Source: a bacterium (GTDB lineage: Bacteria; Lernaellota; Lernaellaia; JACKCT01). From it: DNA of 64,000 nucleotides. Under the pieces are notes generated by a model. The model was not told where the DNA came from. It did no database searches and was given only the letters and a program-made list of their open reading frames with translations. A program made the translations under genes and the position numbers. Positions within the stretch are counted from its first letter, which is position 1. Every line of letters begins with the position of its first letter. Of this stretch, positions 1 through 64,000 are shown piece after piece. The DNA is taken from NCBI GenBank assembly GCA_019912885.1, contig JAIOHV010000080.1, positions 1 to 64,000 on the forward strand, in the 5' to 3' direction.

Positions 1-194
1 CCGACGAGCCGACCGGCAACCTCGATCCGGACATGAGCGAGGAAATCCTGGCGCTCGTGCGCGACATCAACCTGCGCGGCGCGACGGTCATCCTCGCGAC
101 GCACGACCCGCACATCATCGAACGCCACCCGCGCCGCGTCATCCGCATCGTGCGCGGGCAGATCGTCGCCGATGCGGTGGGGCTGACGGCATGA
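1..194 (+). CDS. ftsE: FtsE-like ABC transporter ATPase, C-terminal end (partial)
   Basis: Only the last 63 codons are in the window; the gene begins upstream. The readable part starts at the Walker B / D-loop (DEPTGNLDP) and includes the H-loop (LATHD), both standard for the ATPase of the FtsEX division complex and related LolD/MacB ATPases. The stop overlaps the ftsX start as ATGA, which fixes the assignment: FtsE works with FtsX at the inner membrane, coupling ATP hydrolysis to periplasmic murein hydrolase activation at the septum. The following EnvC-like gene supports the same role. The symbol rests on context, since the N-terminal half is not visible. Confidence 0.9.
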   Translation, partial: DEPTGNLDPDMSEEILALVRDINLRGATVILATHDPHIIERHPRRVIRIVRGQIVADAVGLTA

Positions 195-1093
195 GCGTCC
201 GACCCGGTTACTTCGTCGGCCGCGCCTTCGCCAATATGCGCGCGGAGCGAACGGCGACAACGCTGACGCTGCTGGTCGTCACGATCAGCTTTCTGATTTT
301 CGGCGCGTACATGATGCTCGGCTTCAACGTGCAGGGCTTCGTCGATCATTTTGCCGGCGAGATTCAGATCGTCTATTACCTGCGCGAGGGCGTGCCGGCG
401 GCCGACGGCCGAAGGCTGGCGGCCGAAATCGAGCGCGAGGCGAACGTGCGGAAGGCGCGCTACATCAGCGAGCGCGAATCGCTCGACCGCCTGCGCCGTG
501 AGCTGATCGACGCGCCCGAGCTTCTCGATGGCCTCACGGCATCGCCGATCCCCGCGTCCATCGAGGTGACGCTGGCCGCCGCCGCGCGCGACAAGGCGGG
601 TTACGACGATCTCGTGCGCCGTTACGAGACGCGACCCATCGTCGAAAGTGTCGATGCGGGCGATGAATTCACCGATGCGTTCGCGCGCGTCGTCGCCGGC
701 ATGTGGGCGGGCGGCATTGTGATCGCCCTGTTCCTCATGCTCTCGGCGATCTTCATCGTCGCGAACACCATCCGTCTCACGATCATTCGCCGTCGCGACG
801 AGATCGACAACATGCGCCTCGTCGGTGCCACCAACACGTTCGTCAAGACGCCGTTTCTCATCGAGGGCATCCTCGTGGGCGCGCTCGGTGCCATCCTGGC
901 GGGCGCCACGCTCTGGGCCCTGCATTTCGCGATCGTCATGCCGTGGACGGTGACGACGTCGGTTCTGACGGTCCTGACGCGTTTTGAGCCGCGTTTCCTG
1001 CCCGCGGAATTCCTGGCCGCGGGGTTGGGACTTGGCGCTTTCGTCGGTCTGGTCGGCGCACAGCTGTCCGTCGGACGGTACCTGAAATCATGA
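191..1093 (+). CDS. ftsX: Cell division protein FtsX
   Basis: A 300-residue membrane protein with the FtsX plan: a short cytoplasmic N-terminus, TM1 at about residues 24-46, a periplasmic domain of about 120 residues, then three TM segments at about 172-193, 223-245 and 270-292. The motif R-R-R-D-E-I-D-N-M-R-L-V-G-A-T after TM2 is characteristic of FtsX/MacB-type permeases. It forms a complex with FtsE at the divisome and passes a conformational signal to a periplasmic coiled-coil activator. Both neighbours are joined by 4-bp ATGA overlaps, so ftsE-ftsX-envC are translationally coupled. Confidence 0.95.
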   Translation: MSVRPGYFVGRAFANMRAERTATTLTLLVVTISFLIFGAYMMLGFNVQGFVDHFAGEIQIVYYLREGVPAADGRRLAAEIEREANVRKARYISERESLDRLRRELIDAPELLDGLTASPIPASIEVTLAAAARDKAGYDDLVRRYETRPIVESVDAGDEFTDAFARVVAGMWAGGIVIALFLMLSAIFIVANTIRLTIIRRRDEIDNMRLVGATNTFVKTPFLIEGILVGALGAILAGATLWALHFAIVMPWTVTTSVLTVLTRFEPRFLPAEFLAAGLGLGAFVGLVGAQLSVGRYLKS

Positions 1094-2280
1094 CTCGCCT
1101 CCGGCGAATCGTGCAATCTTCATTCTTCGATCTTCAATCCTCAATCCTCCTTCTCGTCTTCCTCGCGGTCGTCCTTGCCGCCGCATCCGCGCGCGCCCAA
1201 CCCGCCGCGCCCACGCCCATCCCGCCGTCGGCGCAGTCCGAGGCCGAGCGTATGCGTCTTGATGCCGCGATCCGCGCCGAGACGAAAATCATGGGGGAGA
1301 TCTACCAGGCCGAAGGGGCCGAATACGCGGCCATGCGCGAGCTTGCCGATCTGGAGACCCGGCTTTCCGAGGTGCAGGATCGCGCGCTACGCCTTGGCGC
1401 GCGCGTCGATACGCTCGACGCGGAACTGGCGCGCCTTGATCGAGCCGTCAACCACGGCGTCCGTTATCTGTACAAACTCACGAACCGCGCGAATGTCATA
1501 AGGATGTTGCTGCGCAGTCAGTCGCTCGAATCGTTTCTGCACCGCTGGCGTGCGGTCAAGGTGATGACCGAACGCGATCGCGGCCGCCTGCTGCGTTTTC
1601 GAGAGGCGCGAAAGGAAATCGCCGAGACGCAAGCCATGCTGGCGCGCGATACGGCGGAATTGACGGCTCTCGTGGAGTCCGCGCGTTCCGCGCAGGAGAG
1701 CCTGATCGCCCGGCGCGCGAAGCGCCACGAATTGCTTGCGCGCATCCGATCCGACCGTTCGTTGCTCGACGGCGCACGCCGCGCCGTTGACCGCGATCGC
1801 GCGCAGGCGGTAGGGCGCATCGAAAAACTCACCGTCGATCCACCCGCGGTGTTTGCGCCGTCCGGCGCCACGGGCGATTTCGCATCGCGGCAGGGCTCGC
1901 TGCGCGCGCCCGTTTCCGGCCGTGTCGTTGCGTTTTTCGGTCCGGTCGTTAACCCGAATCTCGGCACCACGACGCGCAGCAGCGGCATCGACATTGAGGC
2001 GCCCGAGGGCACCCCGGTCATCGCGCCGGCGGACGGCGTGGTGCGTTTCGCGGGGGAACTCAAGGGTTATGGCCGCGTTGTCGTGCTCGACCACGGCGAC
2101 CGTTTCCACACGCTCTACGGCCACCTGAACGACATCCGCTGCAAGCAGGGTGGTCCGGTGAAGGAAGGCGCCATCATCGGCACGGTCGGCGCGACCGGCT
2201 CCCTTTCCGGCGCGCGCCTGCACTTCGAAATTCGCGCCCGCGGCGAGGCGGTGGACCCGATGGGGTGGCTGGCGCGATAG
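1090..2280 (+). CDS. EnvC-like murein hydrolase activator (coiled coil + M23/LytM domain)
   Basis: A 396-residue exported protein. A hydrophobic segment at about residues 16-36 ending A-S-A-R-A-Q-P is the signal peptide. Residues about 50-240 are Ala/Arg/Glu-rich heptads forming a long coiled coil, and residues about 275-390 are an M23 (LytM) domain with the signatures GVVRFAGELKGYGRVVVLDHG and HTLYGHL. EnvC proteins bind FtsX in the periplasm and activate amidases; many have degenerate zinc sites. Here the usual first zinc ligands (HxxxD) are replaced by SSGIDIEAPEG, where H-x-G-x-D is normal, so it is probably an activator and not an active peptidase. Residues about 11-21 (SSFFDLQSSIL) are encoded by a heptamer array described separately. 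Confidence 0.88.
   Translation: MTRLRRIVQSSFFDLQSSILLLVFLAVVLAAASARAQPAAPTPIPPSAQSEAERMRLDAAIRAETKIMGEIYQAEGAEYAAMRELADLETRLSEVQDRALRLGARVDTLDAELARLDRAVNHGVRYLYKLTNRANVIRMLLRSQSLESFLHRWRAVKVMTERDRGRLLRFREARKEIAETQAMLARDTAELTALVESARSAQESLIARRAKRHELLARIRSDRSLLDGARRAVDRDRAQAVGRIEKLTVDPPAVFAPSGATGDFASRQGSLRAPVSGRVVAFFGPVVNPNLGTTTRSSGIDIEAPEGTPVIAPADGVVRFAGELKGYGRVVVLDHGDRFHTLYGHLNDIRCKQGGPVKEGAIIGTVGATGSLSGARLHFEIRARGEAVDPMGWLAR
1114..1148 (+). repeat. Heptamer array CAATCYT, five units, inside the envC-like signal region
   Basis: Five head-to-tail 7-bp units (CAATCTT, CATTCTT, CGATCTT, CAATCCT, CAATCCT). It begins 20 bp after the ftsX stop and is read through as part of the EnvC-like N-terminus just before the hydrophobic core of its signal peptide. 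The same unit recurs at 22523, 27802, 34639, 34750 and 53280. Confidence 0.9.
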
Positions 2281-2337
2281 AATCCGCCTCATCGCCCAAC
2301 ACCACGCGCGAGCGGCAAGAGAACGCGGAAATTCGGA

Positions 2338-4878
2338 TCAGCCGGCGGTATCGATCGCCGGGTCCGCGAACCGGTTCGCGAAACGTCGCGGCTCACGAAA
2401 TGAGCGAGAGCGATACGCGATCGTGATGACCGTCAGCGAACTGGCCGGCATCAAAAGAGCGGCGATGAGCGGATTGAGAACGCCGGCGATCGCGAGAAGG
2501 GCGCCTGTCGCGTTGTAGACGAGCGAAAACGCGAGCGCCGTCCTGATCGTCCGCATCGTGCCCCGCGCGCCGTCCACAAGCTCGCGCACGAGATCAATCG
2601 ACGGGTGCGTGAAGAATACGTCCGCCGCGGATAGGCTCGCCTCCGCGCCCCCGTGCACCGCCACGCCGACCGACGCCGCCTGCAGGGCCGCCGCGTCATT
2701 GACGCCGTCGCCGACCATAACGACGGTTTTCGATTTCGCGATCGACGCCACGCGCCGCGCCTTGTCCTCCGGCGACACTCCGCCGTCACCGCCGATGCCG
2801 AGCGATTCCGCAAGCCGCGCGACCGTATCGGGATGATCGCCCGAAAGAATCGACGCGCGATGCCCGTCGGCGACAAGCGACTTCACAAGCTCGGCCGCGC
2901 CGGGTTTTGGTGCGTCGCCAAGGCCGATGAGCGCGCAGGTGACGCCGTCGCGCGCGACGACAATGGGTGTCAACCCGCCCGCGGCGCACACGTCCGCGCG
3001 ATCGAAAAAGCCCGCGTCGTCGATGGCCGACTCGGCGACAAACGCGCGCGTGCCGGCGGCGATCACGTGCCCGTCCACGCGCCCGGCGATGCCGTCGCCA
3101 AGGCGCTGCGACACGTTTTCGAGTTTGTGCGTCGCGCCGTTCGCGAATTCGCGCGCGATCGCCTGCGCGACGGGGTGCGTACTGCCGGTCTCCAGCGCGG
3201 CAAGCCGCGCCAGCGTCGATCGGTCGCCGCGCGTTAAGCGCACGCTCGGTTTGCCGGCGGTCAGGGTGCCGGTTTTGTCGAAGACAAAATGCATCGGAAA
3301 AGCGGTCAGCCGCTCGATGACGTCGCCGCCCTTGATGAGAATGCCGCGTCGTGCCGCGCGCCCGATCGCCGCGCTGACGGCCAGCGGCGTCGCGAGCCCA
3401 AGCGCGCACGGGCAAGTGACGATGAGAAGCGCCACCGCGTGCTCGATCGCGGCGCCCGGATCGGCGCGCCAGATGTAGAAGGTGAATAGGGCCAGGCCCA
3501 GGACCGACGCAACAAACACGCCGGCGATTTTGTCGGCCAGGCGTGTGATCGGCGCGCGCCGCCGGCCGTATTCCTCGACAAGCTCCATGAGCCGCCCGAT
3601 GCGCGTGTGGCTGCCCGCGCGCGTCACCTCGACGCGGATCGGCGCGGCGAGATTCACGGCGCCCGCGTACACATCGGCGCCGCGAGAAACGGCGACCGGG
3701 CGCGTTTCGCCGGTGAGAAGCGAGAGATCGATTTCCGACTCTCCCTCGACGACGCGGCCGTCCGCGGGAAGCGATTCGCCCGCGCGCACCTCGACGACAT
3801 CGCCCGGCGCGAGAGACGCGATCGACACCTCGCGGCACGCGCCGTCCGTTACGACGCGTGTCGACGTGGGCATGAGCGCGAACGTCAGCTCGGCCGCGTC
3901 GATCGCAGCGCGCTGCCGCCGCATCTGAAGGAAACGCCCGACCAGAAGCAGGAAGACAAGAACGGTGAGCGAGTCGAAATACACCTCGCCCGACGCAGTC
4001 GCGGTGCGAACGACGCCGTGGGCGAACCCCGCGGAAAGACCGACCGCGACGGGCACGTCCATGTGCAGTGTCTTCATCCGCAGCGACGAGAGCGCGCCGC
4101 GAAAGAAAATACCCGCGGCCCACAACGCGGGCAGCGACCACAGAAGGCTCGTCCAGCGGAAATACGCTCGGTATTCGTCCTCCATGCCGGAGAACATGCC
4201 GCCGTACAGCGCGAACGCGATGATCATGACGTTCATCGCCGACGCGCCCGCGACGGCCATGCGGATCATCATGCGGCGGTCGTCGCGGCGGCGCATTTCC
4301 TCGGCTTGCACGCCGCGCCACGGATGCGGCGTATAGCCGAGTGCGTCGAGCAGGCGCGCGATGTCGGACAAAGGCTTTTTCGCTGGATCGAAGACGACCG
4401 ACGCCATCTGCCGCCCGAAATCCAGGCGCGATTCGATAACGCCCGGCGCGACGTTTGGCAGACGCTCCACGAGCCAGACGCACGCCGAGCAGTGCACGCC
4501 CTCCAGATACAGGTCGATCGCCGACAGCCCATCGGGCCTTCGCGCGACGTAGGCCTTGGCGAACGCCTCGTCGTCGAACTCCGCGAACGATCGCCCGCTT
4601 ACCTTCGCCGTTTGTGGGCGGCCGGTGTCCGTATCCACGATGTCGTAAAAATGCGTAAGCCCCGAATCGCGCAGCATGGCGTGGACCATACGGCAGCCCG
4701 CGCAGCAGAACTGATGCTCGGCGGATGCGTCAAAAAGCGCGGCGGGAACGGGCAGGCCGCAGTGATCGCACGCGGCGGGCGGCGTTGCGGCATCGCCTCG
4801 CGGCGCGGGGGGCGCGTTCGGGCGCGCGGCGCTGGATTCGGCCGCCCCGTGCTCGTTTAGCCAGCCGATCAATGGCAC
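2338..4878 (-). CDS. ccoI: Copper-transporting P1B-type ATPase CcoI/FixI of cbb3 oxidase maturation
   Basis: About 846 residues from a GTG start at 4878; an equally possible TTG at 4872 overlaps the stop of the SafE-like gene as TTGA. In order: a Cys-rich N-terminus (CDHC 37-40, CCAGC 58-62) typical of CcoI, a heavy-metal domain with CSAC at 130-133, membrane helices, the actuator loop (LTGET), the ion-binding CPC at 489-491, the phosphorylation site DKTGT at 534-538, the P1B HP motif (GSTHPVA) and the hinge GDGVND. It delivers copper to the periplasmic side for CuB insertion into cbb3 oxidase. It is the last gene of the operon. The frame stays open far upstream, but that part lies over the SafE-like gene and has no membrane or family features. 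Confidence 0.95.
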   Translation of the reverse strand: MPLIGWLNEHGAAESSAARPNAPPAPRGDAATPPAACDHCGLPVPAALFDASAEHQFCCAGCRMVHAMLRDSGLTHFYDIVDTDTGRPQTAKVSGRSFAEFDDEAFAKAYVARRPDGLSAIDLYLEGVHCSACVWLVERLPNVAPGVIESRLDFGRQMASVVFDPAKKPLSDIARLLDALGYTPHPWRGVQAEEMRRRDDRRMMIRMAVAGASAMNVMIIAFALYGGMFSGMEDEYRAYFRWTSLLWSLPALWAAGIFFRGALSSLRMKTLHMDVPVAVGLSAGFAHGVVRTATASGEVYFDSLTVLVFLLLVGRFLQMRRQRAAIDAAELTFALMPTSTRVVTDGACREVSIASLAPGDVVEVRAGESLPADGRVVEGESEIDLSLLTGETRPVAVSRGADVYAGAVNLAAPIRVEVTRAGSHTRIGRLMELVEEYGRRRAPITRLADKIAGVFVASVLGLALFTFYIWRADPGAAIEHAVALLIVTCPCALGLATPLAVSAAIGRAARRGILIKGGDVIERLTAFPMHFVFDKTGTLTAGKPSVRLTRGDRSTLARLAALETGSTHPVAQAIAREFANGATHKLENVSQRLGDGIAGRVDGHVIAAGTRAFVAESAIDDAGFFDRADVCAAGGLTPIVVARDGVTCALIGLGDAPKPGAAELVKSLVADGHRASILSGDHPDTVARLAESLGIGGDGGVSPEDKARRVASIAKSKTVVMVGDGVNDAAALQAASVGVAVHGGAEASLSAADVFFTHPSIDLVRELVDGARGTMRTIRTALAFSLVYNATGALLAIAGVLNPLIAALLMPASSLTVITIAYRSRSFREPRRFANRFADPAIDTAG

Positions 4879-5606
4879 ACCGGTTCTGCGTCGCCCGCAT
4901 CGTCGACATGCGTCGCGGCCGCGGCGTTTCGCGCCGTCTCGAACGACACCGCGCCGCGATGGACGACCGAATACACGCCCAGAACGATGAGAAGCACCGC
5001 CGCCGCCGCGGGAACGAAGCGGCGCAGCGGCCGCGTCAAAAGCCCCCATCCGGCGGCGACGCCGACAAGCCAGGGGGCGGTGCCGAGCCAGAACGCGGCC
5101 ATGACGGCGACGCCCGATATCGCGCTGCCGGTCCCCGCGGCGACGAGCACGAACGCATAAAGCCAGCCGCACGGCAGGCAACCTGTGACAAGGCCGATTC
5201 CCGCGCCGCGCGTTGCGGGCGACAGGTGCGAAATGCGCGCGACGACGCGCTTGAACGGCGCGCCAAGCCGCGAGGCAATTTTCGCGGCGCCCGGTACGCG
5301 CACGTCGAGCGAAACGAGAAACGCCACGACGCCCCAGGCGACCATCAGCGAACCGGCGACGATCGCCGCGGGCCGTTCCCATCCGGCCAGGGCGCCGGCC
5401 AGGTCAAACGCGTGCCCCGCCGCGCCCGCGATCGCGCCGAGTACGGCGTAACTCACCAGACGTCCAAGCTGATACGAGCCGATCCCGAACGTTCGCGATC
5501 CGGGCGAGCTTCCCGCGCAGAACGCGGCGAGCGGCCCGCACATGCCGGCGCAGTGCGCGCCGCCCACGAGAGCCGCGACGAACACGGTGGCGACAAGGGC
5601 GATCAT
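4869..5606 (-). CDS. SafE/TauE-like membrane protein of the cbb3 maturation operon (COG2836 type)
   Basis: A 245-residue polytopic membrane protein opening with GGAHCAGMCGPL, the hallmark of the sulfite-exporter-like (DsbD-transmembrane-like) family found between ccoH and ccoI in many cbb3 operons. Six or so hydrophobic segments follow, with a second conserved stretch TGCLPCGWLYAFV near residue 146. The paired Cys/His in TM1 suggest metal or thiol chemistry, and family members are thought to help copper delivery to the oxidase. The start overlaps the ccoH stop as ATGA, and the 3' end overlaps the likely ccoI start. Confidence 0.85.
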   Translation of the reverse strand: MIALVATVFVAALVGGAHCAGMCGPLAAFCAGSSPGSRTFGIGSYQLGRLVSYAVLGAIAGAAGHAFDLAGALAGWERPAAIVAGSLMVAWGVVAFLVSLDVRVPGAAKIASRLGAPFKRVVARISHLSPATRGAGIGLVTGCLPCGWLYAFVLVAAGTGSAISGVAVMAAFWLGTAPWLVGVAAGWGLLTRPLRRFVPAAAAVLLIVLGVYSVVHRGAVSFETARNAAAATHVDDAGDAEPVCH

Positions 5607-6136
5607 CCGCGATCCGCGGACGGCGCGTCATCGCCGGCCGCCGCCTGGTGGGTCGTGGACAGATCGATGCGCAACCTCGAAGTGAACGTGTCCTCGCCCC
5701 GCGTGGCCTTCACGCGAAACTCCCAAAGGCCCGGCCGCGCGCGGGGAAGCGCCGACTCGTAAACGCCGTCATGCTCGTCAAAGGAGAGGGGAAACACGAC
5801 GCTCGCCAGCGCGTTGAAAAACGCGTCGGCCGTGATCGTCGCTCCGCCGATCGCCGCGCCGTTGGCGTCCGTCAGCCGGACGGATACCGGCACTTCGCTT
5901 CCTTTCGTTGCGGCCACGCCGATATGCGCCACCCAGCCCAGTTCGATGTTGCGGCGCTCCTGCTTCATGTGGTCGTCCCACGCGAGGGCTTTCTGGTAGT
6001 AGTCCTTCTCGACCGCGTGCGACGGATCGCTGCCGGCGATAAGAATCGTCACGACGTTGGCGATGACGGTCAGCGTCAGAAATCCGGCGACGAGAAACGG
6101 CCAGTACCAGCCGGCTTTGCGACAGAAGTTTTTCAT
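5603..6136 (-). CDS. ccoH: FixH/CcoH family cbb3 oxidase assembly protein
   Basis: 177 residues with a single TM at about 12-34 (YWPFLVAGFLTLTVIANVV), then the family motif V-E-K-D-Y-Y-Q-K-A-L-A-W-D and a periplasmic beta-rich domain. CcoH is a single-span inner-membrane protein that stays with the assembled cbb3 complex and is needed for its stability. The start overlaps the ccoG stop and the stop overlaps the next gene start, both as ATGA. The length is normal for the family. Confidence 0.92.
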   Translation of the reverse strand: MKNFCRKAGWYWPFLVAGFLTLTVIANVVTILIAGSDPSHAVEKDYYQKALAWDDHMKQERRNIELGWVAHIGVAATKGSEVPVSVRLTDANGAAIGGATITADAFFNALASVVFPLSFDEHDGVYESALPRARPGLWEFRVKATRGEDTFTSRLRIDLSTTHQAAAGDDAPSADRG

Positions 6137-7512
6137 GGAGCCAGCAACTCGTATTTGACGGTGGATTCAAACTTGTCGCCGTCGGCGAATCGGAAGGCGA
6201 CTTCGCGCTTGCCGCCCGGCGCCATCTCGCGCGGAAAGGTCACGAAAACGCTTGTCTGAACGGTCTTTCGCGCCGGGACCGGTAGTGGATTCCGGGGTGC
6301 GACCAGCACGAAGGTCGCCGGCTCGTCGAGCGCAATCGCGAAAGTACGGTCGCGCGAGGAATTGTTCGTCACCTTCACCCGGATCTGGTTTGAGACGCGG
6401 CCGTCATCGAGCACAGAATACGGACTGCCGATGCCGCGAAGGATCCACACCTCGGCGTCGCGCCTGCTCGCCAGGCTCGCGGTGAAAAGGCCAAGCACGA
6501 GTGCCAGGATCGCCGGATAGACCACGACGCGAGGGCGAAGGAAATGCCGGTGATCTCCGGCGAGTTCGCGCTTGCTCGTGTAGGCGATCAGCCCCTCGGG
6601 TTTGCCGATCTTGCGCATGATCGCGTCGCAGGCGTCGATGCACTGCGTGCAATGGACGCACTCCATCTGCAGGCCGTCGCGGATATCGATGCCGGTGGGG
6701 CAGGTCGCGACGCACGCATGGCAGGCGATGCAGTCGCCCCACGCCGCCTCGGGATGGCTCTTGCGGTCGGTCACGCGCGCGCGCGGCTCTCCGCGTGCGG
6801 GCTTGTAACCGACGATGAGCGAATCGCGGTCGAGCAACACGGACTGCAATCGCCCGTACGGACAGGCGACAACGCACGTCTGCTCGCGAAACCACGCGAA
6901 ATCCACGAACATCAGTAGCGAGGTCGTCGCCATGACCAGAAACGACGCGGGGTGTTCCAATGGCGAGCGCGTCAACCATTGCGCGAGCCGGTCGACCCCC
7001 ACGAAGTACGCGAGAAAAATGTGCGCGACGACAATCGAAAGCGCGCCGTATGCGGCAAGCCGCGCCGCCGCGAGCGCGTCCTTGACCCCGCTGCTTTTGC
7101 GCGCCGCGATGCGATCGAACAGGCGCTCGATCGGGCGGAAGACGAACTCCAGGTAAACGGTTTGCGGGCACGCCCATCCGCACCACACACGGCCAAACAG
7201 GGCCGTGGCCAGGAAGACGGCGACAAGCACGGAAACCAGAAAGAGCATCAGCAACATGGTTTCCGTCGGCAGGAAGGTCACTCCGAAAAACGTGAATTCG
7301 CGCGCGGGCAGATCGAGCAGGATGAGCGGTTTTCCGTTCGCCTTGATGAACGGGATCGCGATGAATACAGCAATGAGCGACCAGGCGGCGATGAAGCGCC
7401 TTTTGTAGAATCGTCCCCGCGAGAGTTTCGACTTGATCCATCGCCGCGTGCCGTCCTCGTTCAGGGTCGGTAGGACGCGGCCGGCGGCGGTTGGCGCGGT
7501 GTCGGTGGTCAT
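6133..7512 (-). CDS. ccoG: Cytochrome c oxidase accessory protein CcoG (FixG/RdxA), 4Fe-4S membrane protein
   Basis: 459 residues. Five or so TM helices occupy the first half, with the RVWCGWACPQTVYLE motif typical of the NapH/CcoG family. Two 4Fe-4S cluster motifs follow (CIACHACVATCP and CVHCTQCIDACD), then another TM and a C-terminal Ig-like periplasmic domain. CcoG reduces Cu(II) to Cu(I) for cbb3 assembly. ATG start; 34 bp after ccoP. Confidence 0.95.
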   Translation of the reverse strand: MTTDTAPTAAGRVLPTLNEDGTRRWIKSKLSRGRFYKRRFIAAWSLIAVFIAIPFIKANGKPLILLDLPAREFTFFGVTFLPTETMLLMLFLVSVLVAVFLATALFGRVWCGWACPQTVYLEFVFRPIERLFDRIAARKSSGVKDALAAARLAAYGALSIVVAHIFLAYFVGVDRLAQWLTRSPLEHPASFLVMATTSLLMFVDFAWFREQTCVVACPYGRLQSVLLDRDSLIVGYKPARGEPRARVTDRKSHPEAAWGDCIACHACVATCPTGIDIRDGLQMECVHCTQCIDACDAIMRKIGKPEGLIAYTSKRELAGDHRHFLRPRVVVYPAILALVLGLFTASLASRRDAEVWILRGIGSPYSVLDDGRVSNQIRVKVTNNSSRDRTFAIALDEPATFVLVAPRNPLPVPARKTVQTSVFVTFPREMAPGGKREVAFRFADGDKFESTVKYELLAP

Positions 7513-7546
7513 GGTTTTCTCGCGATCGTCTCCGGTGCGAATCGTC

Positions 7547-8176
7547 TCAGCCCGCGGCGGGTGTCGAGGCGGCGGGCGCGGCGGCGGTCTCGTCGCCGGG
7601 GATCGGTTGTCCGCTCTCGTCGAATGTCGCCAGGTTTCCCTCGGGCGCCTTGGGCGTCGCCGGCGACGTGCCGCGCAGGCTGCGCACGTACGCCGCCAGC
7701 TTCATCATTTCGTCGGGTTTGAGTTGCGTGGACCACGGGACCATGCCCTTTTCCGGCACGCCGTCATGGATCGTGCGGTAGATATCCGCGAGGCGCGCGC
7801 CGTGGATCCAGTAGTCGTCGGTCAGGTTCGGTCCGATCAGCCCGCCGCCGTCGGGTCCGTGGCAGGCCAGGCATCGCGTCGAAAAAAGTCCCTTCGCGTC
7901 GTTCAACGCAGCGGTGTCGGACACCATCGCGGCGATCCCATCCTCATCGACGGCGAGCGTCGTCTCCGGATGCGACGCGGCCCACTCTTTCATGACCAGC
8001 TCGTAATGCTCGACTTCGGACAGCCCCGGTCCGCCCGCGTGGAAAAAGGCCATGTATCCGACGGAAAACACGATGCAGAGAATGAAAATCCCCGACCACC
8101 ATGTCGGCAGCGGATTGTCGTACTCCCGAATGCCGTCGTACTCGTGGTCGAGCAGCGGATCCTTTTCGCGGCCCAT
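7547..8176 (-). CDS. ccoP: cbb3-type cytochrome c oxidase subunit III, single-haem CcoP
   Basis: 209 residues from the ATG at 8176. The N-terminus has the CcoP signature (EYDGIREYDNPLPTWW) followed by one TM at about 27-46. There is only one haem-binding motif (CLACH, 102-106), with a candidate axial Met at 145 (GMVPW). Canonical CcoP has two c-haems and about 300 residues, so one cytochrome domain is missing. The C-terminus is Ala/Pro-rich and ends without another domain. It passes electrons to the CcoO part of the fused subunit. It starts 4 bp after the ccoQ stop; an in-frame extension to 8323 lies over ccoQ and lacks family similarity. Confidence 0.93.
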   Translation of the reverse strand: MGREKDPLLDHEYDGIREYDNPLPTWWSGIFILCIVFSVGYMAFFHAGGPGLSEVEHYELVMKEWAASHPETTLAVDEDGIAAMVSDTAALNDAKGLFSTRCLACHGPDGGGLIGPNLTDDYWIHGARLADIYRTIHDGVPEKGMVPWSTQLKPDEMMKLAAYVRSLRGTSPATPKAPEGNLATFDESGQPIPGDETAAAPAASTPAAG

Positions 8177-8180
8177 TTTT

Positions 8181-8383
8181 TTACGGCTCCTTCTTTTCGG
8201 TTGGGGCGTTCGTGTCGGTGCGATCAGCCTCGTCAAGCGGCATCCGCGCGGCCTGGCGCCATTTGGCGCGGTTGCGCCCAAGGAAAACCCAGATTGTGAT
8301 GAGCGCGAATCCGGCGATCGCAAATACCAGACCGGCGTGGGCGAAGTTCTCGAATCCCGCCGCGCTCATGATCTCCGAAAGGC

Positions 8384-8387
<4 letters not shown>
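8181..8387 (-). CDS. ccoQ: cbb3 oxidase small subunit CcoQ/FixQ
   Basis: 68 residues with a single TM at about 17-36 (HAGLVFAIAGFALITIWVF) followed by a basic, then charged tail, as in CcoQ proteins, which stabilise the interaction of CcoP with the core. The sequence is not strongly conserved in this family; the call rests on size, topology and position between ccoNO and ccoP. The start overlaps the ccoNO stop as ATGA. Confidence 0.85.
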
Positions 8388-10648
<2,261 letters not shown>

Positions 10649-10676
10649 GGGTGTCTCCAATGCGGTCATGGAACGG

Positions 10677-11087
10677 TCAGTCGGTGTAAAGGCCGGACGA
10701 CCTGGCCGATACCGGGGTCACCGCCGGCGATGAGGATTTCAAGAGCGCGTTTATCTTTTCGTCCTCGAGGGCGACGGTTCGCGGGACGAAGAGGATGTCC
10801 GACTCCCGGGCGACGGAAACGTCCGCGTGGCACGGCCGCTCCACGTCCTGCACGCGCGGGAATACGAAAGACCCGTGATGATCGCCGCGGTCGCCGACCA
10901 CGAACGAACCCTCGGATCCCCGAAACCGGAGCGCCCCGTCGATGACGAAAAACACGCCGTAGGGAATCTGGTCCGTGTAGATGAGAAACTGCCCGGCCGG
11001 CACGCGCATGCGCGTGACCGCCGGGTGAGCGAGAAGGCGCGCCGCGAACTCCTCGCGAGCGTCTGCGTGATGCGGTAAACTGGACAT
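10677..11087 (-). CDS. Stand-alone cyclic-nucleotide-binding-like domain protein heading the cbb3 operon
   Basis: 136 residues. Residues about 28-75 (PAGQFLIYTDQIPYGVFFVI, then DGALRF) match the start of a Crp/Fnr-type effector beta-barrel, but there is no C-terminal helix-turn-helix and no membrane segment. The ATG at 11087 has a strong GGAGGGG eight bases upstream. It is the first gene of the cbb3 operon, 28 bp before ccoNO and divergent from the FNR-like gene. A role as a soluble sensor or oxidase modulator is inference. The effector-pocket Arg/Glu pair of Crp is not evident, so cAMP binding cannot be claimed. Confidence 0.7.
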   Translation of the reverse strand: MSSLPHHADAREEFAARLLAHPAVTRMRVPAGQFLIYTDQIPYGVFFVIDGALRFRGSEGSFVVGDRGDHHGSFVFPRVQDVERPCHADVSVARESDILFVPRTVALEDEKINALLKSSSPAVTPVSARSSGLYTD

Positions 11088-11169
11088 GCGTTCGACCCCT
11101 CCGGTGGCGAGAACGGCCGGAGTTTACAAAACCGCGAAATTCGCGCGATGCGATTCGTCAAATATTGAC

Positions 11170-11183
11170 TTGACTTGGATCAA
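11170..11183. promoter_or_regulatory. FNR-type operator between the cbb3 operon and fnr-like gene
   Basis: TTGAC-TTGG-ATCAA matches the FNR/Anr consensus TTGAT-N4-ATCAA at 9 of 10 positions. For the leftward cbb3 operon, a class II position (-41.5) would put transcription start near 11135, about 48 nt before the first ATG. For the rightward gene the box lies only 15 bp before the ATG at 11199, a position more suited to autorepression. Confidence 0.75.
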
Positions 11184-11198
11184 GTCGTCGGGTTTGCT

Positions 11199-11954
11199 AT
11201 GGCCGCCATGAACGATGCGAAAGGTCCGAAAACAATCCCCCTGACCGTCAATATCTCTTGCTTCACGTGCCAGGGGCGCGCGCGCAGCGAGTGGTGCAAT
11301 CTGTCCGATGAGGATCTCGCCATCCTCGACCGCCACAAAATGGCGAACACCTACAAGGCCGGGCAGATCATTTTCTATCAGGGCAATCCCTGCCTCGGGA
11401 TTTATTGCGTCGAGTCCGGAACGATCGCGATCCGCAAGAGCGATCATCAGGGCAATTCCGCGCTGGTGCGCATGGCGCACGGCGGGCAGACGCTCGGGTA
11501 TCGCGCGTATTTTTCAGGTGGCCCTTACACGGCAAGCGCCGAGGCTCTCGATTCCGCGCACGTGTGCTTCATCGAAAAGGAGGGGGTCAGCAAGCTTTTG
11601 GCTCGCAATCCCAATCTGGGGCTCCAGTTCCTGTCGCGCATGGCCGAAGATCTGAGGGAGGCCGAGGACGCGCGTTTGCAGTTCACCGTCCTGTCGGTTC
11701 GCGCGCGCATCGCCCATCTTTTGCTCACGCTCAAGGAGCGCTACGGCAGCGCCGACGACGACGGCAACATCGTGATCGAATTGCCGATGGGCCGGCGCGA
11801 CATCGCCGACATGGTTGGCACGCGCCCGGAAACTGTCGCGCGCAACATCCAGTCGCTGCACCGCGACGGCGTCGCGTTTTTCCACGGGCGCGAGGTCATC
11901 GTGCCGGATCTGGACGCGCTGCTCGACGAGATCGAACTGGCCGAATCCGCCTAG
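11199..11954 (+). CDS. Crp/Fnr family transcriptional regulator with FNR-like N-terminal cysteines
   Basis: 251 residues from the ATG at 11199; an upstream TTG at 11175 lies inside the FNR box and is unlikely. The N-terminus holds C21-x2-C24-x8-C33, and C64 and C69 follow in the effector domain, a plausible set of ligands for an oxygen-labile 4Fe-4S cluster as in FNR, although the third spacing differs from E. coli FNR (x5). A cNMP-binding fold (about 45-165) is followed by a C-terminal winged helix with RRDIADMVGTRPETVARNIQ, the Crp/Fnr recognition helix region. It probably controls the divergent cbb3 operon through the box at 11170. The 3' end overlaps the convergent NnrS-like gene by 4 bp. 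Confidence 0.88.
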   Translation: MAAMNDAKGPKTIPLTVNISCFTCQGRARSEWCNLSDEDLAILDRHKMANTYKAGQIIFYQGNPCLGIYCVESGTIAIRKSDHQGNSALVRMAHGGQTLGYRAYFSGGPYTASAEALDSAHVCFIEKEGVSKLLARNPNLGLQFLSRMAEDLREAEDARLQFTVLSVRARIAHLLLTLKERYGSADDDGNIVIELPMGRRDIADMVGTRPETVARNIQSLHRDGVAFFHGREVIVPDLDALLDEIELAESA

Positions 11955-13030
11955 CGCTGCTTCGCGCGCCGCGCGCGGATGACCGACACGATCGTATTCC
12001 CGAAAAACAGCAGGATCGCCAGCGCGTTGCCGATCGCACCGGCTTGCCGTCCGGCGGGCCAGGCAAGAAGGTCCGCGGCGATGCGAAGCGCGAGCGAGGC
12101 GTGCAGCAATCCCAGGTGCGCCCAAAAGCGCGGCGCGAACGGCAGATCGATTTTCAGCACGCCCGGCAGGATGATCGGCGCGTGGCCGAACACCATCGAA
12201 AATACGAATCCGAGAAAGATCGCGTGCCACGCCGCGTCGTACGCCGGGCCCGCGGTGGTCTTGCCCATCGCGATCGCGAACAGGCCGCCTGCGACGAGCC
12301 AGACGTAGCCGGGGATGAGCGCGGCGGCGACAAAGCGCGCCAAGCCTTCGCGCCGAAGCGAGGCGCGCGCGAGATCGTAACGCAAAAGCCAAACGCCCGC
12401 GCCGGCGTACGCGGCGCCAAGGGCCGCGATCGCGCCGGGGATCTTGAAAAGCGCCGCCACGCCCGCCGCGCCGGCAAGGCCGAGCGCCGCGAGAAACAGA
12501 TTCGTCGTTTGTCTGGTCAGCCTGGAATAGCGCGCCAGTTCCAGGCGTTCGCCGCAGATCGTCAGCACGAGAAACAGCGACCACGCGGGCACGATGTCGA
12601 ACACGGGGCGGTTGGCCGCGAAAAAAATGTTGCCCGCCGCGAAGAAGAGCGCGCCGCCCGCCATGATGCGCGCGGGTAATGTCGGATGCCGGCGGGCCAG
12701 ATCGATGGAGACGAGCGCGAACACGATGCCGCCGCCGGCGAAGGCGAGCGCGCCGGCGTTGGCCTGTCCGGCTATAAGAAGCAGGCCGCCCGCGGCGGTC
12801 AGGAACGGCGCCAGATACGCCGGCAGCGCCTTGCGCGCCGCGGCGCGCTCCATGCCGATCAGCGTGCCGAGGAACGCCGCCACCATCAACGGGCCGTGCG
12901 CCGCGATCCAGTCCGGCCGAACGCTCAGGGGTACGCCGACGCGCGTGAGCCCCGCCCACATGCCGACGAGCAGCGCCGCGACGGCGGCGAGCATGAACGG
13001 AGGCCGCGCCTTGGGAGGGAGATCGATCAA
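11951..13030 (-). CDS. NnrS-like polytopic haem/copper-associated membrane protein
   Basis: About 359 residues with roughly 12 hydrophobic segments. The stretch AWHAIFLGFVFSMVFGHAPII near residue 268 and the GLMVAA/IGMERA-type N-terminus resemble the NnrS family, haem- and copper-containing membrane proteins often linked to nitric oxide or anaerobic metabolism. The best start is TTG at 13030, overlapping the stop of the CopD-like gene as TTGA; no ATG lies nearby until M13. Position next to an FNR-like gene and cbb3 genes fits a respiratory role. The exact substrate is unknown. Confidence 0.65.
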   Translation of the reverse strand: MIDLPPKARPPFMLAAVAALLVGMWAGLTRVGVPLSVRPDWIAAHGPLMVAAFLGTLIGMERAAARKALPAYLAPFLTAAGGLLLIAGQANAGALAFAGGGIVFALVSIDLARRHPTLPARIMAGGALFFAAGNIFFAANRPVFDIVPAWSLFLVLTICGERLELARYSRLTRQTTNLFLAALGLAGAAGVAALFKIPGAIAALGAAYAGAGVWLLRYDLARASLRREGLARFVAAALIPGYVWLVAGGLFAIAMGKTTAGPAYDAAWHAIFLGFVFSMVFGHAPIILPGVLKIDLPFAPRFWAHLGLLHASLALRIAADLLAWPAGRQAGAIGNALAILLFFGNTIVSVIRARRAKQR

Positions 13031-13545
13031 AACGGCACGCCGCGGACGAGCATCACCGCGAGCACGATGACGAGCAGCGTGAGAATCCCGTTAGCGCGGC
13101 CGAGGATCGACGCCCTTCGGCGAAGCCTGGCCGTTTCCGGCGCGTCGGGGCGCGTCTTCATGGCGTCTATCGCGCGCGGCCCGAGCGACAGGTCGTGATA
13201 CGCCTCGATAACCAGCAGGATCAGCACGAGAACGATTTTCGCCGCGAGCACGTGGCCGAACGGCCCCGACCAGAAATCAGCGGAAATAAGGTTTTCGAAG
13301 CTACCTGCGCGAAAACGCGCGTTGAACACGCCGGTCACGACGAGCGTCGCGAGGGCTATCCAGGCGACGCGCATGTACCGGGTCGCGACGGCGTCCACGA
13401 GTTCGACGGCGCGCGGTTTGAATGCCGGCATCCTGGAGACCGGCACGACGACGGCCACCAGAAACACGATGCCGCCGGCCCACGTCATCGCGGCCAGCAG
13501 ATGAACGACGACCGAAAGCGAGTAGAGAACGGCCACGAAACGCAC
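13027..13545 (-). CDS. CopD-like/DUF4149-type four-helix membrane protein
   Basis: About 172 residues from GTG at 13545; another GTG at 13614 would add 23 residues without hydrophobic character. Four TM helices are evident (about 4-24, 53-73, 93-113, 150-168). The first contains HLLAAMTWAGGIVF, a His-containing motif seen in CopD-superfamily proteins near copper or haem genes. It is coupled by a TTGA overlap to the NnrS-like gene downstream, suggesting a two-gene respiratory accessory unit. Function beyond membrane metal or haem association cannot be stated. Confidence 0.6.
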   Translation of the reverse strand: MRFVAVLYSLSVVVHLLAAMTWAGGIVFLVAVVVPVSRMPAFKPRAVELVDAVATRYMRVAWIALATLVVTGVFNARFRAGSFENLISADFWSGPFGHVLAAKIVLVLILLVIEAYHDLSLGPRAIDAMKTRPDAPETARLRRRASILGRANGILTLLVIVLAVMLVRGVPF

Positions 13546-13670
13546 CCCCGAACAAGATAAGGTCCGCGCCGAACGCACGGACAAACGAGCGTGAAAATTT
13601 GCGTTGACGCGCACGAGTCGTCAAGGCGCGAGTGTCGGGTTTGTGTCGCGGAATGCGGCGGGGGCGCGCG

Positions 13671-15593
13671 CTAAACGCCGGCGACCGAACGCAAGGCCGG
13701 CCGCGCGCTTCGGACCCGTCGCAACCGGGCCTCGATGAGCGCCGCCATGACGGCGGAGACGCCGTAGAGCAAATCCTGCTCCTCGCCCCCGAACGCGTTG
13801 CCGAATTCGGAGTACATCGTCAGAACCGCGACCGGATCCCCCGTCGCGACGACGGGCACCGAAAGCGCGAGCCGGTATTGCTCCGCAAGACCGTTGGAGC
13901 CGCGAAACTCCGCGGCGTCCGGCCTGGTCACCGTCGGCGTTCGCGCGTTGTAGACCCAACCGGTTACGCCGGCACCCGCCGGTACGCTGTTGGACCGAAG
14001 CGGCCCGACATCCAGGCCATGCACGAAACGCGGTTCGAGATTTTCTCGCCGCTCGTCGGGCAGATAAACGACAAGTGCGGAATAGGCGACCACGGTCGCG
14101 ACCACCGCGGCCAACTCATGGAGCGTCGCCTCGAGGTCGGCATCCGCGGAAAAGATGCGCGTCAGGCCGTTGAATAACGCCAGTTCGCGCTCGCTTGTCG
14201 GCGCGGGCTTGTCCGGTTCCGCGAAAAAGTCGAGATCGAGCTTCGTCGCGCGCACGATGTCGATGATGCGGCTGTCGACCATCTCCACCTCGTGGTCGAG
14301 CTCGTCGATGTGCCGCAAAAACACGGCGCCGATGTGCGGATCGATCGACTGGCCAAGCTCGGAAGCCATGATCTGCAGCGCGCGCTCGCGCTCCATGCGC
14401 GCGCGGTAAGGACGCGACGAACGGATCGCGTCGTAGATATCCGCAACCGTGATGATGCGCGAATCGAGCGGAATCTCCTCGCCCGCGAGCCCGTCGGGAT
14501 ACCCGCCGCCGTTCCACTTCTCGTGATGGTGGCGGACGATCTTCGCGACGGGAAAGGGGATCGGCAGATTTCTCAGCATCTCCGCGCCGATGATCGAGTG
14601 CGACTGCATCACAAGAAACTCGCGGTCGGAATATTTGCCGGGCTTTTTCAGGATCGCGTCCGGGATGGCGATCTTGCCGATGTCGTGCACCAGCGCCGCG
14701 AACGAAAGCCCGGTCAGATGTTCCTCGTCCACGATGCCGAGCTTTCGCGCGAGCCCCACCGCGAGGTGCCGCACGCGGTGGACGTGCCCGTGCGTGTGCG
14801 GGTCCTTGGCGTCGATGGCGAGCGCGAGGGATTCAAACGTGGAAAGATGCAGTTTTTCCAGCTCGTCGATGTGCTTGATCGCATCCTCCTCCTTTTGCAG
14901 GTAGATGCGCTGCGAGAAGATGACGAGGATGCCGATCGGGATCGTCACCAGGAATCCAAGCTCGCTTTCGATGGAATCCATGATCAGAAGCAACGTCGCG
15001 ATCGAGCCTGACGTCATGTATCCGATGCCGGTTTGCAGGAAATTGCGCGCCCAGAACGTGAAAACGTTTTGCGGCTCGGTGATGCAGATCGCGATCGCCA
15101 CGGTGCCCGTGTTCAAGACGTAATACGCGAGCGTAACGCCGATGATGGGAAGAACAAAATCCGCCGACGACTGGATGCCGTGCGGCGTCAGCGCCTGAAA
15201 GAGAATGTAGGCGCCGAAAACGGATAGGACGCCGGAGGCCATGTTGAAAGGCAATTTGAACAGGTGATCGCGCGTGCGCAGCTTGCGCGTGCGGAAGCCG
15301 TTCAATGTCATGATGGCCTTGCCGACGGCGTCCACGATCGCCGCGGGCAAAGGGCCGTAAAGAATGAGAATCGTGAACACGAACGCCGTGTCCACGGAGA
15401 AATGCACTTTGGAATAGGGGATCTTGACGACGAAGGGCGAGGCGGCCAGGGACAGCGCGACGTAAACGGCGAACGAAAAGTCCGGCGCGCGTTCGAGCGA
15501 AACGGTCGAAACGCCGACGATCACCGCGAGCGCCGCCGCGATCATGAACAGAACGTAAAGGCGCGCCGCGCGAGGAAGGGCCTTAAACGCCAT
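13671..15593 (-). CDS. Membrane-bound HD-GYP cyclic-di-GMP phosphodiesterase with GAF domain
   Basis: 640 residues. About seven TM helices fill residues 12-230 (an MASE-like sensor), a short coiled coil follows (about 231-255), then an HD-GYP domain with HD at 303-304 and HHEKWNGGGYPDGL at 356-369, and a C-terminal GAF domain (about 455-630). HD-GYP enzymes hydrolyse c-di-GMP to GMP; both metal-binding and GYP signatures are intact, so activity is likely. The TM sensor plus GAF suggests two inputs. Two tandem-PilZ genes in the window (16739, 26972) encode candidate c-di-GMP receptors. The gene is monocistronic. Confidence 0.92.
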   Translation of the reverse strand: MAFKALPRAARLYVLFMIAAALAVIVGVSTVSLERAPDFSFAVYVALSLAASPFVVKIPYSKVHFSVDTAFVFTILILYGPLPAAIVDAVGKAIMTLNGFRTRKLRTRDHLFKLPFNMASGVLSVFGAYILFQALTPHGIQSSADFVLPIIGVTLAYYVLNTGTVAIAICITEPQNVFTFWARNFLQTGIGYMTSGSIATLLLIMDSIESELGFLVTIPIGILVIFSQRIYLQKEEDAIKHIDELEKLHLSTFESLALAIDAKDPHTHGHVHRVRHLAVGLARKLGIVDEEHLTGLSFAALVHDIGKIAIPDAILKKPGKYSDREFLVMQSHSIIGAEMLRNLPIPFPVAKIVRHHHEKWNGGGYPDGLAGEEIPLDSRIITVADIYDAIRSSRPYRARMERERALQIMASELGQSIDPHIGAVFLRHIDELDHEVEMVDSRIIDIVRATKLDLDFFAEPDKPAPTSERELALFNGLTRIFSADADLEATLHELAAVVATVVAYSALVVYLPDERRENLEPRFVHGLDVGPLRSNSVPAGAGVTGWVYNARTPTVTRPDAAEFRGSNGLAEQYRLALSVPVVATGDPVAVLTMYSEFGNAFGGEEQDLLYGVSAVMAALIEARLRRVRSARPALRSVAGV

Positions 15594-15683
15594 CGCGCCG
15601 CCCCCGAACGTTTGCCGCCCGGACAGGCAGGTTCGGTCCGGTTATCTCACCTGAGACAATCGTTCTCAAATCCACGAATTCTC

Positions 15684-15701
15684 CCCGATACTTCTATCGG
15701 G
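15684..15701. other. Perfect 7-bp hairpin upstream of the HD-GYP gene
   Basis: CCCGATA-CTTC-TATCGGG, 91 bp upstream of the HD-GYP start. There is no T-run on either side, so it is not a terminator; it may be an mRNA leader hairpin or an operator. The rest of 15594-15770 shows no gene. Confidence 0.45.
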
Positions 15702-15770
15702 TCAAATCGTGATCTCCGTTAGCGTCGGGTGCGTGACCAGGATCAATCGGACGATGGACGCAAGCCGAGG

Positions 15771-15808
15771 GCAAAAAATCGGCGGGCGGCTCTCGCGGGC
15801 CGCCCGCC
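15771..15808 (-). terminator. Intrinsic terminator of the small aromatic-repeat peptide gene
   Basis: A perfect 10-bp stem (GGCGGGCGGC / GCCGCCCGCC, 8-nt loop, 15781-15808) followed on the minus strand by GATTTTTTGC. It lies 40 bp after the stop of the 96-residue peptide gene and fits a strong rho-independent terminator for it. Confidence 0.88.
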
Positions 15809-15847
15809 GGACGATCGGGTTTCGGTCGCTTTAAAAAACGCGGCGGA

Positions 15848-16138
15848 TCAGCCGAACAGGTTGAAGAACCAGTCGAACGAGAAGCCCGTCCAGGCGACGC
15901 CCGCCACGGTCATGTCCGCGTCGTTGGACGCGAAGAGGTTGAAGAACCAGTCCAACGAGAAGCCGGTCCAGGCCACACCGGAGACGTCCGTCGGCTGGAG
16001 TTCGGCGATCACGTCGCTCGCGTTGTTCATCGGAACGTCGGCGAGCAGAAGGAACAGGAGCTCGCAGGCGAAAACGACGGCCACGAGCAGGGCGAAACGC
16101 TTGGTGTTGTTCCGCCGATTCGAAAGATGCCTCACCAT
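15848..16138 (-). CDS. Small membrane peptide with duplicated WTGFSxDWFFNLF C-terminal motif
   Basis: 96 residues; no family recognised. Basic residues 4-14 precede one TM at about 15-34 (FALLVAVVFACELLFLLLA), giving an N-in anchor or uncleaved signal. A linker (35-52) is followed by two copies, exactly 26 residues (78 bp) apart, of V-x-G-V-A-W-T-G-F-S-x-D-W-F-F-N-L-F at 53-70 and 79-96; the second copy runs to the end. A consensus AGGAGG lies 8 nt before the ATG at 16138, and a strong terminator follows the gene, so it is a well-expressed monocistronic unit. The aromatic amphipathic copies could insert in membranes or bind a partner. Function unknown; toxin, envelope-stress peptide or protein-interaction tag are all open. 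Confidence 0.72.
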   Translation of the reverse strand: MVRHLSNRRNNTKRFALLVAVVFACELLFLLLADVPMNNASDVIAELQPTDVSGVAWTGFSLDWFFNLFASNDADMTVAGVAWTGFSFDWFFNLFG

Positions 16139-16304
16139 ATCTCGACCTCCTTTGGGTGACGCGCTCAGTAGCCAGGGGCTCGTGAGCCCCTAGCCGCGAA
16201 GCTGGTATTTCCGTTGACGATGAAAGCGCCCCACGCGCTTTAAAACATCATCCCGTTTGAAACGATTTCGCGTTAACGTATGCTGCCGATCCGCCGCGGC
16301 TAAC

Positions 16305-16334
16305 GGCCTCCGCGAATGCGGACGGGCTTTTTTT
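16305..16334 (+). terminator. Possible plus-strand intrinsic terminator with no upstream plus-strand gene
   Basis: An imperfect stem (TCCGC-GAAT-GCGGA extended by two G-C pairs across a bulged C) followed by seven T. No plus-strand gene lies upstream for more than 4 kb, so if real it ends a short RNA from the 16140-16300 region, antisense to the small-peptide leader. Confidence 0.35.
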
Positions 16335-16372
16335 CTGGAAAAGCGATGTCACTAACAAAGTGAGGTTATTCC

Positions 16373-16417
16373 ATAAGCCGGAAATCCGGCATTTTCAAGA
16401 AAAAACAATGGCTTATC
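16373..16417. repeat. Nested inverted repeat in the AT-rich island
   Basis: GCCGGA-AA-TCCGGC is a perfect palindrome at 16377-16390. It sits inside a wider pair, ATAAGCC (16373-16379) and GGCTTAT (16410-16416), so two alternative hairpins share the GCC. It immediately precedes and overlaps the 21-codon frame at 16408. Confidence 0.6.
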
Positions 16418-16473
16418 CTGCCAAAAATATGACATTACTTGAGGAAATTAAAAAACAGAAGAACAAGAAGTAA
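16408..16473 (+). CDS. Possible 21-residue Lys-rich leader or micropeptide
   Basis: An ATG frame of 21 codons ending TAA, encoding M-A-Y-P-A-K-N-M-T-L-L-E-E-I-K-K-Q-K-N-K-K. Codon use (AAA, AAT, ATT, TTA) is unlike the neighbouring genes. The ribosome site is weak (CAAGAAAAAA). It may be chance in AT-rich DNA; listed because it starts at the nested inverted repeat. Confidence 0.2.
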   Translation: MAYPAKNMTLLEEIKKQKNKK

Positions 16474-16738
16474 TAATAGTAAAAATATAAATTTTATAGA
16501 TATTAGAAGTCAGTTTTGATGCTTTTTAGGCTGGCTTTTCCGGAAGAAGCGACCGGGCGTCACCGCACGCGATCCCTTCCTTCGCCATCGGCGAACTCCG
16601 TTTTAGCTTCGCTACACCGTATGCACGACGGGAAAAGACGACGCTGGCCACGGGCGGCGTTTGTGTGGAAAATAGCCTTCGCCCCGTTGCCCGGGGCCGC
16701 GTTACGTCAGCGAACGGGCGGGTCGCTACGAGAGGAAG

Positions 16739-17458
16739 ATGACCGAACGTCGAAAAAACCGGCGGATTCCGTATAAAGCCCCAATGGAAATCGCTGCGGG
16801 GAAGCGGCGTCTGGACGGATATTTCCGCGACATTTCCTCCGATGGCGCGCTGGTCGCGGCAAGCGAAGACATCGCCGTCGGCGAGCGCATCCGCATGATC
16901 GGGGAGATCAATGCCGCGAGCGTTCGGCGCTCGGGAACGGTGCGTTGGACGCGCCACCTCGGGTTGCCCCCGCACGCGCCGGGGCCGGCGGTCGAATTCG
17001 GGGTGCATTTCGACGATGACACGGGCGGCGCCTGGAGCGACGCCGTCGCGAAACACGAGGCGGCTTTCGTGGAGCGTCGCGCGTTCGGACGCCCCAAGCG
17101 GACCCTGCGCGTCGTCTACGTCGGCCCCAACGCGTTTCTCGAGGAATCGCGGATGGAGAGCTTCACGGCCGATATCGGGCGCGGCGGCGCCTATGTCGTG
17201 GCCCGGCGCGCGTTGCCGCTCAATGCGCGCGTCGATATCGAGGCGCGCGACGATTCGGCGCGCGCGTCATTTGCCGTGCAGGCTCGGGTGGCGTCGGTCG
17301 TTTCGGAGGAGCGCGCGACGCGCCTCGGAACGCCGCCGGGATTCGGCCTCGAGTTCATCACGTTTCACGACGAGGGCGCGGCGCACTTCGCCGCCTACCT
17401 CGAGCGCGTGGCAAGTCCCGCGGGCGGCGCGCATGGCGCCGAGTCGGGCAACGAATGA
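16739..17458 (+). CDS. Tandem PilZ-domain protein, candidate c-di-GMP effector
   Basis: 239 residues, soluble. Domain 1 has the PilZ arginine motif R5-x3-R9 and D31-I-S-S-D-G at 31-36, matching RxxxR and D/NxSxxG. Domain 2 (about 115-225) has RTLR at 121-124 and D145-I-G-R-G-G, a degenerate version with Gly replacing Ser. PilZ domains bind c-di-GMP dimers; the first domain looks competent and the second less certain. It may act in motility, envelope or gene control. The stop overlaps the rhodanese start as ATGA. The GC-rich region directly upstream (16600-16738) shows AGAGGAAG as the ribosome site. Confidence 0.85.
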   Translation: MTERRKNRRIPYKAPMEIAAGKRRLDGYFRDISSDGALVAASEDIAVGERIRMIGEINAASVRRSGTVRWTRHLGLPPHAPGPAVEFGVHFDDDTGGAWSDAVAKHEAAFVERRAFGRPKRTLRVVYVGPNAFLEESRMESFTADIGRGGAYVVARRALPLNARVDIEARDDSARASFAVQARVASVVSEERATRLGTPPGFGLEFITFHDEGAAHFAAYLERVASPAGGAHGAESGNE

Positions 17459-17778
17459 ATCTTCCGGAAATCCCTCAAATCGATATCGACGAAGCTCGCC
17501 GGCGACTGAGCGAGGGGAAGACGTTGTTTGTCGACGTGCGCGATCCGATGTCGTTCAACCGCGCGCGCGTGCCGGGGGCGCTGCGCGTCAGCGACGCCAA
17601 CGTCGAGGAATTCGTGCGGGAGACGGACAAGGAACGGTGCCTCATCGTCTATTGTTACCATGGCCATACGAGCCTTGGCGGCGCCGCGTATTTTCTGGAT
17701 CAAGGTTTCCGCGAGGTTTACAGCATGATCGGCGGGTTCGAGGCGTGGAGGATGAACAACCCCGTTGAAACTGGCTGA
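17455..17778 (+). CDS. GlpE-type single-domain rhodanese (thiosulfate sulfurtransferase)
   Basis: 107 residues, one rhodanese domain. The active-site loop is C67-Y-H-G-H-T-S, close to the GlpE form (CYHGNSS), and the N-terminal FVDVRDPMSF and C-terminal GGFEAW motifs are intact. Such enzymes move sulfane sulfur from thiosulfate to cyanide or thiols. The ATGA overlap with the tandem-PilZ gene indicates co-translation, an unusual partner for GlpE. Confidence 0.92.
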   Translation: MNLPEIPQIDIDEARRRLSEGKTLFVDVRDPMSFNRARVPGALRVSDANVEEFVRETDKERCLIVYCYHGHTSLGGAAYFLDQGFREVYSMIGGFEAWRMNNPVETG

Positions 17779-17818
17779 TCGCCGCCACGCCTGGCCACGC
17801 CTTTCGGGCGCGAAACCC

Positions 17819-19897
17819 TCAGGTTTGTGCACGGTCGCTTGTGCGATGGGCGACCCAGAGCGAAACCATCAGGACCATGGCCGAAAAACCGAGGTAGAGA
17901 TAGGTCCGCACCGGCTGATAGTGCAGCACGACTTCGTACTCCCCGCGATTGCGCAAATACACGGCCAACAGCCCGTCGCGATCCACGACGGGATCGCCCG
18001 TGCTCGAACGAAACGAGTGATGAAAATTCTGATTTACAATCAGGTACCCGGGTGTTTTGACGTCCACCTGAACCAAGACCGAGTTTGACCGCGTCGCGTT
18101 TGTGATGACCTTGTTTTGCGGCGCCGCGAACCACGCCTCGCCTCGGTAGCCGGGATTCGGAATGCTGCGCCCGTCCGGCAATATGAAATCGCGCGGGATC
18201 GCCGCCTCCGGGTAGGCGATATCGTTGTACCAGTCGATCGTTCCCACGTTGCGCCGCATGTTGAGGTAGTAGTTGAGTTCGTCGGGCCGACCCATCTCGC
18301 GCAGGTGCGCGTGCTTCGCGTTGTCGGCGCGCACGGCGGCAAGCCCGCGGCGCGCGATTTCTTCGGTGCGCGCGGAGAGAACCTGATGGAACGAGGGAGC
18401 CAAGGGTAGTTCGGGAAGGACACGCGAAAACCCAACGGCAAAGCACACGCGGTTAAGGAAAAACGGGTGCGCGAGCGCCGCCACGGCGATCGCAATGAGT
18501 GCGTAACGCGCGTTGCGCGTTTGGACCCGGCGTGACGCGGTTTCGATGAACGCCGCCGCCAGGAGAATGACAAAAAGCGCGATAGAAGGATTCAGGTACT
18601 TGATCGGCTGGTTCACGAATCGCATCGTGGGCAAGCCGCGGAAAAACCACAGATAGATATCCGGGCCCGGCCAATGCGGACCGAAGGCGGCCAGTGTCAC
18701 GATGGCCGCCATGCCGATGAGCGGAGCGTAGCGGCGGCGGTTTGTGATCGCGCCGGCGACGGCGAAAAGCGGTAAGAGATATCCAAGCCCTAGATACCCG
18801 TATTCCAGGTGCGCCGGCTGACCATCCGCGCCATATTCGGCGTAAAGCGGCGCGCGGCCGGTGAGTCCGGCCAGAAACTCGCCCGCGGAATTGTAGAAAT
18901 TCCAGCGGTCGGCGTAGACTTTTTCCTCGACCCCGGCATTCGGGAAGTTCATCCGACGATATTTCCCCTGATTCGCCAGGTCCGTCGTTGCGGCGATGCG
19001 CCCAAATCCCACGCCGATCGCGACGCCCACGACGAGAACCGCGGCGAGAATCCGGTGGCGCTCGCTCGCGATCGAACGGCGAATGGCCGGTAGGGACGCC
19101 ACGCCAAGCAGAGCGATGACGCAAAGGAAGCGAGCGATGGGCGGCCGATGCGCCGCGCCCGCGGTCGATATCAACGCCAGAAGCCCCGGCGTCAGCCACG
19201 CCCATGCTACCGATAAATTTCCCCGGCGTGCCGCGGCCTGCGCGACGATAAACACAAGCCACATCGCCGCGACGAGCAGCGTGAACCGGTACAGAAAAAA
19301 CGGGCCGCTCAGGAATAAACCCATCGCGACTCCCGCGTAGATGCGCTCGCGCGTTCGCAGTCGGTCGTCGAGAATCACCCAAAGCATCGCCGGCGCCACG
19401 AGCATGAAAAAGACGGTCATGCCCTCGACGGCCTGATTCGCCATCCATCCGAAAAAGGCGAAGGCGACCCCCGCGAAAAGCGAGGGGACGAAAGACAGGG
19501 ACATCACGCGCCGCGCCAGGCAATAGGTTCCCATCGCGCCGATCCACGCGCAGAACACGGCAAGCAATTTGTATCCGACGATATCGCCAAACACGAGGAC
19601 GATCAGCACAAACGGCATCAGCGAGGCTTCCACCGGGTCGGCGATAATCGGATAGCCACCGCCGAGGTACGGTGTGCGCAGCGCGAATTCCCCGAAGGTC
19701 CGGACCGAATGCGCCTGGTGCGCGTAGCGGAAAAAGGCGTTGATGACATCGGCGTCGCGAAAGGGATCGCCCGATCCCAGCCCCTGTGGAACCGCGAACA
19801 TGGGTGCGTAAAAAGCAGCCACCGCGACCATCAACACGATGGAAACGAACGCATTGCGCGGTCGGCTTCCCTGGCGGATTTGTTCGGACGACGACAT
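17819..19897 (-). CDS. Large polytopic membrane protein, YfhO/GT-C-like
   Basis: 692 residues. About 12-13 TM helices spread from residue 17 to 515, then a soluble domain (about 520-655) and one last TM (about 664-685). The layout (GDPFRDADVINAFF early loop, YLGGGYPIIADP, and a C-terminal beta-rich domain followed by a TM) resembles YfhO-like and related lipid-linked sugar transferases, which use a polyprenyl-phosphate donor on the outer face of the membrane. No catalytic residue can be assigned with certainty. It is monocistronic and convergent with the rhodanese gene. Confidence 0.6.
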   Translation of the reverse strand: MSSSEQIRQGSRPRNAFVSIVLMVAVAAFYAPMFAVPQGLGSGDPFRDADVINAFFRYAHQAHSVRTFGEFALRTPYLGGGYPIIADPVEASLMPFVLIVLVFGDIVGYKLLAVFCAWIGAMGTYCLARRVMSLSFVPSLFAGVAFAFFGWMANQAVEGMTVFFMLVAPAMLWVILDDRLRTRERIYAGVAMGLFLSGPFFLYRFTLLVAAMWLVFIVAQAAARRGNLSVAWAWLTPGLLALISTAGAAHRPPIARFLCVIALLGVASLPAIRRSIASERHRILAAVLVVGVAIGVGFGRIAATTDLANQGKYRRMNFPNAGVEEKVYADRWNFYNSAGEFLAGLTGRAPLYAEYGADGQPAHLEYGYLGLGYLLPLFAVAGAITNRRRYAPLIGMAAIVTLAAFGPHWPGPDIYLWFFRGLPTMRFVNQPIKYLNPSIALFVILLAAAFIETASRRVQTRNARYALIAIAVAALAHPFFLNRVCFAVGFSRVLPELPLAPSFHQVLSARTEEIARRGLAAVRADNAKHAHLREMGRPDELNYYLNMRRNVGTIDWYNDIAYPEAAIPRDFILPDGRSIPNPGYRGEAWFAAPQNKVITNATRSNSVLVQVDVKTPGYLIVNQNFHHSFRSSTGDPVVDRDGLLAVYLRNRGEYEVVLHYQPVRTYLYLGFSAMVLMVSLWVAHRTSDRAQT

Positions 19898-20227
19898 TCC
19901 GGATCATCGTCCCGGTGCGGCCGCACGGCGAGGACGCGGATGCCAATGCGCGATGATTTCGAAAAACGGGAAGCGATGCGGCGGGGAAAATGGCGAGAAA
20001 AACAATTGGGCGGATGATGGACGGTGTCCGGCCGCGGGCCGGCCCGAAGCGAAAAGGTTCCCTGTTCGCGTGTCAGAAGCGACAGAACGCGCCATGAAAT
20101 TTTTGCCGAGCCCTTGCAAACGCCGCGACGCGGCCGTTCAATTTATGTACGGAAAATTGTGCCGGAAACGCGCGGCCGCAACAATCGTCCGGCGGGGACG
20201 GGATCGAAATTTCCCGAGGCGGGGGGA
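19898..20227. other. Intergenic region with one GC hairpin
   Basis: 330 bp with no supported gene. A perfect stem-loop CCGGCC-GCG-GGCCGG lies at 20028-20042 without a T-run. Nothing else is recognisable; it lies upstream of the membrane protein gene and downstream of the zinc-type dehydrogenase gene, both on the minus strand. Confidence 0.6.
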
Positions 20228-21274
20228 TCAGCCGCCGGGGACGAGCACGAGCTTGCCCGTCGTCTCGCCGGACTCAAGGCTGCGGTGTGCCTCGCCCGCC
20301 TCGGCGAGGGGGAAAGTTCGCGTCGGCGCCGGCGCAATCCGCCCCTGCGCCGCCCATTCGAGAAGCCGCTCCATGAACGCGGCGAGCAGTTCGCGCCTCT
20401 CGTACATGCAGGAGAGGTTGAATCCGTGGACACTCTTGTTGTCGATCGTTAGCTTCATCGGATTGTAACGGGGCATGCGTAGAAGTCCCCAGATGATGCG
20501 CGGCCAGTCGGGTTTTCCGCGTCCCGGTTTCATCATCGACGCGAGGCCGAAACTGACGAGCTGCCCGCCGGGCCGAAGCGCCGCGTACCCGCCACGCAAC
20601 GTCTTGTAGCCGATCGCGTCGCAAACGACGTCGTAGCCTTCCGGCACGATTTGGGCCGCGCGCCGCCAGAGGTTTTCCGCCGACCGGTCGATCACCGCCT
20701 CGGCGCCGAGCGCACGGACGGCGTCGATCTTGTGCGCCGATCCGACGACACCGATCGCGCGGAATCCGCCGATACGGCAAAGCTGCATGAGCGCCTGGCC
20801 GACGCCGCCCGCCGCGGAATGCACGAGCACCGCGCCGCCCGCGCGCGGGCCGCCAAGCTCAAACAGCGCGTAATAGGCCGTCAGAAAAACCACCGCGAAG
20901 CCCGCCGCGTCGTTTATCGACCAGTCCGGCGGAACGCGAAAAACGGCGTCTCGCGGAACGACGACGTGCGCGGCGTATCCGCCGAATAGCGTCAGCGCCA
21001 TGACCCGCTCGTCGAGCGCGAGATCGTTCACTCCCGGGCCGATTTCGTCCACGCGTCCCGCGACCTCGAATCCCGGCGTGATCGGCCATCCGACGAGTTT
21101 CCTGGCCGCGCGATAAAGGCCCATCCGCACGGCGGTATCGGCGAAGTTGACGCCGATCGCCTCGACGCGGATGCGTACCTCCCCCTCGCCGGGTTCCGCG
21201 ATCGGTTCCTCGACAAGCTCGAGCCTGTCGTACGCGCCCGGCCTGCGGACGACGATGCGGTGCGTGAGAGGCAA
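20228..21274 (-). CDS. Medium-chain dehydrogenase/reductase, quinone-oxidoreductase (VAT-1-like) type
   Basis: 348 residues. An N-terminal GroES-like domain (GVNFADTAVRMGLY, PGFEVAGRV) is followed by a Rossmann domain with the NADPH motif AAGGVGQAL at about 156-164. No zinc-ligand cysteines are present, so it is the zinc-free QOR/VAT-1 class, NADPH-dependent reductases of quinones or enones. The start appears to be TTG directly after the Mpo1-like stop; no ATG lies nearby. It forms a probable unit with the DUF962 and SDR genes upstream. Confidence 0.85.
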   Translation of the reverse strand: MPLTHRIVVRRPGAYDRLELVEEPIAEPGEGEVRIRVEAIGVNFADTAVRMGLYRAARKLVGWPITPGFEVAGRVDEIGPGVNDLALDERVMALTLFGGYAAHVVVPRDAVFRVPPDWSINDAAGFAVVFLTAYYALFELGGPRAGGAVLVHSAAGGVGQALMQLCRIGGFRAIGVVGSAHKIDAVRALGAEAVIDRSAENLWRRAAQIVPEGYDVVCDAIGYKTLRGGYAALRPGGQLVSFGLASMMKPGRGKPDWPRIIWGLLRMPRYNPMKLTIDNKSVHGFNLSCMYERRELLAAFMERLLEWAAQGRIAPAPTRTFPLAEAGEAHRSLESGETTGKLVLVPGG

Positions 21275-21580
21275 TTAGATTTTCACCTTGCCGAGCAGGA
21301 TGTCCTTGTACATCACCCAGTCGCCGAGAAAGCTGTAGAGGGGCTGTTTGAAGGAGGCGGGTTTGTTCTTCTCGTAAAAGAAGTGACCGACCCAGGCAAA
21401 GCCGTAGCCGCACAAAAGCGCGATGCCGACAAGCCACCATGTGCCCGTCACGAAAGCCCCCGCGACGCAAACGAGCGCAAGGGAACTGCCGGCAAAGTGC
21501 AGGCGCCGGCACGTCCTGTTCGAGTGCTCGGACAAATAGAAGGGATAAAACTCGCGAAACGTCGCGTAACGCTGCGCCAT
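21275..21580 (-). CDS. DUF962/Mpo1-like small membrane protein
   Basis: 101 residues matching the DUF962 pattern: FYPFYLSEHSNRTCRRLHF at the start, two hydrophobic segments (about 32-50 and 52-68), then WVGHFFYEKNKPASFKQPLY. The yeast homologue Mpo1 is an Fe(II)-dependent dioxygenase in phytosphingosine alpha-oxidation; conserved histidines H19, H28 and H66 are present here. A lipid-oxidation role is plausible beside two oxidoreductases. ATG with GAGGA upstream. Confidence 0.82.
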   Translation of the reverse strand: MAQRYATFREFYPFYLSEHSNRTCRRLHFAGSSLALVCVAGAFVTGTWWLVGIALLCGYGFAWVGHFFYEKNKPASFKQPLYSFLGDWVMYKDILLGKVKI

Positions 21581-21611
21581 ATCGAGTCCTCGCGCGGCCC
21601 CGCGGGGCGCT

Positions 21612-22430
21612 TCAGATAAAGTAGTCTTCCATCAGCTCGGCGCCCGGGGTCACCGCGTATTTTTCGAAATCCGTCACGCCTTCGGCGCGCAGCACATCCT
21701 CGTCCACGAAGAAGTTGCCGTTGCAGGTTTTTGCGTCCCGCGCGAGGATCGCGCGCGCGGCATCGCCCATGACGGCGGGCCAGCGACCGCGAGCGACGAC
21801 ATCGTCGCCGCCGAGAAGGTTTTGAACAGCCGCGGTGGCGATGATCGTCCGCGGCCAGAGCGCGTTGACGCCGACCTTGCCCGCGAACTCGCCCGCCATC
21901 CCCAGAACGCACATCGACATGCCGAACTTGGCCATGGTGTACGCGACGTGCGGCGCGAACCAGCGTGTCTCCATGTTGAGCGGCGGGGAGATGTTGAGGA
22001 TGTGCGGATTGGCTGCCTCGAGCAAATGCGGCAGGCACGCCTGCGAACAGACGTACGTGCCCCGCGCGTTGATCTGGTGCATCAGATCGTAGCGCTTCAT
22101 CGGCGTCTGAAGCGTGCCCGCCAAAAAGATCGCGCTCGCGTTGTTTACCAGCACGTCGATGCCGCCGAACGTTTCGACGGTCCGCTTCACCGCGCTTGCG
22201 ACGTGATCCTCAAAGCGGATATCGCATACGAGCGCCAGCGCCTTTCCGCCGGCGTCTTCGATCTCCCGCGCGGCGGTGTGGATCGTTCCGGGCAGCCGGG
22301 GATGCGGCGTATCCGTCTTGGCGAGGATCGCGACATTCGCGCCGTCCGCAGCGCAGGCAAGCCCAATCGCCAGGCCAATCCCCCGGCTGGCGCCGCTGAT
22401 GACCACGGTTTTGTTTTTCAAATCGGGCAC
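21612..22430 (-). CDS. Short-chain dehydrogenase (HSDL2-like)
   Basis: 272 residues from GTG at 22430, which is preceded by GGAGGAGG at 5-nt spacing; longer frames upstream lack a ribosome site. Rossmann motif SGASRGIG at 12-19, NNAS at 97-100, and the catalytic S148, Y164 and K168 (Y-x3-K) are present. The stretch LAKTDTPHPRLPGTIHTAA is typical of hydroxysteroid-dehydrogenase-like protein 2, which acts on fatty-acyl or sterol substrates. With the adjacent DUF962 and QOR genes it suggests a lipid-modifying cluster. Confidence 0.88.
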   Translation of the reverse strand: MPDLKNKTVVISGASRGIGLAIGLACAADGANVAILAKTDTPHPRLPGTIHTAAREIEDAGGKALALVCDIRFEDHVASAVKRTVETFGGIDVLVNNASAIFLAGTLQTPMKRYDLMHQINARGTYVCSQACLPHLLEAANPHILNISPPLNMETRWFAPHVAYTMAKFGMSMCVLGMAGEFAGKVGVNALWPRTIIATAAVQNLLGGDDVVARGRWPAVMGDAARAILARDAKTCNGNFFVDEDVLRAEGVTDFEKYAVTPGAELMEDYFI

Positions 22431-22522
22431 GAAAACCTCCTCCAATATATCGACGACGAACCGCGACCGTCTGGGGGTGGGTCTCCTGGACACGGACACC
22501 GGGATTGGGATGGGGCGTTACT

Positions 22523-22550
22523 CAATCCTCAATCCTCTATCCTCAATCCT
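22523..22550. repeat. Heptamer array, four CAATCCT units, at the 3' end of the 90-residue gene
   Basis: CAATCCT, CAATCCT, CTATCCT, CAATCCT. It ends 2 bp before the stop codon of the minus-strand gene at 22553. Confidence 0.9.
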
Positions 22551-22552
22551 CC

Positions 22553-22825
22553 TTATCCGTCCTCGTCCGCGACGTAAAGCGCCGGCGCCTCCGCGCAGGC
22601 CGCAATCACGAGCGCCGTCACACGCGCCTCGGCGGCGGCGGCGCATTCCACGAACTCGGCCCGCGCGGAAACGACAAGCTCTTGCGGCGTGTACGTGTCC
22701 TTGTACGTTTTCATGAAAAGGTTCGGCACGTCGCTGCGGATCCATCCCCACGCCAAAAGCTCGCGCGCGAGTTCGTCCGCGGCCTTCGCGTCGACGGTGT
22801 ACGAAACGATGACGTCCTTGCCCAT
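22553..22825 (-). CDS. Hypothetical 90-residue protein
   Basis: Not recognised. A small soluble alpha/beta protein beginning M-G-K-D-V-I-V-S-Y-T-V-D-A with no signal peptide. The C-terminal 35 residues are Ala-rich and acidic (ALYVADEDG end). ATG with a G-rich stretch upstream. Codon use fits the neighbours. It could be a DUF of sporadic distribution; no function can be assigned. Confidence 0.55.
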   Translation of the reverse strand: MGKDVIVSYTVDAKAADELARELLAWGWIRSDVPNLFMKTYKDTYTPQELVVSARAEFVECAAAAEARVTALVIAACAEAPALYVADEDG

Positions 22826-22887
22826 GAAACCCCCACGCCGACGCTATCCGATGGGCGCGCATGCGGCAATCGCGAATGTGTGAAGGC

Positions 22888-23020
22888 GATCCGCGGATTA
22901 CGCAGATTTCGCGGAGGATCCTTCGCTTCGCTCAGGATGACAGTATTGCTCCGGGTAGAGATGCCGCGGAAATGACGGCGAAAATGTCCGCAAAATCTGC
23001 GTAATCTGCGTAATCTGCGG
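22888..23020. repeat. Inverted nonamer repeat around a dispersed stem-loop repeat
   Basis: Left arm (22888-22914) contains GGATTACGCAGATTTCGCGG; the right arm (22994-23020) is three nonamers AATCTGCGT, AATCTGCGT, AATCTGCGG, roughly the reverse complement of the left. Between them, 22916-22942 is a copy of the dispersed ATCCTTCGC...CAGGATGAC stem-loop. No gene lies in 22826-23039. Confidence 0.8.
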
Positions 23021-23039
23021 ATACCTCCCGGGCGATTCG

Positions 23040-25127
23040 TTACTCCAGCGGCGCCGCCTCTCCCGGCGCGGCCGTCAGTTCGTTCAACAAATCGGTGCGC
23101 CCATACACGCTGCCGAGCGCCTCGATGAGCGCATGAATATCCACCGCGATCGAGCGCGAGACGCGGTCTTCGTAAACGTACTGGATCGCGAGCGAGGCCA
23201 TGTTGCCGTCGAACAGCGTTCCAACCAGCTCGCCGTTTGCGTTGACGACCGGGCTGCCGGAATTGCCGGGGAAGGTGTCCGCGGTGCTGACGAAGTTAAA
23301 CGGCGTCGCCAGGTCGATGCGATCGCGCGCCATTTGCCAGCGCTCCGGCAAGTCGTACGGCGCCGCGTCGGCAAAGCCCAGATTGCGATCGAACAGGCCG
23401 TGGTAGGTCGTAAACGCGGGGTAGGTGTATTCGTTTTCGAAATAGCCCGACACGCGCCCGAACGCGAGACGCAGGGTAAACGTCGTGTCCGGATAAACCG
23501 TGCGGCCGAACGCCGCGAAGCGCGCCGCGGCGAGCGTCTCGGCGGCGCGCTCCTCCACGCTTTCGACCTCGCGGTCATAGCGCTCACGCAGCACGCGAAA
23601 CTCGGGCTCGATCGCAAGCGCCAGGCGCACAAGCGGATCCTTCGATTTCTCCACCGCCTTGCGTCCTTTTTTCATAAGGGCGACGCGCGCCTTGGCATCG
23701 TCGAGCTTCGTGCCATCCATGACTTGGCGCGCAACCTCCGCCGGCTCGCGGCCGTCGAGCACCTTGCGTACGAGGGGATCGTTTTCGCCGAGACCGTCGC
23801 GAAGCTGCGTCAGCGCGGCCGTCAAAAGCACGGCCTCGAACTCCTTGTACACCGGCGCTTCGCTGCCGATCTTGTGCTTGAGGCTGTCGACGTTCGCGTC
23901 GCGGTACTCCTCGAAACGCTCGCCGTTCGGCTTTTGCAACTCGCCGGTCAGCATCACGATCTCGTGTACGTCGCTGAAAAGGCCGCTGCCCCAAAGACGC
24001 AGATGTTGCCGGCGCTCGTAAAACGCGCCGCTCGCCTGCTGCGCGCGCGCGATGTCGGCGAGAGCCGCGTCGTATCGCGCCAACAGGTTGGCGTCGGTCA
24101 GCGCGGTGCGCAGCGCGTCATGCTCCGCGGCCTTTTTCTCCATCACGCGCGGATCGCCAAGGCCGCGCAGGTAGCCGGTGATGACCTTCAGCGAATTCTC
24201 GACGCCGAATTTCAACAGCTTTGCCTCTCGCGCGCTCTCCTCGCCCCGCGCGGAGTACGCATCGATGACGTCGAGACGTCCGCGTAGCTGTTCTTTCCAG
24301 AACGGGTAGCGGACATCGCGCAGAAACTCGAGCTGCGCAAGCGTCGCGCGGCGCTCGCTTGTCGCCGGATGGCCGGAGATGAAAATGGCGTCGCCGTCCG
24401 ACAGATGTTGCGTCGCGACGCGTAGATACGCCGGTGGCGCGACGGGCTTGCCGTCGGCGTCGTAAACGCGCATCAGCGCGTTATCGAGGCAAAAGCGCGG
24501 GTAGTTGAAGTTGTCCGGATCGCCTCCGAAAAACCCGAGCTGCCCCTCCGGCGCGAACACCAGCCGCACATCCTCCCAGCGCTTGTAACGGTAGATCCAG
24601 TATTCGCCGCCGCCGTACAGCTCCACCACTTCGCAAAGCAGGCCCGTCGCATCCGTGCATTCGGTTTCGATGCGCGCGCTTTCTTCCTTGCGCGCCTTCT
24701 TGCCCGCCGCCTCGTCTTCGGCGGCGAGGCCCGCGTCGATGACGCGCCGGCTGACATCCTCCATCGACATGAGCGTGCGCGCATCGAGCCCCGGGCAGCG
24801 CGCCTCCGCCGGCGCGGACGTGCCGTAGCCGTCCTTCATGTAATCGTGCGCCTCGGACGACAGCCCCTGGATGCACGCGGCCGCGACGTGGTGATTTGTC
24901 AAAAGCAGGCCGTCGGCGGATACCCACGACGCGGAGCCGCCGTCGGAAAGACGCGCGGACGACAGGCGCAGATGATCGAGCCACTCGCTGGTGAGCATCA
25001 CGCCGTAGCGCTCCCTGATCTTGTCGAGCGGCGGGTTGTGAAAGGTCCACGGCCCTTCGTCCGCGGTAAGCGGCGCGGCCAAAGTCAACAGAACGCAAAA
25101 CACGATCGCGGAAGTGGCGAATTTCAC
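23040..25127 (-). CDS. S46-family dipeptidyl-peptidase (DPP7/DPP11-like)
   Basis: 695 residues with a cleavable signal peptide (1-22, TLAAPLTADEG). The serine-protease fold is split: H80 in TNHHVAA near the N-terminus and S623 in FPGNSGSPVVN near the C-terminus, with FFGGDPDNFNYPRF between, all diagnostic of peptidase family S46. These periplasmic exopeptidases release dipeptides from the N-terminus of oligopeptides in asaccharolytic bacteria. Whether it prefers hydrophobic (DPP7) or acidic (DPP11) residues cannot be read with confidence. Monocistronic. It suggests growth on peptides. Confidence 0.95.
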   Translation of the reverse strand: MKFATSAIVFCVLLTLAAPLTADEGPWTFHNPPLDKIRERYGVMLTSEWLDHLRLSSARLSDGGSASWVSADGLLLTNHHVAAACIQGLSSEAHDYMKDGYGTSAPAEARCPGLDARTLMSMEDVSRRVIDAGLAAEDEAAGKKARKEESARIETECTDATGLLCEVVELYGGGEYWIYRYKRWEDVRLVFAPEGQLGFFGGDPDNFNYPRFCLDNALMRVYDADGKPVAPPAYLRVATQHLSDGDAIFISGHPATSERRATLAQLEFLRDVRYPFWKEQLRGRLDVIDAYSARGEESAREAKLLKFGVENSLKVITGYLRGLGDPRVMEKKAAEHDALRTALTDANLLARYDAALADIARAQQASGAFYERRQHLRLWGSGLFSDVHEIVMLTGELQKPNGERFEEYRDANVDSLKHKIGSEAPVYKEFEAVLLTAALTQLRDGLGENDPLVRKVLDGREPAEVARQVMDGTKLDDAKARVALMKKGRKAVEKSKDPLVRLALAIEPEFRVLRERYDREVESVEERAAETLAAARFAAFGRTVYPDTTFTLRLAFGRVSGYFENEYTYPAFTTYHGLFDRNLGFADAAPYDLPERWQMARDRIDLATPFNFVSTADTFPGNSGSPVVNANGELVGTLFDGNMASLAIQYVYEDRVSRSIAVDIHALIEALGSVYGRTDLLNELTAAPGEAAPLE

Positions 25128-25442
25128 ATCGGACTCCTTGTCGGATCAGGCGAACGCTTCGTAACGGGATTCGGCGGGCGGGTCAATTCGTTGCGCGACC
25201 ATGCGCGAAAACTCCGCACCCGTGCCCGATAGAAAAGATGGACACGATGGACCCAATGGACCCGATGGACTGTTGACGGACGCCCTTGCCGGCGCGATGC
25301 CCATTCGATGTTCCACAATCGCTTCGTGCCCTCTGTGCCTTCGTGTTGAATTGCGATTCCTGCGATTCAATTCCGCCCTCCGCCCTCCGCCCTCCGCACT
25401 CCCAATTCCCAATTCCCAATTCTCTCATTACACTTCGCGTCC
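25128..25442. repeat. Divergent intergenic region packed with three short-period arrays
   Basis: No gene. 25220-25270: CCGTGCCCGAT then nonamers ATGGACACG, ATGGACCCA, ATGGACCCG, ATGGAC. 25322-25350: a 29-bp dispersed repeat (26 of 29 identical to 36049-36077) starting CTTCGTGCCC and ending TCGTGTTGAA. 25374-25401: three CGCCCTC and one CGCACTC. 25402-25422: three CCAATTC. The region separates divergent genes, so promoters must lie inside or between the arrays. Confidence 0.9.
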
Positions 25443-26831
25443 ATGGTTTCCTCGCATCTCGTTCCGCTCGATCTTCCGTCCGAAATCCTGCTTATCTGGG
25501 AGCAGCCGGGGCATCCGCAGACCGATTTCGGCGCGTGGCTGTTCAAGGGGGCGCTCGATTCGGACGCGCTCGCCGTCGCGTGGCGGCAGGCGTTACGTGG
25601 CCGGCCGACGTTTTCCGCGCGTATGGCGAGGGTGCGTCATGGGTTGTTCGAGGAACTGGCGTGGCGGCTTGTGGATGCGCCCGCGCCGATTGAGGTTTTT
25701 GACGACGCCGCGCTCGATGTTCCCGTCGACGCGATCGAGGCGCGCATCCACGAGCGGATGCGTCCGATCGTCACCGCGGGGCAGAATCTCGAACTCGAGC
25801 CGCCCGTGCGTCTTTTCATTCATCGCCTGCCGCACGGCCACGCGGCGATCATCGTGCTGTTCCACCATGTCGCGACCGACGGAGGCGGCCTGTACGACTT
25901 CGTCGCCGACCTGCTCGCGCGCTACCATCGACTTGTCACCGGCCGCGTCGCGCCTTTTGCGGGTGTTGCTGCGCTGCACGCGCAGGCGGTTGCGCCAAGA
26001 CCCATCGCGCCTGCATCGGTGACGCAGTACCTGCGCCGATTCGCGCTCGACCGCGCGCACGCGCCGACCGGCGCCGCGCAAATGGCCAGCACGCCCGACC
26101 CCGATCCCGCGAACCGCCGGATGATGATCCGACGCATCATCGGCGACGAGAGGCTCCAGGCCGCGTTTCGCGAGCGCGCCCGGCGAGAGGGCGGGACGCT
26201 CTCGGATCTCGCACTTGCGGCAAGCAAGCTTGCGCTCGAAGAATGGAACAGCGCGCGCGGCGCGCCGCCGGGCGTGATGGCGCACGGCGTCGCCGTGAAT
26301 CAGCGCGCGCGGCGCCGCGCGACGGATACCGCGGGGCAGGGCAATCCGATGTCGGCGATCATCGTGGCGTCGAACGCGGGCGAGCGCGGCAGCGCCACCG
26401 GGCTCCTGCGGCGCGTCGTCGGCGAGCGGATCGAACAGATGGATCTCGGCATGGACGTGCGCATGGCGCGCATCGCCGCGGGCGCGATGCTGCTGACGCG
26501 TGCGCTTCCGGTAAAAACGCGTCACGCCGTTCTGCGGCCGCTGTTCGACATGCCGGGGTCATTTTTTCTGACAAACCTGGGCATCGTCTGGCCCGAGATC
26601 ATCGACGGCAAACCGACGGGTGAAACCATGCTCCGCGAGGCGGGCGGTCTTGAACTTCTTGAGATTCACGGAAGCGTCGGCACGACGCCGAACAACGCAT
26701 TGGCGCTCATCCTGCGAACGTTTCGGCGGCGGCTTTATCTGACGTTCGCGGTGGGCGGACACAAGATTAACAGGGCCGACGGGCAGGCGTTCGCGGATCT
26801 CGTCGTGTCGAAGATGCTCGGGTATCTGTAG
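25443..26831 (+). CDS. Condensation-fold acyltransferase-like protein (WS/DGAT or PapA type)
   Basis: 462 residues, soluble. The catalytic motif HHxxxDG of the condensation/acyltransferase superfamily is present as F-H-H-V-A-T-D-G-G-G near residue 140-148, and the second-half channel motif (G-N-P-M-S-A-I-I, T-N-L-G-I-V-W-P) fits a two-lobed CAT-like fold. Such enzymes make wax esters, triacylglycerols or polyketide-type esters. No carrier-protein or adenylation genes are adjacent, so a stand-alone ester synthase is more likely. ATG at 25443. Confidence 0.75.
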   Translation: MVSSHLVPLDLPSEILLIWEQPGHPQTDFGAWLFKGALDSDALAVAWRQALRGRPTFSARMARVRHGLFEELAWRLVDAPAPIEVFDDAALDVPVDAIEARIHERMRPIVTAGQNLELEPPVRLFIHRLPHGHAAIIVLFHHVATDGGGLYDFVADLLARYHRLVTGRVAPFAGVAALHAQAVAPRPIAPASVTQYLRRFALDRAHAPTGAAQMASTPDPDPANRRMMIRRIIGDERLQAAFRERARREGGTLSDLALAASKLALEEWNSARGAPPGVMAHGVAVNQRARRRATDTAGQGNPMSAIIVASNAGERGSATGLLRRVVGERIEQMDLGMDVRMARIAAGAMLLTRALPVKTRHAVLRPLFDMPGSFFLTNLGIVWPEIIDGKPTGETMLREAGGLELLEIHGSVGTTPNNALALILRTFRRRLYLTFAVGGHKINRADGQAFADLVVSKMLGYL

Positions 26832-26839
26832 ACACGGAG

Positions 26840-26909
26840 ATCCTTCGCTTCGCTCAGGATGACAACAGCGCGTCAGGACAACAGCGCGTCAGGGCTACAG
26901 CGTGTCAGG
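26840..26909. repeat. Dispersed stem-loop repeat followed by ACAGCGCGTCAGG direct repeats
   Basis: 26840-26864 is a copy of the ATCCTTCGC...CAGGATGAC repeat, also at 22916 and 33574. It runs into three direct copies of (A)ACAGCGCGTCAGG, the third diverged (CTACAGCGTGTCAGG). Confidence 0.85.
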
Positions 26910-26971
26910 GGTGAAAGCGCCGTCGAGACGCGATGGTTCCGTCCCGATGCGATTTTTTCCATTCCCGCGCG

Positions 26972-27724
26972 TCAGGCGGATTCGACCAGAATCTCGACTT
27001 CCTCTGTGGATTCCGCGTCGTCATGCGCCGTCGGTTCGACCCCGTCCATCTGGGGCCAATGGAACCTGTAAAGCGCGTCGAGCTGCTTGATGAACTCGAC
27101 GAATCGCTCCTCGTGATCCTTCTTGAAGGAGATGATCCGCATCCCGGCGCCGTGGGCGTGATCGAGCTCGTCCGGTTCGCATTCAAAGCTCGACACGACC
27201 TCCGCAAGGCACATCACGGGTTCGTCGAGCGCGGGCGATCGAAGCGCCAACTCGTGATGCGAGCCGACGGGAAGGGGCATGCTAGTACGCACGTACAGGC
27301 CGCGCGCGGAGACGTTCGTCGTCGCGGCGTCGAGAAGGTCGAACACGTCCGAGCCGTTGACCTCGACGATCGCCTGATAACGCGGATGCTCGCGGCGCTC
27401 ATAGTCGTACCGGATCTGCTCCTCGACCCACTCATCGTACGCGGGGCAGGTTTCGGTCAGGCGCACGCCCAAAAGGAATCGGTGCTTGGCGATGCGCGGC
27501 AACTCGCGGCGCCAGACGACGTCGCCCGACAGCTTCATGCTCGGAAGCTTGGGGACGTTGAGATGAATCTCCATGTGATCGCCCATCTCAATGTTACTGC
27601 TCACCGCGACACCAAGACCGGTTTTCGCCACGTCATGGACAAAACCGAAGCACTCCCGCGTCGGCTGGATGATTTTCGCAAGCAGATTCTTCGCCACCCG
27701 AATCTGGCGTCGATGTTCGGACAT
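26972..27724 (-). CDS. Tandem PilZ-domain protein
   Basis: 250 residues from the ATG at 27724 with GGAGG seven bases upstream; a longer in-frame stretch lies over repeats and was rejected. Domain 1: R5-x3-R9 and D31-V-A-K-T-G36 (Ser replaced by Ala). Domain 2: R111-x3-R115 and N137-V-S-A-R-G142, a full PilZ c-di-GMP signature. The C-terminus is acidic (TAHDDAESTEEVEILVESA). The architecture parallels the gene at 16739, but here the second domain is the canonical one. Likely c-di-GMP-binding; target unknown. Confidence 0.85.
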   Translation of the reverse strand: MSEHRRQIRVAKNLLAKIIQPTRECFGFVHDVAKTGLGVAVSSNIEMGDHMEIHLNVPKLPSMKLSGDVVWRRELPRIAKHRFLLGVRLTETCPAYDEWVEEQIRYDYERREHPRYQAIVEVNGSDVFDLLDAATTNVSARGLYVRTSMPLPVGSHHELALRSPALDEPVMCLAEVVSSFECEPDELDHAHGAGMRIISFKKDHEERFVEFIKQLDALYRFHWPQMDGVEPTAHDDAESTEEVEILVESA

Positions 27725-27801
27725 GGGCGCACCTCCTCTGTGCTCTACCCATCGTTTCGGCGGGTTTGCCGTGTGGCATGAGCATCGGGCGACGGGACGG
27801 G

Positions 27802-27902
27802 AGGATTGAGGGTCGAGGATTGAGGATTGAGAAAATCGCAACACCGGCGCGCGTTGCGATTCCTCTATTTCCTATTTCCTGTTTCCTGCTTCCTGTTTTC
27901 TA
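27802..27902. repeat. Two heptamer arrays: AGGATTG x4 and TTTCCTR x6
   Basis: 27802-27829: AGGATTG, AGGGTCG, AGGATTG, AGGATTG. 27861-27902: TCCTCTA, TTTCCTA, TTTCCTG, TTTCCTG, CTTCCTG, TTTTCTA. The second array ends 1 bp before the stop codon (27904) of the minus-strand lipoprotein gene. Confidence 0.9.
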
Positions 27903-27903
27903 T

Positions 27904-30537
27904 TCACGACCCCCACTGCGACGGGTCGAGAACGATATCGCAGTTCACGAACGGCTGGCCCGCGGTGTTGATGAACGGCGAGGCGCAGTACTGAAGAATG
28001 AAGGCCATCTCCGGGAATCGGACGGCGCGGTCCTCGCCGTCGTTGCGCGTCGGCTCGAACGGATAGACGCCGTCTCCCACGGACTCGTCCCACAGATCGT
28101 GATACGGCCACGCGCCGTAAAAGTCGGCGGAGTACGAATACTCATCGACCAGCAGGCGCGTCTCGTCGGCGGTCAGCGGCAGGCCCGCGGCGGCGGACGC
28201 GGCGAGAAAGCCCGCGTAATCCGCGTCCCATTCCAGGTTTGCCGCGCGGCCGTCCGCGTCGTTCATGATGTCGTTCGCGCGCGTCGCGAGGCCTTCGATC
28301 AGGTCGTGCGCCATGTCGTTTTCGCCGGCGACAAGGGCATTTTCGACGGCGGAGATGTGGAAGTAGCGGATGATCGCCCAGTTGTAATAGTGCTGGATCG
28401 TCGCGATGAGATCGTACAGCCAGCCGATTCCGTTGCCGCAGTCGTTTTCGAGCGCATCGCCATAGCCGATGAACGCGCTCGAGATCTTCGCGGTGCACTC
28501 GCCGTTCGGCACGAAAGGCTCATAGAGCACAAAGCTCGCCAGATCCGCGACGATCCCGTTTTCCGCGATCGGCACGTACGCGTTGCCGTATTTGTCCTTG
28601 GTGCGAATGTGGTATTCCGAATCGACAATGTCGCGCGAGAAATCCCGCAGCTTCTTGAGCGCCTGTGCGGCCGCGGCCTTCACATCCGCATCGGGCGCGT
28701 CCTGCGCCGCGTACATCAGCGGCACGGCGACGCGCATGATGTGCGGCACGTCATCCTTGCTGCGCATGTTGCGAAGCCAGATCGGCCCCCAGTGCGGGTT
28801 CGTGTCGTTCGGAATCGTGTGCGCGTTCCAGTCGTATTTCTCCTGCTGCTTGACGGGATCGTAATCGACGACGGCGTGCCGCCCGTCCTCCGTGTACTCG
28901 TGATTGACCGTGAACGGCGTGCGCGGCATGAGGTCCTTTTCCGGGTCCTCGTCGTCGTAGTCCATCGACAGGAACAGCGCGTCGATGCCCTTGCTGTAAT
29001 CCTCCACGAGCCGCGCGAACATCGGGTCGCCGCTCGCCAGATAGCCGCCGACCGCCGCGCCGAGCAGCTTGCCCAGGCGGATCATCAGGTTGTCCGCGCC
29101 GCCGACGTGCGCGAACGTCACCGTGTCGCCGCTTTTGGTGACCGTCGTGTCCTGCCAGTAGAGCTTGTATTCGGGATAGCCGTTGCCGGCCGCGGTATCG
29201 TCGTAGCCGTGGCCGATCCACGTCAGGCGCTCCCAGAAAAACGAATCCTTCCAGAAGCCCGTGATCTTCGTCGTGAAGTCGTCGATTTCCTGCTGCGTCA
29301 GCGGCGTGCCGGCCGCGGGGCGCGTGAACGAAAACGGCAGCGAGGTCGGCAGGGCTTTCGGCGCCGGCGCGCCGGCTTCAACGGGCCGCGGAGCATCCGC
29401 CGGCGTCGCGATCGCCTCGCCCGGCAGCGTGCGCACCAGGCGGAATCCGAGCAGGCGCCAGTTGTAGCCAGGCTGATGTCCGCCGCGCCACGCGGGGCGC
29501 TGGCGCACAGGGGCATACCAGCGATAGCCGCCTCCCTTCGCTACGCGGAAGTGCCCGCCGGCCGCGCCGGTCGGATCGGTCGCGTCTCCGGAAACATCGG
29601 ACTCGTACCAGTCCCACGTCCACTCGAGCACGTTGCCGATGACGTCGTACAAGCCCCAGTCGTTCGCCTGCTTTTTCGCGACGGGGTGCGTCGTGTTCTT
29701 TCCGTTGAAGCAGTACCACGCGATCGCGTCGACGTTCGGATCGACCGTTTCGCATGTGTGCGACGTGATCTCGCCGTTCGGAAGCGCGGTCGTCGATCCG
29801 GCGCGCGCGGCATACTCCCACTCCGCCTCGGTCGGCAGGCGGAAGCCTTCGCACTCCTGGAGCGTCGCCGCGTTCAGCGTGACCGTCGCGCTCCAGACGC
29901 CGCCCTTCGTGGCGCAGTCGGCCACGCCGTCCACCTCGTCTTCGTTGTCGCAGACCACGTCGTCGAACGCGAAACAAGGGTCATACCCTTCCTGCGCGGA
30001 GAGCTGATTCGCGTACACGAGCGCGTCAAACCAACTGACCTGTTCCACCGGACGCAGGGGGCTGTCGCCGTAAACCGGAAAGTTCGCCGGGTCAAAGCCC
30101 GACAACGTGCGGAATTGCTCTTTCGTGACCTCCGTCTCGCCGATCTCGAACGCGCGACTGATCGTCACCGTGCGCTGCGCTTCGTCCGCGTCATGTCCCG
30201 GCTCGATCGAAGGGCTGCCCGCGAGAAACGCGCCCGCCGGTGCGTACACGAATCCTTCCGTCGTCGGAGGGATGTCGTCATCGTCCGCGTCGTCATCGTC
30301 CACGTCGTCGTCGATATCGTCGTCATCCGCGTCGTCATCGTCGGTGTCGTCATCCAGATCGTCGTCGCCCGCGGTATCGTCGTCATCGCCGGTATCGTCA
30401 TCATCGACGTTCGGAAGATCGCCGGTATCGTCGTCGTCATCGTCGTCGCCGCAACTGCACGACGCGCCGAAAACGCCCACGAACGCGAGCGCGAAAAGGG
30501 TGAGCAACAAGGTCAACCTGCGAGCCGTCATGGACAT
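27904..30537 (-). CDS. Asp-tethered lipoprotein: SUMF1/FGE-like domain plus C-terminal helical domain
   Basis: 877 residues from ATG at 30537 (GAGG six bases upstream; ATG at 30531 is an alternative). Signal peptide with lipobox G-A-S-C27, then S-C-G and an Asp-rich tether at 31-89 with runs of three to seven Asp. Residues about 95-375 form a FGE-sulfatase (SUMF1/DUF323) domain with R-L-P-T-E-A-E-W-E-Y and a C-terminal GFRLVRT. The region that in true FGE holds two catalytic Cys reads KGGGYRWYAPVRQRP, so it is not formylglycine-generating. Residues about 430-877 are an unassigned, Trp/Tyr-rich, mainly helical domain, possibly an alpha/alpha-toroid enzyme. Predicted outer-membrane or surface lipoprotein. 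Confidence 0.85.
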   Translation of the reverse strand: MSMTARRLTLLLTLFALAFVGVFGASCSCGDDDDDDDTGDLPNVDDDDTGDDDDTAGDDDLDDDTDDDDADDDDIDDDVDDDDADDDDIPPTTEGFVYAPAGAFLAGSPSIEPGHDADEAQRTVTISRAFEIGETEVTKEQFRTLSGFDPANFPVYGDSPLRPVEQVSWFDALVYANQLSAQEGYDPCFAFDDVVCDNEDEVDGVADCATKGGVWSATVTLNAATLQECEGFRLPTEAEWEYAARAGSTTALPNGEITSHTCETVDPNVDAIAWYCFNGKNTTHPVAKKQANDWGLYDVIGNVLEWTWDWYESDVSGDATDPTGAAGGHFRVAKGGGYRWYAPVRQRPAWRGGHQPGYNWRLLGFRLVRTLPGEAIATPADAPRPVEAGAPAPKALPTSLPFSFTRPAAGTPLTQQEIDDFTTKITGFWKDSFFWERLTWIGHGYDDTAAGNGYPEYKLYWQDTTVTKSGDTVTFAHVGGADNLMIRLGKLLGAAVGGYLASGDPMFARLVEDYSKGIDALFLSMDYDDEDPEKDLMPRTPFTVNHEYTEDGRHAVVDYDPVKQQEKYDWNAHTIPNDTNPHWGPIWLRNMRSKDDVPHIMRVAVPLMYAAQDAPDADVKAAAAQALKKLRDFSRDIVDSEYHIRTKDKYGNAYVPIAENGIVADLASFVLYEPFVPNGECTAKISSAFIGYGDALENDCGNGIGWLYDLIATIQHYYNWAIIRYFHISAVENALVAGENDMAHDLIEGLATRANDIMNDADGRAANLEWDADYAGFLAASAAAGLPLTADETRLLVDEYSYSADFYGAWPYHDLWDESVGDGVYPFEPTRNDGEDRAVRFPEMAFILQYCASPFINTAGQPFVNCDIVLDPSQWGS

Positions 30538-30649
30538 CCCTTCCCTCGTAAACGTGCGCCAAACGCGCGGACGGTTTGATCGAGAAGCTATCGTCAAGCA
30601 AACGCGCCGCTTGCGATGGCCTCTTTTCTCTTTCCTCTTTTCTCTTTCC

Positions 30650-31210
30650 TCAATCGGCCTTCACGAATTTCGCGACGACAAGAGCGATGAGCGCCCACGT
30701 CGATGCGTAGAACACGAACTGCGTGATCCAGTAATCCCAGACGTGATGGTACCAGACGGGAAACGAGATCGCGATCGCGAACGAGCCGAATATGCCGACA
30801 AGCGTCGTAAATTTCCAGCGCGCCGCGAAGGTCGGCAGCGACGGCGCGGCCATGCGGACTGGCACGGCCAGAAGCAGCGTCGATACGATGAAATGCAGGA
30901 AGCCGAAGACGTACGTGCCAGGAGCGGCGGGGTCGAATCCGCCCTGCGTCAAAAACACCTGCGCGATCGGGCCGCGCAGCGTGCGTTCGTGCATCGCTTT
31001 CATCGCTTCTTCGGTGTCCTCGGCCGGCATGCCCGGCACGAAGTACACGCCGTCCGGCGCGCCGGTGTCGCGTAAATAATTCTGCACCGCTTCTTCGTCG
31101 GGGAAGGAGCCGATGGCCATGTTGGCAAAGGGCAGGGCCATCCACCAGATGCTGCCCCAGATCATGCCGGTCACCCCACCCAAAACGCACGCAATCGCAA
31201 TGCCTTTCAT
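30650..31210 (-). CDS. Hypothetical four-TM inner-membrane protein
   Basis: 186 residues with TM segments at about 3-25, 100-117, 133-151 and 160-181 and a periplasmic loop (about 30-98) rich in acidic residues. GGAG lies 5 nt before the ATG. No family recognised; the G-x-x-W-G-S-I-W-W-M-A-L-P TM1 pattern resembles small DUF membrane proteins. Its position, 110 bp downstream of the divergently ordered msrA with an octamer array between, suggests a separate transcript. Confidence 0.6.
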   Translation of the reverse strand: MKGIAIACVLGGVTGMIWGSIWWMALPFANMAIGSFPDEEAVQNYLRDTGAPDGVYFVPGMPAEDTEEAMKAMHERTLRGPIAQVFLTQGGFDPAAPGTYVFGFLHFIVSTLLLAVPVRMAAPSLPTFAARWKFTTLVGIFGSFAIAISFPVWYHHVWDYWITQFVFYASTWALIALVVAKFVKAD

Positions 31211-31240
31211 ATTGGCTCCCGAATGATGGCGACGACCTGC

Positions 31241-31328
31241 CAGCCTTCCAGCCTTCCAGCCTTCCAGCCTTCCAGGCTTTCAGGCTTTCAGCCTTTCAGC
31301 CTTTCAGCCTTCCCGTCTCCCAGCCTCT
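31241..31328. repeat. Octamer array CAGCCTTY, nine clear and two degenerate units
   Basis: Units 31241-31312 are CAGCCTTC (x4), CAGGCTTT (x2), CAGCCTTT (x2), CAGCCTTC; CCGTCTCC and CAGCCTCT follow. It ends 3 bp before the msrA stop codon, another array at a 3' end. Confidence 0.92.
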
Positions 31329-31331
31329 TCA

Positions 31332-31805
31332 TCACGTTCGGCAGTGCGCCAGCCCGTTCTTCTCCAGATACCGCTGGTGGTATTCCTCCGCCGGCCAGAA
31401 GGTCGACGCGGCGGTGATCTCCGAGACGATCGCGCGCCCGCCGAACGTGTCCGCCGCCTCGTGTTCGCGCTTCGAGCGCTCCGCGGCGTCCTTCTGATCG
31501 GGCGTATGATAGAAGATCGCCGAGCGATACTGCGTGCCCACGTCCGGCCCCTGGCGGTTTCGCGTCGTCGGGTTATGCCCGCTCCAGAAGACCTTCAGCA
31601 GGTCGTCGAAAGCGACCTTGTCCGGATCGTATTCGACCTGCACCGCCTCCGCGTGGCCGGTCGTGCCCGTGCAGACCTCTTTATAGGTCGGTTCATCCTT
31701 GTGCCCGCCGGTGTAGCCGACGGTCGTGTTCGAAACGCCGGGGATATGCCGGAACGCCTCCTCGACGCCCCAAAAGCACCCCATCGCGAATGTGGCTTTT
31801 TGCAT
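31332..31805 (-). CDS. msrA: Peptide methionine sulfoxide reductase MsrA
   Basis: 157 residues. The catalytic G9-C10-F-W-G motif is present with GYTGGH and the conserved HNPT (here [22 protein letters not shown]) and YHQRYL motifs. It reduces the S-epimer of methionine sulfoxide using thioredoxin. The only resolving-Cys candidate is near the end (LAHCRT), so a two-Cys cycle is likely. Cytoplasmic (no signal peptide). Single-gene unit. Confidence 0.97.
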
Positions 31806-31853
31806 GGCTAGCTCCTTGCTTCTGCAGCGCGATCACCGTTGCCCGACGCGCGA

Positions 31854-31907
31854 CCGTGCCCGATGGACACTATGGACATCATGGACACGATGGACCGAAT
31901 GAACGAT
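31854..31907. repeat. Nonamer array ATGGACNNN with CCGTGCCCGAT prefix
   Basis: CCGTGCCCGAT (31854-31864) overlaps the first of four nonamers (ATGGACACT, ATGGACATC, ATGGACACG, ATGGACCGA) and one degenerate unit (ATGAACGAT). It abuts the stop codon at 31908. Same arrangement as 25220 and 40376. Confidence 0.9.
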
Positions 31908-33539
31908 TCAGCATCCGCATCCATCGTCATCGTCATTGTCGTCGTCGTCCGTAGCATCGTCGTCACCGGCGTCGTCATCGGCCGCATCGTCATCGTCGCT
32001 CGTATCGTCATCCGCCGCGTCGTCGTCGCTCACGGAGTCGTCGTCCGTCGAGTCGTCATCATCGTCCGAATCGTCGTCCGTCGCGTCATCGTCGGTATCG
32101 TCATCGACCGTGTCGTCATCGGCGCTGTCGTCATCGGCGGAGTCGTCGTCGTCATCGTCGTCGCCGGTCAGGTCGTCGTCGCCGAGCGGTCCCGCGTCGC
32201 CGAGGATTCCATAGTACACCGCGTACCAATAGCTGAGCAGGTAATCGAGGCTCGGCCCGGTTTCGGTGGGTGTATCGGCTTCGGAGCACGCGATGTGATA
32301 CGGGCTGCGCTCCCACAGGTGTGAGGTCCAGCAGCGGTCGTCCACCTCGTGCGCCTCGGCCGTCTGCGGGTCAATGTCGAAAATGTCTTCCAGCCAGGGG
32401 TACTGCGACAGGAAATTATCGGCCCACACCGAAAACGGATCGAGCGGCAGCACGGAGCAGTCCACGTGCCGCTTGTAGTTCGGCGGATCCCAGAAAACGG
32501 TCAGCCCGTGTTCGATGTCGTCGGCGATCGCGTCGAGTTCATCCTGGTCGCAATCCCCAAGACGAAGGCATGTCTGGATGTAGATCGCGTCGAACAAAGC
32601 GGCGTGCGTTCCTTCGACCATCGATCGGACGTTGACGTTGAAAATGCGGTTCAGGTGTTCGAGCCGCTCGCGGTCCGGCCACAGGCGGTGGATCGCGTTC
32701 CACACCGGGTGGTTGTTGATGAACGCGAAATACTCGAAGTACTTGTTGAAAAACGTGAAGGTCGAAAACCACATCAGGTTCTTGACCTTCTCGTATTCCG
32801 AATCGAGCAGCGCCCAGTACGCCGGATCGCCGGTCACGTGCGCGACTTGCAGGATGATCGACAGGCGGATGTCGTGCCCGATGCTCGACGCGGGCCATGT
32901 GTCGCCCCACGGGTCGATGATCGTCCAGTTGTTCGCGACGAGCGTGTCGATCACCTCGCGGAAGTCCGCCTCGATCGTGGCGCGCATCGCGGCGTCGTCC
33001 ACCAGGTCGTGCGCCCAGGTCTGGCTCCAGAACCAGGTGATGTATTTGTCGCGCGACTGCCGCCCCACCCAGAACGCGCCCGCGTAGTCCCCCTCGCCGG
33101 GGATCTTGTTATCGGAGCCCTCGAACTCCACATTCCACGGCGCCTCGTCCGGCGCGACGTAGCGTGCGATGTAGCCCGGGTCGCCGGTGACCTTATGGAC
33201 GTGGTGGAGATACTCCGCGATGCGCAAAACCTCGGCGCGCGCGTCGGCCGCGCCGGTGACGGCGTAACGCATCGCCTGCGTCACGAGGTAAAAGCCCGTC
33301 CAGTCCTCGCTGTCGCCCGCGCCTTTGGTGCGCAAAAGCTCCGTGCGCGTTTCGTCCGTGAAGATGCGATCCGACACGCCGCCCATCCCGCCGCTATGCC
33401 ACTGGCGCAGAAAATCCTCGTAGTCCGCGGTCTTGGCCACGAGGTACGGGTCGACGCCGGTTTGGGCGAAGGCCGCGGGGGCGAGCGCGAAGAAAACGGT
33501 CGCCAGAGCCGCAAAAAAAATCGCTTTCGAATTGTTCAT
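31908..33539 (-). CDS. Secreted protein with C-terminal Asp-rich tail ending GCGC
   Basis: 543 residues from ATG at 33539 (AGGAATCG upstream). Cleavable signal peptide (1-25, APAAFAQTG). Residues about 28-460 form one helical, Trp/Tyr-rich domain without a recognised family; repeated paired helices resemble an alpha/alpha toroid (as in polysaccharide lyases or glycosidases), a cautious suggestion. From about residue 466 the chain is almost only Asp with Ala, Ser, Thr and Val for about 75 residues, and ends D-G-C-G-C. No transmembrane segment follows, unlike known C-terminal sorting tags such as MYXO-CTERM. The cysteine end is shared with genes at 40524 and 55201. Confidence 0.75.
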   Translation of the reverse strand: MNNSKAIFFAALATVFFALAPAAFAQTGVDPYLVAKTADYEDFLRQWHSGGMGGVSDRIFTDETRTELLRTKGAGDSEDWTGFYLVTQAMRYAVTGAADARAEVLRIAEYLHHVHKVTGDPGYIARYVAPDEAPWNVEFEGSDNKIPGEGDYAGAFWVGRQSRDKYITWFWSQTWAHDLVDDAAMRATIEADFREVIDTLVANNWTIIDPWGDTWPASSIGHDIRLSIILQVAHVTGDPAYWALLDSEYEKVKNLMWFSTFTFFNKYFEYFAFINNHPVWNAIHRLWPDRERLEHLNRIFNVNVRSMVEGTHAALFDAIYIQTCLRLGDCDQDELDAIADDIEHGLTVFWDPPNYKRHVDCSVLPLDPFSVWADNFLSQYPWLEDIFDIDPQTAEAHEVDDRCWTSHLWERSPYHIACSEADTPTETGPSLDYLLSYWYAVYYGILGDAGPLGDDDLTGDDDDDDDSADDDSADDDTVDDDTDDDATDDDSDDDDDSTDDDSVSDDDAADDDTSDDDDAADDDAGDDDATDDDDNDDDDGCGC

Positions 33540-33859
33540 CGATTCCTCAAAGTCAATGCCTGTTTCGCGCGACGTCATCCTGAGCGAAGCGAAGGATCGG
33601 GCCGTACCTTGCTGACGGCCACGCTTTCCGCAAACGGCCACGCTTCATCCGGGGCGAAGCCGGATCCTTCGGCTCGCTGCGCTCGCCTCAGGATGACGAT
33701 TCCACGCGACGTGAAGGAACGGACATCCTGATTCGCAGCGTCGCAGAATAGCGGAAACCGCGAGTTCGAGCACCACGCTCGCTTGACAACCCCTTCGCCG
33801 CGCGGCACACAACCCGGTCGCCGTATCGCGCACTTTCGCGCCGGCAAACGGGGGCGGGC
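33540..33859. repeat. Intergenic region with inverted copies of the stem-loop repeat
   Basis: 320 bp without a gene. 33574-33598 is a reverse-orientation copy of the ATCCTTCGC repeat; 33662-33697 is a longer forward variant with extra GGCTCGCTGCG. Between them ACGGCCACGCTT occurs twice (33616 and 33637). The last 150 bp have no clear signal besides the esterase start region. Confidence 0.8.
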
Positions 33860-34633
33860 ATGGGCCACGTTCACATCATCCGCGACTTCTTCTCGATCCC
33901 CGAGGGCTACAACCGGACGATCCGCATCTACACGCCGAACGCGTACGACGCGGAACCCGACCGCCGCTTTCCCGTGCTCTATTTCCAGGACGGGCAGAAC
34001 GCGTTTGCGCATCCGGAGTCGGCCGTCTATCACACCTGGTGCGCGAACGACGTCATCGAGCGCCTTGCCGCCGAGGGCGCGACCGAACCGTGGATCATCG
34101 TTGCTATCGACCACGGCGTGCAGCGCTTCGAGGAATATTCGCCCTGGGACGATTACGCTGTCGGCGTGCAAGGGCGCGGATCGTACTACACCGACTTCCT
34201 GGTCAATCACCTCGTCCCGTACATCGACGCGACCTACCGCACGCGCCCGGAGCCGCAATGGCGCGGCACGATCGGCGCGAGCCTCGGCGGGCTGATCTCG
34301 CTTTTCGTCGGCTGGCGGCATCCGGATGTCTTCGGGCGCGTCGGCGGCGTATCGCCGTCATTGATGTGGTGCCAGGGGTGGATGTTCAGTTCGTGGAAGG
34401 AACACTCCCGGAAATGGACGCGCATCTACCTGGATGCCGGCGAAAACGAGCGCGTGGACTGGGCGGGCGTCGATCTGGACTACGGCAACACCGTGCGCAA
34501 TTTCCACGACCACCTGCGTTCGATCGGCTATGCGGCGCACGAGGTGCACATGGTTATCGAGCCACACGGCAATCACCATGAGATCGACTGGCAGCGGCGA
34601 TTGCCGGAAGCGCTGCGCTGGCTGCTGGGGTGA
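33860..34633 (+). CDS. Esterase D-family (IroE/Fes-like) alpha/beta hydrolase
   Basis: 257 residues. The oxyanion region LYFQDGQNAF, nucleophile elbow G139-A-S141-L-G-G and C-terminal His (PHGNHHEIDW) match the putative esterase/enterochelin-esterase-like family (COG2382/COG2819). No signal peptide, so cytoplasmic. Substrates in the family range from siderophore esters to acetyl esters; the sequence does not decide. Convergent with the ATP-grasp gene, separated by inverted heptamer arrays. Confidence 0.85.
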   Translation: MGHVHIIRDFFSIPEGYNRTIRIYTPNAYDAEPDRRFPVLYFQDGQNAFAHPESAVYHTWCANDVIERLAAEGATEPWIIVAIDHGVQRFEEYSPWDDYAVGVQGRGSYYTDFLVNHLVPYIDATYRTRPEPQWRGTIGASLGGLISLFVGWRHPDVFGRVGGVSPSLMWCQGWMFSSWKEHSRKWTRIYLDAGENERVDWAGVDLDYGNTVRNFHDHLRSIGYAAHEVHMVIEPHGNHHEIDWQRRLPEALRWLLG

Positions 34634-34638
34634 AATTG

Positions 34639-34777
34639 AAGATTGCAGATCGAAGATTGAAGATTGGCCGTCGCGTTTCGGGCCGGCCGCGCGTCCTGGC
34701 AGACGCGCCGCGCGATCCGTCGGCCATCGCGCCTGTGCCGGAAATTCTTCAATCTTCAATCTTCCATCTTCAATCCT
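34639..34777. repeat. Inverted pair of four-unit heptamer arrays between convergent genes
   Basis: Left array 34639-34666: AAGATTG, CAGATCG, AAGATTG, AAGATTG. Right array 34750-34777: CAATCTT, CAATCTT, CCATCTT, CAATCCT, in the opposite orientation. They enclose 83 bp and could pair as a 28-bp stem. The right array provides the TGA stop codon (34770-34772) of the ATP-grasp gene; the left array starts 5 bp after the esterase stop. Confidence 0.9.
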
Positions 34778-35933
34778 CCACCTCCTCAATAAACGCAATC
34801 ACCTCCCTCAACACCTCCTCGTCCTGCATCCGCACCAGGTACATCTCGTCGCCCATCGCCTCGGAGAACACCGAGGGCATGTCGCGGTGCAGGATGACCG
34901 CGTCGCCGAATCGTTCGCGGATTTCGCCATCCGTGCGCGCGTAGCGTCGATCGCGCCGGCGGGAGACGTTCGCGCAGAGATACTTTCGCTCGAACGCGAA
35001 GTCTGACACGTCTTTGCCGCAAATCATCCGCGCCCAGAGGTCGTACACATCGATGTCGCTCGCGTAATTCATCATGTCCGTCGTGAAACCGCCGGGCGGA
35101 CGGACGTTGATCTCGAGCGCGCGGAACTTTCCGCCGGCCTCCTCGAAAAACTCGAGGTGGAAAAAGCGCCCCTTGAGTGCGAACGCCTTTACGGCCTTTC
35201 GCCCAAGCTCGCGCATGAGCGGGGGAATTTCGCGGCGCGAGTAATAGTGCATCGGCAGACGCTGGTTGACGATATCCATGATGCCCGCGCTGTACACGTG
35301 CGAGGTCTCGTAGACGATGTGGCCCGCGTCGTCCACGAGCCCGTCGTAGCTGCCGAGCCGCCCGGTGATAAACGCCTCCACGACGTATCCCGTCAGGTCG
35401 GTCGCAAGCGCGCTCGCCAGCTCGTCGTCGTTTGTCAGCTTGAAGGTGCGCGCCGCACCGACGCCCTGATCGGGCTTGAGGACCACCGGGTAGCCATGCC
35501 CTTTCACGAACGCGCGCAGACCCGCTTCGCCGGCATACGGCTCACCGATGCTGCACGGCACGCCGGCCTTTTTGAACACCTCGCGCATGTGCGTCTTCGA
35601 GCGGTACTTCGGCAGGTCCTCGGGTTTCAAGCCGGGGATGTTGAAATCCTCGCGCAGGTGCGCCTCCGCCGCGAGCCAATGCTCGTTCAGGGAATCCAGG
35701 CGATCGATCTTGCCGTGCTTGTGAACAAGAAACGCCAGCGCCCGCAACAGCGCGTCGCCCTCGTTCATGTTCGGCACGAAGTAGTAGTCGGCCAGCGCGC
35801 GGCGCAGCTCGTCGCGAAGGTTCGTGGACGGTGCGTCGCCGATGCCAAGGATATTGCCGCCGTTTTTTCGCACCGCCTCGCAGAACAGGTAGTACTGCGG
35901 CGGAAAATGCGGCGAGAGAAAGACGATGTTCAA
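34770..35933 (-). CDS. ATP-grasp carboxylate-amine ligase-like protein
   Basis: 387 residues from TTG at 35933 (GGAGG seven bases upstream; longer frames run through repeats). Starts N-I-V-F-L-S-P-H-F-P-P, a pre-ATP-grasp Rossmann-like domain (1-105); ATP-grasp motifs follow: GYPVVLKPDQGVGAA (about 150), E-x-x-x-x-G lid (VEAFITGRLGSYDG) and the metal site HLEFFEE...EINVRPPGG. Such enzymes activate a carboxylate as acyl phosphate and join it to an amine or thiol. No substrate genes are adjacent. It ends ...E-D-stop, with GAGGATTGA supplied by the heptamer array. Confidence 0.85.
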   Translation of the reverse strand: MNIVFLSPHFPPQYYLFCEAVRKNGGNILGIGDAPSTNLRDELRRALADYYFVPNMNEGDALLRALAFLVHKHGKIDRLDSLNEHWLAAEAHLREDFNIPGLKPEDLPKYRSKTHMREVFKKAGVPCSIGEPYAGEAGLRAFVKGHGYPVVLKPDQGVGAARTFKLTNDDELASALATDLTGYVVEAFITGRLGSYDGLVDDAGHIVYETSHVYSAGIMDIVNQRLPMHYYSRREIPPLMRELGRKAVKAFALKGRFFHLEFFEEAGGKFRALEINVRPPGGFTTDMMNYASDIDVYDLWARMICGKDVSDFAFERKYLCANVSRRRDRRYARTDGEIRERFGDAVILHRDMPSVFSEAMGDEMYLVRMQDEEVLREVIAFIEEVED

Positions 35934-36048
35934 AGGGGCGCCTCCGGCGTAAGGCTTCCGGACTCCGGAGATCGGCGACCGCAAAATGCGTTCAACACAA
36001 AGCCCCAAAAAACACAAAACGCACGACGCGCATGATTTCGCTCCGAAA

Positions 36049-36109
36049 CTTCGTGCCCTTGGTGTCTTCGTGTTGAAAGACGCGATTCAAATCCGAAATC
36101 CGAAATTGC
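36049..36109. repeat. 29-bp dispersed repeat plus AAATCCG heptamers upstream of mtnE
   Basis: 36049-36077 matches 25322-25350 at 26 of 29 positions. 36089-36109 is AAATCCG, AAATCCG, AAATTGC. An inverted partner of the first (TTCAACACAAA) lies near 35992. The rest of 35934-36198 holds no gene. Confidence 0.8.
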
Positions 36110-36198
36110 ATTGATCGCCACGATTCTTGGGAAACACTCCCGGCCGGTCAAGCGCCTGATTTGACAGGCCTTTCCCGCCGGGCGGATACTTGGCGGTC

Positions 36199-37362
36199 AT
36201 GACACGATTTGGAAACGACCGACTCAAGCAGATGACGCAGTCCGAGATTCGCGCGATGACGCGCGAGTGCGAGCGCGTCGGCGGGATCAACCTCGGGCAG
36301 GGGCTTGGCGATCTGCCAACACCGCCGCTTGTCGTCGCGGGCGCCACACGCGCCATCGGCGCGCGGCAGAGCCTTTATTCCTTCCCGGAAGGCATTTTGC
36401 CGGCGCGGGAGCGTATCGCCGAAAAGCTCGCGCGTGACAACGGCCTTTCGTACGACCCGAACGGCGAGATCGTCGTGACGATCGGTGCGTCCGGCGCCTT
36501 CGCGGCGACCCTCATGGCGCTTCTCAATCCCGGCGACGGCGTATTGCTGATGGAGCCGTATTACGGATACCACCTGAACACCGTGACGATCGCGCACATG
36601 ACACCGCAGTTCGCGACACTGACACCGCCGGATTTCACGGTGACGGCCGAAGCGCTCGACGCGGCGGTGACGCCGCAAACGCGCGCCATCGTCGCGTGCA
36701 CGCCGGGCAATCCGAACGGCCGCGTCATGACGCAAGCGGAACTGGCCGCGATCGCAAGCGTCGCGAAACGGCATGACCTGCTTCTGATCACCGACGAGGT
36801 TTACGAATATATCGTCTTCGACGGACGCAAGCACATCTCGCCCGCGACGGTGGACGGCATGCGCGAACGCACGGTGACGATCTCAAGCCTCTCAAAGACC
36901 TTCAGCATCACCGGCTGGCGCGTGGGATACGCGGCCGCGCCGCGCGAGTTGGCGCGCGCAATCACGCTTGCGAACGATCTGTATTACGTCTGCGCGCCAA
37001 CGCCGTTGCAGCACGGCGTGGCGGAAGGCTTCAACGCGCCGCCGGAATTTTTCGCCGAAATCGCCGCGACGTACGAGGGCAAGCGCGACATCCTTTGCGA
37101 CGCGCTCGCCGACGCGGGCCTGCATCCGCTCGCGCCGCAAGGTGCGTACTACTGCCTCGCGGATATTTCCGCATTGCCGTACAAAACCGCCAAGGAAGCG
37201 GCGATGGCGATCCTCGAGGATGTCGGCGTCGCGGCGGTGCCCGGCACCGCGTTTTATCAGTCGGCCACGGGCGAAAAGCTTTTACGTTTTTGTTTCGCGA
37301 AGGAAGACGACGTTTTGGAAGAAGCCGGGCGGCGCCTGCGGCGATTTCGCGCCGGCTCGTAA
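36199..37362 (+). CDS. mtnE: PLP-dependent aminotransferase, methionine-salvage type (MtnE)
   Basis: 387 residues from ATG at 36199. Class I/II aminotransferase: substrate-binding N-terminus (GGINLGQGLGDLP), N171-P-N-G, Y202 of DEVYEY, the PLP lysine K233 in S-S-L-S-K-T-F-S-I-T-G-W-R-V-G-Y, and a C-terminal R-F-C-F. In methionine salvage it transaminates 2-keto-4-methylthiobutyrate to methionine. The family alone would not name the substrate; the four genes that follow (mtnD, mtnW, mtnX, mtnB) do. 18 bp before mtnD. Confidence 0.85.
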   Translation: MTRFGNDRLKQMTQSEIRAMTRECERVGGINLGQGLGDLPTPPLVVAGATRAIGARQSLYSFPEGILPARERIAEKLARDNGLSYDPNGEIVVTIGASGAFAATLMALLNPGDGVLLMEPYYGYHLNTVTIAHMTPQFATLTPPDFTVTAEALDAAVTPQTRAIVACTPGNPNGRVMTQAELAAIASVAKRHDLLLITDEVYEYIVFDGRKHISPATVDGMRERTVTISSLSKTFSITGWRVGYAAAPRELARAITLANDLYYVCAPTPLQHGVAEGFNAPPEFFAEIAATYEGKRDILCDALADAGLHPLAPQGAYYCLADISALPYKTAKEAAMAILEDVGVAAVPGTAFYQSATGEKLLRFCFAKEDDVLEEAGRRLRRFRAGS

Positions 37363-37380
37363 ACGCGAAGGGGGATCATC

Positions 37381-37920
37381 ATGGCCAAGCTGACGACGGA
37401 AGATGGACGCACGTTCACCGAAATTCCCGACATCGAAAACGAGCTTTCCGCGCTCGGCATTCGCCTGAACCGCTGGCCGGTGGGCGACGATCCCGAACTG
37501 TGCGACCTGCTCGCGCGGCCGACGCTGACCGACGGCGAAAAGGCGCGCGTGCTCGAATCGCTCGACGGCTATTTCCGCCGGCTCGCCGAGTCCGACGGAT
37601 ACAAGACGCGCGATCTCATCGTCATCAACGAGGAGGTGCCAAACCTCGAACAGATGCTGGCGAAGTTCGACAAATGCCATACGCACTCGGAGGACGAAGT
37701 GCGTTACATCGTGGACGGCGAGGGAATTTTCGGATTCGTGCGGCCGGACGGCAGCCAGGTGGAGCTGATGGTGGAGGCCGAGGAATACATCAACGTGCCG
37801 ACCGGCACGGAGCACTACTTCTATCTGACGCGCGCGCGGCGCATCAAGGCCGTCCGCTATTTTACGAGCACCGAGGGGTGGACGCCCGAATACACCGGCA
37901 CGCCGCGCCGCCTCGCGTAA
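37381..37920 (+). CDS. mtnD: Acireductone dioxygenase (ARD)
   Basis: 179 residues, a single cupin. The metal ligands are H-T-H-S-E-D-E-V-R (first two His and Glu) and a later His in P-T-G-T-E-H-Y-F, the pattern of ARD. The enzyme oxidises the acireductone 1,2-dihydroxy-3-keto-5-methylthiopentene to 2-keto-4-methylthiobutyrate and formate (Fe form), or off-pathway with Ni. It supplies the mtnE substrate. GGGGGA ribosome site. Confidence 0.94.
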   Translation: MAKLTTEDGRTFTEIPDIENELSALGIRLNRWPVGDDPELCDLLARPTLTDGEKARVLESLDGYFRRLAESDGYKTRDLIVINEEVPNLEQMLAKFDKCHTHSEDEVRYIVDGEGIFGFVRPDGSQVELMVEAEEYINVPTGTEHYFYLTRARRIKAVRYFTSTEGWTPEYTGTPRRLA

Positions 37921-37933
37921 TTTCGCGTCACGC

Positions 37934-39109
37934 ATGGCGAACGAAACGATCGAGGTCGATTACCGCTTCCCTCCAGGGGTCGACGCGGCCACGCAGGCGC
38001 GCATCATCGCGACCGGCCAGACCGCCGGCACGTGGGACGCGCGCCATACGCATCGTGAGTCCGCGCTTCTGTCGCATCTGGCCGAGGTTACCGGCGTCGA
38101 AAGGCGCGACGATGGATCGTCGGTTGCCACCGTCGCGTTTCCCGCCGCGAACGTCGAGGGCGATATCGCGTCGCTCCTCACCATGATCTTCGGTAAATAC
38201 TCCATGGCCGGACCCGCGAAGGTTGTCGGCCTGCGCCTCCCGAATGGCTACGGTACGCCGAACAAGTACGGTACGCGCGGACTGCGCCGCCTGCTCGACG
38301 TGCCCGAGCGCCCGCTTTTGATGGCGATCTTCAAGCCGGCGCTTGGCCTTGTGCCGACGGATTACGCGAGCATCTACCGCGAGATCGCGGGAGCGGGGCT
38401 CGATATCGTGAAGGACGACGAGATCGTCGGCGATCTGCCGGACGCGCCGGTTTTCGCGCGCCTGGCCGCGATCCGCGAAGCCGCGTGGGACAACGAAAGC
38501 AGGAGCGGCCGCGCAACGATGTATGCCGTCAATCTGACCGGCCCGGCGGATCGGTTGCGCGAGCGCGCCCTTGGCCTCATCGACGCCGGAGCGACCGCGC
38601 TGCTTTTCAACGTGCTGGCCTACGGCTTCGCCGCGCTCGAATCGCTCGCCGCGGATGAATTCATCAACGTACCGATCTTCGCGCATCCGGCGCTGGCGGG
38701 CGCATGGTGCGGCGCGCCGGATCACGGATTCTCGTATGACGTTTTGCTCGGCACACTCTTCGCGCACGCGGGCGCCGACGCGGCGCTCTATCCCGCGAGC
38801 TACGGCAACCTGCCGATCGACGCCGAAACGGAGTCGCGCCTTGTCGCCGGGCTGCGCAAGCGCGGCACGGCGCCCGTGCCGTCCGCGGGCATCACGCCGG
38901 GCATCGTGCCGCGCGCGCTGGCCGATCACGGCAACGACATCATCTTGAACGCGGGCACCGGCATCATGGATCACCCGGACGGCGCCGCGGCCGGCGTCGC
39001 CGCGTTTTTCGAGGCCATCGAACGCGCCCTGCGGGGCGATCCGGTGACGCGCGATGCCGTACCGGAAGGGGCGCTCGCGCGCGCGCTCGAAAAGTGGGGC
39101 ATGACGTGA
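37934..39109 (+). CDS. mtnW: RuBisCO-like 2,3-diketo-5-methylthiopentyl-1-phosphate enolase (MtnW)
   Basis: 391 residues. Type IV RuBisCO fold: FKPALGLVP at 133-141, the metal site K160-D-D162-E163 (carbamylated Lys, Asp, Glu), and H-x-A...G-N-D. The loop-6 Lys region differs from true RuBisCO, as in DK-MTP enolases. It enolises 2,3-diketo-5-methylthiopentyl-1-phosphate. Of the RuBisCO-like classes, MtnW is supported by mtnX, mtnB and mtnD neighbours. It overlaps mtnX by GTGA. Confidence 0.9.
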   Translation: MANETIEVDYRFPPGVDAATQARIIATGQTAGTWDARHTHRESALLSHLAEVTGVERRDDGSSVATVAFPAANVEGDIASLLTMIFGKYSMAGPAKVVGLRLPNGYGTPNKYGTRGLRRLLDVPERPLLMAIFKPALGLVPTDYASIYREIAGAGLDIVKDDEIVGDLPDAPVFARLAAIREAAWDNESRSGRATMYAVNLTGPADRLRERALGLIDAGATALLFNVLAYGFAALESLAADEFINVPIFAHPALAGAWCGAPDHGFSYDVLLGTLFAHAGADAALYPASYGNLPIDAETESRLVAGLRKRGTAPVPSAGITPGIVPRALADHGNDIILNAGTGIMDHPDGAAAGVAAFFEAIERALRGDPVTRDAVPEGALARALEKWGMT

Positions 39110-39747
39110 GACGCGCGGTCTTCTGCGATTTCGACGGCACGATCACCGCGAGCGAGACGTTCGCCGACGTCATGCGAAAGTTCGCGCCCGAAAAGGCCAA
39201 CGAGTTGATTCCGATGATCTACGAGCAGTCCGTCACGCTGCGCGACGGGATCAAGGAGATCTTCCGCACGATCCCTGTCGGTGCTTACGATGACATCATC
39301 GAGTTCACACGCGGCGCGAAAGTCCGCCCGGGTCTCGACGAATTGCTCGACTACCTGAACGGCATCGGCGTGCCGTTTGTTGTCGTCTCCGGCGGGTTAC
39401 GCGGCATGGTGGAGGAGATCATCGCGCCGTATCGCGCGAAGGTGCAGGCCGTCTTCGCGCCCGATGTGGATCTCAATGACACGCACATGCACATCCGCTC
39501 CGATTTCGAATCGGAAACGGAACTGCTCTCCAAAACGAAGGTCATGGATTGGCTCGGTATCGGCGAGCGCGTGCTCATCGGCGATTCGGTGACGGACCTC
39601 GAGGCCGCGCGCGTTGCGGATCTGGTATTCGCCCGCGACCGGCTCGCGGAATATCTGCTGGGCGAGAGCGTTGCTTTCGTGCCGTGGGAGACGTTTCTCG
39701 ACGTGCGCGATCACCTGTCGCAAATCCATTGGGCGACCGGCCGATGA
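39106..39747 (+). CDS. mtnX: 2-hydroxy-3-keto-5-methylthiopentenyl-1-phosphate phosphatase (MtnX)
   Basis: 213 residues from the GTG at 39106, which overlaps the mtnW stop as GTGA. HAD-family phosphatase with D8-F-D10-G-T at the nucleophile site, V-V-S-G-G in motif II and G-D-S-V-T-D in motif IV. It removes the phosphate from the enol product of MtnW, giving acireductone. The pair mtnW-mtnX replaces the bifunctional MtnC used in many other bacteria. Stop overlaps mtnB start as ATGA. Confidence 0.9.
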   Translation: MRRAVFCDFDGTITASETFADVMRKFAPEKANELIPMIYEQSVTLRDGIKEIFRTIPVGAYDDIIEFTRGAKVRPGLDELLDYLNGIGVPFVVVSGGLRGMVEEIIAPYRAKVQAVFAPDVDLNDTHMHIRSDFESETELLSKTKVMDWLGIGERVLIGDSVTDLEAARVADLVFARDRLAEYLLGESVAFVPWETFLDVRDHLSQIHWATGR

Positions 39748-40361
39748 ACGATCCGCGCGAGACGCTCGTCCGCCACGCGCGCGCGTTTTACGAGCGCGGA
39801 TGGATGGCCGGCACCTCCGGGAATCTCTCGTTGCGCGACGGCGACGACATCCTCATCACCGCGTCCGGCCGCGCGAAAGGCGAACTGACGCCCGATGACA
39901 TACTTTGTGTCCCGATGGCGCTTCATGTCGCTACGACGGCGGAGATGTCGCTCGCCGGCACGCCGCGCCCCTCCGCGGAGTTGGCGATTCATCGCGCGAT
40001 CTACGAACTCTATCCCGGTGCGCGCGCCGTCTATCACGTGCATACGGTCGAGGCGAATTGGCTGACGGCAAACGATGCGCGCGAGATCGAGCTGCCGGCG
40101 CTCGAGATGCTCAAGGGCTTCGGTATCGCCGACGAATCCGCGCGCATGACGGCGCCCATCTTCGAGAATCATGCGGACGTTGAGCGAATCGCGCGCGACG
40201 TGCGCCGCCGATTCGCGGCCGCGCCGCCGGATCTCCCCGCGCTTCTCATCCGCCGTCATGGCCTGACGACGTGGGCCGAAAGCGCCGACGCGGCGAGGAA
40301 TCAGGTCGAGTTGTTCGAATACATCTTGCGGTACCTGGCGCTCCAAAATCGCGCGCGTTAA
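39744..40361 (+). CDS. mtnB: Methylthioribulose-1-phosphate dehydratase (MtnB)
   Basis: 205 residues from the ATG at 39744 (ATGA overlap). Class II aldolase/adducin fold: G-T-S-G-N-L-S at 28-34, zinc ligands in Y-H-V-H (about 97-101) and the later H of I-R-R-H-G-L. It dehydrates methylthioribulose-1-phosphate to the diketo phosphate used by MtnW. It is the last gene of the salvage operon; upstream steps (MTA phosphorylase or MtnK/MtnA) are outside the window. Confidence 0.92.
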   Translation: MNDPRETLVRHARAFYERGWMAGTSGNLSLRDGDDILITASGRAKGELTPDDILCVPMALHVATTAEMSLAGTPRPSAELAIHRAIYELYPGARAVYHVHTVEANWLTANDAREIELPALEMLKGFGIADESARMTAPIFENHADVERIARDVRRRFAAAPPDLPALLIRRHGLTTWAESADAARNQVELFEYILRYLALQNRAR

Positions 40362-40375
40362 TCGTTTTTCCGCGC

Positions 40376-40437
40376 CCGTGCCCGAATTGGCGATGGATAA
40401 AATGGACATGATGGACGGCATGGACATCATGGACAGC
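40376..40437. repeat. Nonamer array ATGGAYNNN, five units, with CCGTGCCCGA prefix
   Basis: The prefix is at 40376-40385; nonamers run 40393-40437: ATGGATAAA, ATGGACATG, ATGGACGGC, ATGGACATC, ATGGACAGC. It starts 14 bp after the mtnB stop. Confidence 0.9.
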
Positions 40438-40523
40438 GGGCAAGCGCGTTTGCCGTTTGCCGATGCAATGGCCATTTCGCATTCCGTGGTATTCTTCCGC
40501 GATTCAAATTCCCGGGGGTGGCC

Positions 40524-43500
40524 GTGCGTTCTTGCGTTCGTCGTTTGGGTTATCGCGTCGCGTTGGCATTGGTTTTTGCTGTCGCCGGATTCGCGGCATC
40601 CGCCGCGCCGGCGAGCGCGCTTGGCCTTGTCGCGCAATGGCCGACGCTCGACACCTGGGAGCACCGCACGGCGTGGCCGGTGTTCGCGGTGTTCGACGCG
40701 GGGGTTGATCCGGCGACCGTGAACGGCTCGTCGCTTTTCGTTTCGCCGGCGGGTGCGCCCGGCAGCCCGATCGCCGGGACGATATCGGTGGAGACGACGA
40801 ACGTCGCGGATGACACCGTCATTTTCACGCCGGACGATCGCCTGACTCTCGGCGCGCCGTACATACTCCAAATCACGACGGACATCGAGACTCCCGGCGA
40901 CGATCCATTTGACGGCGTCGTTCCCGGTGGCGGCATGTTTGTCTCGAACGTGCCGATGGACCTGGAGCGCCCGGATTACGATCCGCTCAATCCGTTCGGC
41001 CTGTTCGTCAATTCCAACGTGTTGCCGGGATTCGACGTGGTCGATCCGGAATCGACGGACCCCGACAAACCCTGGACGATCCCCGGCATGGGCGCGACCC
41101 AGGCGTGGAAACTCACAACCGGCCGGCCGGATGTCGTGATTGCGATCATCGACAACGGCCTTGCGCTCTACAACAACCGCGAAATCGCGGACCGGCTCTT
41201 TTTGAACGTCGGCGAATTGCCGATGCCGCAGGACGGCGGCACGCCGTGCGGCACGTACGACTGCAACGGCGACGGCCGCGTCGCGGCGTCCGACTACGCG
41301 AACGATCCGCGCGTGCCCGCGCCGCCGCCGGCCTATCCGCTTTCGCCCGCGGAGCTTTTGGCCGCGTTCGCGGACGGCGTGGATAACGACGGCAACGGCT
41401 ACGCGGACGACATCAGCGGGTGGGACTTTTTTCGAAACACTCCCGACGCGATCGGCATCGACGAGTGGCCGGAGGGCGCGCACGGCGACGACCGCGCCAA
41501 GGACGCCTGCGCCATGGCCGACAACGACGAGGGCGACAAGCCGGGATTTTGCCCGAATTGCACCGTCCTTCCGATCCGCGTCGCGGACGCGATTCTCGCC
41601 TCGCACAATCAGGTGGGGCAGGGCGTGCGTTATGCGTCGATGATGGGGGCGCAGGTCGGCGTGGCCGCGTCCGGCACGCCGGATTACAACCGCGATATCG
41701 AGGACATCATCGCCGCCGCGCACGACGGCGGCATGTTGCTCGTCGCGGCGGCGGGTGATGAACTCGGCTTTCACCACTCCTATCCCGCCGGCGGCGAGGA
41801 CGTGCTTTCCGTCAAATCGATCTTCCCGATGCCGAACGTCGAGCTGTTCGACTTCTTCCCGATCAACCTCATCGCCTACACGGAAACGTATTGCACGAAC
41901 TACAACGAACACGTTCACCTGGCCGGCGCGTCGGGCGCGTGTTCGTCGGAGGCGACCGGAAACGTCGGCGGCGCCGCGGGGCTCATCTTGTCCCGCGCGT
42001 ATGACCTTGGCATCGACCTGTCTCCGAACGAGGTGAAGCAGATACTCATCAAGTCCGCGGACGACATCGCCAACCGGTGCGTTACGTTGACGGGCGGCGG
42101 ATGCCAGCCGGGATTCGATCGCCATTTCGGATACGGGCGGCCGAACCTTGCCCGCGCGATGGAAATGCTCGGCGACGGCCTGGACGCGCTTATACCCCCC
42201 GAGGTGCGTATCACGAGCCCGCGCTGGTGGGCGCTCGTCGACGCCGCGCAATCGACGCAGGTTTCGATCGAGGCGTTTATCCACGCGCGCGGCGACGATT
42301 TTGATTTCGTCGTCGAGGCCGCCGTCGGCCCGGAACCGCTCGGCGCCGAGTTCGTCGAGATCGCCTCCGGTTCCGGCAGCTCGCCGGTCACGGGCGTCGT
42401 CGCGACGCTGGATCTGACGGCGTTTTTTTCCGATGCCGAACTTCGCGGCCCGACGGCGGACCCGGACGATCACACGATCACCCTGCGCGTCCGCGCCACG
42501 TCGGAAACGGGCGCCCAGGGCGAGGATCGCAAGGCGATCGCCGCCTACACCGACGACGATCCGGCTTCCGGATGGCTGCCGGGAACGCCGTTTGATCTTG
42601 CCGCATCCGGCGAAAGCTCACCCGCGCTCTACGACCTGGATGGGCGCGACGGCGGGCTGCTGGAAATCATCTTCGGAACCACGAACGGCAAGATCGAGGT
42701 GTTCGGCTGGGACGAGGCCGCGGGGAAATACGCGCGCCGGCCCGGCTTCCCTGTGAACATCCAGGACGACTCCGGTCCGTACGAATTCGACTTCGCGCTT
42801 GCCTCGCCCGCCGTCGCGGACCTGTACGGCGACGGCGTGCCGTACATCGTTACCGCGTCCGGCGGAGGGCGCGTCTTCGCCATCCACCCGAACGGCAATC
42901 TGCACACGGACGAAAACGGCGATCCCGATCCGTTCCTCGACGGCTTCCCGTACGTCGTCCCCAAACCCGATTCGACAACGCCCAAGGGCTTCGGGCACGG
43001 CAACGCGTTTGCCGCCTCGCCCGTCGTTGCGGATTTGAACGGCGACGGCGTGATGGAAATTATCGCCGCGAACTTCCAGGCGAAGATCTTCGTCATTACC
43101 GTGTTCGACGCGAAATCCGGCGCGAAGGGAGGCGACCACCCGGGATTCCCGGTCGCGGCGCTCTCAACGGCGGGCACCGTGCCGGCGAATCTCGTTTGCA
43201 AGGACGACGGCGGCGACCCCGTCGAGGGCATCCAGATCCTCGGCACACCCGCGGTCGGCATTCTCGATCCGTCGTCCGCGGACCCGGCGCTTTCGCGATT
43301 CCCCAGTATCGTCGTGCCGACGACGGAGGTTTGCTACGACGGTGCGAGGAAGACCGGGCGCCTGTACGCGATCCGCCACGACGGCAACGCGGGCGGCGGC
43401 TCGCCGTTCCACGTCGGCTGGCCGCTTGCGCTTCCCGCGCCGCTCGCCGACGCCCTGCCGATACCGCCGCTGACCTCCGGCATCACCGCCGCGCCGGCGA

Positions 43501-44588
43501 TGATGCACGACGGCGCCCGCACGGTGATCGGCACGGGCGCGTTCGCGTATCTGCCGCAGCTCGTCACCGTCGAAAACGGCGTCATCAACACGCAGACGCT
43601 GCCCGCCAATTTTTCGGTCAACATCTCCGGGCACGGCGCGTTTGATCGCGTGACGCCGGGCGGCGATATCCACTATGCGCTGCCCACGACATCCGCCGTC
43701 AAGGGCGTGGACGGCTGGCTGAGCCTTCTTCGTCCCTTGCTGCTGGCATGGAATCTCGACGGCCCGACGCTCGAGCCGATCTTCTCGGCGAACCTGGAGG
43801 ACATCAATTTCTACGTCGCGCCGATCTTCGCCGACGTTTCGGGCGATGGCGTGCGCGAGGTGGTCGCCGGTAGCTCGGGCTTCATGCTTCACGCGGTTTC
43901 GCCGGACGGCACCGAACCCGCGGGCTGGCCGAAATACACCTTCAACTGGATGATCGCCTCGTCGGTCGCCGGCGACGTGGACAACGACGGCTCGCTGGAT
44001 GTTTTCCAGACGACGCACGAAGGCCAGCTCTTCGGCTGGCGCACGCCGGGCGCGGCGTGCCTTGAGGGCGAGCTCAATTCCGGCTGGCGGCGATTCCACC
44101 ACGACGAACGCAACACGGGCGTGCTCGGCACGGACACGGCGCCGCCGGGCGTCATTCTGGATTTTACGCGCAACGCCGCGCCGAACGGCGGCACGCGCCT
44201 GCGTTTCGACGCGCCGGGCGACGACTGGTATTGCGGCGCGGCGGCGGGATACGACATTCGTGTCGGGGACGATCCGGACGCGTTGCTGACGCCCGAGGGA
44301 TTTCTCGCGGCCCAGGTCGTCGCCAACGACCTGCAACCGAAAAACGCCGGCATTCTGGAGCAGCTCGACGTGGACTCCGAATCGCCCGACCGCCACTACG
44401 CGATTCGCGCGATCGACGATGCGGGCAACCTCGGCCACATTGCGTTCGCGTCGCCGGCCGGCGCGGGCGATGACGACGACGATGCGGATGACGATGATTT
44501 CAATGACGACGATGACGCGGCGGACGACGATGCCGCGGTCGGCGGCGATGACGACGATGACGATGACGGCGGGTGTTGCGGCTGTTAA
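40524..44588 (+). CDS. Secreted subtilase-like (S8) protein with FG-GAP repeats and Asp-rich CCGC tail
   Basis: 1354 residues from GTG at 40524 (GGGGG five bases upstream). Signal peptide 1-32. Residues 36-140 are an Ig-like domain; 190-570 an S8 fold with Asp D210 (I-I-D-N-G), His H320 (G-A-H-G-D-D) and Ser S475 (S-S-E-A-T-G-N-V-G-G). The oxyanion Asn is replaced by D412 (A-A-A-G-D-E-L-G) and the HGTHxAG and GTSMAxP motifs are eroded, so activity is doubtful. About 690-1200 are VCBS/FG-GAP beta-propeller-like repeats (V-A-D-L-N-G-D-G-V-M-E-I). The last ~45 residues are Asp-rich, ending D-G-G-C-C-G-C. Predicted to be surface-displayed. Confidence 0.82.
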   Translation: MRSCVRRLGYRVALALVFAVAGFAASAAPASALGLVAQWPTLDTWEHRTAWPVFAVFDAGVDPATVNGSSLFVSPAGAPGSPIAGTISVETTNVADDTVIFTPDDRLTLGAPYILQITTDIETPGDDPFDGVVPGGGMFVSNVPMDLERPDYDPLNPFGLFVNSNVLPGFDVVDPESTDPDKPWTIPGMGATQAWKLTTGRPDVVIAIIDNGLALYNNREIADRLFLNVGELPMPQDGGTPCGTYDCNGDGRVAASDYANDPRVPAPPPAYPLSPAELLAAFADGVDNDGNGYADDISGWDFFRNTPDAIGIDEWPEGAHGDDRAKDACAMADNDEGDKPGFCPNCTVLPIRVADAILASHNQVGQGVRYASMMGAQVGVAASGTPDYNRDIEDIIAAAHDGGMLLVAAAGDELGFHHSYPAGGEDVLSVKSIFPMPNVELFDFFPINLIAYTETYCTNYNEHVHLAGASGACSSEATGNVGGAAGLILSRAYDLGIDLSPNEVKQILIKSADDIANRCVTLTGGGCQPGFDRHFGYGRPNLARAMEMLGDGLDALIPPEVRITSPRWWALVDAAQSTQVSIEAFIHARGDDFDFVVEAAVGPEPLGAEFVEIASGSGSSPVTGVVATLDLTAFFSDAELRGPTADPDDHTITLRVRATSETGAQGEDRKAIAAYTDDDPASGWLPGTPFDLAASGESSPALYDLDGRDGGLLEIIFGTTNGKIEVFGWDEAAGKYARRPGFPVNIQDDSGPYEFDFALASPAVADLYGDGVPYIVTASGGGRVFAIHPNGNLHTDENGDPDPFLDGFPYVVPKPDSTTPKGFGHGNAFAASPVVADLNGDGVMEIIAANFQAKIFVITVFDAKSGAKGGDHPGFPVAALSTAGTVPANLVCKDDGGDPVEGIQILGTPAVGILDPSSADPALSRFPSIVVPTTEVCYDGARKTGRLYAIRHDGNAGGGSPFHVGWPLALPAPLADALPIPPLTSGITAAPAMMHDGARTVIGTGAFAYLPQLVTVENGVINTQTLPANFSVNISGHGAFDRVTPGGDIHYALPTTSAVKGVDGWLSLLRPLLLAWNLDGPTLEPIFSANLEDINFYVAPIFADVSGDGVREVVAGSSGFMLHAVSPDGTEPAGWPKYTFNWMIASSVAGDVDNDGSLDVFQTTHEGQLFGWRTPGAACLEGELNSGWRRFHHDERNTGVLGTDTAPPGVILDFTRNAAPNGGTRLRFDAPGDDWYCGAAAGYDIRVGDDPDALLTPEGFLAAQVVANDLQPKNAGILEQLDVDSESPDRHYAIRAIDDAGNLGHIAFASPAGAGDDDDDADDDDFNDDDDAADDDAAVGGDDDDDDDGGCCGC

Positions 44589-44624
44589 AATGCGCACTGG
44601 GGCAAGGATGGGTCGATTCAAAGG

Positions 44625-45431
44625 ATGGATGCGCGGATGATCGGGACGATTCAACGCGCGATGGCGCTTTTTGCCGTCGCGCTTTCGGTTTTTGCGTTTG
44701 TTTTCGTGGCCAGTTGCGGCGACGACGACGATGACGATGACGCCGACGATAATTCGGATGACGACGCCGATGACGTGACGTGGGTCGCGCTGACAGGCGG
44801 CACGTTCCTCATGGGCTGCAAGGACGAGGACCAGTGGTGCGAAATCGGCGACGGCGAATTTCCGCAACACGAGGTGACGATTGGTCCGTTCGAGCTGATG
44901 GCGACCGAAGTGACGCAAGAGCTTTACGCCGAAATCACCGGGCTCGAGCCGAGCTACTTCGAGGACTGCCCGCAATGCCCCGTCGAAAACGTCACCTGGG
45001 ATGACGCGGTCGCCTTTTGCGAGCAGCTTGGCGGGCGCCTGCCGACCGAAGCCGAGTGGGAATTTGCCGCGTGGGGCGGCGTGGATACGCTGTATTACTG
45101 CGGCAACGACGAGCAGTGCGTTGACGACATCGCCTGGCACTCGCAAAACTCATACGGAAAAACGCACCCCATCCGCCAAAAAACGCCGAACGACTACGGT
45201 CTGTACGACATGCTCGGCAACGTCTTCGAGTGGGTCGAGGACTGGTTTGACGCGGAGTACTACGCGAACTCGCCGGCAGAGAACCCGACCGGCCCCGCGT
45301 CGGGCGAAACGAAAGTGATTCGCGGCGGAAGCTGGCTTTTTCATTACCAGGGACCGCTTCGTGCGTCGTGCCGCGAGGCGAATGATCCGGATACTCCGCG
45401 ATCGAACGTCGGGTTTCGCTGCGCGCGCTGA
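44625..45431 (+). CDS. Asp-tethered lipoprotein with SUMF1/FGE-like domain
   Basis: 268 residues. Signal peptide with lipobox V-A-S-C31, then G and an Asp-rich tether (33-52). Residues 54-268 are a single FGE-sulfatase domain with R-L-P-T-E-A-E-W-E-F, N-D-Y-G-L-Y-D-M-L-G-N-V-F-E-W and a final G-F-R-C-A-R. The segment for the catalytic Cys pair (R-G-G-S-W-L-F-H-Y-Q) has none, so it is not a formylglycine generator. It follows the subtilase-like gene by 36 bp and may be co-transcribed. Ribosome site AAAGGA close to the ATG. Confidence 0.88.
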   Translation: MDARMIGTIQRAMALFAVALSVFAFVFVASCGDDDDDDDADDNSDDDADDVTWVALTGGTFLMGCKDEDQWCEIGDGEFPQHEVTIGPFELMATEVTQELYAEITGLEPSYFEDCPQCPVENVTWDDAVAFCEQLGGRLPTEAEWEFAAWGGVDTLYYCGNDEQCVDDIAWHSQNSYGKTHPIRQKTPNDYGLYDMLGNVFEWVEDWFDAEYYANSPAENPTGPASGETKVIRGGSWLFHYQGPLRASCREANDPDTPRSNVGFRCAR

Positions 45432-45449
45432 ACGCGATTTTCGCGAATC

Positions 45450-45463
45450 ATGACGAGCGTCAT
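45450..45463. promoter_or_regulatory. Palindromic operator upstream of the -35 box
   Basis: ATGACG-AG-CGTCAT, a perfect 6-bp inverted repeat with a 2-bp spacer, ending 9 bp before TTGACA. The position suits an activator site; the cognate factor is unknown. Confidence 0.5.
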
Positions 45464-45472
45464 ACCCGGCAA

Positions 45473-45506
45473 TTGACAAGTCCGGCGAGGTCCATTAAAT
45501 AGGACC
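45473..45506 (+). promoter_or_regulatory. Near-consensus sigma70 promoter overlapped by a GGTCC/GGACC palindrome
   Basis: TTGACA (45473-45478), 17-bp spacer, TAAATA (45496-45501), predicted start near 45508. GGTCC (45489-45493) and GGACC (45502-45506) flank the -10 as an inverted repeat with an 8-bp spacer, a typical repressor position. Confidence 0.75.
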
Positions 45507-45507
45507 G

Positions 45508-45629
45508 AGCTGGTGCTCAATTGTTCGCAAGCAGATTCGGACGGGCACGAACGCAGACATAGTTAGAGGCCTGAGGTCACAGAACCCGGAGCCCGAACGA
45601 GCGGAACAGCCGCTTGTTTGGGCTTTTTT
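45508..45629 (+). ncRNA. Structured leader RNA before the porin gene (riboswitch, attenuator or sRNA candidate)
   Basis: About 120 nt between the promoter and the intrinsic terminator. GAGC-TGGT-GCTC forms an early hairpin; GTTCG and CGAAC may form another around the 5' half. CGGGC near 45543 can pair with GCCCG at the base of the terminator stem, a possible antiterminator. No known riboswitch consensus, 6S or tRNA feature was recognised. Confidence 0.45.
45590..45629 (+). terminator. Strong intrinsic terminator in the porin-operon leader
   Basis: A 15-bp stem (45590-45604 with 45610-45624, two G-U pairs, AACAG loop) followed by six T (45624-45629). The porin ribosome site (GGAG) begins 6 nt later, so transcription of the operon must pass it. 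Termination here is conditional, or the upstream RNA is a separate product. Confidence 0.88.
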
Positions 45630-45648
45630 CGTTTGGAGTTTCGTCGAT

Positions 45649-46992
45649 ATGGCGGCCATCCGTGCCATTGAAAACGCCTCGCTCGCCCTTGGCCGGATGA
45701 TCTTCCTCGCGGCGGCGTTCACCTTTTGCACCGCGCCCGCGCTTGCGGACCAGGACGGCGAGGGCGGCGAAAGCGATGTGTTCGAACTTGCGTTTCACGG
45801 GTACGGCGAAATCCATTTTTCCTACATGGATTTCGGCCCGAACCAGAATCGCGAGGGCGGCGCGCAAAAGGACGAGCGCCTTGTTTTTGACCAGACGCGT
45901 TTTGTTTTTGAGATCGAGGGCGAAATCGAGGAGGCCGACATCGAATTCGAGGCGGAAATCGAGTTCGAGCACGGCGGCACGGGCGCGGCGATGGAGCTCG
46001 AATACGAGGAGTTCGGCGAGTACGAATCCGAGGTCGAAAAAGGCGGCGAGGTTGTCGTCGAGGAGTTGTTTGTCAAAAAGGAATTTTTCGACGCGGCGTG
46101 GCTGAAGGCCGGGCGATTTTACGTCGCGATGGGCCTGCTTTCGGATTTCCATCTGCCGAATCAGTTCCTCGCGACGCGGCGCGCCGAGGCGGAAAGCACG
46201 ATCCTGCCGGCGACCTGGGATGAGATGGGTGCGGAAGGCGGCGGGCGATATCGGTGGATCACGTTGACCGGGCAAGTCGTCAACGGACTCGATTCCACGG
46301 GCTTCAGCTCACAGCGATGGGTCGCGTCCGGCCATCAGACCCGTTTCGAGGAGGTTCGCGCGACGGATTTGGCGTACGTCGGCCGGCTCGACATTCGCCC
46401 CCTCGATGACGCGCGGCTTCTTGTCGGCGGGTCCGTCTATTACGGCGGCACGTCGCGCAATCGCTCGAAGCCCGATCTCGTGAAACGATGCGACGCGGCC
46501 AATGACGACGAGGTCGCCCCGTGCGGATATGTCGAGGCGCCCGTGACGATCGTGGACGGTCACCTTCGTTTCGACTTCTGGAACGTACGCGGCCAGGCGG
46601 CCTACATCCTTGGGCGTCTGGAAAAGGCGGACGAGATTTCCGAACGCAACGCGCGGCTGTCGAACGCGCTCGACGTGCGTCGCACGCCCGTCGCCGATGA
46701 GGCCCGGGCGGCCTGGTTCGAAATAGGTGTCGACGTCATGCCGTATCTCGGAGCGTCCGATCGGCATGCGCTGGAGCCATTCTTTCATTATGACACCTAC
46801 GACACCATGGCCGCGACCGACGAGGCGTTTTTCGATAATCCGCGCTTTGAGCGCGAGGTCTTCACTGCGGGTCTTTCCTATCTCTACCGCGACGCCGTCT
46901 TTGTGAAGGCGGACGGTGCGCTTCGAACCTTTGGCTCGGATGAGCTTCGCGAGGAGCGCACGGCAACCCTCGCGACGGGCTTTGTTTTCTAA
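45649..46992 (+). CDS. Outer-membrane porin-like beta-barrel protein
   Basis: 447 residues. Signal peptide ending A-P-A-L-A-D (about 34). An acidic segment follows (about 40-140, many Glu in I-E-G-E-I-E-E-A-D-I-E-F-E-A pattern), alternating with hydrophobic residues as in beta strands. The chain ends in an aromatic strand (T-L-A-T-G-F-V-F), the C-terminal Phe signature for BAM recognition. Closest in style to porin O/P or outer-membrane barrels found with imelysin genes. In that context it may take up metal. Transcribed from 45508 through the terminator, with the next two genes. Confidence 0.75.
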   Translation: MAAIRAIENASLALGRMIFLAAAFTFCTAPALADQDGEGGESDVFELAFHGYGEIHFSYMDFGPNQNREGGAQKDERLVFDQTRFVFEIEGEIEEADIEFEAEIEFEHGGTGAAMELEYEEFGEYESEVEKGGEVVVEELFVKKEFFDAAWLKAGRFYVAMGLLSDFHLPNQFLATRRAEAESTILPATWDEMGAEGGGRYRWITLTGQVVNGLDSTGFSSQRWVASGHQTRFEEVRATDLAYVGRLDIRPLDDARLLVGGSVYYGGTSRNRSKPDLVKRCDAANDDEVAPCGYVEAPVTIVDGHLRFDFWNVRGQAAYILGRLEKADEISERNARLSNALDVRRTPVADEARAAWFEIGVDVMPYLGASDRHALEPFFHYDTYDTMAATDEAFFDNPRFEREVFTAGLSYLYRDAVFVKADGALRTFGSDELREERTATLATGFVF

Positions 46993-47018
46993 CCGGTGTA
47001 TTTCGCAAGGAGAACACG

Positions 47019-48122
47019 ATGAAAAAATGGCGCTTGACCCTCCTCTTCGCCGCGGCGCTCGCCGCGACATTTCTGGCTCCCGCCGGTTGCGGTTGCGGCG
47101 ACGACGACGATGACGACGCGGGCGACGGCGCGTTTGAGGACGCCGAAATCATCGCGAACTACGCGGACAATGTCGTCATCGCGACCTACGCCTGGCTTGC
47201 GGACGAGGCCGCCGGATTGAACCTCGCCGTCATCGCGTTCGGCGACGATCCATCGGACGGGCTTCTCGAGGCCGCGCGCGAGGCTTGGGTCGATACGCGC
47301 ACGCCGTGGGAGCAGAGCGAGGGGTTCCTGTTCGGCCCGGTGGACAGCCTGGGGCTCGATCCCGCGCTCGATAGCTGGCCGGTCAACCGCAACGACCTGG
47401 ACGCGGTGCTTGCAAGCGATGATGAACTGACCGAGGAGTACGTCGCGAATCTCGATCCGACGCTCAAGGGCTTCCACACCATCGAATATCTGTTGTTCGG
47501 CGAGGGCGGCGCGAAGACCGCCGGCGATTTTACCGAACGCGAATTTTCCTATCTCGTGGCGGTCACCGCGGATCTCGCGGGTGCGGCGGACACGCTCGAA
47601 AAGAGCTGGACCGAAGGCGTGGACGGCGCGGAGCCCTACCGCGACGTTTTCGCGACGGCCGGCCAGGAGGGCAACACCGCGTATCCATCGCTCACCGCCG
47701 CCGCGCAGGAGATCGTGGACGGCATGGAGGGCATCGCGGACGAGGTCGCCAACGGCAAGATCGCCGATCCGTTCGACAACCAGGATCCGACGCTCGTCGA
47801 GAGCCAGTTCAGCTACAATTCGCTGCGCGATTTTTCGGATAACATCCGTGGTATTCTTAATGCCTACACGGGAGGCGTGCCCGGCGCGGGAACATCGGGC
47901 CGCGGGCTTTCGGATTTCGTCGCCGAGCGCGATCCGGACCTGGACGCGCGCGTGAAGCAGACGATCGACGAGGCCATCGATGCGCTCGCGGCGATTCCGC
48001 ATCCGTTTCGCGACGCGATCACCGATGAAGACGCAGCCGACGAGATCGTGGCCGCCCAGGAAGCGATTCGCGCACTATTTCAGGTCATCGAACAGGATCT
48101 CCGCGCGCTGGTCATAGGGTAG
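47019..48122 (+). CDS. Asp-tethered imelysin-family lipoprotein
   Basis: 367 residues. Lipobox A-P-A-G-C24 then G-C-G and D-D-D-D-D-D. Residues 45-360 are an imelysin (M75/IrpA/EfeO-like) domain: the motifs W-E-Q-S-E-G-F-L-F-G and G-F-H-T-I-E-Y-L-L-F-G (GxHxxE metal site) are intact. Imelysin-like proteins bind iron or other metals at the cell envelope and are usually iron-regulated. Paired with a porin upstream and a dihaem oxidoreductase downstream. 26 bp after the porin stop with AAGGAG at its start. Confidence 0.92.
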   Translation: MKKWRLTLLFAAALAATFLAPAGCGCGDDDDDDAGDGAFEDAEIIANYADNVVIATYAWLADEAAGLNLAVIAFGDDPSDGLLEAAREAWVDTRTPWEQSEGFLFGPVDSLGLDPALDSWPVNRNDLDAVLASDDELTEEYVANLDPTLKGFHTIEYLLFGEGGAKTAGDFTEREFSYLVAVTADLAGAADTLEKSWTEGVDGAEPYRDVFATAGQEGNTAYPSLTAAAQEIVDGMEGIADEVANGKIADPFDNQDPTLVESQFSYNSLRDFSDNIRGILNAYTGGVPGAGTSGRGLSDFVAERDPDLDARVKQTIDEAIDALAAIPHPFRDAITDEDAADEIVAAQEAIRALFQVIEQDLRALVIG

Positions 48123-48200
48123 AAACGCAAAACGACAAACTCGCCGGCGAGTGTCGGCGACGCGAGCCCGCTTTCGGCTTGAACCGGAGGGAGAGAAAAA

Positions 48201-49556
48201 ATGGGTGCCCGAAGCTTTCTGATCATGTACGCGCTCGCGGTCGCGATCGCGTTCCTTGTGAGCTGCAATGACGGCGGCGGCGAGGCTTTCGAAGTCGAGC
48301 AGCCGCTTGCGGGAGGCGCCACAACCGTTTTCGATCGATCGTCGAACGCGTTCACGCTGCCGGCGCCAAACCTGACCGAAAGCAATCTGGATATTCATCT
48401 CGATGGCGATGTAGCCTTCGAAGCCAGGTTCGTCACCGCGCCGGCCGATGTGAACCCCGGTCTCGGACCCCTGTTCAACAACACATCCTGCAACGGCTGC
48501 CACATCCGCAACGGGCGCGGCATGCCCGCCGCCGGCACCGGGCGCGGCGGGACGCAACTATTGGTCCGCGTGGGCATGCCGGGCGCGGTCGCCGGCGACA
48601 TCGAAACGCAAGTCGGGGTGCCGGGAATCGGCGGCCAGATTCGCGATCACGCGATCTACGGCTACGAGCCGGACGCCGTCGTGTCGATCGATTGGGTCAT
48701 GTTCGAGGGTACGTATGCCGAGGGCACGCCGTACCATTTGCGTAAGCCGGTTGCCGGCCTTGCGCGCCCGGGCGGCGAACCCTTTCCGCCCGGCCTGTTG
48801 ACCTCGCTTCGTGTCCCTCCGCCGGTTCACGGGCTCGGACTTCTCGAAGCGCTCGAGGAGGAAACGATTCTCGCGAACGCCGACTCGGACGATCGGGACC
48901 GCGACGGAATCTCCGGCCGCCCGAACTACGTGTGGGACGAAGCGGCCGGCGAATATGCGCTCGGACGATTCGGCCTCAAGGCGAATCAGCCAAACCTCCG
49001 CCAACAATCCGCGGGAGCCTACGTCAACGACATGGGCGTCACCAGCCCGCTCTTTCCGGAGGAAGACGGACGCTCCGATATCGACGAAACGACGCTCCGC
49101 GCCGCGGCGTTTTATGCGCAGACTCTCGGCGTGCCGGCGCGCGTGGATTGGGCCGATCCCGATGTGCGCGCGGGCGAGGCCCTGTTCGAACAGATCCAAT
49201 GCGCGGCGTGCCATGTCCCGGCGATGCGCACGGGCTTCCACGAGCTCGACGAGCTGTCGGACCAGACGATCCATGCCTATACGGATCTGCTGCTGCACGC
49301 GATGGGCCCCGGGCTTGCCGACGGCCGGCCCGACTTCGACGCGACCGGCGAGGAATGGCGCACGCCTCCGTTGTGGGGACTTGGGCTGACGCACACCGTG
49401 CTGCCCGGCGCCGGATTGATGCACGACGGACGCGCGCGGACGATCGAGGAAGCGATCCTGTGGCACGGCGGCGAAGCCGAGGCCTCGCGCGAGGCGTTCC
49501 GGAATCTCCCCGCGCTCGAACGCGAGCGCCTGCTGGCGTTTTTGAGGAGCCTCTAG
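48201..49556 (+). CDS. Dihaem thiol oxidoreductase-like lipoprotein (DHOR, COG3488)
   Basis: 451 residues. Lipobox L-V-S-C22 without an Asp tract. Two c-haem motifs, C97-N-G-C-H101 and C334-A-A-C-H338, in the DHOR arrangement. The family co-occurs with imelysin and porin genes and is thought to handle electrons or metal redox in the periplasm. The strong GGAGGG lies before the ATG. Third gene of the operon, 78 bp after the imelysin gene. Confidence 0.9.
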   Translation: MGARSFLIMYALAVAIAFLVSCNDGGGEAFEVEQPLAGGATTVFDRSSNAFTLPAPNLTESNLDIHLDGDVAFEARFVTAPADVNPGLGPLFNNTSCNGCHIRNGRGMPAAGTGRGGTQLLVRVGMPGAVAGDIETQVGVPGIGGQIRDHAIYGYEPDAVVSIDWVMFEGTYAEGTPYHLRKPVAGLARPGGEPFPPGLLTSLRVPPPVHGLGLLEALEEETILANADSDDRDRDGISGRPNYVWDEAAGEYALGRFGLKANQPNLRQQSAGAYVNDMGVTSPLFPEEDGRSDIDETTLRAAAFYAQTLGVPARVDWADPDVRAGEALFEQIQCAACHVPAMRTGFHELDELSDQTIHAYTDLLLHAMGPGLADGRPDFDATGEEWRTPPLWGLGLTHTVLPGAGLMHDGRARTIEEAILWHGGEAEASREAFRNLPALERERLLAFLRSL

Positions 49557-49587
49557 GAAAATACGGCCCCCGAACCCGGAGGCGTCC

Positions 49588-50913
49588 ATGCGTGCCGCGG
49601 TCCTCCTTTTGTCGCTCGCTTTTCCTTTGCTCGCCGGCTGTTCTTGTGGTGACGACGATGATGACGACGGCGCCGCGTTCGACGACGACTCGGCGTTGGA
49701 CGACGATCAGGATGACGATGATACGTCAGGCGATGACGACAGCGATGACGACGCTGCCGCAGACGACGACGACGCCGATGATGATAATGCGATTGACGAT
49801 GACGACGCCGACGACGACGACGCCATCGACGACGATGCGGGAGACGACGACGCCATTGATGACGATGCGGTCGATGACGACGCCGTCGATGACGATACCG
49901 GAGACGACGATGCGGTTGATGACGATACCGGAGACGACGACACAACGCCCGCCGCGCTTGCGATCGATTCCGTCGATCCCGCGGCCGGCGGCGCGTCGGT
50001 AGCGACGCTCGTCACGATCGAAGGCGATGGTTTTATTGCCGGGATCGAGGTGTACGTCGGTACGGAGGCGGCGACCAACATCGTCGTCGTGTCCGCGACC
50101 GAGTTGCACGCGACCTTCCCGCCGATCGAACTCTCGCGGCGCGGCGCGAAGGACGTGCGCGTCGTGCGCGGAGCGGATGAGGCGACGCGGGCGGGCGGAT
50201 TCGAATATCTATTCGACGAAGATCCTGTTGTCATGGTGCATGGCTTGTGGGGGCAGGGCGCTGATTTCGACAAGATGAAGGAGCGATTCGTTGCCCTCGG
50301 ATATCCGGCCGATCAGCTTTTCGCCATCGACTTCACGGACGATCAGGCGTCGAGCCGCAAGAACGCGCGCTACGAGCTGCCGCCGTTTGTCGATGACGTG
50401 CTGGCGCAAACGGGCGCGGAAAAAGTCGATCTGATTTCGCACAGCATGGGCGGGCTCGCCGCGCGGCTCTACATCAAGACGTACGGCGGCGCGGACAAGG
50501 TGCGCGACTACGTTTCCATCTCCGGCACGCAGCACGGCAACAACCTGTCGTGCCCGTTCATCTGGCTCGACGACGGTCCCGCGGAGCTTTGCCCCGCCTA
50601 CGCGAACCAGAATCAGAGCGAAAACGAGGTGCAGTGGGAGCTGAACGGCGACCCGGATTCCGCGGACGTGGACGAAACACCGTTCGGGCGCGACGAGAGC
50701 GGCGGCCTGTCGTATCACGCGCTCTACACGACCGCGGATCTCATCATCTCCCCGTCGACGTCCGGGTGCCTGGATCAGGCGTCGCGCAATGACTGCACCT
50801 CGCCGATCAACCAACGCGTCGACGGCGTCGGTCACATCGCGATGGTTTACGACGCGGGCGTGTTCGATGATGTCGCGGCCTGGGTGCGCGCATACAACGT
50901 CAGCAAGCCATAA
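49588..50913 (+). CDS. Asp-tethered lipoprotein: IPT/TIG domain plus lipase-type alpha/beta hydrolase
   Basis: 441 residues. Lipobox L-L-A-G-C18, S-C-G, then an exceptionally long Asp tether (21-118, about 98 residues with D-D-D every few positions). Residues 121-208 form an IPT/TIG Ig-like domain (SVDPAAGGASVATLVTIEGDGF). Residues 212-441 are a lipase/EstA-type hydrolase with oxyanion V-H-G-L-W-G, nucleophile S-H-S286-M-G-G and a likely catalytic His in V-G-H-I. It would be held away from the membrane by the tether, suiting extracellular esters. Convergent with the next gene, 1 bp apart. Confidence 0.88.
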   Translation: MRAAVLLLSLAFPLLAGCSCGDDDDDDGAAFDDDSALDDDQDDDDTSGDDDSDDDAAADDDDADDDNAIDDDDADDDDAIDDDAGDDDAIDDDAVDDDAVDDDTGDDDAVDDDTGDDDTTPAALAIDSVDPAAGGASVATLVTIEGDGFIAGIEVYVGTEAATNIVVVSATELHATFPPIELSRRGAKDVRVVRGADEATRAGGFEYLFDEDPVVMVHGLWGQGADFDKMKERFVALGYPADQLFAIDFTDDQASSRKNARYELPPFVDDVLAQTGAEKVDLISHSMGGLAARLYIKTYGGADKVRDYVSISGTQHGNNLSCPFIWLDDGPAELCPAYANQNQSENEVQWELNGDPDSADVDETPFGRDESGGLSYHALYTTADLIISPSTSGCLDQASRNDCTSPINQRVDGVGHIAMVYDAGVFDDVAAWVRAYNVSKP

Positions 50914-50914
50914 G

Positions 50915-52345
50915 CTACTCGAACACCACGATCGCCACGCCTTCGCTTTCGCTTTTGATCGTCGGCACCATCATCGTGCGTCCGTTGAATTCGAACGCCA
51001 CGGAGCGGCGCGGCGTCGTCGGGATGCGCAAGTCGAAACCAGCGAGAAATGCAATCACGTCAAACACCGCCGCCGGTTGCAGGTCGCTTTCGTCGTTGAA
51101 GTTCACGTCGAACAGGAAGATCGCGATCGCGGTTTTTTCCGCGGGCGTCAGCTCCTCGGTCGAGATCTCGTTGCCGTCAACGACAAGCGAATCGCGGCCA
51201 TGCACGATCGCCTGGTTGGTCGTGAAATTCGCGAACACCGCCTCCTCGTCGGAAAATTCGATCACCGAGAGGATGATCCCCGGCAGGCTGCCCGGATCGG
51301 GGAACGTGCGGATGTAAACAAGCGGATTCGAGGCGGCAAACGGCTCGCGATAATAGTGAACGGGAATCTCCGGCGAGCCCTCGTTCCAGGCGGCAAACTC
51401 GTGCGGCACGCCCGCGCGCACGGGCATTGGCCCGAATCGCCCTTCCGGATCCGACACGGTCGCCTCAACGAGGCTCGCGCGCTCGCCCGTCGCCGGGTCA
51501 AGCTCGTACACACGCACCTCGTATCCGTAACGCGGCGTGTTCGTGCCCAAAACGAGCACACGCCCGTTGACGACGATCTCGTCTTCCGGCTGGATTTCGG
51601 CGGTCGCGGGCGCGGCGCCGTCGTGGAAAAACGTGTACATCAGTTCGAACGTTTCCTCGCTTGTCGCCACCTGCATGTGATCCTTGCCGTCGATCTCGAC
51701 GTTCGTCGCGCCGTCAAGCGGACGCACGCCAAGGATCAAGTCGTCCTCGGAGGCGATCGTCATCGTTGGTACGCCGTCGGGCGCCGCGCCGTAGTCGAAC
51801 GACGCCACGTGAACGTAGTGAGCGACCTTCGCTCGATGATCCGCCGATCGGAGATAGTCGTACGACAATCCGCCGCCCGCCGAATGGCCGACCAGGTCGA
51901 TCGCCTCGAAGCCCGAGTCGGCAAGCACATCGTCGATGAACGCGGCAAAGCGCGCCTGTTCCGCGTCCTCGTCAAACGCGAGCGTGTTCCAGTCGAACGC
52001 GTGAAGGTTCCGCGGGCAGTGGCCGTTTTGGGAAAATCGCATCAATTGATTGGCGAACGTGTCGCCCGCGGCCAGAAACCCGTGCGCGAAAACAATCGGG
52101 CGCGCATCCGAGACGCACTCCTGCGAATCGTCGTCGTCGCCGTCGTCGTCGTCATCCGTCGCGTCGTCGTCCGTCGCATCGTCATCGTCCGCGTCGCCGT
52201 CGGTGTCATCGTCCACCGCGTCGTCGTCCGGCGGTGTCGCATTGTCATCGTCGTCGTCATTGTCACCGCACGAGCAACCGGCGACGGCAAACGACATCGC
52301 GGCGAGGATCAACAATATCGCGACCAACAACGTCTTACGGTTCAA
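50915..52345 (-). CDS. Asp-tethered lipoprotein with alpha/beta hydrolase domain
   Basis: 476 residues from TTG at 52345 (AAGGAG seven bases upstream, inside the end of the previous gene). Lipobox V-A-G-C, then S-C-G and an Asp/Ala/Thr tether of about 50 residues. The hydrolase has P-I-V-F-A-H-G-F and G-H-S-A-G-G-G (Ser nucleophile), an H-M-Q-V-A late His region and a beta-rich C-terminal domain of about 220 residues. Likely an extracellular esterase, lipase or PHB-depolymerase-like enzyme. It overlaps the upstream gene by 11 bp. Confidence 0.84.
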   Translation of the reverse strand: MNRKTLLVAILLILAAMSFAVAGCSCGDNDDDDDNATPPDDDAVDDDTDGDADDDDATDDDATDDDDDGDDDDSQECVSDARPIVFAHGFLAAGDTFANQLMRFSQNGHCPRNLHAFDWNTLAFDEDAEQARFAAFIDDVLADSGFEAIDLVGHSAGGGLSYDYLRSADHRAKVAHYVHVASFDYGAAPDGVPTMTIASEDDLILGVRPLDGATNVEIDGKDHMQVATSEETFELMYTFFHDGAAPATAEIQPEDEIVVNGRVLVLGTNTPRYGYEVRVYELDPATGERASLVEATVSDPEGRFGPMPVRAGVPHEFAAWNEGSPEIPVHYYREPFAASNPLVYIRTFPDPGSLPGIILSVIEFSDEEAVFANFTTNQAIVHGRDSLVVDGNEISTEELTPAEKTAIAIFLFDVNFNDESDLQPAAVFDVIAFLAGFDLRIPTTPRRSVAFEFNGRTMMVPTIKSESEGVAIVVFE

Positions 52346-53282
52346 GGCCAAGCTCCTTCAGGTATTTTTCGCCGCCCTCGGCGTTCAGTTTCCAGTAAGG
52401 CAAGCGCGTCGAACCGCGCAAAATTGCGGCCTCGCCATCCGTTGTCTCCCATTTCACGACGCGGTGCGGCCACGCGGTCTCGACATACACCGTCGTCGCC
52501 GGCCCGACTTTCGGAGCAAACGTCACCGCGCGCGCGGAGAATTCACCCGCGGGCGTCTTGATCTTTGTCGCCTCCGATTCGCGCGTGATCGTCGCGGTCG
52601 TGAACGCGAGCGGCGTATGCGTCACGCGGGCGTGTTCAGAAGAGGGCAGATAGGGCACGTCGCCCGCCGGTGTGTCGCCGAAAAAACCGCGTGCGGCGAT
52701 CAGCAACTCGTCGCCGAGGATTGCGTTCGCCGGGCGGGGAATCGGCTTTGGCTCGTGCGACTCGCCGAAGAAGTAGCTGCGCACGCGGTGGCGCAATTCG
52801 TCGCCGCGGGCATTGATCTCCGCGTACACGTGCCCGCACCACTCCTGGCTTGAGAAACTCGATTTCACGAAAGCGCCGCGCGGCCGGCCATTTTGCGCCT
52901 CGAGCGCGACAAACGCGCTTGTCATCATGTTGTAGTCGTAGATTCCGGTTTGAAAATCCTTCACGAGATTGAGCTTCATGACCGCCAGGCGATCGTCCGG
53001 CGGGATCTGCGTCGTCTCGGCCTTCACCCGCTCCTTTTTGGAAAACGTCTCCGTCACGAAGATCGCCACCGCGCGCCCGTTTCGACTCTCCCCGTAGCGC
53101 GGATAGGTCAGGCCGTAGCCGCATAGCTCCGCCTTGCCGTCGCCCCAGTGCGGCCAGAACTTTTCCGAAAATTCGTCCGCGCCGGCGGCGCCGGTCGCCA
53201 ACAAGAAGGCAAGGGCAACGGTTCCGCGAACCGCCCATCGCGCGCTCGAAACCCGGGCGCCGAAATTCGCCAAAATCTTCAA
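52335..53282 (-). CDS. Periplasmic DUF3108-like protein of unknown function
   Basis: About 315 residues. A likely signal peptide (17-35: VALAFLLATGAAGADEF). The rest is beta-rich, with Y-G-E-S-R-N-G-R-A-V-A-I-F and a C-terminal W-x-x-x-x-G-E, resembling outer-membrane-associated DUF3108 or lipid-binding proteins. The start is uncertain: the 5' end lies in a heptamer array and the best codon is TTG at 53282 or 53273, with GAGG from the array as ribosome site. It is coupled to the hydrolase gene. Confidence 0.55.
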   Translation of the reverse strand: MKILANFGARVSSARWAVRGTVALAFLLATGAAGADEFSEKFWPHWGDGKAELCGYGLTYPRYGESRNGRAVAIFVTETFSKKERVKAETTQIPPDDRLAVMKLNLVKDFQTGIYDYNMMTSAFVALEAQNGRPRGAFVKSSFSSQEWCGHVYAEINARGDELRHRVRSYFFGESHEPKPIPRPANAILGDELLIAARGFFGDTPAGDVPYLPSSEHARVTHTPLAFTTATITRESEATKIKTPAGEFSARAVTFAPKVGPATTVYVETAWPHRVVKWETTDGEAAILRGSTRLPYWKLNAEGGEKYLKELGLEP

Positions 53283-53307
53283 TCTTCAATCCTCAATTTT
53301 CAATCCT
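53280..53307. repeat. Heptamer array of four units joining two genes
   Basis: CAATCTT, CAATCCT, CAATTTT, CAATCCT. On the minus strand it gives the stop codon of the sulfatase gene (53300-53302) and lies across the start of the DUF3108-like gene. Confidence 0.9.
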
Positions 53308-54958
53308 CAAGGGGATCGTCCTCGTCGTAGCGGCAAAAGCGCCCGGCGCAATGCCGCAGGCGCTCCAGAATATCCGAAAACAGCGTGCGCTGCGCCACGC
53401 GCCCGGCGGACATGTCCTTGTGCAGGCTTTCGATCTGATACGGATCGACATCCAGGTCGTAGAATTCGTATTGCGTCTGGAACCACGGCGTAACGGTCTC
53501 CACGTACAGGGCGCCCGCCGGCAGGCCGGTTCGCGGAAATTCGCGCACGCCGGCGTGGGTCGCCAGGTCGCCGAACGGATCGTTGATCGCCCAGTGCTCC
53601 ACCAGAAGCCGCCGCCGCGTCCATTCCGCGTCGCCGGCCCCAAGCAGCGGCGCAAGAGAGCGCCCATCCATGTCGATGGGGTCCTCCAGCCCGGCGTATT
53701 CCAGGATCGTCGGCGCCAGGTCGTTGTTCAGGACGATCTCCTCGCGCTCCATTTCCTCGACGCCTCCGGGCGGCCGAATCGCCAGCGGGACGCGGATCGA
53801 TGGCTCGTACGGCGCGCCTTTTTGCGGAACGCGGTGCTTTCCGAACTGAAACCCGTTGTCGGATGCGAAGATGAACAGCGTGTTCTCAAGCCGCCCATAT
53901 TCCTTGAGCGCGCTTCCGACCGCTCCGATGAGATCGTCAACGGACAAGAGCGCCTCCTGCCGGTCGTTGAACGCCCGGGCGACGCTCGCGCGATCCTCGT
54001 CGCTGAGTTTGGGCCAGAAACGGATCGGAAACGGCTTGTCGCTCATGTCCTCCTCGCTCACCGAGGGTGGCCACGCCGGCTCCAGATTCAGGACGCCCGT
54101 GTGCCGAGGCGCGGGCCGGATGGAAAGCGCATAAACGTCGTGCATGGTGTTGCGCTCGTCGTCCCACCAGTCATCGAGAAACTCGTTGTGCGGCGCCGTG
54201 ACGGAAACCCAGAGAAACATCGGCTGTCCCGGCCGCGCGAGCGCCGACTCGCGGATGAAATCGACGGCGCGCTCGGCGAGCACGTCCGTCTGGTAGTCCT
54301 CCGGCGCGTCGCCGTAATACACGACGCGACCGTTGTCGTTCAGCTTGTAGTTGTAAACGAGATACGTCGAGGGATCGATCAGCACCTGCCAGTCGTCCCA
54401 TCCGGGCGGAACGTACGTCGCGGATGTCGATGCGCCGTAGCCGTTGAGATATTTGCCGACCAGGCCCGTTCGATATCCGCCGTCTTGAAGGATCGTCGCA
54501 AGCGTCACCTCGTCCTCGAATTTGTTCACGCCGCCCCGAGGCCGGTTGTTGTTGAGCACACCGTGGTTGTGCGAGTACTGCCCCGTCAGGAACGTCGCCC
54601 GCGCCGGGCAGCAAATCGCGTTGGTCACAAACGAATTGAGAAAATTGACGCCCCGGTCCGCGATGAACCGCTCCAGATTGGGCGTCAGTCCGTTTCCGCG
54701 AAGCTGGTCGTAGGATTCAAGCTCCTGGTCGTCGGTCATGATGACGACGATATCCGGCCGGGGATCGGGCGGCGTGTCGCGATCGTCGTCGGTTGGAGCC
54801 GGGGTGGCCGGCGCGTCGTCATCGCCGTCATCGCCGCTTGAGCTGTCCGTGCATCCGGGCGCCGTCGCCGCGACGATCGCGATGAAGGCGATGGAAACGG
54901 CAAGCGCAAAAAACACACGAATCCGCGCGCCCGGTCGAGCGCCGAAGGGGGCTGGCAT
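53300..54958 (-). CDS. Cys-type sulfatase lipoprotein
   Basis: 552 residues from ATG at 54958 (GGAGGG ten bases upstream). Lipobox T-A-P-G-C36 followed by S-S-S-G-D-D-G-D-D-D and a short Asp/Pro linker. Type I sulfatase fold: D76-D77 metal site, the formylglycine motif C116-C-P-A-R120 followed by A-T-F-L-T-G, and later N-D-L-A-P-T-I-L-E-Y. C116 must be converted to formylglycine by an FGE or anSME encoded elsewhere. Substrate is probably a sulfated polysaccharide or mucin; the closest family resemblance is N-sulphoglucosamine-6-sulfatase type. Confidence 0.92.
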   Translation of the reverse strand: MPAPFGARPGARIRVFFALAVSIAFIAIVAATAPGCTDSSSGDDGDDDAPATPAPTDDDRDTPPDPRPDIVVIMTDDQELESYDQLRGNGLTPNLERFIADRGVNFLNSFVTNAICCPARATFLTGQYSHNHGVLNNNRPRGGVNKFEDEVTLATILQDGGYRTGLVGKYLNGYGASTSATYVPPGWDDWQVLIDPSTYLVYNYKLNDNGRVVYYGDAPEDYQTDVLAERAVDFIRESALARPGQPMFLWVSVTAPHNEFLDDWWDDERNTMHDVYALSIRPAPRHTGVLNLEPAWPPSVSEEDMSDKPFPIRFWPKLSDEDRASVARAFNDRQEALLSVDDLIGAVGSALKEYGRLENTLFIFASDNGFQFGKHRVPQKGAPYEPSIRVPLAIRPPGGVEEMEREEIVLNNDLAPTILEYAGLEDPIDMDGRSLAPLLGAGDAEWTRRRLLVEHWAINDPFGDLATHAGVREFPRTGLPAGALYVETVTPWFQTQYEFYDLDVDPYQIESLHKDMSAGRVAQRTLFSDILERLRHCAGRFCRYDEDDPLED

Positions 54959-55102
54959 CGGCGGGGTACCCTCCATGAAACGAAGCAAAACATGAAATCG
55001 TTCCGCATGGCGGGCGACGCGATCGCCCGCGGCGGCGCAACGAACCAAATAATGCGTTTCGGGGGCCCGACGCCGCGCGCGGCGCGTTGCGCTCCCCGAC
55101 CC

Positions 55103-55127
55103 GATAATGATAAACGAGAATGATATC
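55103..55127. promoter_or_regulatory. Fur-like box of GATAAT-type hexamers
   Basis: GATAAT, GATAAA, (C), GAGAAT, GATATC. The first 19 bp match the Fur consensus at 13 of 19 positions. It lies in the divergent region, 73 bp upstream of the Cys-rich secreted protein gene and 145 bp upstream of the sulfatase gene. The rest of 54959-55200 has no clear gene or repeat. Confidence 0.45.
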
Positions 55128-55200
55128 GATGGGAAAATCTCGCGGCGAGCCCGGCGTGCGCCCCGTGGGTGCCGGAAACCGGCGCCGCACCATGTGAGGG

Positions 55201-57444
55201 ATGAAAACAATGATGCGCGGATTTGGCTTGACGGCGCGCCTTCGTGCCGGACGGGTGTTGCTGGCTTGCGCGATATTGGTCTTGTCGTTCGCCGCGCCGC
55301 GCGCCGCCCAGGCGCAGGCGGACGTTCCGCGAACGGTCTTCGCGATCGCGTCCATCAATTCCGGGCCGCTGCGCTATCCGATTCATGTTTTCGCCATTAA
55401 CGGCAACCAACTCGAATTCTCCGACGAGTTTCGCCCGGACGTCCGTGACGGCGGCCCCGTCGGGCTCGCGGTCGATCCGTATTACGAGCACCTTTTTGTC
55501 ACCTACGAATTCAGCAATAAGGTCGACGCCTACGACGCGCGCGACGCCACGCCGCTCGGGCAGATCACGCTGTCGGGGACAAGCGACCTATCGGGCATCG
55601 ACGTGCTCGAATCGCGCAACCAGCTTTTCGTCGTCGATCGCACCGAAAAGGATATTTTCGTCTTCGACACGCAGACATTCGCACCGGTCACGACGTGGGT
55701 GCTGCCGACCGGCCAGGGCGCCTACGATATCGAAGTCTTCGATGACTATCAGGGCGCGGATGTCATCTTCGTCACCGACGGCACGAACACCGTCCGCTGG
55801 TACGACGTCGATACGCACCAACAAATTGGATCGGCCACGCAGTCGCGCATCGCCAAGAGCCTTGGCGTCAACGTGGAAAGCGACGCGGTGATCTTTTCCG
55901 CCTCGATCGGCGTTCATACCGGCGACACGCCGCCGCAGGCCGGCGGACACGATTATCTGGTCAAGTACAACACGGCGAACTCGCAGCAGAACGAGGTTGA
56001 TCTCGGGGATTCCGGCCGCGGCATCGCGGTGAACGCGCACGACAATGTCGTGTACGTTTCGATCGGCCGTTACAGCACCGGCATCTTCCAGTGGGTGCCC
56101 GCGAGCGTCCGCACATTCAACATGACGACGCTCGCCGAAGTCGACCGCGATGACCTGACCTCGCAGTCGTGCCCCGGCAATGTTGAATGCAGCCCGACCG
56201 ACGTCGTGGTGACGCGCGTCGCCTACGGCAGCGAGCTGACCAAGGAAGTCCTCTCGCATCCTTCAGGCGAATTCAACATCGGCGCCAACGTGACATTCCG
56301 CGTCACGATCCGCAACGCGGGCGCGCGCGCGATCGACATCATGCCGTTGACGGATACCTACGATACGACGCAATTGCGTTACGTCAGCTCGAGCCCAGCG
56401 TCGAACGACAACATCGATGATGGCCGGATCAACTGGAGCGACCTGACCGCATCGTTCGGCAACAACCTCGCGCCGGGCGCGTCATTCCAGGTTGACGTCA
56501 CTTTCGTCGCCGACCCGGACGCCTGCAACGATTTCGTCGACGGGACGAATCTCTCCTCGATGACAAACGCGAAGGACGATCTGGGCGGCGCGGTCGCGGA
56601 TGCGGCCGGCACGGTCGGGTATCGCATCCTTTGCGATTGCACCACGGACAACGATTGCACCGATGGTGTCTTTTGCAACGGCGCGGAAAAATGCATCCTC
56701 AATGAGTGCCAACCCGGCACGCCGCCTTGCACGGATGACGGCCTGTATTGCAACGGCGCCGAAAACTGCAACGAGGCCACCGACTCGTGTACGAACTCGG
56801 GGAACCCCTGTTCGAACGACGGTGTGTTCTGCAACGGTACCGAAAGCTGCGTCGAATCGACCGACTCCTGCGCGAGTTCCGGCAATCCATGCGGCGACGA
56901 TCTCTTCTGCAACGGCAACGAGACCTGCAACGAGAACAGCGACCAGTGCGTGTCGGGTACGCCGCCGTGCGCGGATGACGGCCTGTTCTGCAACGGCGTC
57001 GAATCCTGCAACGAAGCGTCGGATGCCTGCGCCTCGTCCGGCCCTCCGTGTTCGGATGACGGCCAGTTTTGCAATGGCACCGAGTCGTGCAACGAGGACG
57101 CCGATTCCTGCCCCTCATCCGGCGATCCCTGCTCGGACGACGGCCAGTTTTGCAACGGCGCCGAATTCTGCGACGAGCTGGCGAACGAGTGCCGCAGCAA
57201 CGGCAATCCGTGTCCCGAGGGACAGGCCTGTCTCGAGGACGCCAACACATGCGAGCCGCCGGATTTCGGCGATGACGACATTGACGACGACGTGACGCCC
57301 GATGATGACGTGGACGACGATCCGCCCGCGTCCGACGACGACGACGAGCAGGACGCCGACCCGAACATTCCGACGGGCGACGAGGAAGAAGGACCCGGTT
57401 GGCCGGAGGGCGATGTGACCGGGGGAAACTGCTGCGGTTGCTGA
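55201..57444 (+). CDS. Secreted beta-propeller protein with Cys-rich repeats and NCCGC C-terminus
   Basis: 747 residues. Signal peptide ends A-A-Q-A-Q-A (about 41). Residues 45-340 are a beta-propeller-like (YncE-like) domain; 355-465 a DUF11-like domain (NVTFRVTIRNAGARAIDI). Residues about 490-675 are seven tandem units of about 25 residues, each with D-D-G-x-F-C-N-G-x-E-x-C-N-E and a fixed Cys pattern. The end is Asp/Pro/Glu-rich and closes V-T-G-G-N-C-C-G-C. The Cys ladders probably form disulphides in the periplasm or outside. GAGGG precedes the ATG. Confidence 0.82.
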   Translation: MKTMMRGFGLTARLRAGRVLLACAILVLSFAAPRAAQAQADVPRTVFAIASINSGPLRYPIHVFAINGNQLEFSDEFRPDVRDGGPVGLAVDPYYEHLFVTYEFSNKVDAYDARDATPLGQITLSGTSDLSGIDVLESRNQLFVVDRTEKDIFVFDTQTFAPVTTWVLPTGQGAYDIEVFDDYQGADVIFVTDGTNTVRWYDVDTHQQIGSATQSRIAKSLGVNVESDAVIFSASIGVHTGDTPPQAGGHDYLVKYNTANSQQNEVDLGDSGRGIAVNAHDNVVYVSIGRYSTGIFQWVPASVRTFNMTTLAEVDRDDLTSQSCPGNVECSPTDVVVTRVAYGSELTKEVLSHPSGEFNIGANVTFRVTIRNAGARAIDIMPLTDTYDTTQLRYVSSSPASNDNIDDGRINWSDLTASFGNNLAPGASFQVDVTFVADPDACNDFVDGTNLSSMTNAKDDLGGAVADAAGTVGYRILCDCTTDNDCTDGVFCNGAEKCILNECQPGTPPCTDDGLYCNGAENCNEATDSCTNSGNPCSNDGVFCNGTESCVESTDSCASSGNPCGDDLFCNGNETCNENSDQCVSGTPPCADDGLFCNGVESCNEASDACASSGPPCSDDGQFCNGTESCNEDADSCPSSGDPCSDDGQFCNGAEFCDELANECRSNGNPCPEGQACLEDANTCEPPDFGDDDIDDDVTPDDDVDDDPPASDDDDEQDADPNIPTGDEEEGPGWPEGDVTGGNCCGC

Positions 57445-57466
57445 CGAATCCGGTTAGATTGCGGGT

Positions 57467-58681
57467 ATGAACATCTCAACGAACGATCGAGCGCGCGCAT
57501 CGGCCTGGCCGGTGCGCGCGTTTTTTCTGGCGCTCGTTATCGGCATGTTGATCGCGTCCGCGCCGGCCTGCTCCGGCTGCGGCGATGATGACGCTGATGA
57601 TTCCGGCGACGATATCGCTGATGACGATATAGCGGACGACGACACGACCGACGACGACAGCGCGGCGGATGACGATTTCGACGACGACATGGATGACGAT
57701 TTCGATGACGACGCGGCGGACGACGATTCGGTCGGTGACGACGATATTGACGACGACATGTCGGACGACGACGCGCTGGACGACGACACGGGGGACGACG
57801 ACGCCTCCGATGACGATTCGGCGGATGACGACTCCGCGGACGACGACACGGGCGACGACGACACCGGCGACGACGACGTCAATTGTCCCGAGGTGACGGG
57901 GAACCTCGCGGAGCCCTCCACGCAGTTCGTCCCGGCGGGCACGTTCGCCATGGGCAGCCCGGACACGGAACCCGGTCGCCTGGATTATGAGACGCAACAT
58001 CAGGTGACCCTGACGCGCGCCATGCGCGTGATGACCTACGAGGTGACGCAGTCGCTCTGGAAAGGCGTAATGGGCGACACGCCGCCGTTTCAGGTGAAGT
58101 GCGGCGACAATTATCCCGTCGGAACGGTAACCTGGTACGACGCGGTCGAATTCGCCAACGCGCTCTCGGCGGCGCTCGGATACGATGCGTGCTACACGGA
58201 AAATCGAGACGGCACGTATTCGTGGGACGTCGATTGCGACGGCTTCCGCCTGCCCACGGAAGCGGAGTGGGAATATTTCGCGCGCGCCGGCAGCACCACC
58301 GCGTTCACGAACGGCGAGATCACGGAGGGCAATTGCGCGGACCCGCTCCTGGCGCTTGTCGGCTGGTACTGCGGCAATTCCGGCTTCACGATCCACGAGG
58401 TCGGCGGCCTCGCCGCGAACGCCTTCGGACTTCACGACGTTCACGGCAACTTGTGGGAATGGGTGTGGGATAGCTGGTTTGAGGAATTCGGCTACATCTA
58501 CGCCGATGGACCTGCCACCGATCCAGCCGGCGAGGAAGGCGATCTCATCTTCATTTATCGCGGCGGCAGCATGTTCGCGACATCCATCAACAACCGCCTT
58601 GCGTATCGGCGTCCTTCATTGCCGACGCATCTCGACGAGGATAACGGGCTGCGTCTCGTGCGCACCGTGATTCCGGATTGA
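57467..58681 (+). CDS. Asp-tethered lipoprotein with SUMF1/FGE-like domain
   Basis: 404 residues. Lipobox S-A-P-A-C35 then S-G-C-G and an Asp-rich tether from 40 to about 142 built from D-D-D-x units (A, I, T, S, F, M, V). Residues about 155-404 are an FGE-sulfatase domain with R-L-P-T-E-A-E-W-E-Y and L-H-D-V-H-G-N-L-W-E-W. The catalytic Cys positions read Y-R-G-G-S-M-F-A-T-S, with no Cys, so it is not a formylglycine generator despite the neighbouring sulfatase. It begins 22 bp after the Cys-rich protein. Confidence 0.88.
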   Translation: MNISTNDRARASAWPVRAFFLALVIGMLIASAPACSGCGDDDADDSGDDIADDDIADDDTTDDDSAADDDFDDDMDDDFDDDAADDDSVGDDDIDDDMSDDDALDDDTGDDDASDDDSADDDSADDDTGDDDTGDDDVNCPEVTGNLAEPSTQFVPAGTFAMGSPDTEPGRLDYETQHQVTLTRAMRVMTYEVTQSLWKGVMGDTPPFQVKCGDNYPVGTVTWYDAVEFANALSAALGYDACYTENRDGTYSWDVDCDGFRLPTEAEWEYFARAGSTTAFTNGEITEGNCADPLLALVGWYCGNSGFTIHEVGGLAANAFGLHDVHGNLWEWVWDSWFEEFGYIYADGPATDPAGEEGDLIFIYRGGSMFATSINNRLAYRRPSLPTHLDEDNGLRLVRTVIPD

Positions 58682-58738
58682 CCGGCGCCGAACGGCCAGC
58701 TTGCATCGGCGTGGCGCTGTCAGGGCCGCAAATGCAGT

Positions 58739-58759
58739 CACTCCGCTCCGGGCGGAGTG
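58739..58759. other. Perfect 8-bp hairpin at the end of the lipoprotein gene
   Basis: CACTCCGC-TCCGG-GCGGAGTG, 58 bp after the lipoprotein stop and 5 bp before the GTG of the next gene. The right arm holds the GGAG that can serve as its ribosome site, so folding would mask it. Confidence 0.5.
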
Positions 58760-58764
58760 ACGAA

Positions 58765-61032
58765 GTGCGCGGTCGACACCGCCCCGGCATCGATGCACCG
58801 TCGAACGATTCGCGAGACACGGCCGAAGCGCGGCTCATAACGCGCACGACCGGACTCGCCAGCTTCATCGCGTTCGCGGGATTTCTCGCGGGCTCGTCTC
58901 CGCTTGTCTTCTGGAGGGATTCCGCCGAGTTCGCGATGCTCGGCCACAATCTCGATATCGGTCACCCGGCCGGCAGCCCCGCGTTCAGCATCGCGGAAAA
59001 ATGGTTCGACCTGCTTCCGCTTGGAGCGATCTCGTATCGCCCCGTCATCCTCACCATGCTGTTTGGCGCGCTCTCGGCCGCGTTGCTGGCGCGCCTTGTC
59101 GCGGAAATCGGCCGAGACGCCGGACAACCCGCCGCCGGCGCCGCGGGTGGGCTGCTCGCCGCGTTTTCCTTCGCGTTCGCGCCGGCGCTTTTTGAGTGGA
59201 CGGTCGCGCCGGAGGTTTACACGGGGCAGTTGGCGGCGATGTTCGGCGTCTTGTTTCTGGCCTGGCGCGCGCGCGCCGGCGGCGCCGGGATCGACCGACG
59301 CATTTTCTACCTCGCGGGTCTCGTGCTCGGGCTTGGTTGCGGCATGCACATGGCGACCGTGCTGCTGGCGCCGGGCCTGGCGTTCCTGCTTTTCGCGTCG
59401 CACCCCCGGCCGCGCTTGGCGCGCGATTTCGCGTTGTTCGGGCTTTTTTTCACCGTCGGTTTTTCCGTCTACGCATTGCTTCCGATCCGCTCGGTGACGG
59501 AACCCCCGTTTGATTACGGCAACGTCGAAACGGGTCCCGCGTTTTTCGCGCACATCACCGGACGCGCGTATTCCGACGTGCTCGCCAGCTTTCCGTGGCC
59601 GCGCGCCGCGTTCAATCTGCGCGCGCTCGCCGGGCACATTCCCGGCGAGCTTTCCTGGCCGGCGGCGGTGCTTACGGCCGTGGGGACGCTAGCGATCCTG
59701 CGTGCCGCGCCCGTCGCGTTCGCCGCGATCGCGCTCATGATCGCCGGGCACTTCTATCTCTACATCCGCGACTGGAGCGCCTCGTTCGGCTATCTGCCGG
59801 TGCTCGGCCTTTTCGCATTCGGCGCCGGCTCCGGCGTCGTCGCGATCGCGCGACGCGTCAATTCAAACGCGCCCCTACAACGATGGGTGAATATCGCCTT
59901 GTTCGCCGTCGCGGCCCTCGTGCTCGCGACGCAATCCGCGCGCGCGCTCACGCGGCATTCGCACGCGCGGCACGACACGATGCACCGGCACGCGCGCACG
60001 CTACTCGATTCGTTGCCGCCGTTTGCGATCTACGTCAGCCACCTGGACGCAAACAGCTATCCGGTTTTCTTCATGCAGAGCGTGGAGCGCTTCCGCGAGG
60101 ATGTCGCGCACGTGCAACGCGCCTGGTTACCGTTTCCCGATGAATTGCGCCGCCGCGCGCCGTCAATCGACTGGTCGGGGTATCGTCCGGATGAACCCTT
60201 CTCGGCGCATCGAACGCTGCTTGCACAACCGGGCCGAGCGGCCTTTTGGGATTACGGCTGGGAGGACATGGGCCTGATCGACGCGACCGGCCTGGCGCCG
60301 CACGGATTTCTGTATCGCGTCGTCGAGCCCGGCAGTTTTTGGCCTCTCGAGGACGATCCGGTTTACCGCGAGCGATTCGTGCCGATTCAGCGTCGCGGCA
60401 ATCGATTCGAATTCGATTTCACCTTTCGCGACATCTACGCGACGCGCCACGCGCTACGCGCGAAAATGGCGTTTGACCGAGGCGACTACGCAACGTCCGA
60501 GCGGGACATGCGCCGCGCGGTGAAGATCGATCCCGAAAGCGGGCAGCATCGAGCGCGGCTTGCGATCGCGCAATCGGCGCGGCGAAACGCGCGCGAGGCG
60601 TATACCAACGCGCTCGCGGCGACCGAACTTGAGCCGTGGCGCGCGGAGAACTGGAACATCCGCGCCGCGATGGAGCAGGGGATCGGCCTTGAGAAAGAAT
60701 CGGCGAATTCCTACGCGCGTTCTCTTGAGATCAACCGATACCAGTTCCAGCCCGCCGTTCAGCTTGCCGCGTTGCACCTCGCGGCCGGGCGCTTCGGCGA
60801 CGCGCTCGCGAAGTCGCGCGACGCCCTCGCGGCCTCGCGAAGCGACGACGAGCGCGCGCTCGCCGAGCAGACGCGCGTGCGCGCGCTCATCGGGCTGGGA
60901 CGCTGCGGCGAGGCGCTCCCCGCGATCGACGCGTTGTTGTTCGCCGACCCAAACGATGCGAAGCTTGAAGGACTTCGCCGGTATTGCGAGTCGCGCGGCA
61001 CGGTCCCGCCAGAATTGGAACCGCGACCGTGA
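58765..61032 (+). CDS. DUF2723-type GT-C membrane glycosyltransferase-like protein with TPR tail
   Basis: 755 residues from GTG at 58765, chosen for GGAG seven bases upstream; an open frame reaches 58678. About 9-10 TM helices (30-410) with the DUF2723 signature F-W-R-D-S-A-E-F and G-H-P-A-G-S-P-A in the first extracytoplasmic loop, the site of the catalytic Asp in GT-C enzymes. The C-terminus (about 560-750) has TPR-like helical pairs. Related proteins transfer sugars or lipid-linked precursors outside the inner membrane. Followed by other glycosyltransferases. Confidence 0.8.
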   Translation: MRGRHRPGIDAPSNDSRDTAEARLITRTTGLASFIAFAGFLAGSSPLVFWRDSAEFAMLGHNLDIGHPAGSPAFSIAEKWFDLLPLGAISYRPVILTMLFGALSAALLARLVAEIGRDAGQPAAGAAGGLLAAFSFAFAPALFEWTVAPEVYTGQLAAMFGVLFLAWRARAGGAGIDRRIFYLAGLVLGLGCGMHMATVLLAPGLAFLLFASHPRPRLARDFALFGLFFTVGFSVYALLPIRSVTEPPFDYGNVETGPAFFAHITGRAYSDVLASFPWPRAAFNLRALAGHIPGELSWPAAVLTAVGTLAILRAAPVAFAAIALMIAGHFYLYIRDWSASFGYLPVLGLFAFGAGSGVVAIARRVNSNAPLQRWVNIALFAVAALVLATQSARALTRHSHARHDTMHRHARTLLDSLPPFAIYVSHLDANSYPVFFMQSVERFREDVAHVQRAWLPFPDELRRRAPSIDWSGYRPDEPFSAHRTLLAQPGRAAFWDYGWEDMGLIDATGLAPHGFLYRVVEPGSFWPLEDDPVYRERFVPIQRRGNRFEFDFTFRDIYATRHALRAKMAFDRGDYATSERDMRRAVKIDPESGQHRARLAIAQSARRNAREAYTNALAATELEPWRAENWNIRAAMEQGIGLEKESANSYARSLEINRYQFQPAVQLAALHLAAGRFGDALAKSRDALAASRSDDERALAEQTRVRALIGLGRCGEALPAIDALLFADPNDAKLEGLRRYCESRGTVPPELEPRP

Positions 61033-61079
61033 GGCAGCGGGTACCACGGGTACGAACCGCGAACGTGAGAGAGCGGGTA
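61018..61079. repeat. Two imperfect copies of a GAACCGCGAMCGTGAG repeat
   Basis: Copies at 61018-61043 and 61053-61079 (35 bp apart), each GAACCGCGAnCGTGAG, then AGCGGGTA. The first overlaps the stop codon of the GT-C gene and the second leads into the next start. Confidence 0.75.
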
Positions 61080-61933
61080 TGCTCGGAGAAACCGTGACGG
61101 AAAACCGCCGTGTGGACCTTTCAATCGTCGTGCCCGTTTTCAATGAGCGGTCGCGCCTCGCGTGGGGTCTGGAAGAAATCGTCAATTTTCTGCGGGCCGC
61201 GCCGATAGCCAGTGAGGTCATCGTCGTGGACGACGGCAGCGCCGACGGCACCGCCGACGCCGCGATCGAACTGCTCGATGGGCGCGTCGCCTTCGAGGTC
61301 ATCCGCGTGCCGGAAAATCGGGGCAAGGGTCATGCGGTCAAAATCGGCATGCTGCGCTCGCGCGGCGCCGTCCGCCTTTTCACCGACATCGACATCTCCG
61401 TTCCGATCGATACCGCGACGGAATTCTTCCGGTGCGTCTCGGAGGGCGCGGACGTCGTCATCGGCACGCGCAAGGTCGCCGAGTCCCAGGTGATGGTGCA
61501 CCAGCCGTATTATCGCGAATCGCTCGGTGGCGTGTTCCGATGGATCTCGCGGGTGCTCTGCGCGCCGCCCGTCACCGATTTTACCTGCGGCTTCAAGGCT
61601 TTTTCGGCGCGCGCGACCGGGGCCATCTTCACGCAATCGGTCATCCCGCGCTGGTCGTTCGATGCGGAGATTCTCTTTCTCGCCTACCGCATGGGTTTCC
61701 GCATCGTGCAATTGCCCGTGACGTGGTACGACTCGCGCGAGTCGAAGGTCCGCCTGGGCGTCGATACCGTTCGCAGCTTCGTCGAACTTCTGCAGATCCG
61801 GGTGCACCAAATCGCGGGGCGTTACATCATCGCCAAATCTTACCAGGGACACCTCGAACGCGCGCCGCGCGCGTCCGCCGCGCGCACCCCGGCCGATACG
61901 CATGCCCCTGGGGACGAGCGAAAAAGCGCGTAA
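61079..61933 (+). CDS. Dolichol-phosphate-type family 2 glycosyltransferase
   Basis: 284 residues from ATG at 61079. GT-A fold: S-I-V-V-P-V-F-N-E, D-D-G-S at 48-51, D-x-D as T-D-I-D, and V-T-D-F-T-C-G-F-K-A-F. These match polyprenyl-phosphate mannosyl/glucosyl transferases (DPM1/ALG5). The C-terminus is Ala-rich with no TM, so it is the catalytic-only type. It likely makes a lipid-linked sugar for GT-C enzymes such as the gene upstream. 46 bp after that gene. Confidence 0.9.
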   Translation: MLGETVTENRRVDLSIVVPVFNERSRLAWGLEEIVNFLRAAPIASEVIVVDDGSADGTADAAIELLDGRVAFEVIRVPENRGKGHAVKIGMLRSRGAVRLFTDIDISVPIDTATEFFRCVSEGADVVIGTRKVAESQVMVHQPYYRESLGGVFRWISRVLCAPPVTDFTCGFKAFSARATGAIFTQSVIPRWSFDAEILFLAYRMGFRIVQLPVTWYDSRESKVRLGVDTVRSFVELLQIRVHQIAGRYIIAKSYQGHLERAPRASAARTPADTHAPGDERKSA

Positions 61934-61937
61934 TCTT

Positions 61938-63095
61938 TCAGCGCGCCGTCTCGTAAACGGCTGACAGCATCCCCGCCACGTTCTCTGTGCCGTAACGCTC
62001 CCTCGCCCTTGCGGCGGCCCGTTCGCCAAGCGCGCGCGCGTAATCGGCGTCCGCCATAACGCGATCGATCGCCGCCGAGAGCGCCTCGGCGTCCTCGTTT
62101 GCGACAAGCACGCCCGCGCCATCCGCGAGCAATTCCTCCGGCCCGCCACAGCGCGTCGCGACGACGGGCAATCCGATTGCCATCGCCTCCAGGCAAGCGA
62201 CACCAAATCCTTCGTGCCGGCTCGGCACGACGCACACCGCCGCGCCGGCGAGGCGCGACAGGGCCGTGTCGTGTGCCAACTCGCCCGCGAACGAGACGCG
62301 ATCCGCGACGCCAAGGCGCGCCGCCGATTCGGCTAGCGTTTGACGCAGCGGACCGTCGCCGACAAAGACAAGCGTCGCTTTCGGGGCGGAAAGCCGGGCG
62401 AAGGCGGAAAGCAGGAAGTCCGGTCCTTTCTCGTGCGACAGACGCCCGACGCACACGATCTCCCGCTCCTTCGCCGGCGTTCGCGTCGGCAAACGTGCCG
62501 GATCGATCGCGTGCGGCACGATGCGTACGCACGCCGCATCGATGCCAAGCACCGCCGCCTCGCGCCGCATCGCGTCGCTCGCGACAATGACCGCGGACGC
62601 GCGCCGGGCGACGTATCGCGCCACTCGCCGCATGAGATCGCTTTTGGTCAAAAGGTCGCTGCCGTGAAACGTCACCACGACGGGTCGACCCGAACGCAGA
62701 GCGCACAGGCCGGCGGCGGTCCAATGCGCGTGCACGATATCGGCGCGGCGCGCCTCGCGCCGGACGATCCGCGCCATCGCGGCGAGAAACACGGGAACGA
62801 GCAACCAGCGCCATTTTCGCGCGCGCAGGTTCGCAAGAATTCCGCCGCCATACGCCACCTGCTCGAGCGCCTCGGGCGCGTAGCGAAAACGCACGACACG
62901 GACGCCGTCGATCGTCTCGTCGCGCGCAAGCCCGCGAGCGTGCGGGCAAACGACGGTTACGTTTGCGCCGGCGTCGGCCAGCGCGCGGGCCTGGGCGTGG
63001 ACGAACGTGCCGGAACCGTGCCCCGCGCGGTTCGGATAGCTCGTGCTGACAAACAGGACGGATGGGGGGCGCGCCGCGCCGTCAGGCGTCGTCAC
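61938..63095 (-). CDS. Family 4 glycosyltransferase (GT-B)
   Basis: 385 residues from GTG at 63095. N-terminal lobe with H-G-S-G-T-F-V-H; a middle H-G-S-D; donor-binding region with V-P-S-R-H-E-G-F-G-V-A-C-L-E-A-M-A (the E-x7-E motif). A retaining GT4 acting on nucleotide sugars for exopolysaccharide or O-antigen. It overlaps the downstream end of the GT2 gene by 14 bp (translational coupling). Convergent with the GT2 gene at 61079, 4 bp apart. Confidence 0.93.
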   Translation of the reverse strand: MTTPDGAARPPSVLFVSTSYPNRAGHGSGTFVHAQARALADAGANVTVVCPHARGLARDETIDGVRVVRFRYAPEALEQVAYGGGILANLRARKWRWLLVPVFLAAMARIVRREARRADIVHAHWTAAGLCALRSGRPVVVTFHGSDLLTKSDLMRRVARYVARRASAVIVASDAMRREAAVLGIDAACVRIVPHAIDPARLPTRTPAKEREIVCVGRLSHEKGPDFLLSAFARLSAPKATLVFVGDGPLRQTLAESAARLGVADRVSFAGELAHDTALSRLAGAAVCVVPSRHEGFGVACLEAMAIGLPVVATRCGGPEELLADGAGVLVANEDAEALSAAIDRVMADADYARALGERAAARARERYGTENVAGMLSAVYETAR

Positions 63096-64000
63096 GATGA
63101 TCGTATCGGCGCGATTCGAGAAGTTCGGTGAGGAAGCGGCGATTCGCGGCGAGCAGATCGGCGACGACGCCGAGCGTCACCACCTGAAAACCGACGATCG
63201 CAAGGACGGCCGCGAGGATCAGGCTCTGCACGTGCCCGCGCCCGCCTTCGGTGGCGTAGTAATAAAGGAAGCGCAGGCCGAGAATCATCGCGGGAGCAAT
63301 CAGCGCCGCGCCCACGGCGGCGAACGCGCGGAACGGTTCGTACAGCACGAAGATGCGCAGGATCGTCCCGACCGATCGCGCGATGTACTGCGGATTGGAA
63401 CGGATCAGGCGCGATTCGCGCGTTTTCGGATTCGTTTCAATCGGCACGGAGATGACGGCCAAGCCCTCGCGGCCCGCCTGAATCAGCGTCTCCAGAGTAT
63501 ACGTGTAACCCGAAACGACGTTCAGCCGCGCCGCGGCCTGGCGCGAAAACGCGCGGAATCCGCTGGTGGCGTCAGCGATGTCCGCGCCCGAAAAGCGGCG
63601 GACGACGCCCGTGCCCGCGCGCTGCAACCACCGTTTCGTCGCGCTGAAATGGGGGATGCGATCCATATCGCGTGCGCCGACGACGATATCCGCGGCGCCG
63701 GCGACGATCGGCTCGACAAGGCGCGGGATATCCTCGGCGCGATACTGGTTGTCGGCGTCGGTGTTGACGATGACGTCCGCGCCCCGGCGCAGGCTCTCGC
63801 GCAGCGCGGCGGCGAATGTCTGAGCGAGCCCGCGATTCTTCGGCCACCCTACGACATGATCCGCGCCCGCGCGCCGCGCGGCGTCGCGCGTGGCGTCGGC
63901 GCTGCCGTCGTCGAACACGAGCACTTCGACGGCGTCAAACCCCGGCACGTCGCGCCGGATCGCGGCGATGGCGTCGGCGATGGTCGATGCCTCGTTGAAC
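63082..64000 (-). CDS. Family 2 glycosyltransferase with C-terminal TM helices (partial)
   Basis: The 5' end lies outside the window. The frame is open to the edge; its first visible residues F-N-E-A-S-T-I and D-D-G-S plus T-D-A-D-N-Q-Y (D-x-D) are classic GT-A motifs. Two or so TM helices near the C-terminus (about 213-237 and 250-272 of the visible part) and D-A-T-S-G-F-R-A-F fit polyprenyl-phosphate sugar transferases such as GtrB/ArnC. It ends inside the next gene by 14 bp. Confidence 0.92.
   Translation of the reverse strand, partial: FNEASTIADAIAAIRRDVPGFDAVEVLVFDDGSADATRDAARRAGADHVVGWPKNRGLAQTFAAALRESLRRGADVIVNTDADNQYRAEDIPRLVEPIVAGAADIVVGARDMDRIPHFSATKRWLQRAGTGVVRRFSGADIADATSGFRAFSRQAAARLNVVSGYTYTLETLIQAGREGLAVISVPIETNPKTRESRLIRSNPQYIARSVGTILRIFVLYEPFRAFAAVGAALIAPAMILGLRFLYYYATEGGRGHVQSLILAAVLAIVGFQVVTLGVVADLLAANRRFLTELLESRRYDHRDDA

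Follow-up and report, generated by a model that had tools for sequence, protein, structure and literature searches.

The window is a stretch of 64,000 nucleotides of contig JAIOHV010000080.1 from a member of the phylum FEN-1099 (Candidatus Lernaellota). Between positions 27,904 and 58,681 it encodes a group of exported proteins which carry Cys and Asp residues at either the N-terminal or the C-terminal end. The features are as follows.

27904..30597, minus strand: FGE-sulfatase-domain lipoprotein with the N-terminal anchor CSCGD7
30265..30459, minus strand: lipobox Cys, CSCG and Asp tract of the preceding lipoprotein, as read in the sequence
31908..33641, minus strand: exported helical protein, family not assigned, with type-I signal peptide, no lipobox, a C-terminal Asp tract and GCGC-stop
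31908..32190, minus strand: C-terminal Asp tract and GCGC-COOH of the preceding protein (D4-GCGC; GCGC and stop at 31908-31922)
40518..44588, plus strand: exported S8 subtilase carrying FG-GAP repeats and a C-terminal tail but no lipobox
44451..44588, plus strand: C-terminal Asp tract and GGCCGC-COOH of the subtilase (D7-GGCCGC), as read in the sequence
44625..45431, plus strand: FGE-sulfatase-domain lipoprotein with Cys-Gly-Asp7 at 44715, single Cys
47019..48122, plus strand: imelysin (M75) lipoprotein with CGCGD6 at 47088
49588..50913, plus strand: lipase-like lipoprotein containing a TIG domain, with CSCGD6 at 49639 and a long Asp tract
50915..52351, minus strand: lipase-like lipoprotein with CSCGDND5 at about 52276
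53300..55210, minus strand: sulfatase with a short Asp-rich stretch (CTDSSSGDDGDDD) after a probable lipobox Cys near 54853
55201..57444, plus strand: exported protein with cysteine-rich repeats and a DUF11-like stretch, no lipobox, C-terminal tail
57259..57444, plus strand: C-terminal Asp/Glu-rich stretch and GGNCCGC-COOH of the preceding protein, as read in the sequence
57467..58681, plus strand: FGE-sulfatase-domain lipoprotein with CSGCGD3 and a long Asp tract from about 57569

An earlier note on this DNA described six proteins with a lipobox Cys, a second Cys and an Asp tract. All six (27904, 44625, 47019, 49588, 50915 and 57467) do have a lipobox with its Cys after an N-terminal signal peptide and carry the anchor, but 44625 lacks the second Cys and 57467 reads C-S-G-C-G. 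The shorter Asp stretch ascribed to the sulfatase at 53300 is present. Of the three lipobox-free C-terminal tails, the endings GCGC, CCGC and NCCGC were read as described, while the Asp tract of the 55201 protein turned out to be a looser Asp/Glu-rich stretch with no run touching the Cys. No protein of the window has both forms. A structure search with the product of 31908..33641 gave no match at E<0.001; with low confidence, its model resembles an alpha/alpha-toroid of the kind seen in carbohydrate enzymes.

The search of related genomes proposed in the earlier note, for Asp-rich ends closed by a C-terminal Cys, was positive in 7 of 7 FEN-1099 genomes examined, where exported proteins possess a C-terminal Asp-rich tract ending in (G/S)-C-G-C-COOH. 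Well-sampled genomes of the phylum contain about 46-60 distinct tailed genes each, the genomes having been sampled as stretches rather than read whole. The pattern GACGACN{0,30}TGYGGNTGYTRR gave 120 overlapping matches in the own genome of the window and 1 for the reversed control. The broader pattern GACGAYN{0,30}TGYGGNTGYTRA gave 158, 102, 128, 11, 38, 116 and 83 matches across the seven genomes. The controls gave 0-3 matches, as did each of 186 genomes from outside FEN-1099, where the tail is at chance level. Apparent tails in Sphingobacteriales, Novosphingobium, Rhodobacteraceae and Bacteroidales were rejected, as the matches fall in spurious short frames, and inspection of the GCGC-stop places in one outside genome with three pattern matches (G034) revealed no tails.

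The composition of the tail is nearly invariant. Among 134 tails, Cys occupies position -3 in 132 and position -1 in 123, and positions -4 to -1 read G/C-C-G-C in most. About 8% end in a residue other than Cys (CGW, CGN, CGG, CGR), hinting that the last Cys may be dispensable and that modification may instead fall on the Cys at -3. The strict C-terminal CGC is phylum-wide and conserved across three families. GCGC is retained by the orthologues that two proteins of the window have in another FEN-1099 genome, and homologues of the subtilase at 40518..44588 in G001, G005 and FR_14 retain its tail. The Asp tracts are highly variable in length and some are interdomain linkers, as might be expected if the whole feature were functionless, with low-complexity Asp repeats grown by slippage next to a chance Cys-rich end. 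This explanation has next to no chance of being right and is already refuted in practice by conservation: a near-invariant end is found in 134 proteins of many kinds over three families and excludes the lipobox. The tracts mix GAC and GAT in a manner close to that of the genome at large, and adjacent codons are nearly independent; triplet-repeat slippage was therefore rejected as their source. Neither an unconserved C-terminal Cys nor randomly placed Asp tracts, both of which the earlier note had considered, was found; most tracts are terminal.

Tail and lipobox behave as alternatives to each other. A type-I signal peptide was called by a regex rule in 102 of 120 full-length tagged proteins, with no call in 16 and lipobox calls in 2, one of them false. 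With genes called from codon bias by a simple method and signals called by regex rules instead of SignalP, a lipobox was found in 2/104 tagged proteins as against 120/447 other exported proteins (p=3e-10). The exclusivity almost holds, with one real exception family possessing both (L084 and L195), and the earlier statement that no protein has both is accordingly almost true beyond the window. Four lipoproteins have a C-terminal Asp tract and all of them are without the Cys end. The anchor is also swapped between homologues, as the tailed window protein at 31908-33641 is related to a lipoprotein of G001 (L070:1-1749; 31.5% identity over 428 aa, E=5e-50). Exclusivity together with this swapping makes it likely that the tail is a dedicated anchoring signal, as the earlier note had suspected, and the conservation of the Cys agrees with it.

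The N-terminal form has a different distribution. In the own genome, CxCGDDD was counted 82 times, against 0 in the control. Its proposed presence in relatives was borne out within the family of the window (82/33/59 matches) and scarcely in the other genomes (1/0/5/3). The second Cys is present in 21/73 lipoproteins of this family (f1) as against 2/62 in family f3. Proteins with the N-terminal form, CxCG-Dn, look like ordinary Lgt/Lsp lipoproteins, with the second Cys frequent in the family of the window alone. The idea of the earlier note, a single dedicated system recognizing Asp with Cys at either terminus (an S-acyltransferase acting on CxC beside Asp would be one example), draws on the true mirror images C-x-C-G-Dn and Dn-G-C-G-C in family f1. 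It is very improbable, since the C-terminal CGC is equally strict in family f3, where N-terminal CxC is rare, and a canonical lspA-lgt operon accounts for the N-terminal form.

The closest known counterpart of the tail is MYXO-CTERM, the signature of which is "a generic GCGC motif" (PMC11980579); it fits better than the Bacteroidota export signal, which had been offered as precedent. MYXO-CTERM is associated with export by the type II secretion system (T2SS) and with lipidation by an Lgt-like enzyme, the lipidation still being a prediction (PMC11980579). Tripartite MYXO-CTERM proteins scoring above the TIGR03901 cut-off are present in 7/7 FEN-1099 genomes, and the same Asp tract often comes before their tripartite signal. 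Both forms are found among homologues: one matrixin (L127) ends ACGCSVMSGEAGG-TM-RRRC and another (L222) ends GGGCGC-stop, the two sharing 34% over 307 aa (E=8e-48) with the stop of L222 directly after the aligned CGC. No Arg-rich cytoplasmic tail is found in the C-terminal tails, which end at CGC. In 89 tagged genes, no transmembrane (TM) segment was found in frame past the stop, except four belonging to the next gene, and the stop codons are TGA in 76, TAA in 8 and TAG in 5. On these grounds, recent truncation of longer MYXO-CTERM proteins and stop-codon recoding were both rejected. No NCBIfam model matched the stand-alone tail. An identity with GlyGly-CTERM, PEP-CTERM or LPXTG was rejected as the tails lack the tripartite signal of TM and basic tail. 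C-terminal tags of Cys and Asp without TM were not found in the open literature covered, which did not extend to an earlier in silico myxosortase study.

The distribution of partner genes was also analyzed. The myxosortase core model scores above its cut-off in 4/7 genomes (G002, G004, G005 and G006), reaches 98.8 of 100 bits in G003 and is weak (66.6) in the own genome (G000). No CPBP protease was found in G001, a near-complete genome with about 46 tails, and therefore the protease as an obligatory partner is not supported. Each genome has about three Lgt paralogues, one of them within the lspA operon in the canonical lspA-lgt arrangement. The two extra paralogues might, speculatively, be the tail-lipidating enzymes, a link based on presence in seven genomes only; G003 is without the third Lgt clade, yet has tails, though few. 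GspD is present in all 7 genomes and gspC-D-E-F was read in the own genome.

The presence of T2SS in all genomes also fits a reading of the tail as an export signal only, in which T2SS or another exporter would recognize CGC together with the acidic tail, and the protein, its Cys unlipidated, would be set free or stay loosely attached. An acidic stretch does belong to the sorting of T2SS surface lipoproteins in A. baumannii (PMC12802150). This reading is unlikely, as it leaves unexplained the two near-invariant Cys and the Gly at the last three positions, the exclusion between tail and lipobox, and the match to the signature of an anchor, MYXO-CTERM. Alternatively, the tail may be a crosslinking or metal-binding end, its CGC forming disulfides or chelating metal in an outer layer and its Asp tract binding calcium. 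Metal binding and disulfide formation are both known for CxC motifs, poly-Asp is a ligand of divalent cations, and the second Cys of N-terminal CxCG would gain the same role. This is quite unlikely, given that the motif is restricted to the extreme C-terminus, is swapped in homologues with the lipobox and with tripartite MYXO-CTERM, and is missing from the lipoproteins with a C-terminal Asp tract.

We consider that the tail is probably a surface-anchoring tag, a stand-alone "pre-cleaved" variant of MYXO-CTERM which would be lipidated on Cys and displayed through T2SS. The tagged protein, judging from its ordinary signal peptide, would be carried over the inner membrane by Sec. One Cys of the C-terminal Gly-Cys-Gly-Cys would then be lipidated in the periplasm, perhaps, speculatively, by one of the two Lgt paralogues outside the lspA operon. 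A sorting protease would not be required, the protein being made with its end in the cleaved state, in agreement with the CPBP-less genome. The Asp tract may serve as a charged spacer and perhaps also as part of the T2SS sorting signal. In the N-terminal CxCG-Dn lipoproteins, lipid-Cys, Asp spacer and domain would follow in reverse sequence order with identical membrane geometry, and the tail looks like a second kind of surface tether, the mirror of the lipoprotein anchor. A point against the anchor model is that no TM helix holds the tail near a membrane enzyme. The exception family with both lipobox and tail, the tails that close without Cys, and the tails of G003 without the third Lgt clade also speak against parts of it. 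It is also possible, if doubtful, that these are "reverse lipoproteins", soluble exported proteins whose C-terminal Cys is lipidated by a dedicated Lgt paralogue with no substrate helix and no cleavage, MYXO-CTERM being cut to four residues.

To our knowledge, the Cys-bearing C-terminal sorting tags known so far are tripartite and thought to require a TM helix and a protease. If the tail is the Cys signature alone, both would be dispensable, and the lipidation step of MYXO-CTERM would be separated from its cleavage step. For an uncultured, little-known bacterial phylum, the tail would also mark out a set of surface proteins numbering dozens per genome.

Some features of the tail are shared with known systems. 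In the T2SS-dependent surface lipoproteins of A. baumannii (InvL and others), an Asn/Asp- or Gly/Ser-rich stretch follows the lipid Cys (PMC12802150), and FEN-1099 likewise combines such a stretch near a Cys, here predicted to be lipidated, with T2SS; however, the signal there is N-terminal and short, whereas the C-terminal version of FEN-1099 has no lipobox. The Bacteroidota lipoprotein export signal, K-(D/E)2 or Q-A-(D/E)2 near the lipid Cys (PMC5080379), similarly places acidic residues after the lipid Cys and is linked to surface exposure, but it is N-terminal only, has two acidic residues and requires K or QA. This K/QA rule was not seen in FEN-1099 lipoproteins, which read C-x-C-G-Dn or C-G-Dn with long Asp runs. 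GlyGly-CTERM/rhombosortase also employs a C-terminal sorting tag, marking T2SS cargo that reaches the cell surface, but it consists of three parts, TM and basic tail included, and has no invariant Cys; the FEN-1099 tails possess neither TM nor basic tail. The greatest resemblance is to MYXO-CTERM and myxosortase MrtX of Myxococcota in the Gly-Cys-Gly-Cys after a linker, the type-I signal peptide, the dozens of proteins per genome and T2SS, and homologous proteins in FEN-1099 bear either the tripartite or the stand-alone form. The stand-alone tail differs in having no TM helix and no Arg-rich tail, the protein ending at Cys, in the long Asp tract before the motif, and in its independence of a CPBP protease in G001.

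Translation of each named protein in the window upheld six lipoproteins with an N-terminal Asp tract (lipobox Cys, then CxCG-Dn) and three proteins with a C-terminal one, as the earlier note had described, while correcting details of three. Protein 44625 has a single Cys ahead of the Asp run, the N-terminal motif of 57467 is C-S-G-C-G, and the NCCGC end of 55201 is not touched by its Asp/Glu-rich stretch. The proteins belong to different cargo families.

Cargo families of the window proteins, named by start coordinate
27904: FGE-sulfatase
44625: FGE-sulfatase
57467: FGE-sulfatase
47019: imelysin M75
49588: lipase-like
50915: lipase-like
53300: sulfatase
40518: subtilase S8 with FG-GAP
55201: DUF11-like protein with Cys-rich repeats
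31908: no cargo family assigned

The region 45649-49556 encodes, in this order, an unassigned exported protein, the imelysin lipoprotein and a di-haem peroxidase (DHOR) that probably has a lipobox; this gene set looks like a metal uptake operon. At 8384-10669 a single protein fuses the COX1 and FixO domains of cytochrome cbb3 oxidase subunits.

The C-terminal tail, an Asp-rich tract ending in (G/S)CGC-stop, was searched at DNA level as Asp-Asp, up to 30 bases and C-G-C-stop, with the reversed pattern as control. The window's own genome gave 120 overlapping matches against 1 in the control, representing at least 60 distinct tail genes by the ends listed. All seven draft genomes sampled from the phylum possess the pattern (158, 102, 128, 11, 38, 116 and 83 matches; controls 0-3). 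Among 186 genomes searched outside the phylum, none exceeded three matches; in a 9 Mb outgroup genome with three, no GCGC-stop place proved to be a protein end. A stricter search of 84,980 named genomes, for DDDGCGC-stop, gave three occurrences in one MAG, FR-FEN-1099-1, and four elsewhere, all in spurious short frames. At the FEN-1099 loci, the window subtilase and 31908-33641 have homologues that keep the GCGC end, aligning at 38.7% over 951 aa and at 36% over 417 aa, respectively. On this basis the window probably belongs to phylum FEN-1099, for which the name Candidatus Lernaellota has been proposed. Within what was searched, the tail is limited to this phylum.

The tail end is highly conserved. 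Among 134 tails from the seven genomes, C occupies -3 in 132, G -2 in 130 and C -1 in 123; position -4 holds G in 88 and C in 28, and D predominates from -12 to -7. Uncommon ends are CGW, CGN, CGG, CGR, CGS and CSC. In family f3 the tails are shorter with N, S, G and E mixed in. This leaves (G/S)CGC as the constant part and marks the long poly-Asp as a lineage feature. Within the tracts, Asp codons (GAC 632 : GAT 260) show a ratio similar to the remaining genome (5621 : 2947) and adjacent ones are almost independent, which argues that the tracts are kept at protein level. Stand-alone tails matched no NCBIfam model.

By regex-based signal calls and a simple gene caller on sampled stretches, a lipobox was called in 2/104 complete tail-bearing exported proteins versus 120/447 other exported proteins (Fisher p=3.2e-10). 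Judged from these calls, tail and lipobox are mutually exclusive, with one exception family. That family, the sole one seen with a convincing lipobox and a CGC tail, comprises L084:3552-5963 (genome G001) and L195:3114-5971 (G002), the latter split into adjoining overlapping frames 3114-3962 and 3959-5971, perhaps by a frameshift. The other of the two lipobox calls, in L099, was false. The Cys end was absent from all four lipoproteins with a C-terminal Asp tract (L112, L119 and two in L216). In stretches picked regardless of motif, Asp tracts were 15 N-terminal, 10 C-terminal and 1 internal in the window's genome (326 genes), and 28, 4 and 1 in G005 (290 genes); internal Asp linkers occur in other stretches. 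Some small exported proteins carry an Asp tract directly after the signal peptide along with the tail (L111:274-987, L119:285-1484, L119:7942-8739, L079:357-1166, L085:6565-8232 and L039).

The mirrored ends noted earlier are exact in f1, the family of the window (CxCG-Dn versus Dn-GCGC), but the proposal of one machine reading both is not favoured. CxCGDDD is common in f1 only (82/33/59 matches versus 1/0/5/3 elsewhere in the phylum) and a second Cys is present in 2/62 f3 lipoproteins, whereas the tail is kept phylum-wide. We read the mirror as two anchors of like geometry (membrane, Cys, acidic spacer, domain) whose Cys neighbourhoods converged in f1.

Homologues were found to exchange these anchors. 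Protein 31908-33641, with a type-I signal and a tail, aligns over its full body with a tail-less G001 protein (31.5%, 428 aa, E=5e-50) that bears a lipobox and then CGCGDDDDDDD at its N-terminus. Two matrixins (34% over 307 aa, E=8e-48) end in ACGC-SVMSGEAGG-TM-RRRC in G002 and in GGGCGC-stop in G004, the stop falling immediately 3' of the aligned CGC. Like proteins thus carry a lipobox, a tripartite MYXO-CTERM (GCGC, TM helix and Arg tail) or a bare tail.

GspD was found in every phylum genome, with gspC-D-E-F readable in the window's own. With PF01790, each genome yielded about three Lgt paralogues. Of their clades, one adjoins lspA, and two extra ones conserved in the phylum lie away from it: B (L171, L165, L163, L164, L167, L175) and C (L166, L172, L162, L170, L173, L174). 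In G003, which has the fewest tails (~5-8 genes), a different, divergent Lgt (L168) takes the place of clade C; as a joint occurrence in a single genome, this is no more than a hint. A tandem pair of LspA-like genes precedes lgt at L156:377-1491 (G005), and a tagged protein gene ending in TGACGC adjoins gspE-D-C at L246:5363-7150 (G006). In Acinetobacter baumannii, the lipid Cys of T2SS-dependent surface lipoproteins is followed by an Asn/Asp-rich or Gly/Ser-rich stretch, shown with chimeras to matter (PMC12802150), consistent with the Asp and Gly beside Cys at either end here. We infer that tagged proteins would be lipidated by a putative enzyme and exposed at the surface through the T2SS route.

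The closest known signature is that of MYXO-CTERM, in which 'a generic GCGC motif' precedes a TM helix and an Arg cluster; for its Cys, after which the myxosortase MrtX cuts, lipidation is predicted, perhaps by an Lgt-like enzyme, and the T2SS displays the protein (PMC11980579). The TIGR03901 model had a few matches above cut-off in each of the seven genomes, the GCGC often preceded by an Asp run like that of the tails; a subtilase in the window's genome has the C-terminus EDGGCGCRAASG-TM-ARR. In L201 (G005:C122) and L200 (G002:C25), short proteins rich in Cys and bearing full MYXO-CTERM tails lie clustered side by side. A myxosortase-core CPBP protein scored above the model cut-off in G002, G004, G005 and G006, 98.8 (cut-off 100) in G003 and 66.6 in the window's genome. 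No CPBP protein was found in G001, a 99% complete genome, yet it keeps about 46 distinct tail genes, so from gene content the protease appears dispensable for the stand-alone tail. As bare tails lack two defining features of MYXO-CTERM, the TM helix and the Arg tail, they are not classed as its members; they probably function like its processed form.

Follow-up and report, generated by a model that had tools for sequence, protein, structure and literature searches.

All tripartite C-terminal sorting signals known so far depend on a membrane helix, which keeps the substrate in place during enzyme action. The closest described system is MYXO-CTERM, for which a model of lipidation followed by cleavage after the cysteine has been put forward: its Cys residues are required for cleavage, and TraA lacking the MYXO-CTERM is exported by the T2SS and released into the medium (PMC11980579). 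At the opposite end of the protein chain, C-SDDDD has been described as a surface-export signal in Bacteroides fragilis lipoproteins (PMC5080379). The window analysed here, a bacterial DNA stretch of 64,000 nucleotides within which all coordinates are positions, encodes three proteins which end in a related signature, but without the helix:

31908 to 33641, minus strand: P0001, tagged protein; SPI-type signal peptide, helical domain of unknown function, Asp-rich tail and GCGC at the stop (from the translation)
31908 to 32180, minus strand: P0001 tail; 90-residue (DDDxx)n run, then DDDDGCGC and stop (counted from the translation)
40518 to 44588, plus strand: P0002, tagged protein; signal peptide, subtilase domain, FG-GAP repeats and GGCCGC at the stop (translation and Pfam)
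44469 to 44588, plus strand: P0002 tail; Asp-run, then DDDDDDDGGCCGC and stop (from the translation)
55201 to 57444, plus strand: P0003, tagged protein; signal peptide, probable beta-propeller, Cys-rich repeats and GGNCCGC at the stop (translation and Pfam)
57271 to 57444, plus strand: P0003 tail; Asp-rich stretch, then GPGWPEGDVTGGNCCGC and stop (from the translation)

The translations bear out the sequence-only reading that first drew attention to these reading frames, according to which they end in GCGC, CCGC and NCCGC, with neither a hydrophobic segment nor a basic end after the tag. The C-termini read ...DDDDNDDDDGCGC for P0001 (31908-33641, minus strand), whose likely start is MNNSKAIFF at about 33539, ...GGDDDDDDDGGCCGC for P0002 (40518-44588, plus strand) and ...GDVTGGNCCGC for P0003 (55201-57444, plus strand), each directly followed by a stop; in tails of the P0003 type, Asp is sparse near the terminal Cys. 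The protein bodies are unrelated, as had also been claimed: P0002 combines a subtilase with FG-GAP repeats, while Pfam searches gave no match for P0001 and no confident one for P0003.

The tag is by no means confined to these three proteins. In a 454-kb genome sample, in which the window and a few regions close to already known tags are included, CxC ends were found in 7 of 383 called genes against 0.046 expected, starts and counts being approximate because a simple home-made codon model was used for gene calling. Genome-wide, CCGC directly before a stop occurs 41 times, as compared with 9 for the reversed pattern. From the window's genome, examined by searches and sampled stretches only, about 83 Asp-rich ends of the ...CxC type were recovered, belonging to at least 39 unrelated families. 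The view that exported proteins throughout the genome carry a C-terminal tag is upheld. Ends in CGG, CGS, CGN, CGR and CGK are also present, within the phylum there are single-Cys variants (GGCG, SACGG, GCGL), and cysteine is otherwise rare in the sample (about 1.1%). Proteases, phosphatases and propellers are abundant in the tagged cargo, whose bodies match families which elsewhere are anchored by other means, such as the myxosortase-dependent M36 proteases (NF038112), choice-of-anchor J proteins, LPXTG-anchored proteins and T9SS-dependent proteases; no LPXTG, PEP-CTERM or GlyGly-CTERM tag appeared among the 25 NCBIfam families listed for 47 tagged proteins.

Several trivial origins were discarded. 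Chance or composition is ruled out by the CxC excess, the CCGC-stop counts and the scan of other genomes. Read-through of the stops uncovers no hidden helix, 7 of 124 tagged genes giving a candidate segment as against 47 of 1106 control genes, mostly representing the start of the next gene, and recoding of TGA is ruled out by the use of all three stops, with nothing helix-like downstream.

Furthermore, the tag is present in all seven genomes, from seven genera, of this small phylum, each of which encodes dozens of unrelated exported proteins bearing it, and its conservation across the phylum extends over at least 39 families. Homologues of P0001 occur in 7/7 genomes, and all 11 that were checked end in the Cys tag; Cys-tagged homologues of P0002 were likewise found in the seven genomes. 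Absence of the end motif from orthologues, which had been named as the observation that would tell against the tag, is thus not what the relatives of P0001 and P0002 display: across the seven genomes both retain the terminal Cys motif, whereas their Asp-runs have drifted apart. Ends in relatives include CCG, CCE, CCGSD and GCGL, so the Cys near the end is fixed and the last residue is not, and the comparison of orthologues already suggests that the codons for the terminal Cys are under purifying selection. Paralogue-like P0003 ends (GEVTGGNCCGC, GAVTGGACCGC) are found in the window's genome, and similar ones (GEVTGGCCGCSF, GEVSGGCCGI) in a relative, G002. Outside the phylum, 379 genomes yielded single stray matches only, and the eight loci that were read proved not to be genes or not to be stops. 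Among 84,980 species, DDDGCCGC before a stop gave one match, out of coding frame, in a scan which covers this single tag form and says little about the phylum itself, as close relatives may be absent from it.

The claim that the tag is separate from known ones found no support. Full MYXO-CTERM ends of the phylum consist of an Asp-run and GCGC, then a helix and Arg, as in G002 (DDDDDDDGCGCSVTGG-helix-RRSR) and G005 (DDDDDDDDGCGCVIGG-helix-RKKR), and homologous proteins bear either end: in the window's genome, a subtilase ends in GGCGC-helix-RR, while a 46% identical paralogue (419 aa) ends in DDDDDDGGSCGC and a stop. Such full MYXO-CTERM proteins number one in this genome and 0-4 per genome in the phylum. 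In sequence, the tag is equal to the MYXO-CTERM signature as far as the conserved cysteine, and it looks like this signal minus the membrane helix; an end in CGC is the proposed product of myxosortase. In alignment, the invariant MYXO-CTERM Cys corresponds to the second one of CGC, whereas the helix-free tag keeps the first one better; with the TIGR03901 model, P0001-P0003 gave no match at E values up to 1. Mrt_core matches were obtained in 6/7 genomes, weakly in that of the window (69 bits, cut-off 100), and G001 carries the tag, although neither a myxosortase nor a MYXO-CTERM match was found in it.

In addition, the window contains lipoproteins whose predicted N-terminal tethers are mirror images of the tag, two of them lying immediately downstream of tagged genes:

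27904 to 30507, minus strand: lipoprotein, mature N-terminus C-S-C-G-DDDDDDD, mirroring the C-terminal tag
44625 to 45431, plus strand: lipoprotein, tether mirroring the tag, with a lipobox followed by C-G-DDDDDDD; 36 bases downstream of P0002
47019 to 48122, plus strand: lipoprotein, mature N-terminus C-G-C-G-DDDDDD, mirroring the C-terminal tag
49588 to 50913, plus strand: lipoprotein, mature N-terminus C-S-C-G-DDDDDD, mirroring the C-terminal tag
50915 to 52312, minus strand: lipoprotein, mature N-terminus C-S-C-G-D, mirroring the C-terminal tag
57467 to 58681, plus strand: lipoprotein, N-terminal tether CSGCGDDDADD, 22 bases downstream of P0003

In 1.2 Mb there are 78 clear Asp-runs; a lipobox Cys precedes 36 of them, 20 adjoin the C-terminal tag, and the remainder are mostly continuations of these two classes. 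The tag and the N-terminal lipobox are mutually exclusive. Most tagged proteins have an SPI-type signal peptide, a classical lipobox being found in only 1 of the 38 that could be classified; the ratio of SPI to lipobox is 37:1 among them and 49:25 in the background (p=1e-4), counts being approximate because the classes rest on a simple rule. This rule demands a non-hydrophobic stretch after the Cys; a first, looser one gave p = 0.017.

Taken together, these observations make it somewhat likelier than an even chance that the Asp-run and terminal C(G)C form a tag for anchoring and sorting that lacks a membrane helix, is related to MYXO-CTERM and is probably lipidated on Cys. The tag would probably represent a new route of tethering to the cell surface, and modification of the Cys, already suggested by the sequence-only reading, is plausible, as the indirect evidence fits. 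After Sec export, the Asp-rich tail would hold the end flexible and exposed, and an enzyme acting on a soluble C-terminus would modify one terminal cysteine, most likely with a lipid, to give directly the form at which MYXO-CTERM proteins arrive only once they have been lipidated and cut by myxosortase. It would thereby hold the protein in a membrane, probably in the outer leaflet of the outer membrane, with the Asp-run as a surface spacer or export signal, as the mirror-image lipoproteins (lipid-C-x-C-G-DDDD) would suggest. Some points weigh against this model: the last residue of the tag varies (CGG, CGS, CGK, CCG), the first Cys of CGC is better kept than the one that aligns with MYXO-CTERM, and Lgt, proposed for MYXO-CTERM, normally modifies a cysteine adjoining a membrane segment, so a tag with no such segment would need either an enzyme beyond those known or an unusual Lgt. 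Extra Lgt-family paralogues, three per genome, are candidates; an operon link between them and tagged genes was discarded, two suggestive neighbourhoods being inconsistent over 21 loci. More tentatively, and at somewhat less than even odds, there may be a dedicated pathway in which exported proteins are lipidated on a C-terminal CC or CxC with neither membrane helix nor sortase-like cleavage, giving true C-terminal lipoproteins that mirror the N-terminal ones and provide a main means by which dozens of proteins are anchored at the surface.

Other explanations have to be weighed against such an anchor. The terminal CGC or CCGC could form mixed disulfides with a surface partner or serve as a small handle for redox reactions; CxC pairs show redox activity in model peptides and cysteine is scarce elsewhere in the genome sample, but single-Cys variants occur, and both MYXO-CTERM and the lipoprotein mirror images indicate anchoring instead, which leaves disulfide chemistry rather improbable. 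Binding of calcium or heavy metals by Asp-runs and cysteines would suit very acidic tails bearing thiols. It is nevertheless quite improbable, given that the Cys position is fixed while the Asp-run varies freely, that Asp is sparse close to the Cys in P0003-type tails and that Asp-runs elsewhere lie at lipid anchors.

The tail could also be a secretion signal with no anchoring, read by a system such as the T2SS, so that soluble enzymes would be released with no lipid. The lack of a membrane helix in P0001-P0003 agrees with this, as does a cargo typical of secreted enzymes, and since the T2SS sends helix-free TraA to the medium (PMC11980579), the missing helix could mean release; this reading is unlikely all the same, leaving unexplained the kept cysteines, the identity with the MYXO-CTERM anchor signature and the exclusion between tag and lipobox. 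Finally, the occurrence of an identical motif with and without the helix could point to a relic, a decayed MYXO-CTERM kept without function, which is highly improbable in view of some 83 copies in one genome, conservation in 7/7 genera, the failure of read-through to reveal helix remnants downstream and the tagged G001, with no MYXO-CTERM or myxosortase match.

A helix-free anchor of a few residues, spread through a phylum, would be a new solution to C-terminal sorting and would offer a simple rule for predicting the surface proteome of a little-known group. It may also inform which enzyme modifies the MYXO-CTERM cysteine, the predicted end product being directly encoded; in G001, with no detectable myxosortase, modification could perhaps be studied separately from cleavage.

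Among known systems, GlyGly-CTERM/rhombosortase, PEP-CTERM/exosortase and LPXTG/sortase likewise sort unrelated exported proteins by the C-terminus, but comprise a signature, a helix and a basic end, the last two of which are missing here. The T9SS C-terminal domains, Ig-like and of about 80 residues, have no membrane helix, contrary to the earlier statement that all known tags possess one; their ends differ from the Asp-runs of the tag, and P0001-P0003 gave no sorting-domain match in Pfam or NCBIfam. Rab GTPases of eukaryotes also end in CC or CxC without a helix and carry a lipid on Cys by prenylation, although they are cytosolic and the likeness is one of form only. The Bacteroidota lipoprotein export signal (C-x-K-(D/E)2, C-SDDDD) shares an acidic run adjoining a lipidated cysteine, here predicted, and a link to surface display, but it is N-terminal and needs Lgt and LspA, whereas the present tag is C-terminal and in reversed order. 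The nearest relative is MYXO-CTERM (TIGR03901)/MrtX, in which Sec-exported proteins bear the same Cys-containing GCGC signature C-terminally, preceded here by an acidic stretch, and homologous bodies bear either end. MYXO-CTERM continues into a membrane helix and an Arg-rich cytoplasmic end, whereas in the helix-free tag the stop follows the signature directly; the latter also occurs in G001, where no myxosortase match was found, and is present in dozens of proteins of the window's genome, as against one full MYXO-CTERM.

The C-terminal ends that the sequence-only reading assigned to three proteins of the window, namely a helical-domain protein (P0001), a subtilase with FG-GAP (P0002) and a probable beta-propeller with Cys repeats (P0003), match the translations exactly, and the tails preceding the Cys end are acidic and for the most part Asp-rich:

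31908-33641, minus strand: P0001, end GCGC after an acidic tail
40518-44588, plus strand: P0002, end GGCCGC after an acidic tail
55201-57444, plus strand: P0003, end GGNCCGC after an acidic tail

Such helix-free tags recur throughout the genome of the window (4.8 Mb, 230 contigs), where 41 CCGC-stop sites were counted against 9 for the reversed control pattern, and where in-frame reading of the CGC-stop sites yielded about 83 proteins whose Asp/Glu-rich tail closes with CxC. In a 454-kb sample, consisting for the most part of whole large contigs and covering also the window and some regions close to known tags, CxC ends occur in 7 of 383 genes, against 0.046 expected from Cys frequency. Seventy-five of the tagged proteins fall into 39 BLAST clusters, and the tagged bodies include subtilases, Kelch propellers, FG-GAP and PKD proteins, purple-acid-type phosphatases, and trypsin-like and metallo-peptidases. 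C-G-C and one Asp column are the only invariant positions in an alignment of 47 proteins which, the set having been picked for CGC ends, reveals only what else its members do not share.

The tag was found in all seven genomes of the phylum (seven genera, three families), with 139+39 pattern matches in the window's own genome, overlapping matches counted. G003 has the fewest, 9+4, and tags were seen there on direct reading. Of 379 genomes outside the phylum, only 12 had stray matches to a more stringent pattern, none of them a real protein end in the eight genomes whose loci were read, while a DDDGCCGC-stop scan of 84,980 species gave one match, outside any coding frame. Loss from orthologues, named earlier as the refutation of the proposed tag, was not observed: the 11 homologue loci of P0001 that were read all end in the Cys tag (a fragment in genome G002, whose second frame carries the end, is included), as do all 14 homologues of P0002 read with a complete end, and the split P0002 homologue of G002 likewise closes with DDDACCGC. 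Since the Asp-runs that connect the body to the end are free to vary among these homologues, the Cys end is, judging by the sequences, conserved on its own account. For P0003, the comparison covers tail-alike proteins already collected; those of its type have in common a longer, less Asp-rich end, GPGWPEG-V-TGG-CCGC (L150, L158, L094 and the window at 57444), with the variants CCGCSF or CCGI in G002.

The end is not strictly CGC: CGG, CGS, CGN, CGR and CGK also occur in the window's genome, and CCG, GGCG, CGCN, CCGI, CCGSD and CCE in relatives, so that recognition of one fixed terminal residue is unlikely. What stays constant is a Cys at one of the last five positions, mostly preceded by Gly, Ser, Ala or Cys.

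A mirror image of the tag is found in lipoproteins. Among 78 Asp-runs in 1.2 Mb from five genomes, 36 come after a lipobox Cys, C-S-C-G-DDDD and C-G-C-G-DDDD being frequent arrangements, and 20 directly adjoin the C-terminal tag, the remaining 22 being, on inspection, mostly second runs within either class. Moreover, 19 of 25 lipoproteins in an own-genome sample carry five or more Asp no further than 24 residues from the Cys. Tagged proteins carry export signals and practically exclude the lipobox, the ratio of signal peptides without lipobox to lipobox being 37 to 1, against 49 to 25 in the background (p = 1e-4; calls from a simple classifier). From these mirrored runs and the near-absence of the lipobox, the two ends look like alternative tethers built on one grammar of anchor cysteine(s), Gly and Asp spacer. 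In Bacteroidota, acidic residues beside the lipid Cys serve as a surface-export signal (PMC5080379). Lipoprotein genes with an Asp-run past the lipobox Cys lie on the same strand 36 bases downstream of P0002 (44588-44625) and 22 bases downstream of P0003 (57444-57467), and these two of the three tagged genes look as if co-expressed with their neighbours.

We infer that the tag Cys is modified, presumably by a lipid, which would place the proteins at the cell surface. An extra Lgt would be a candidate enzyme, although Lgt normally requires a membrane-inserted substrate. Each of the seven genomes has three Lgt-family loci (L252-L272; some fragmented in G002 and G003), most of which fall into three orthologous sets in a tree; a GCC(Y/H/F)G-type motif replaces the classical RxGNFxN in all readable sequences but one, and G003 has one classical copy. 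Gene neighbourhoods gave no consistent link between Lgt paralogues and tagged genes.

NCBIfam searches with P0001-P0003 gave no model for the tag as such, nor did the families listed for the 47 tagged proteins include one, and a literature search, with most subscription papers outside its reach, gave no description of a helix-free form. The chemistry behind the tag has a fair chance of being new.

TIGR03901, the model of MYXO-CTERM (the tripartite sorting tag of Cys signature, membrane helix and basic end), has one match in the window's genome and between 0 and 4 in each other genome, G001 alone having none. The MYXO-CTERM ends of G002 (e.g. DDDDDDDGCGC-SVTGGKASGFALPALMLMIGVFAYVLGLRRSR) and G005 (e.g. 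DDDDDDDDGCGC-VIGGGADGAGLAFAMLALGLAALAVSLRKKR) consist of the helix-free tag extended by a linker, a helix and a basic end, and both genomes also have small Cys-rich proteins, arranged in tandem, with an Asp-run and then a full MYXO-CTERM end (L283, G002:C25; L284, G005:C122). Homologous bodies carry either end, the MYXO-CTERM subtilase of the window's genome having a paralogue with DDDDDDGGSCGC-stop as its end and 46% identity over 419 residues. According to the published model (PMC11980579), the Cys of MYXO-CTERM receives a lipid, after which myxosortase cuts just past it; the predicted product ends ...GCGC, an end already encoded in the genes of the helix-free proteins. Proteins resembling myxosortase (Mrt_core, NF040914) occur in six of the seven genomes, weakly in that of the window, where a divergent CPBP protein (G000:C90:85959-86270; L169, L273) scores 69 bits to Mrt_core against a cut-off of 100; the sole MYXO-CTERM protein of that genome is the subtilase. 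Since G001 (99% complete) has plentiful helix-free tags and neither a myxosortase (Mrt_core, NF040914) nor a MYXO-CTERM match, the tag appears not to require myxosortase. Lacking helix, basic end and model match, it falls outside the MYXO-CTERM family, yet the likeliest reading is that it works like MYXO-CTERM.
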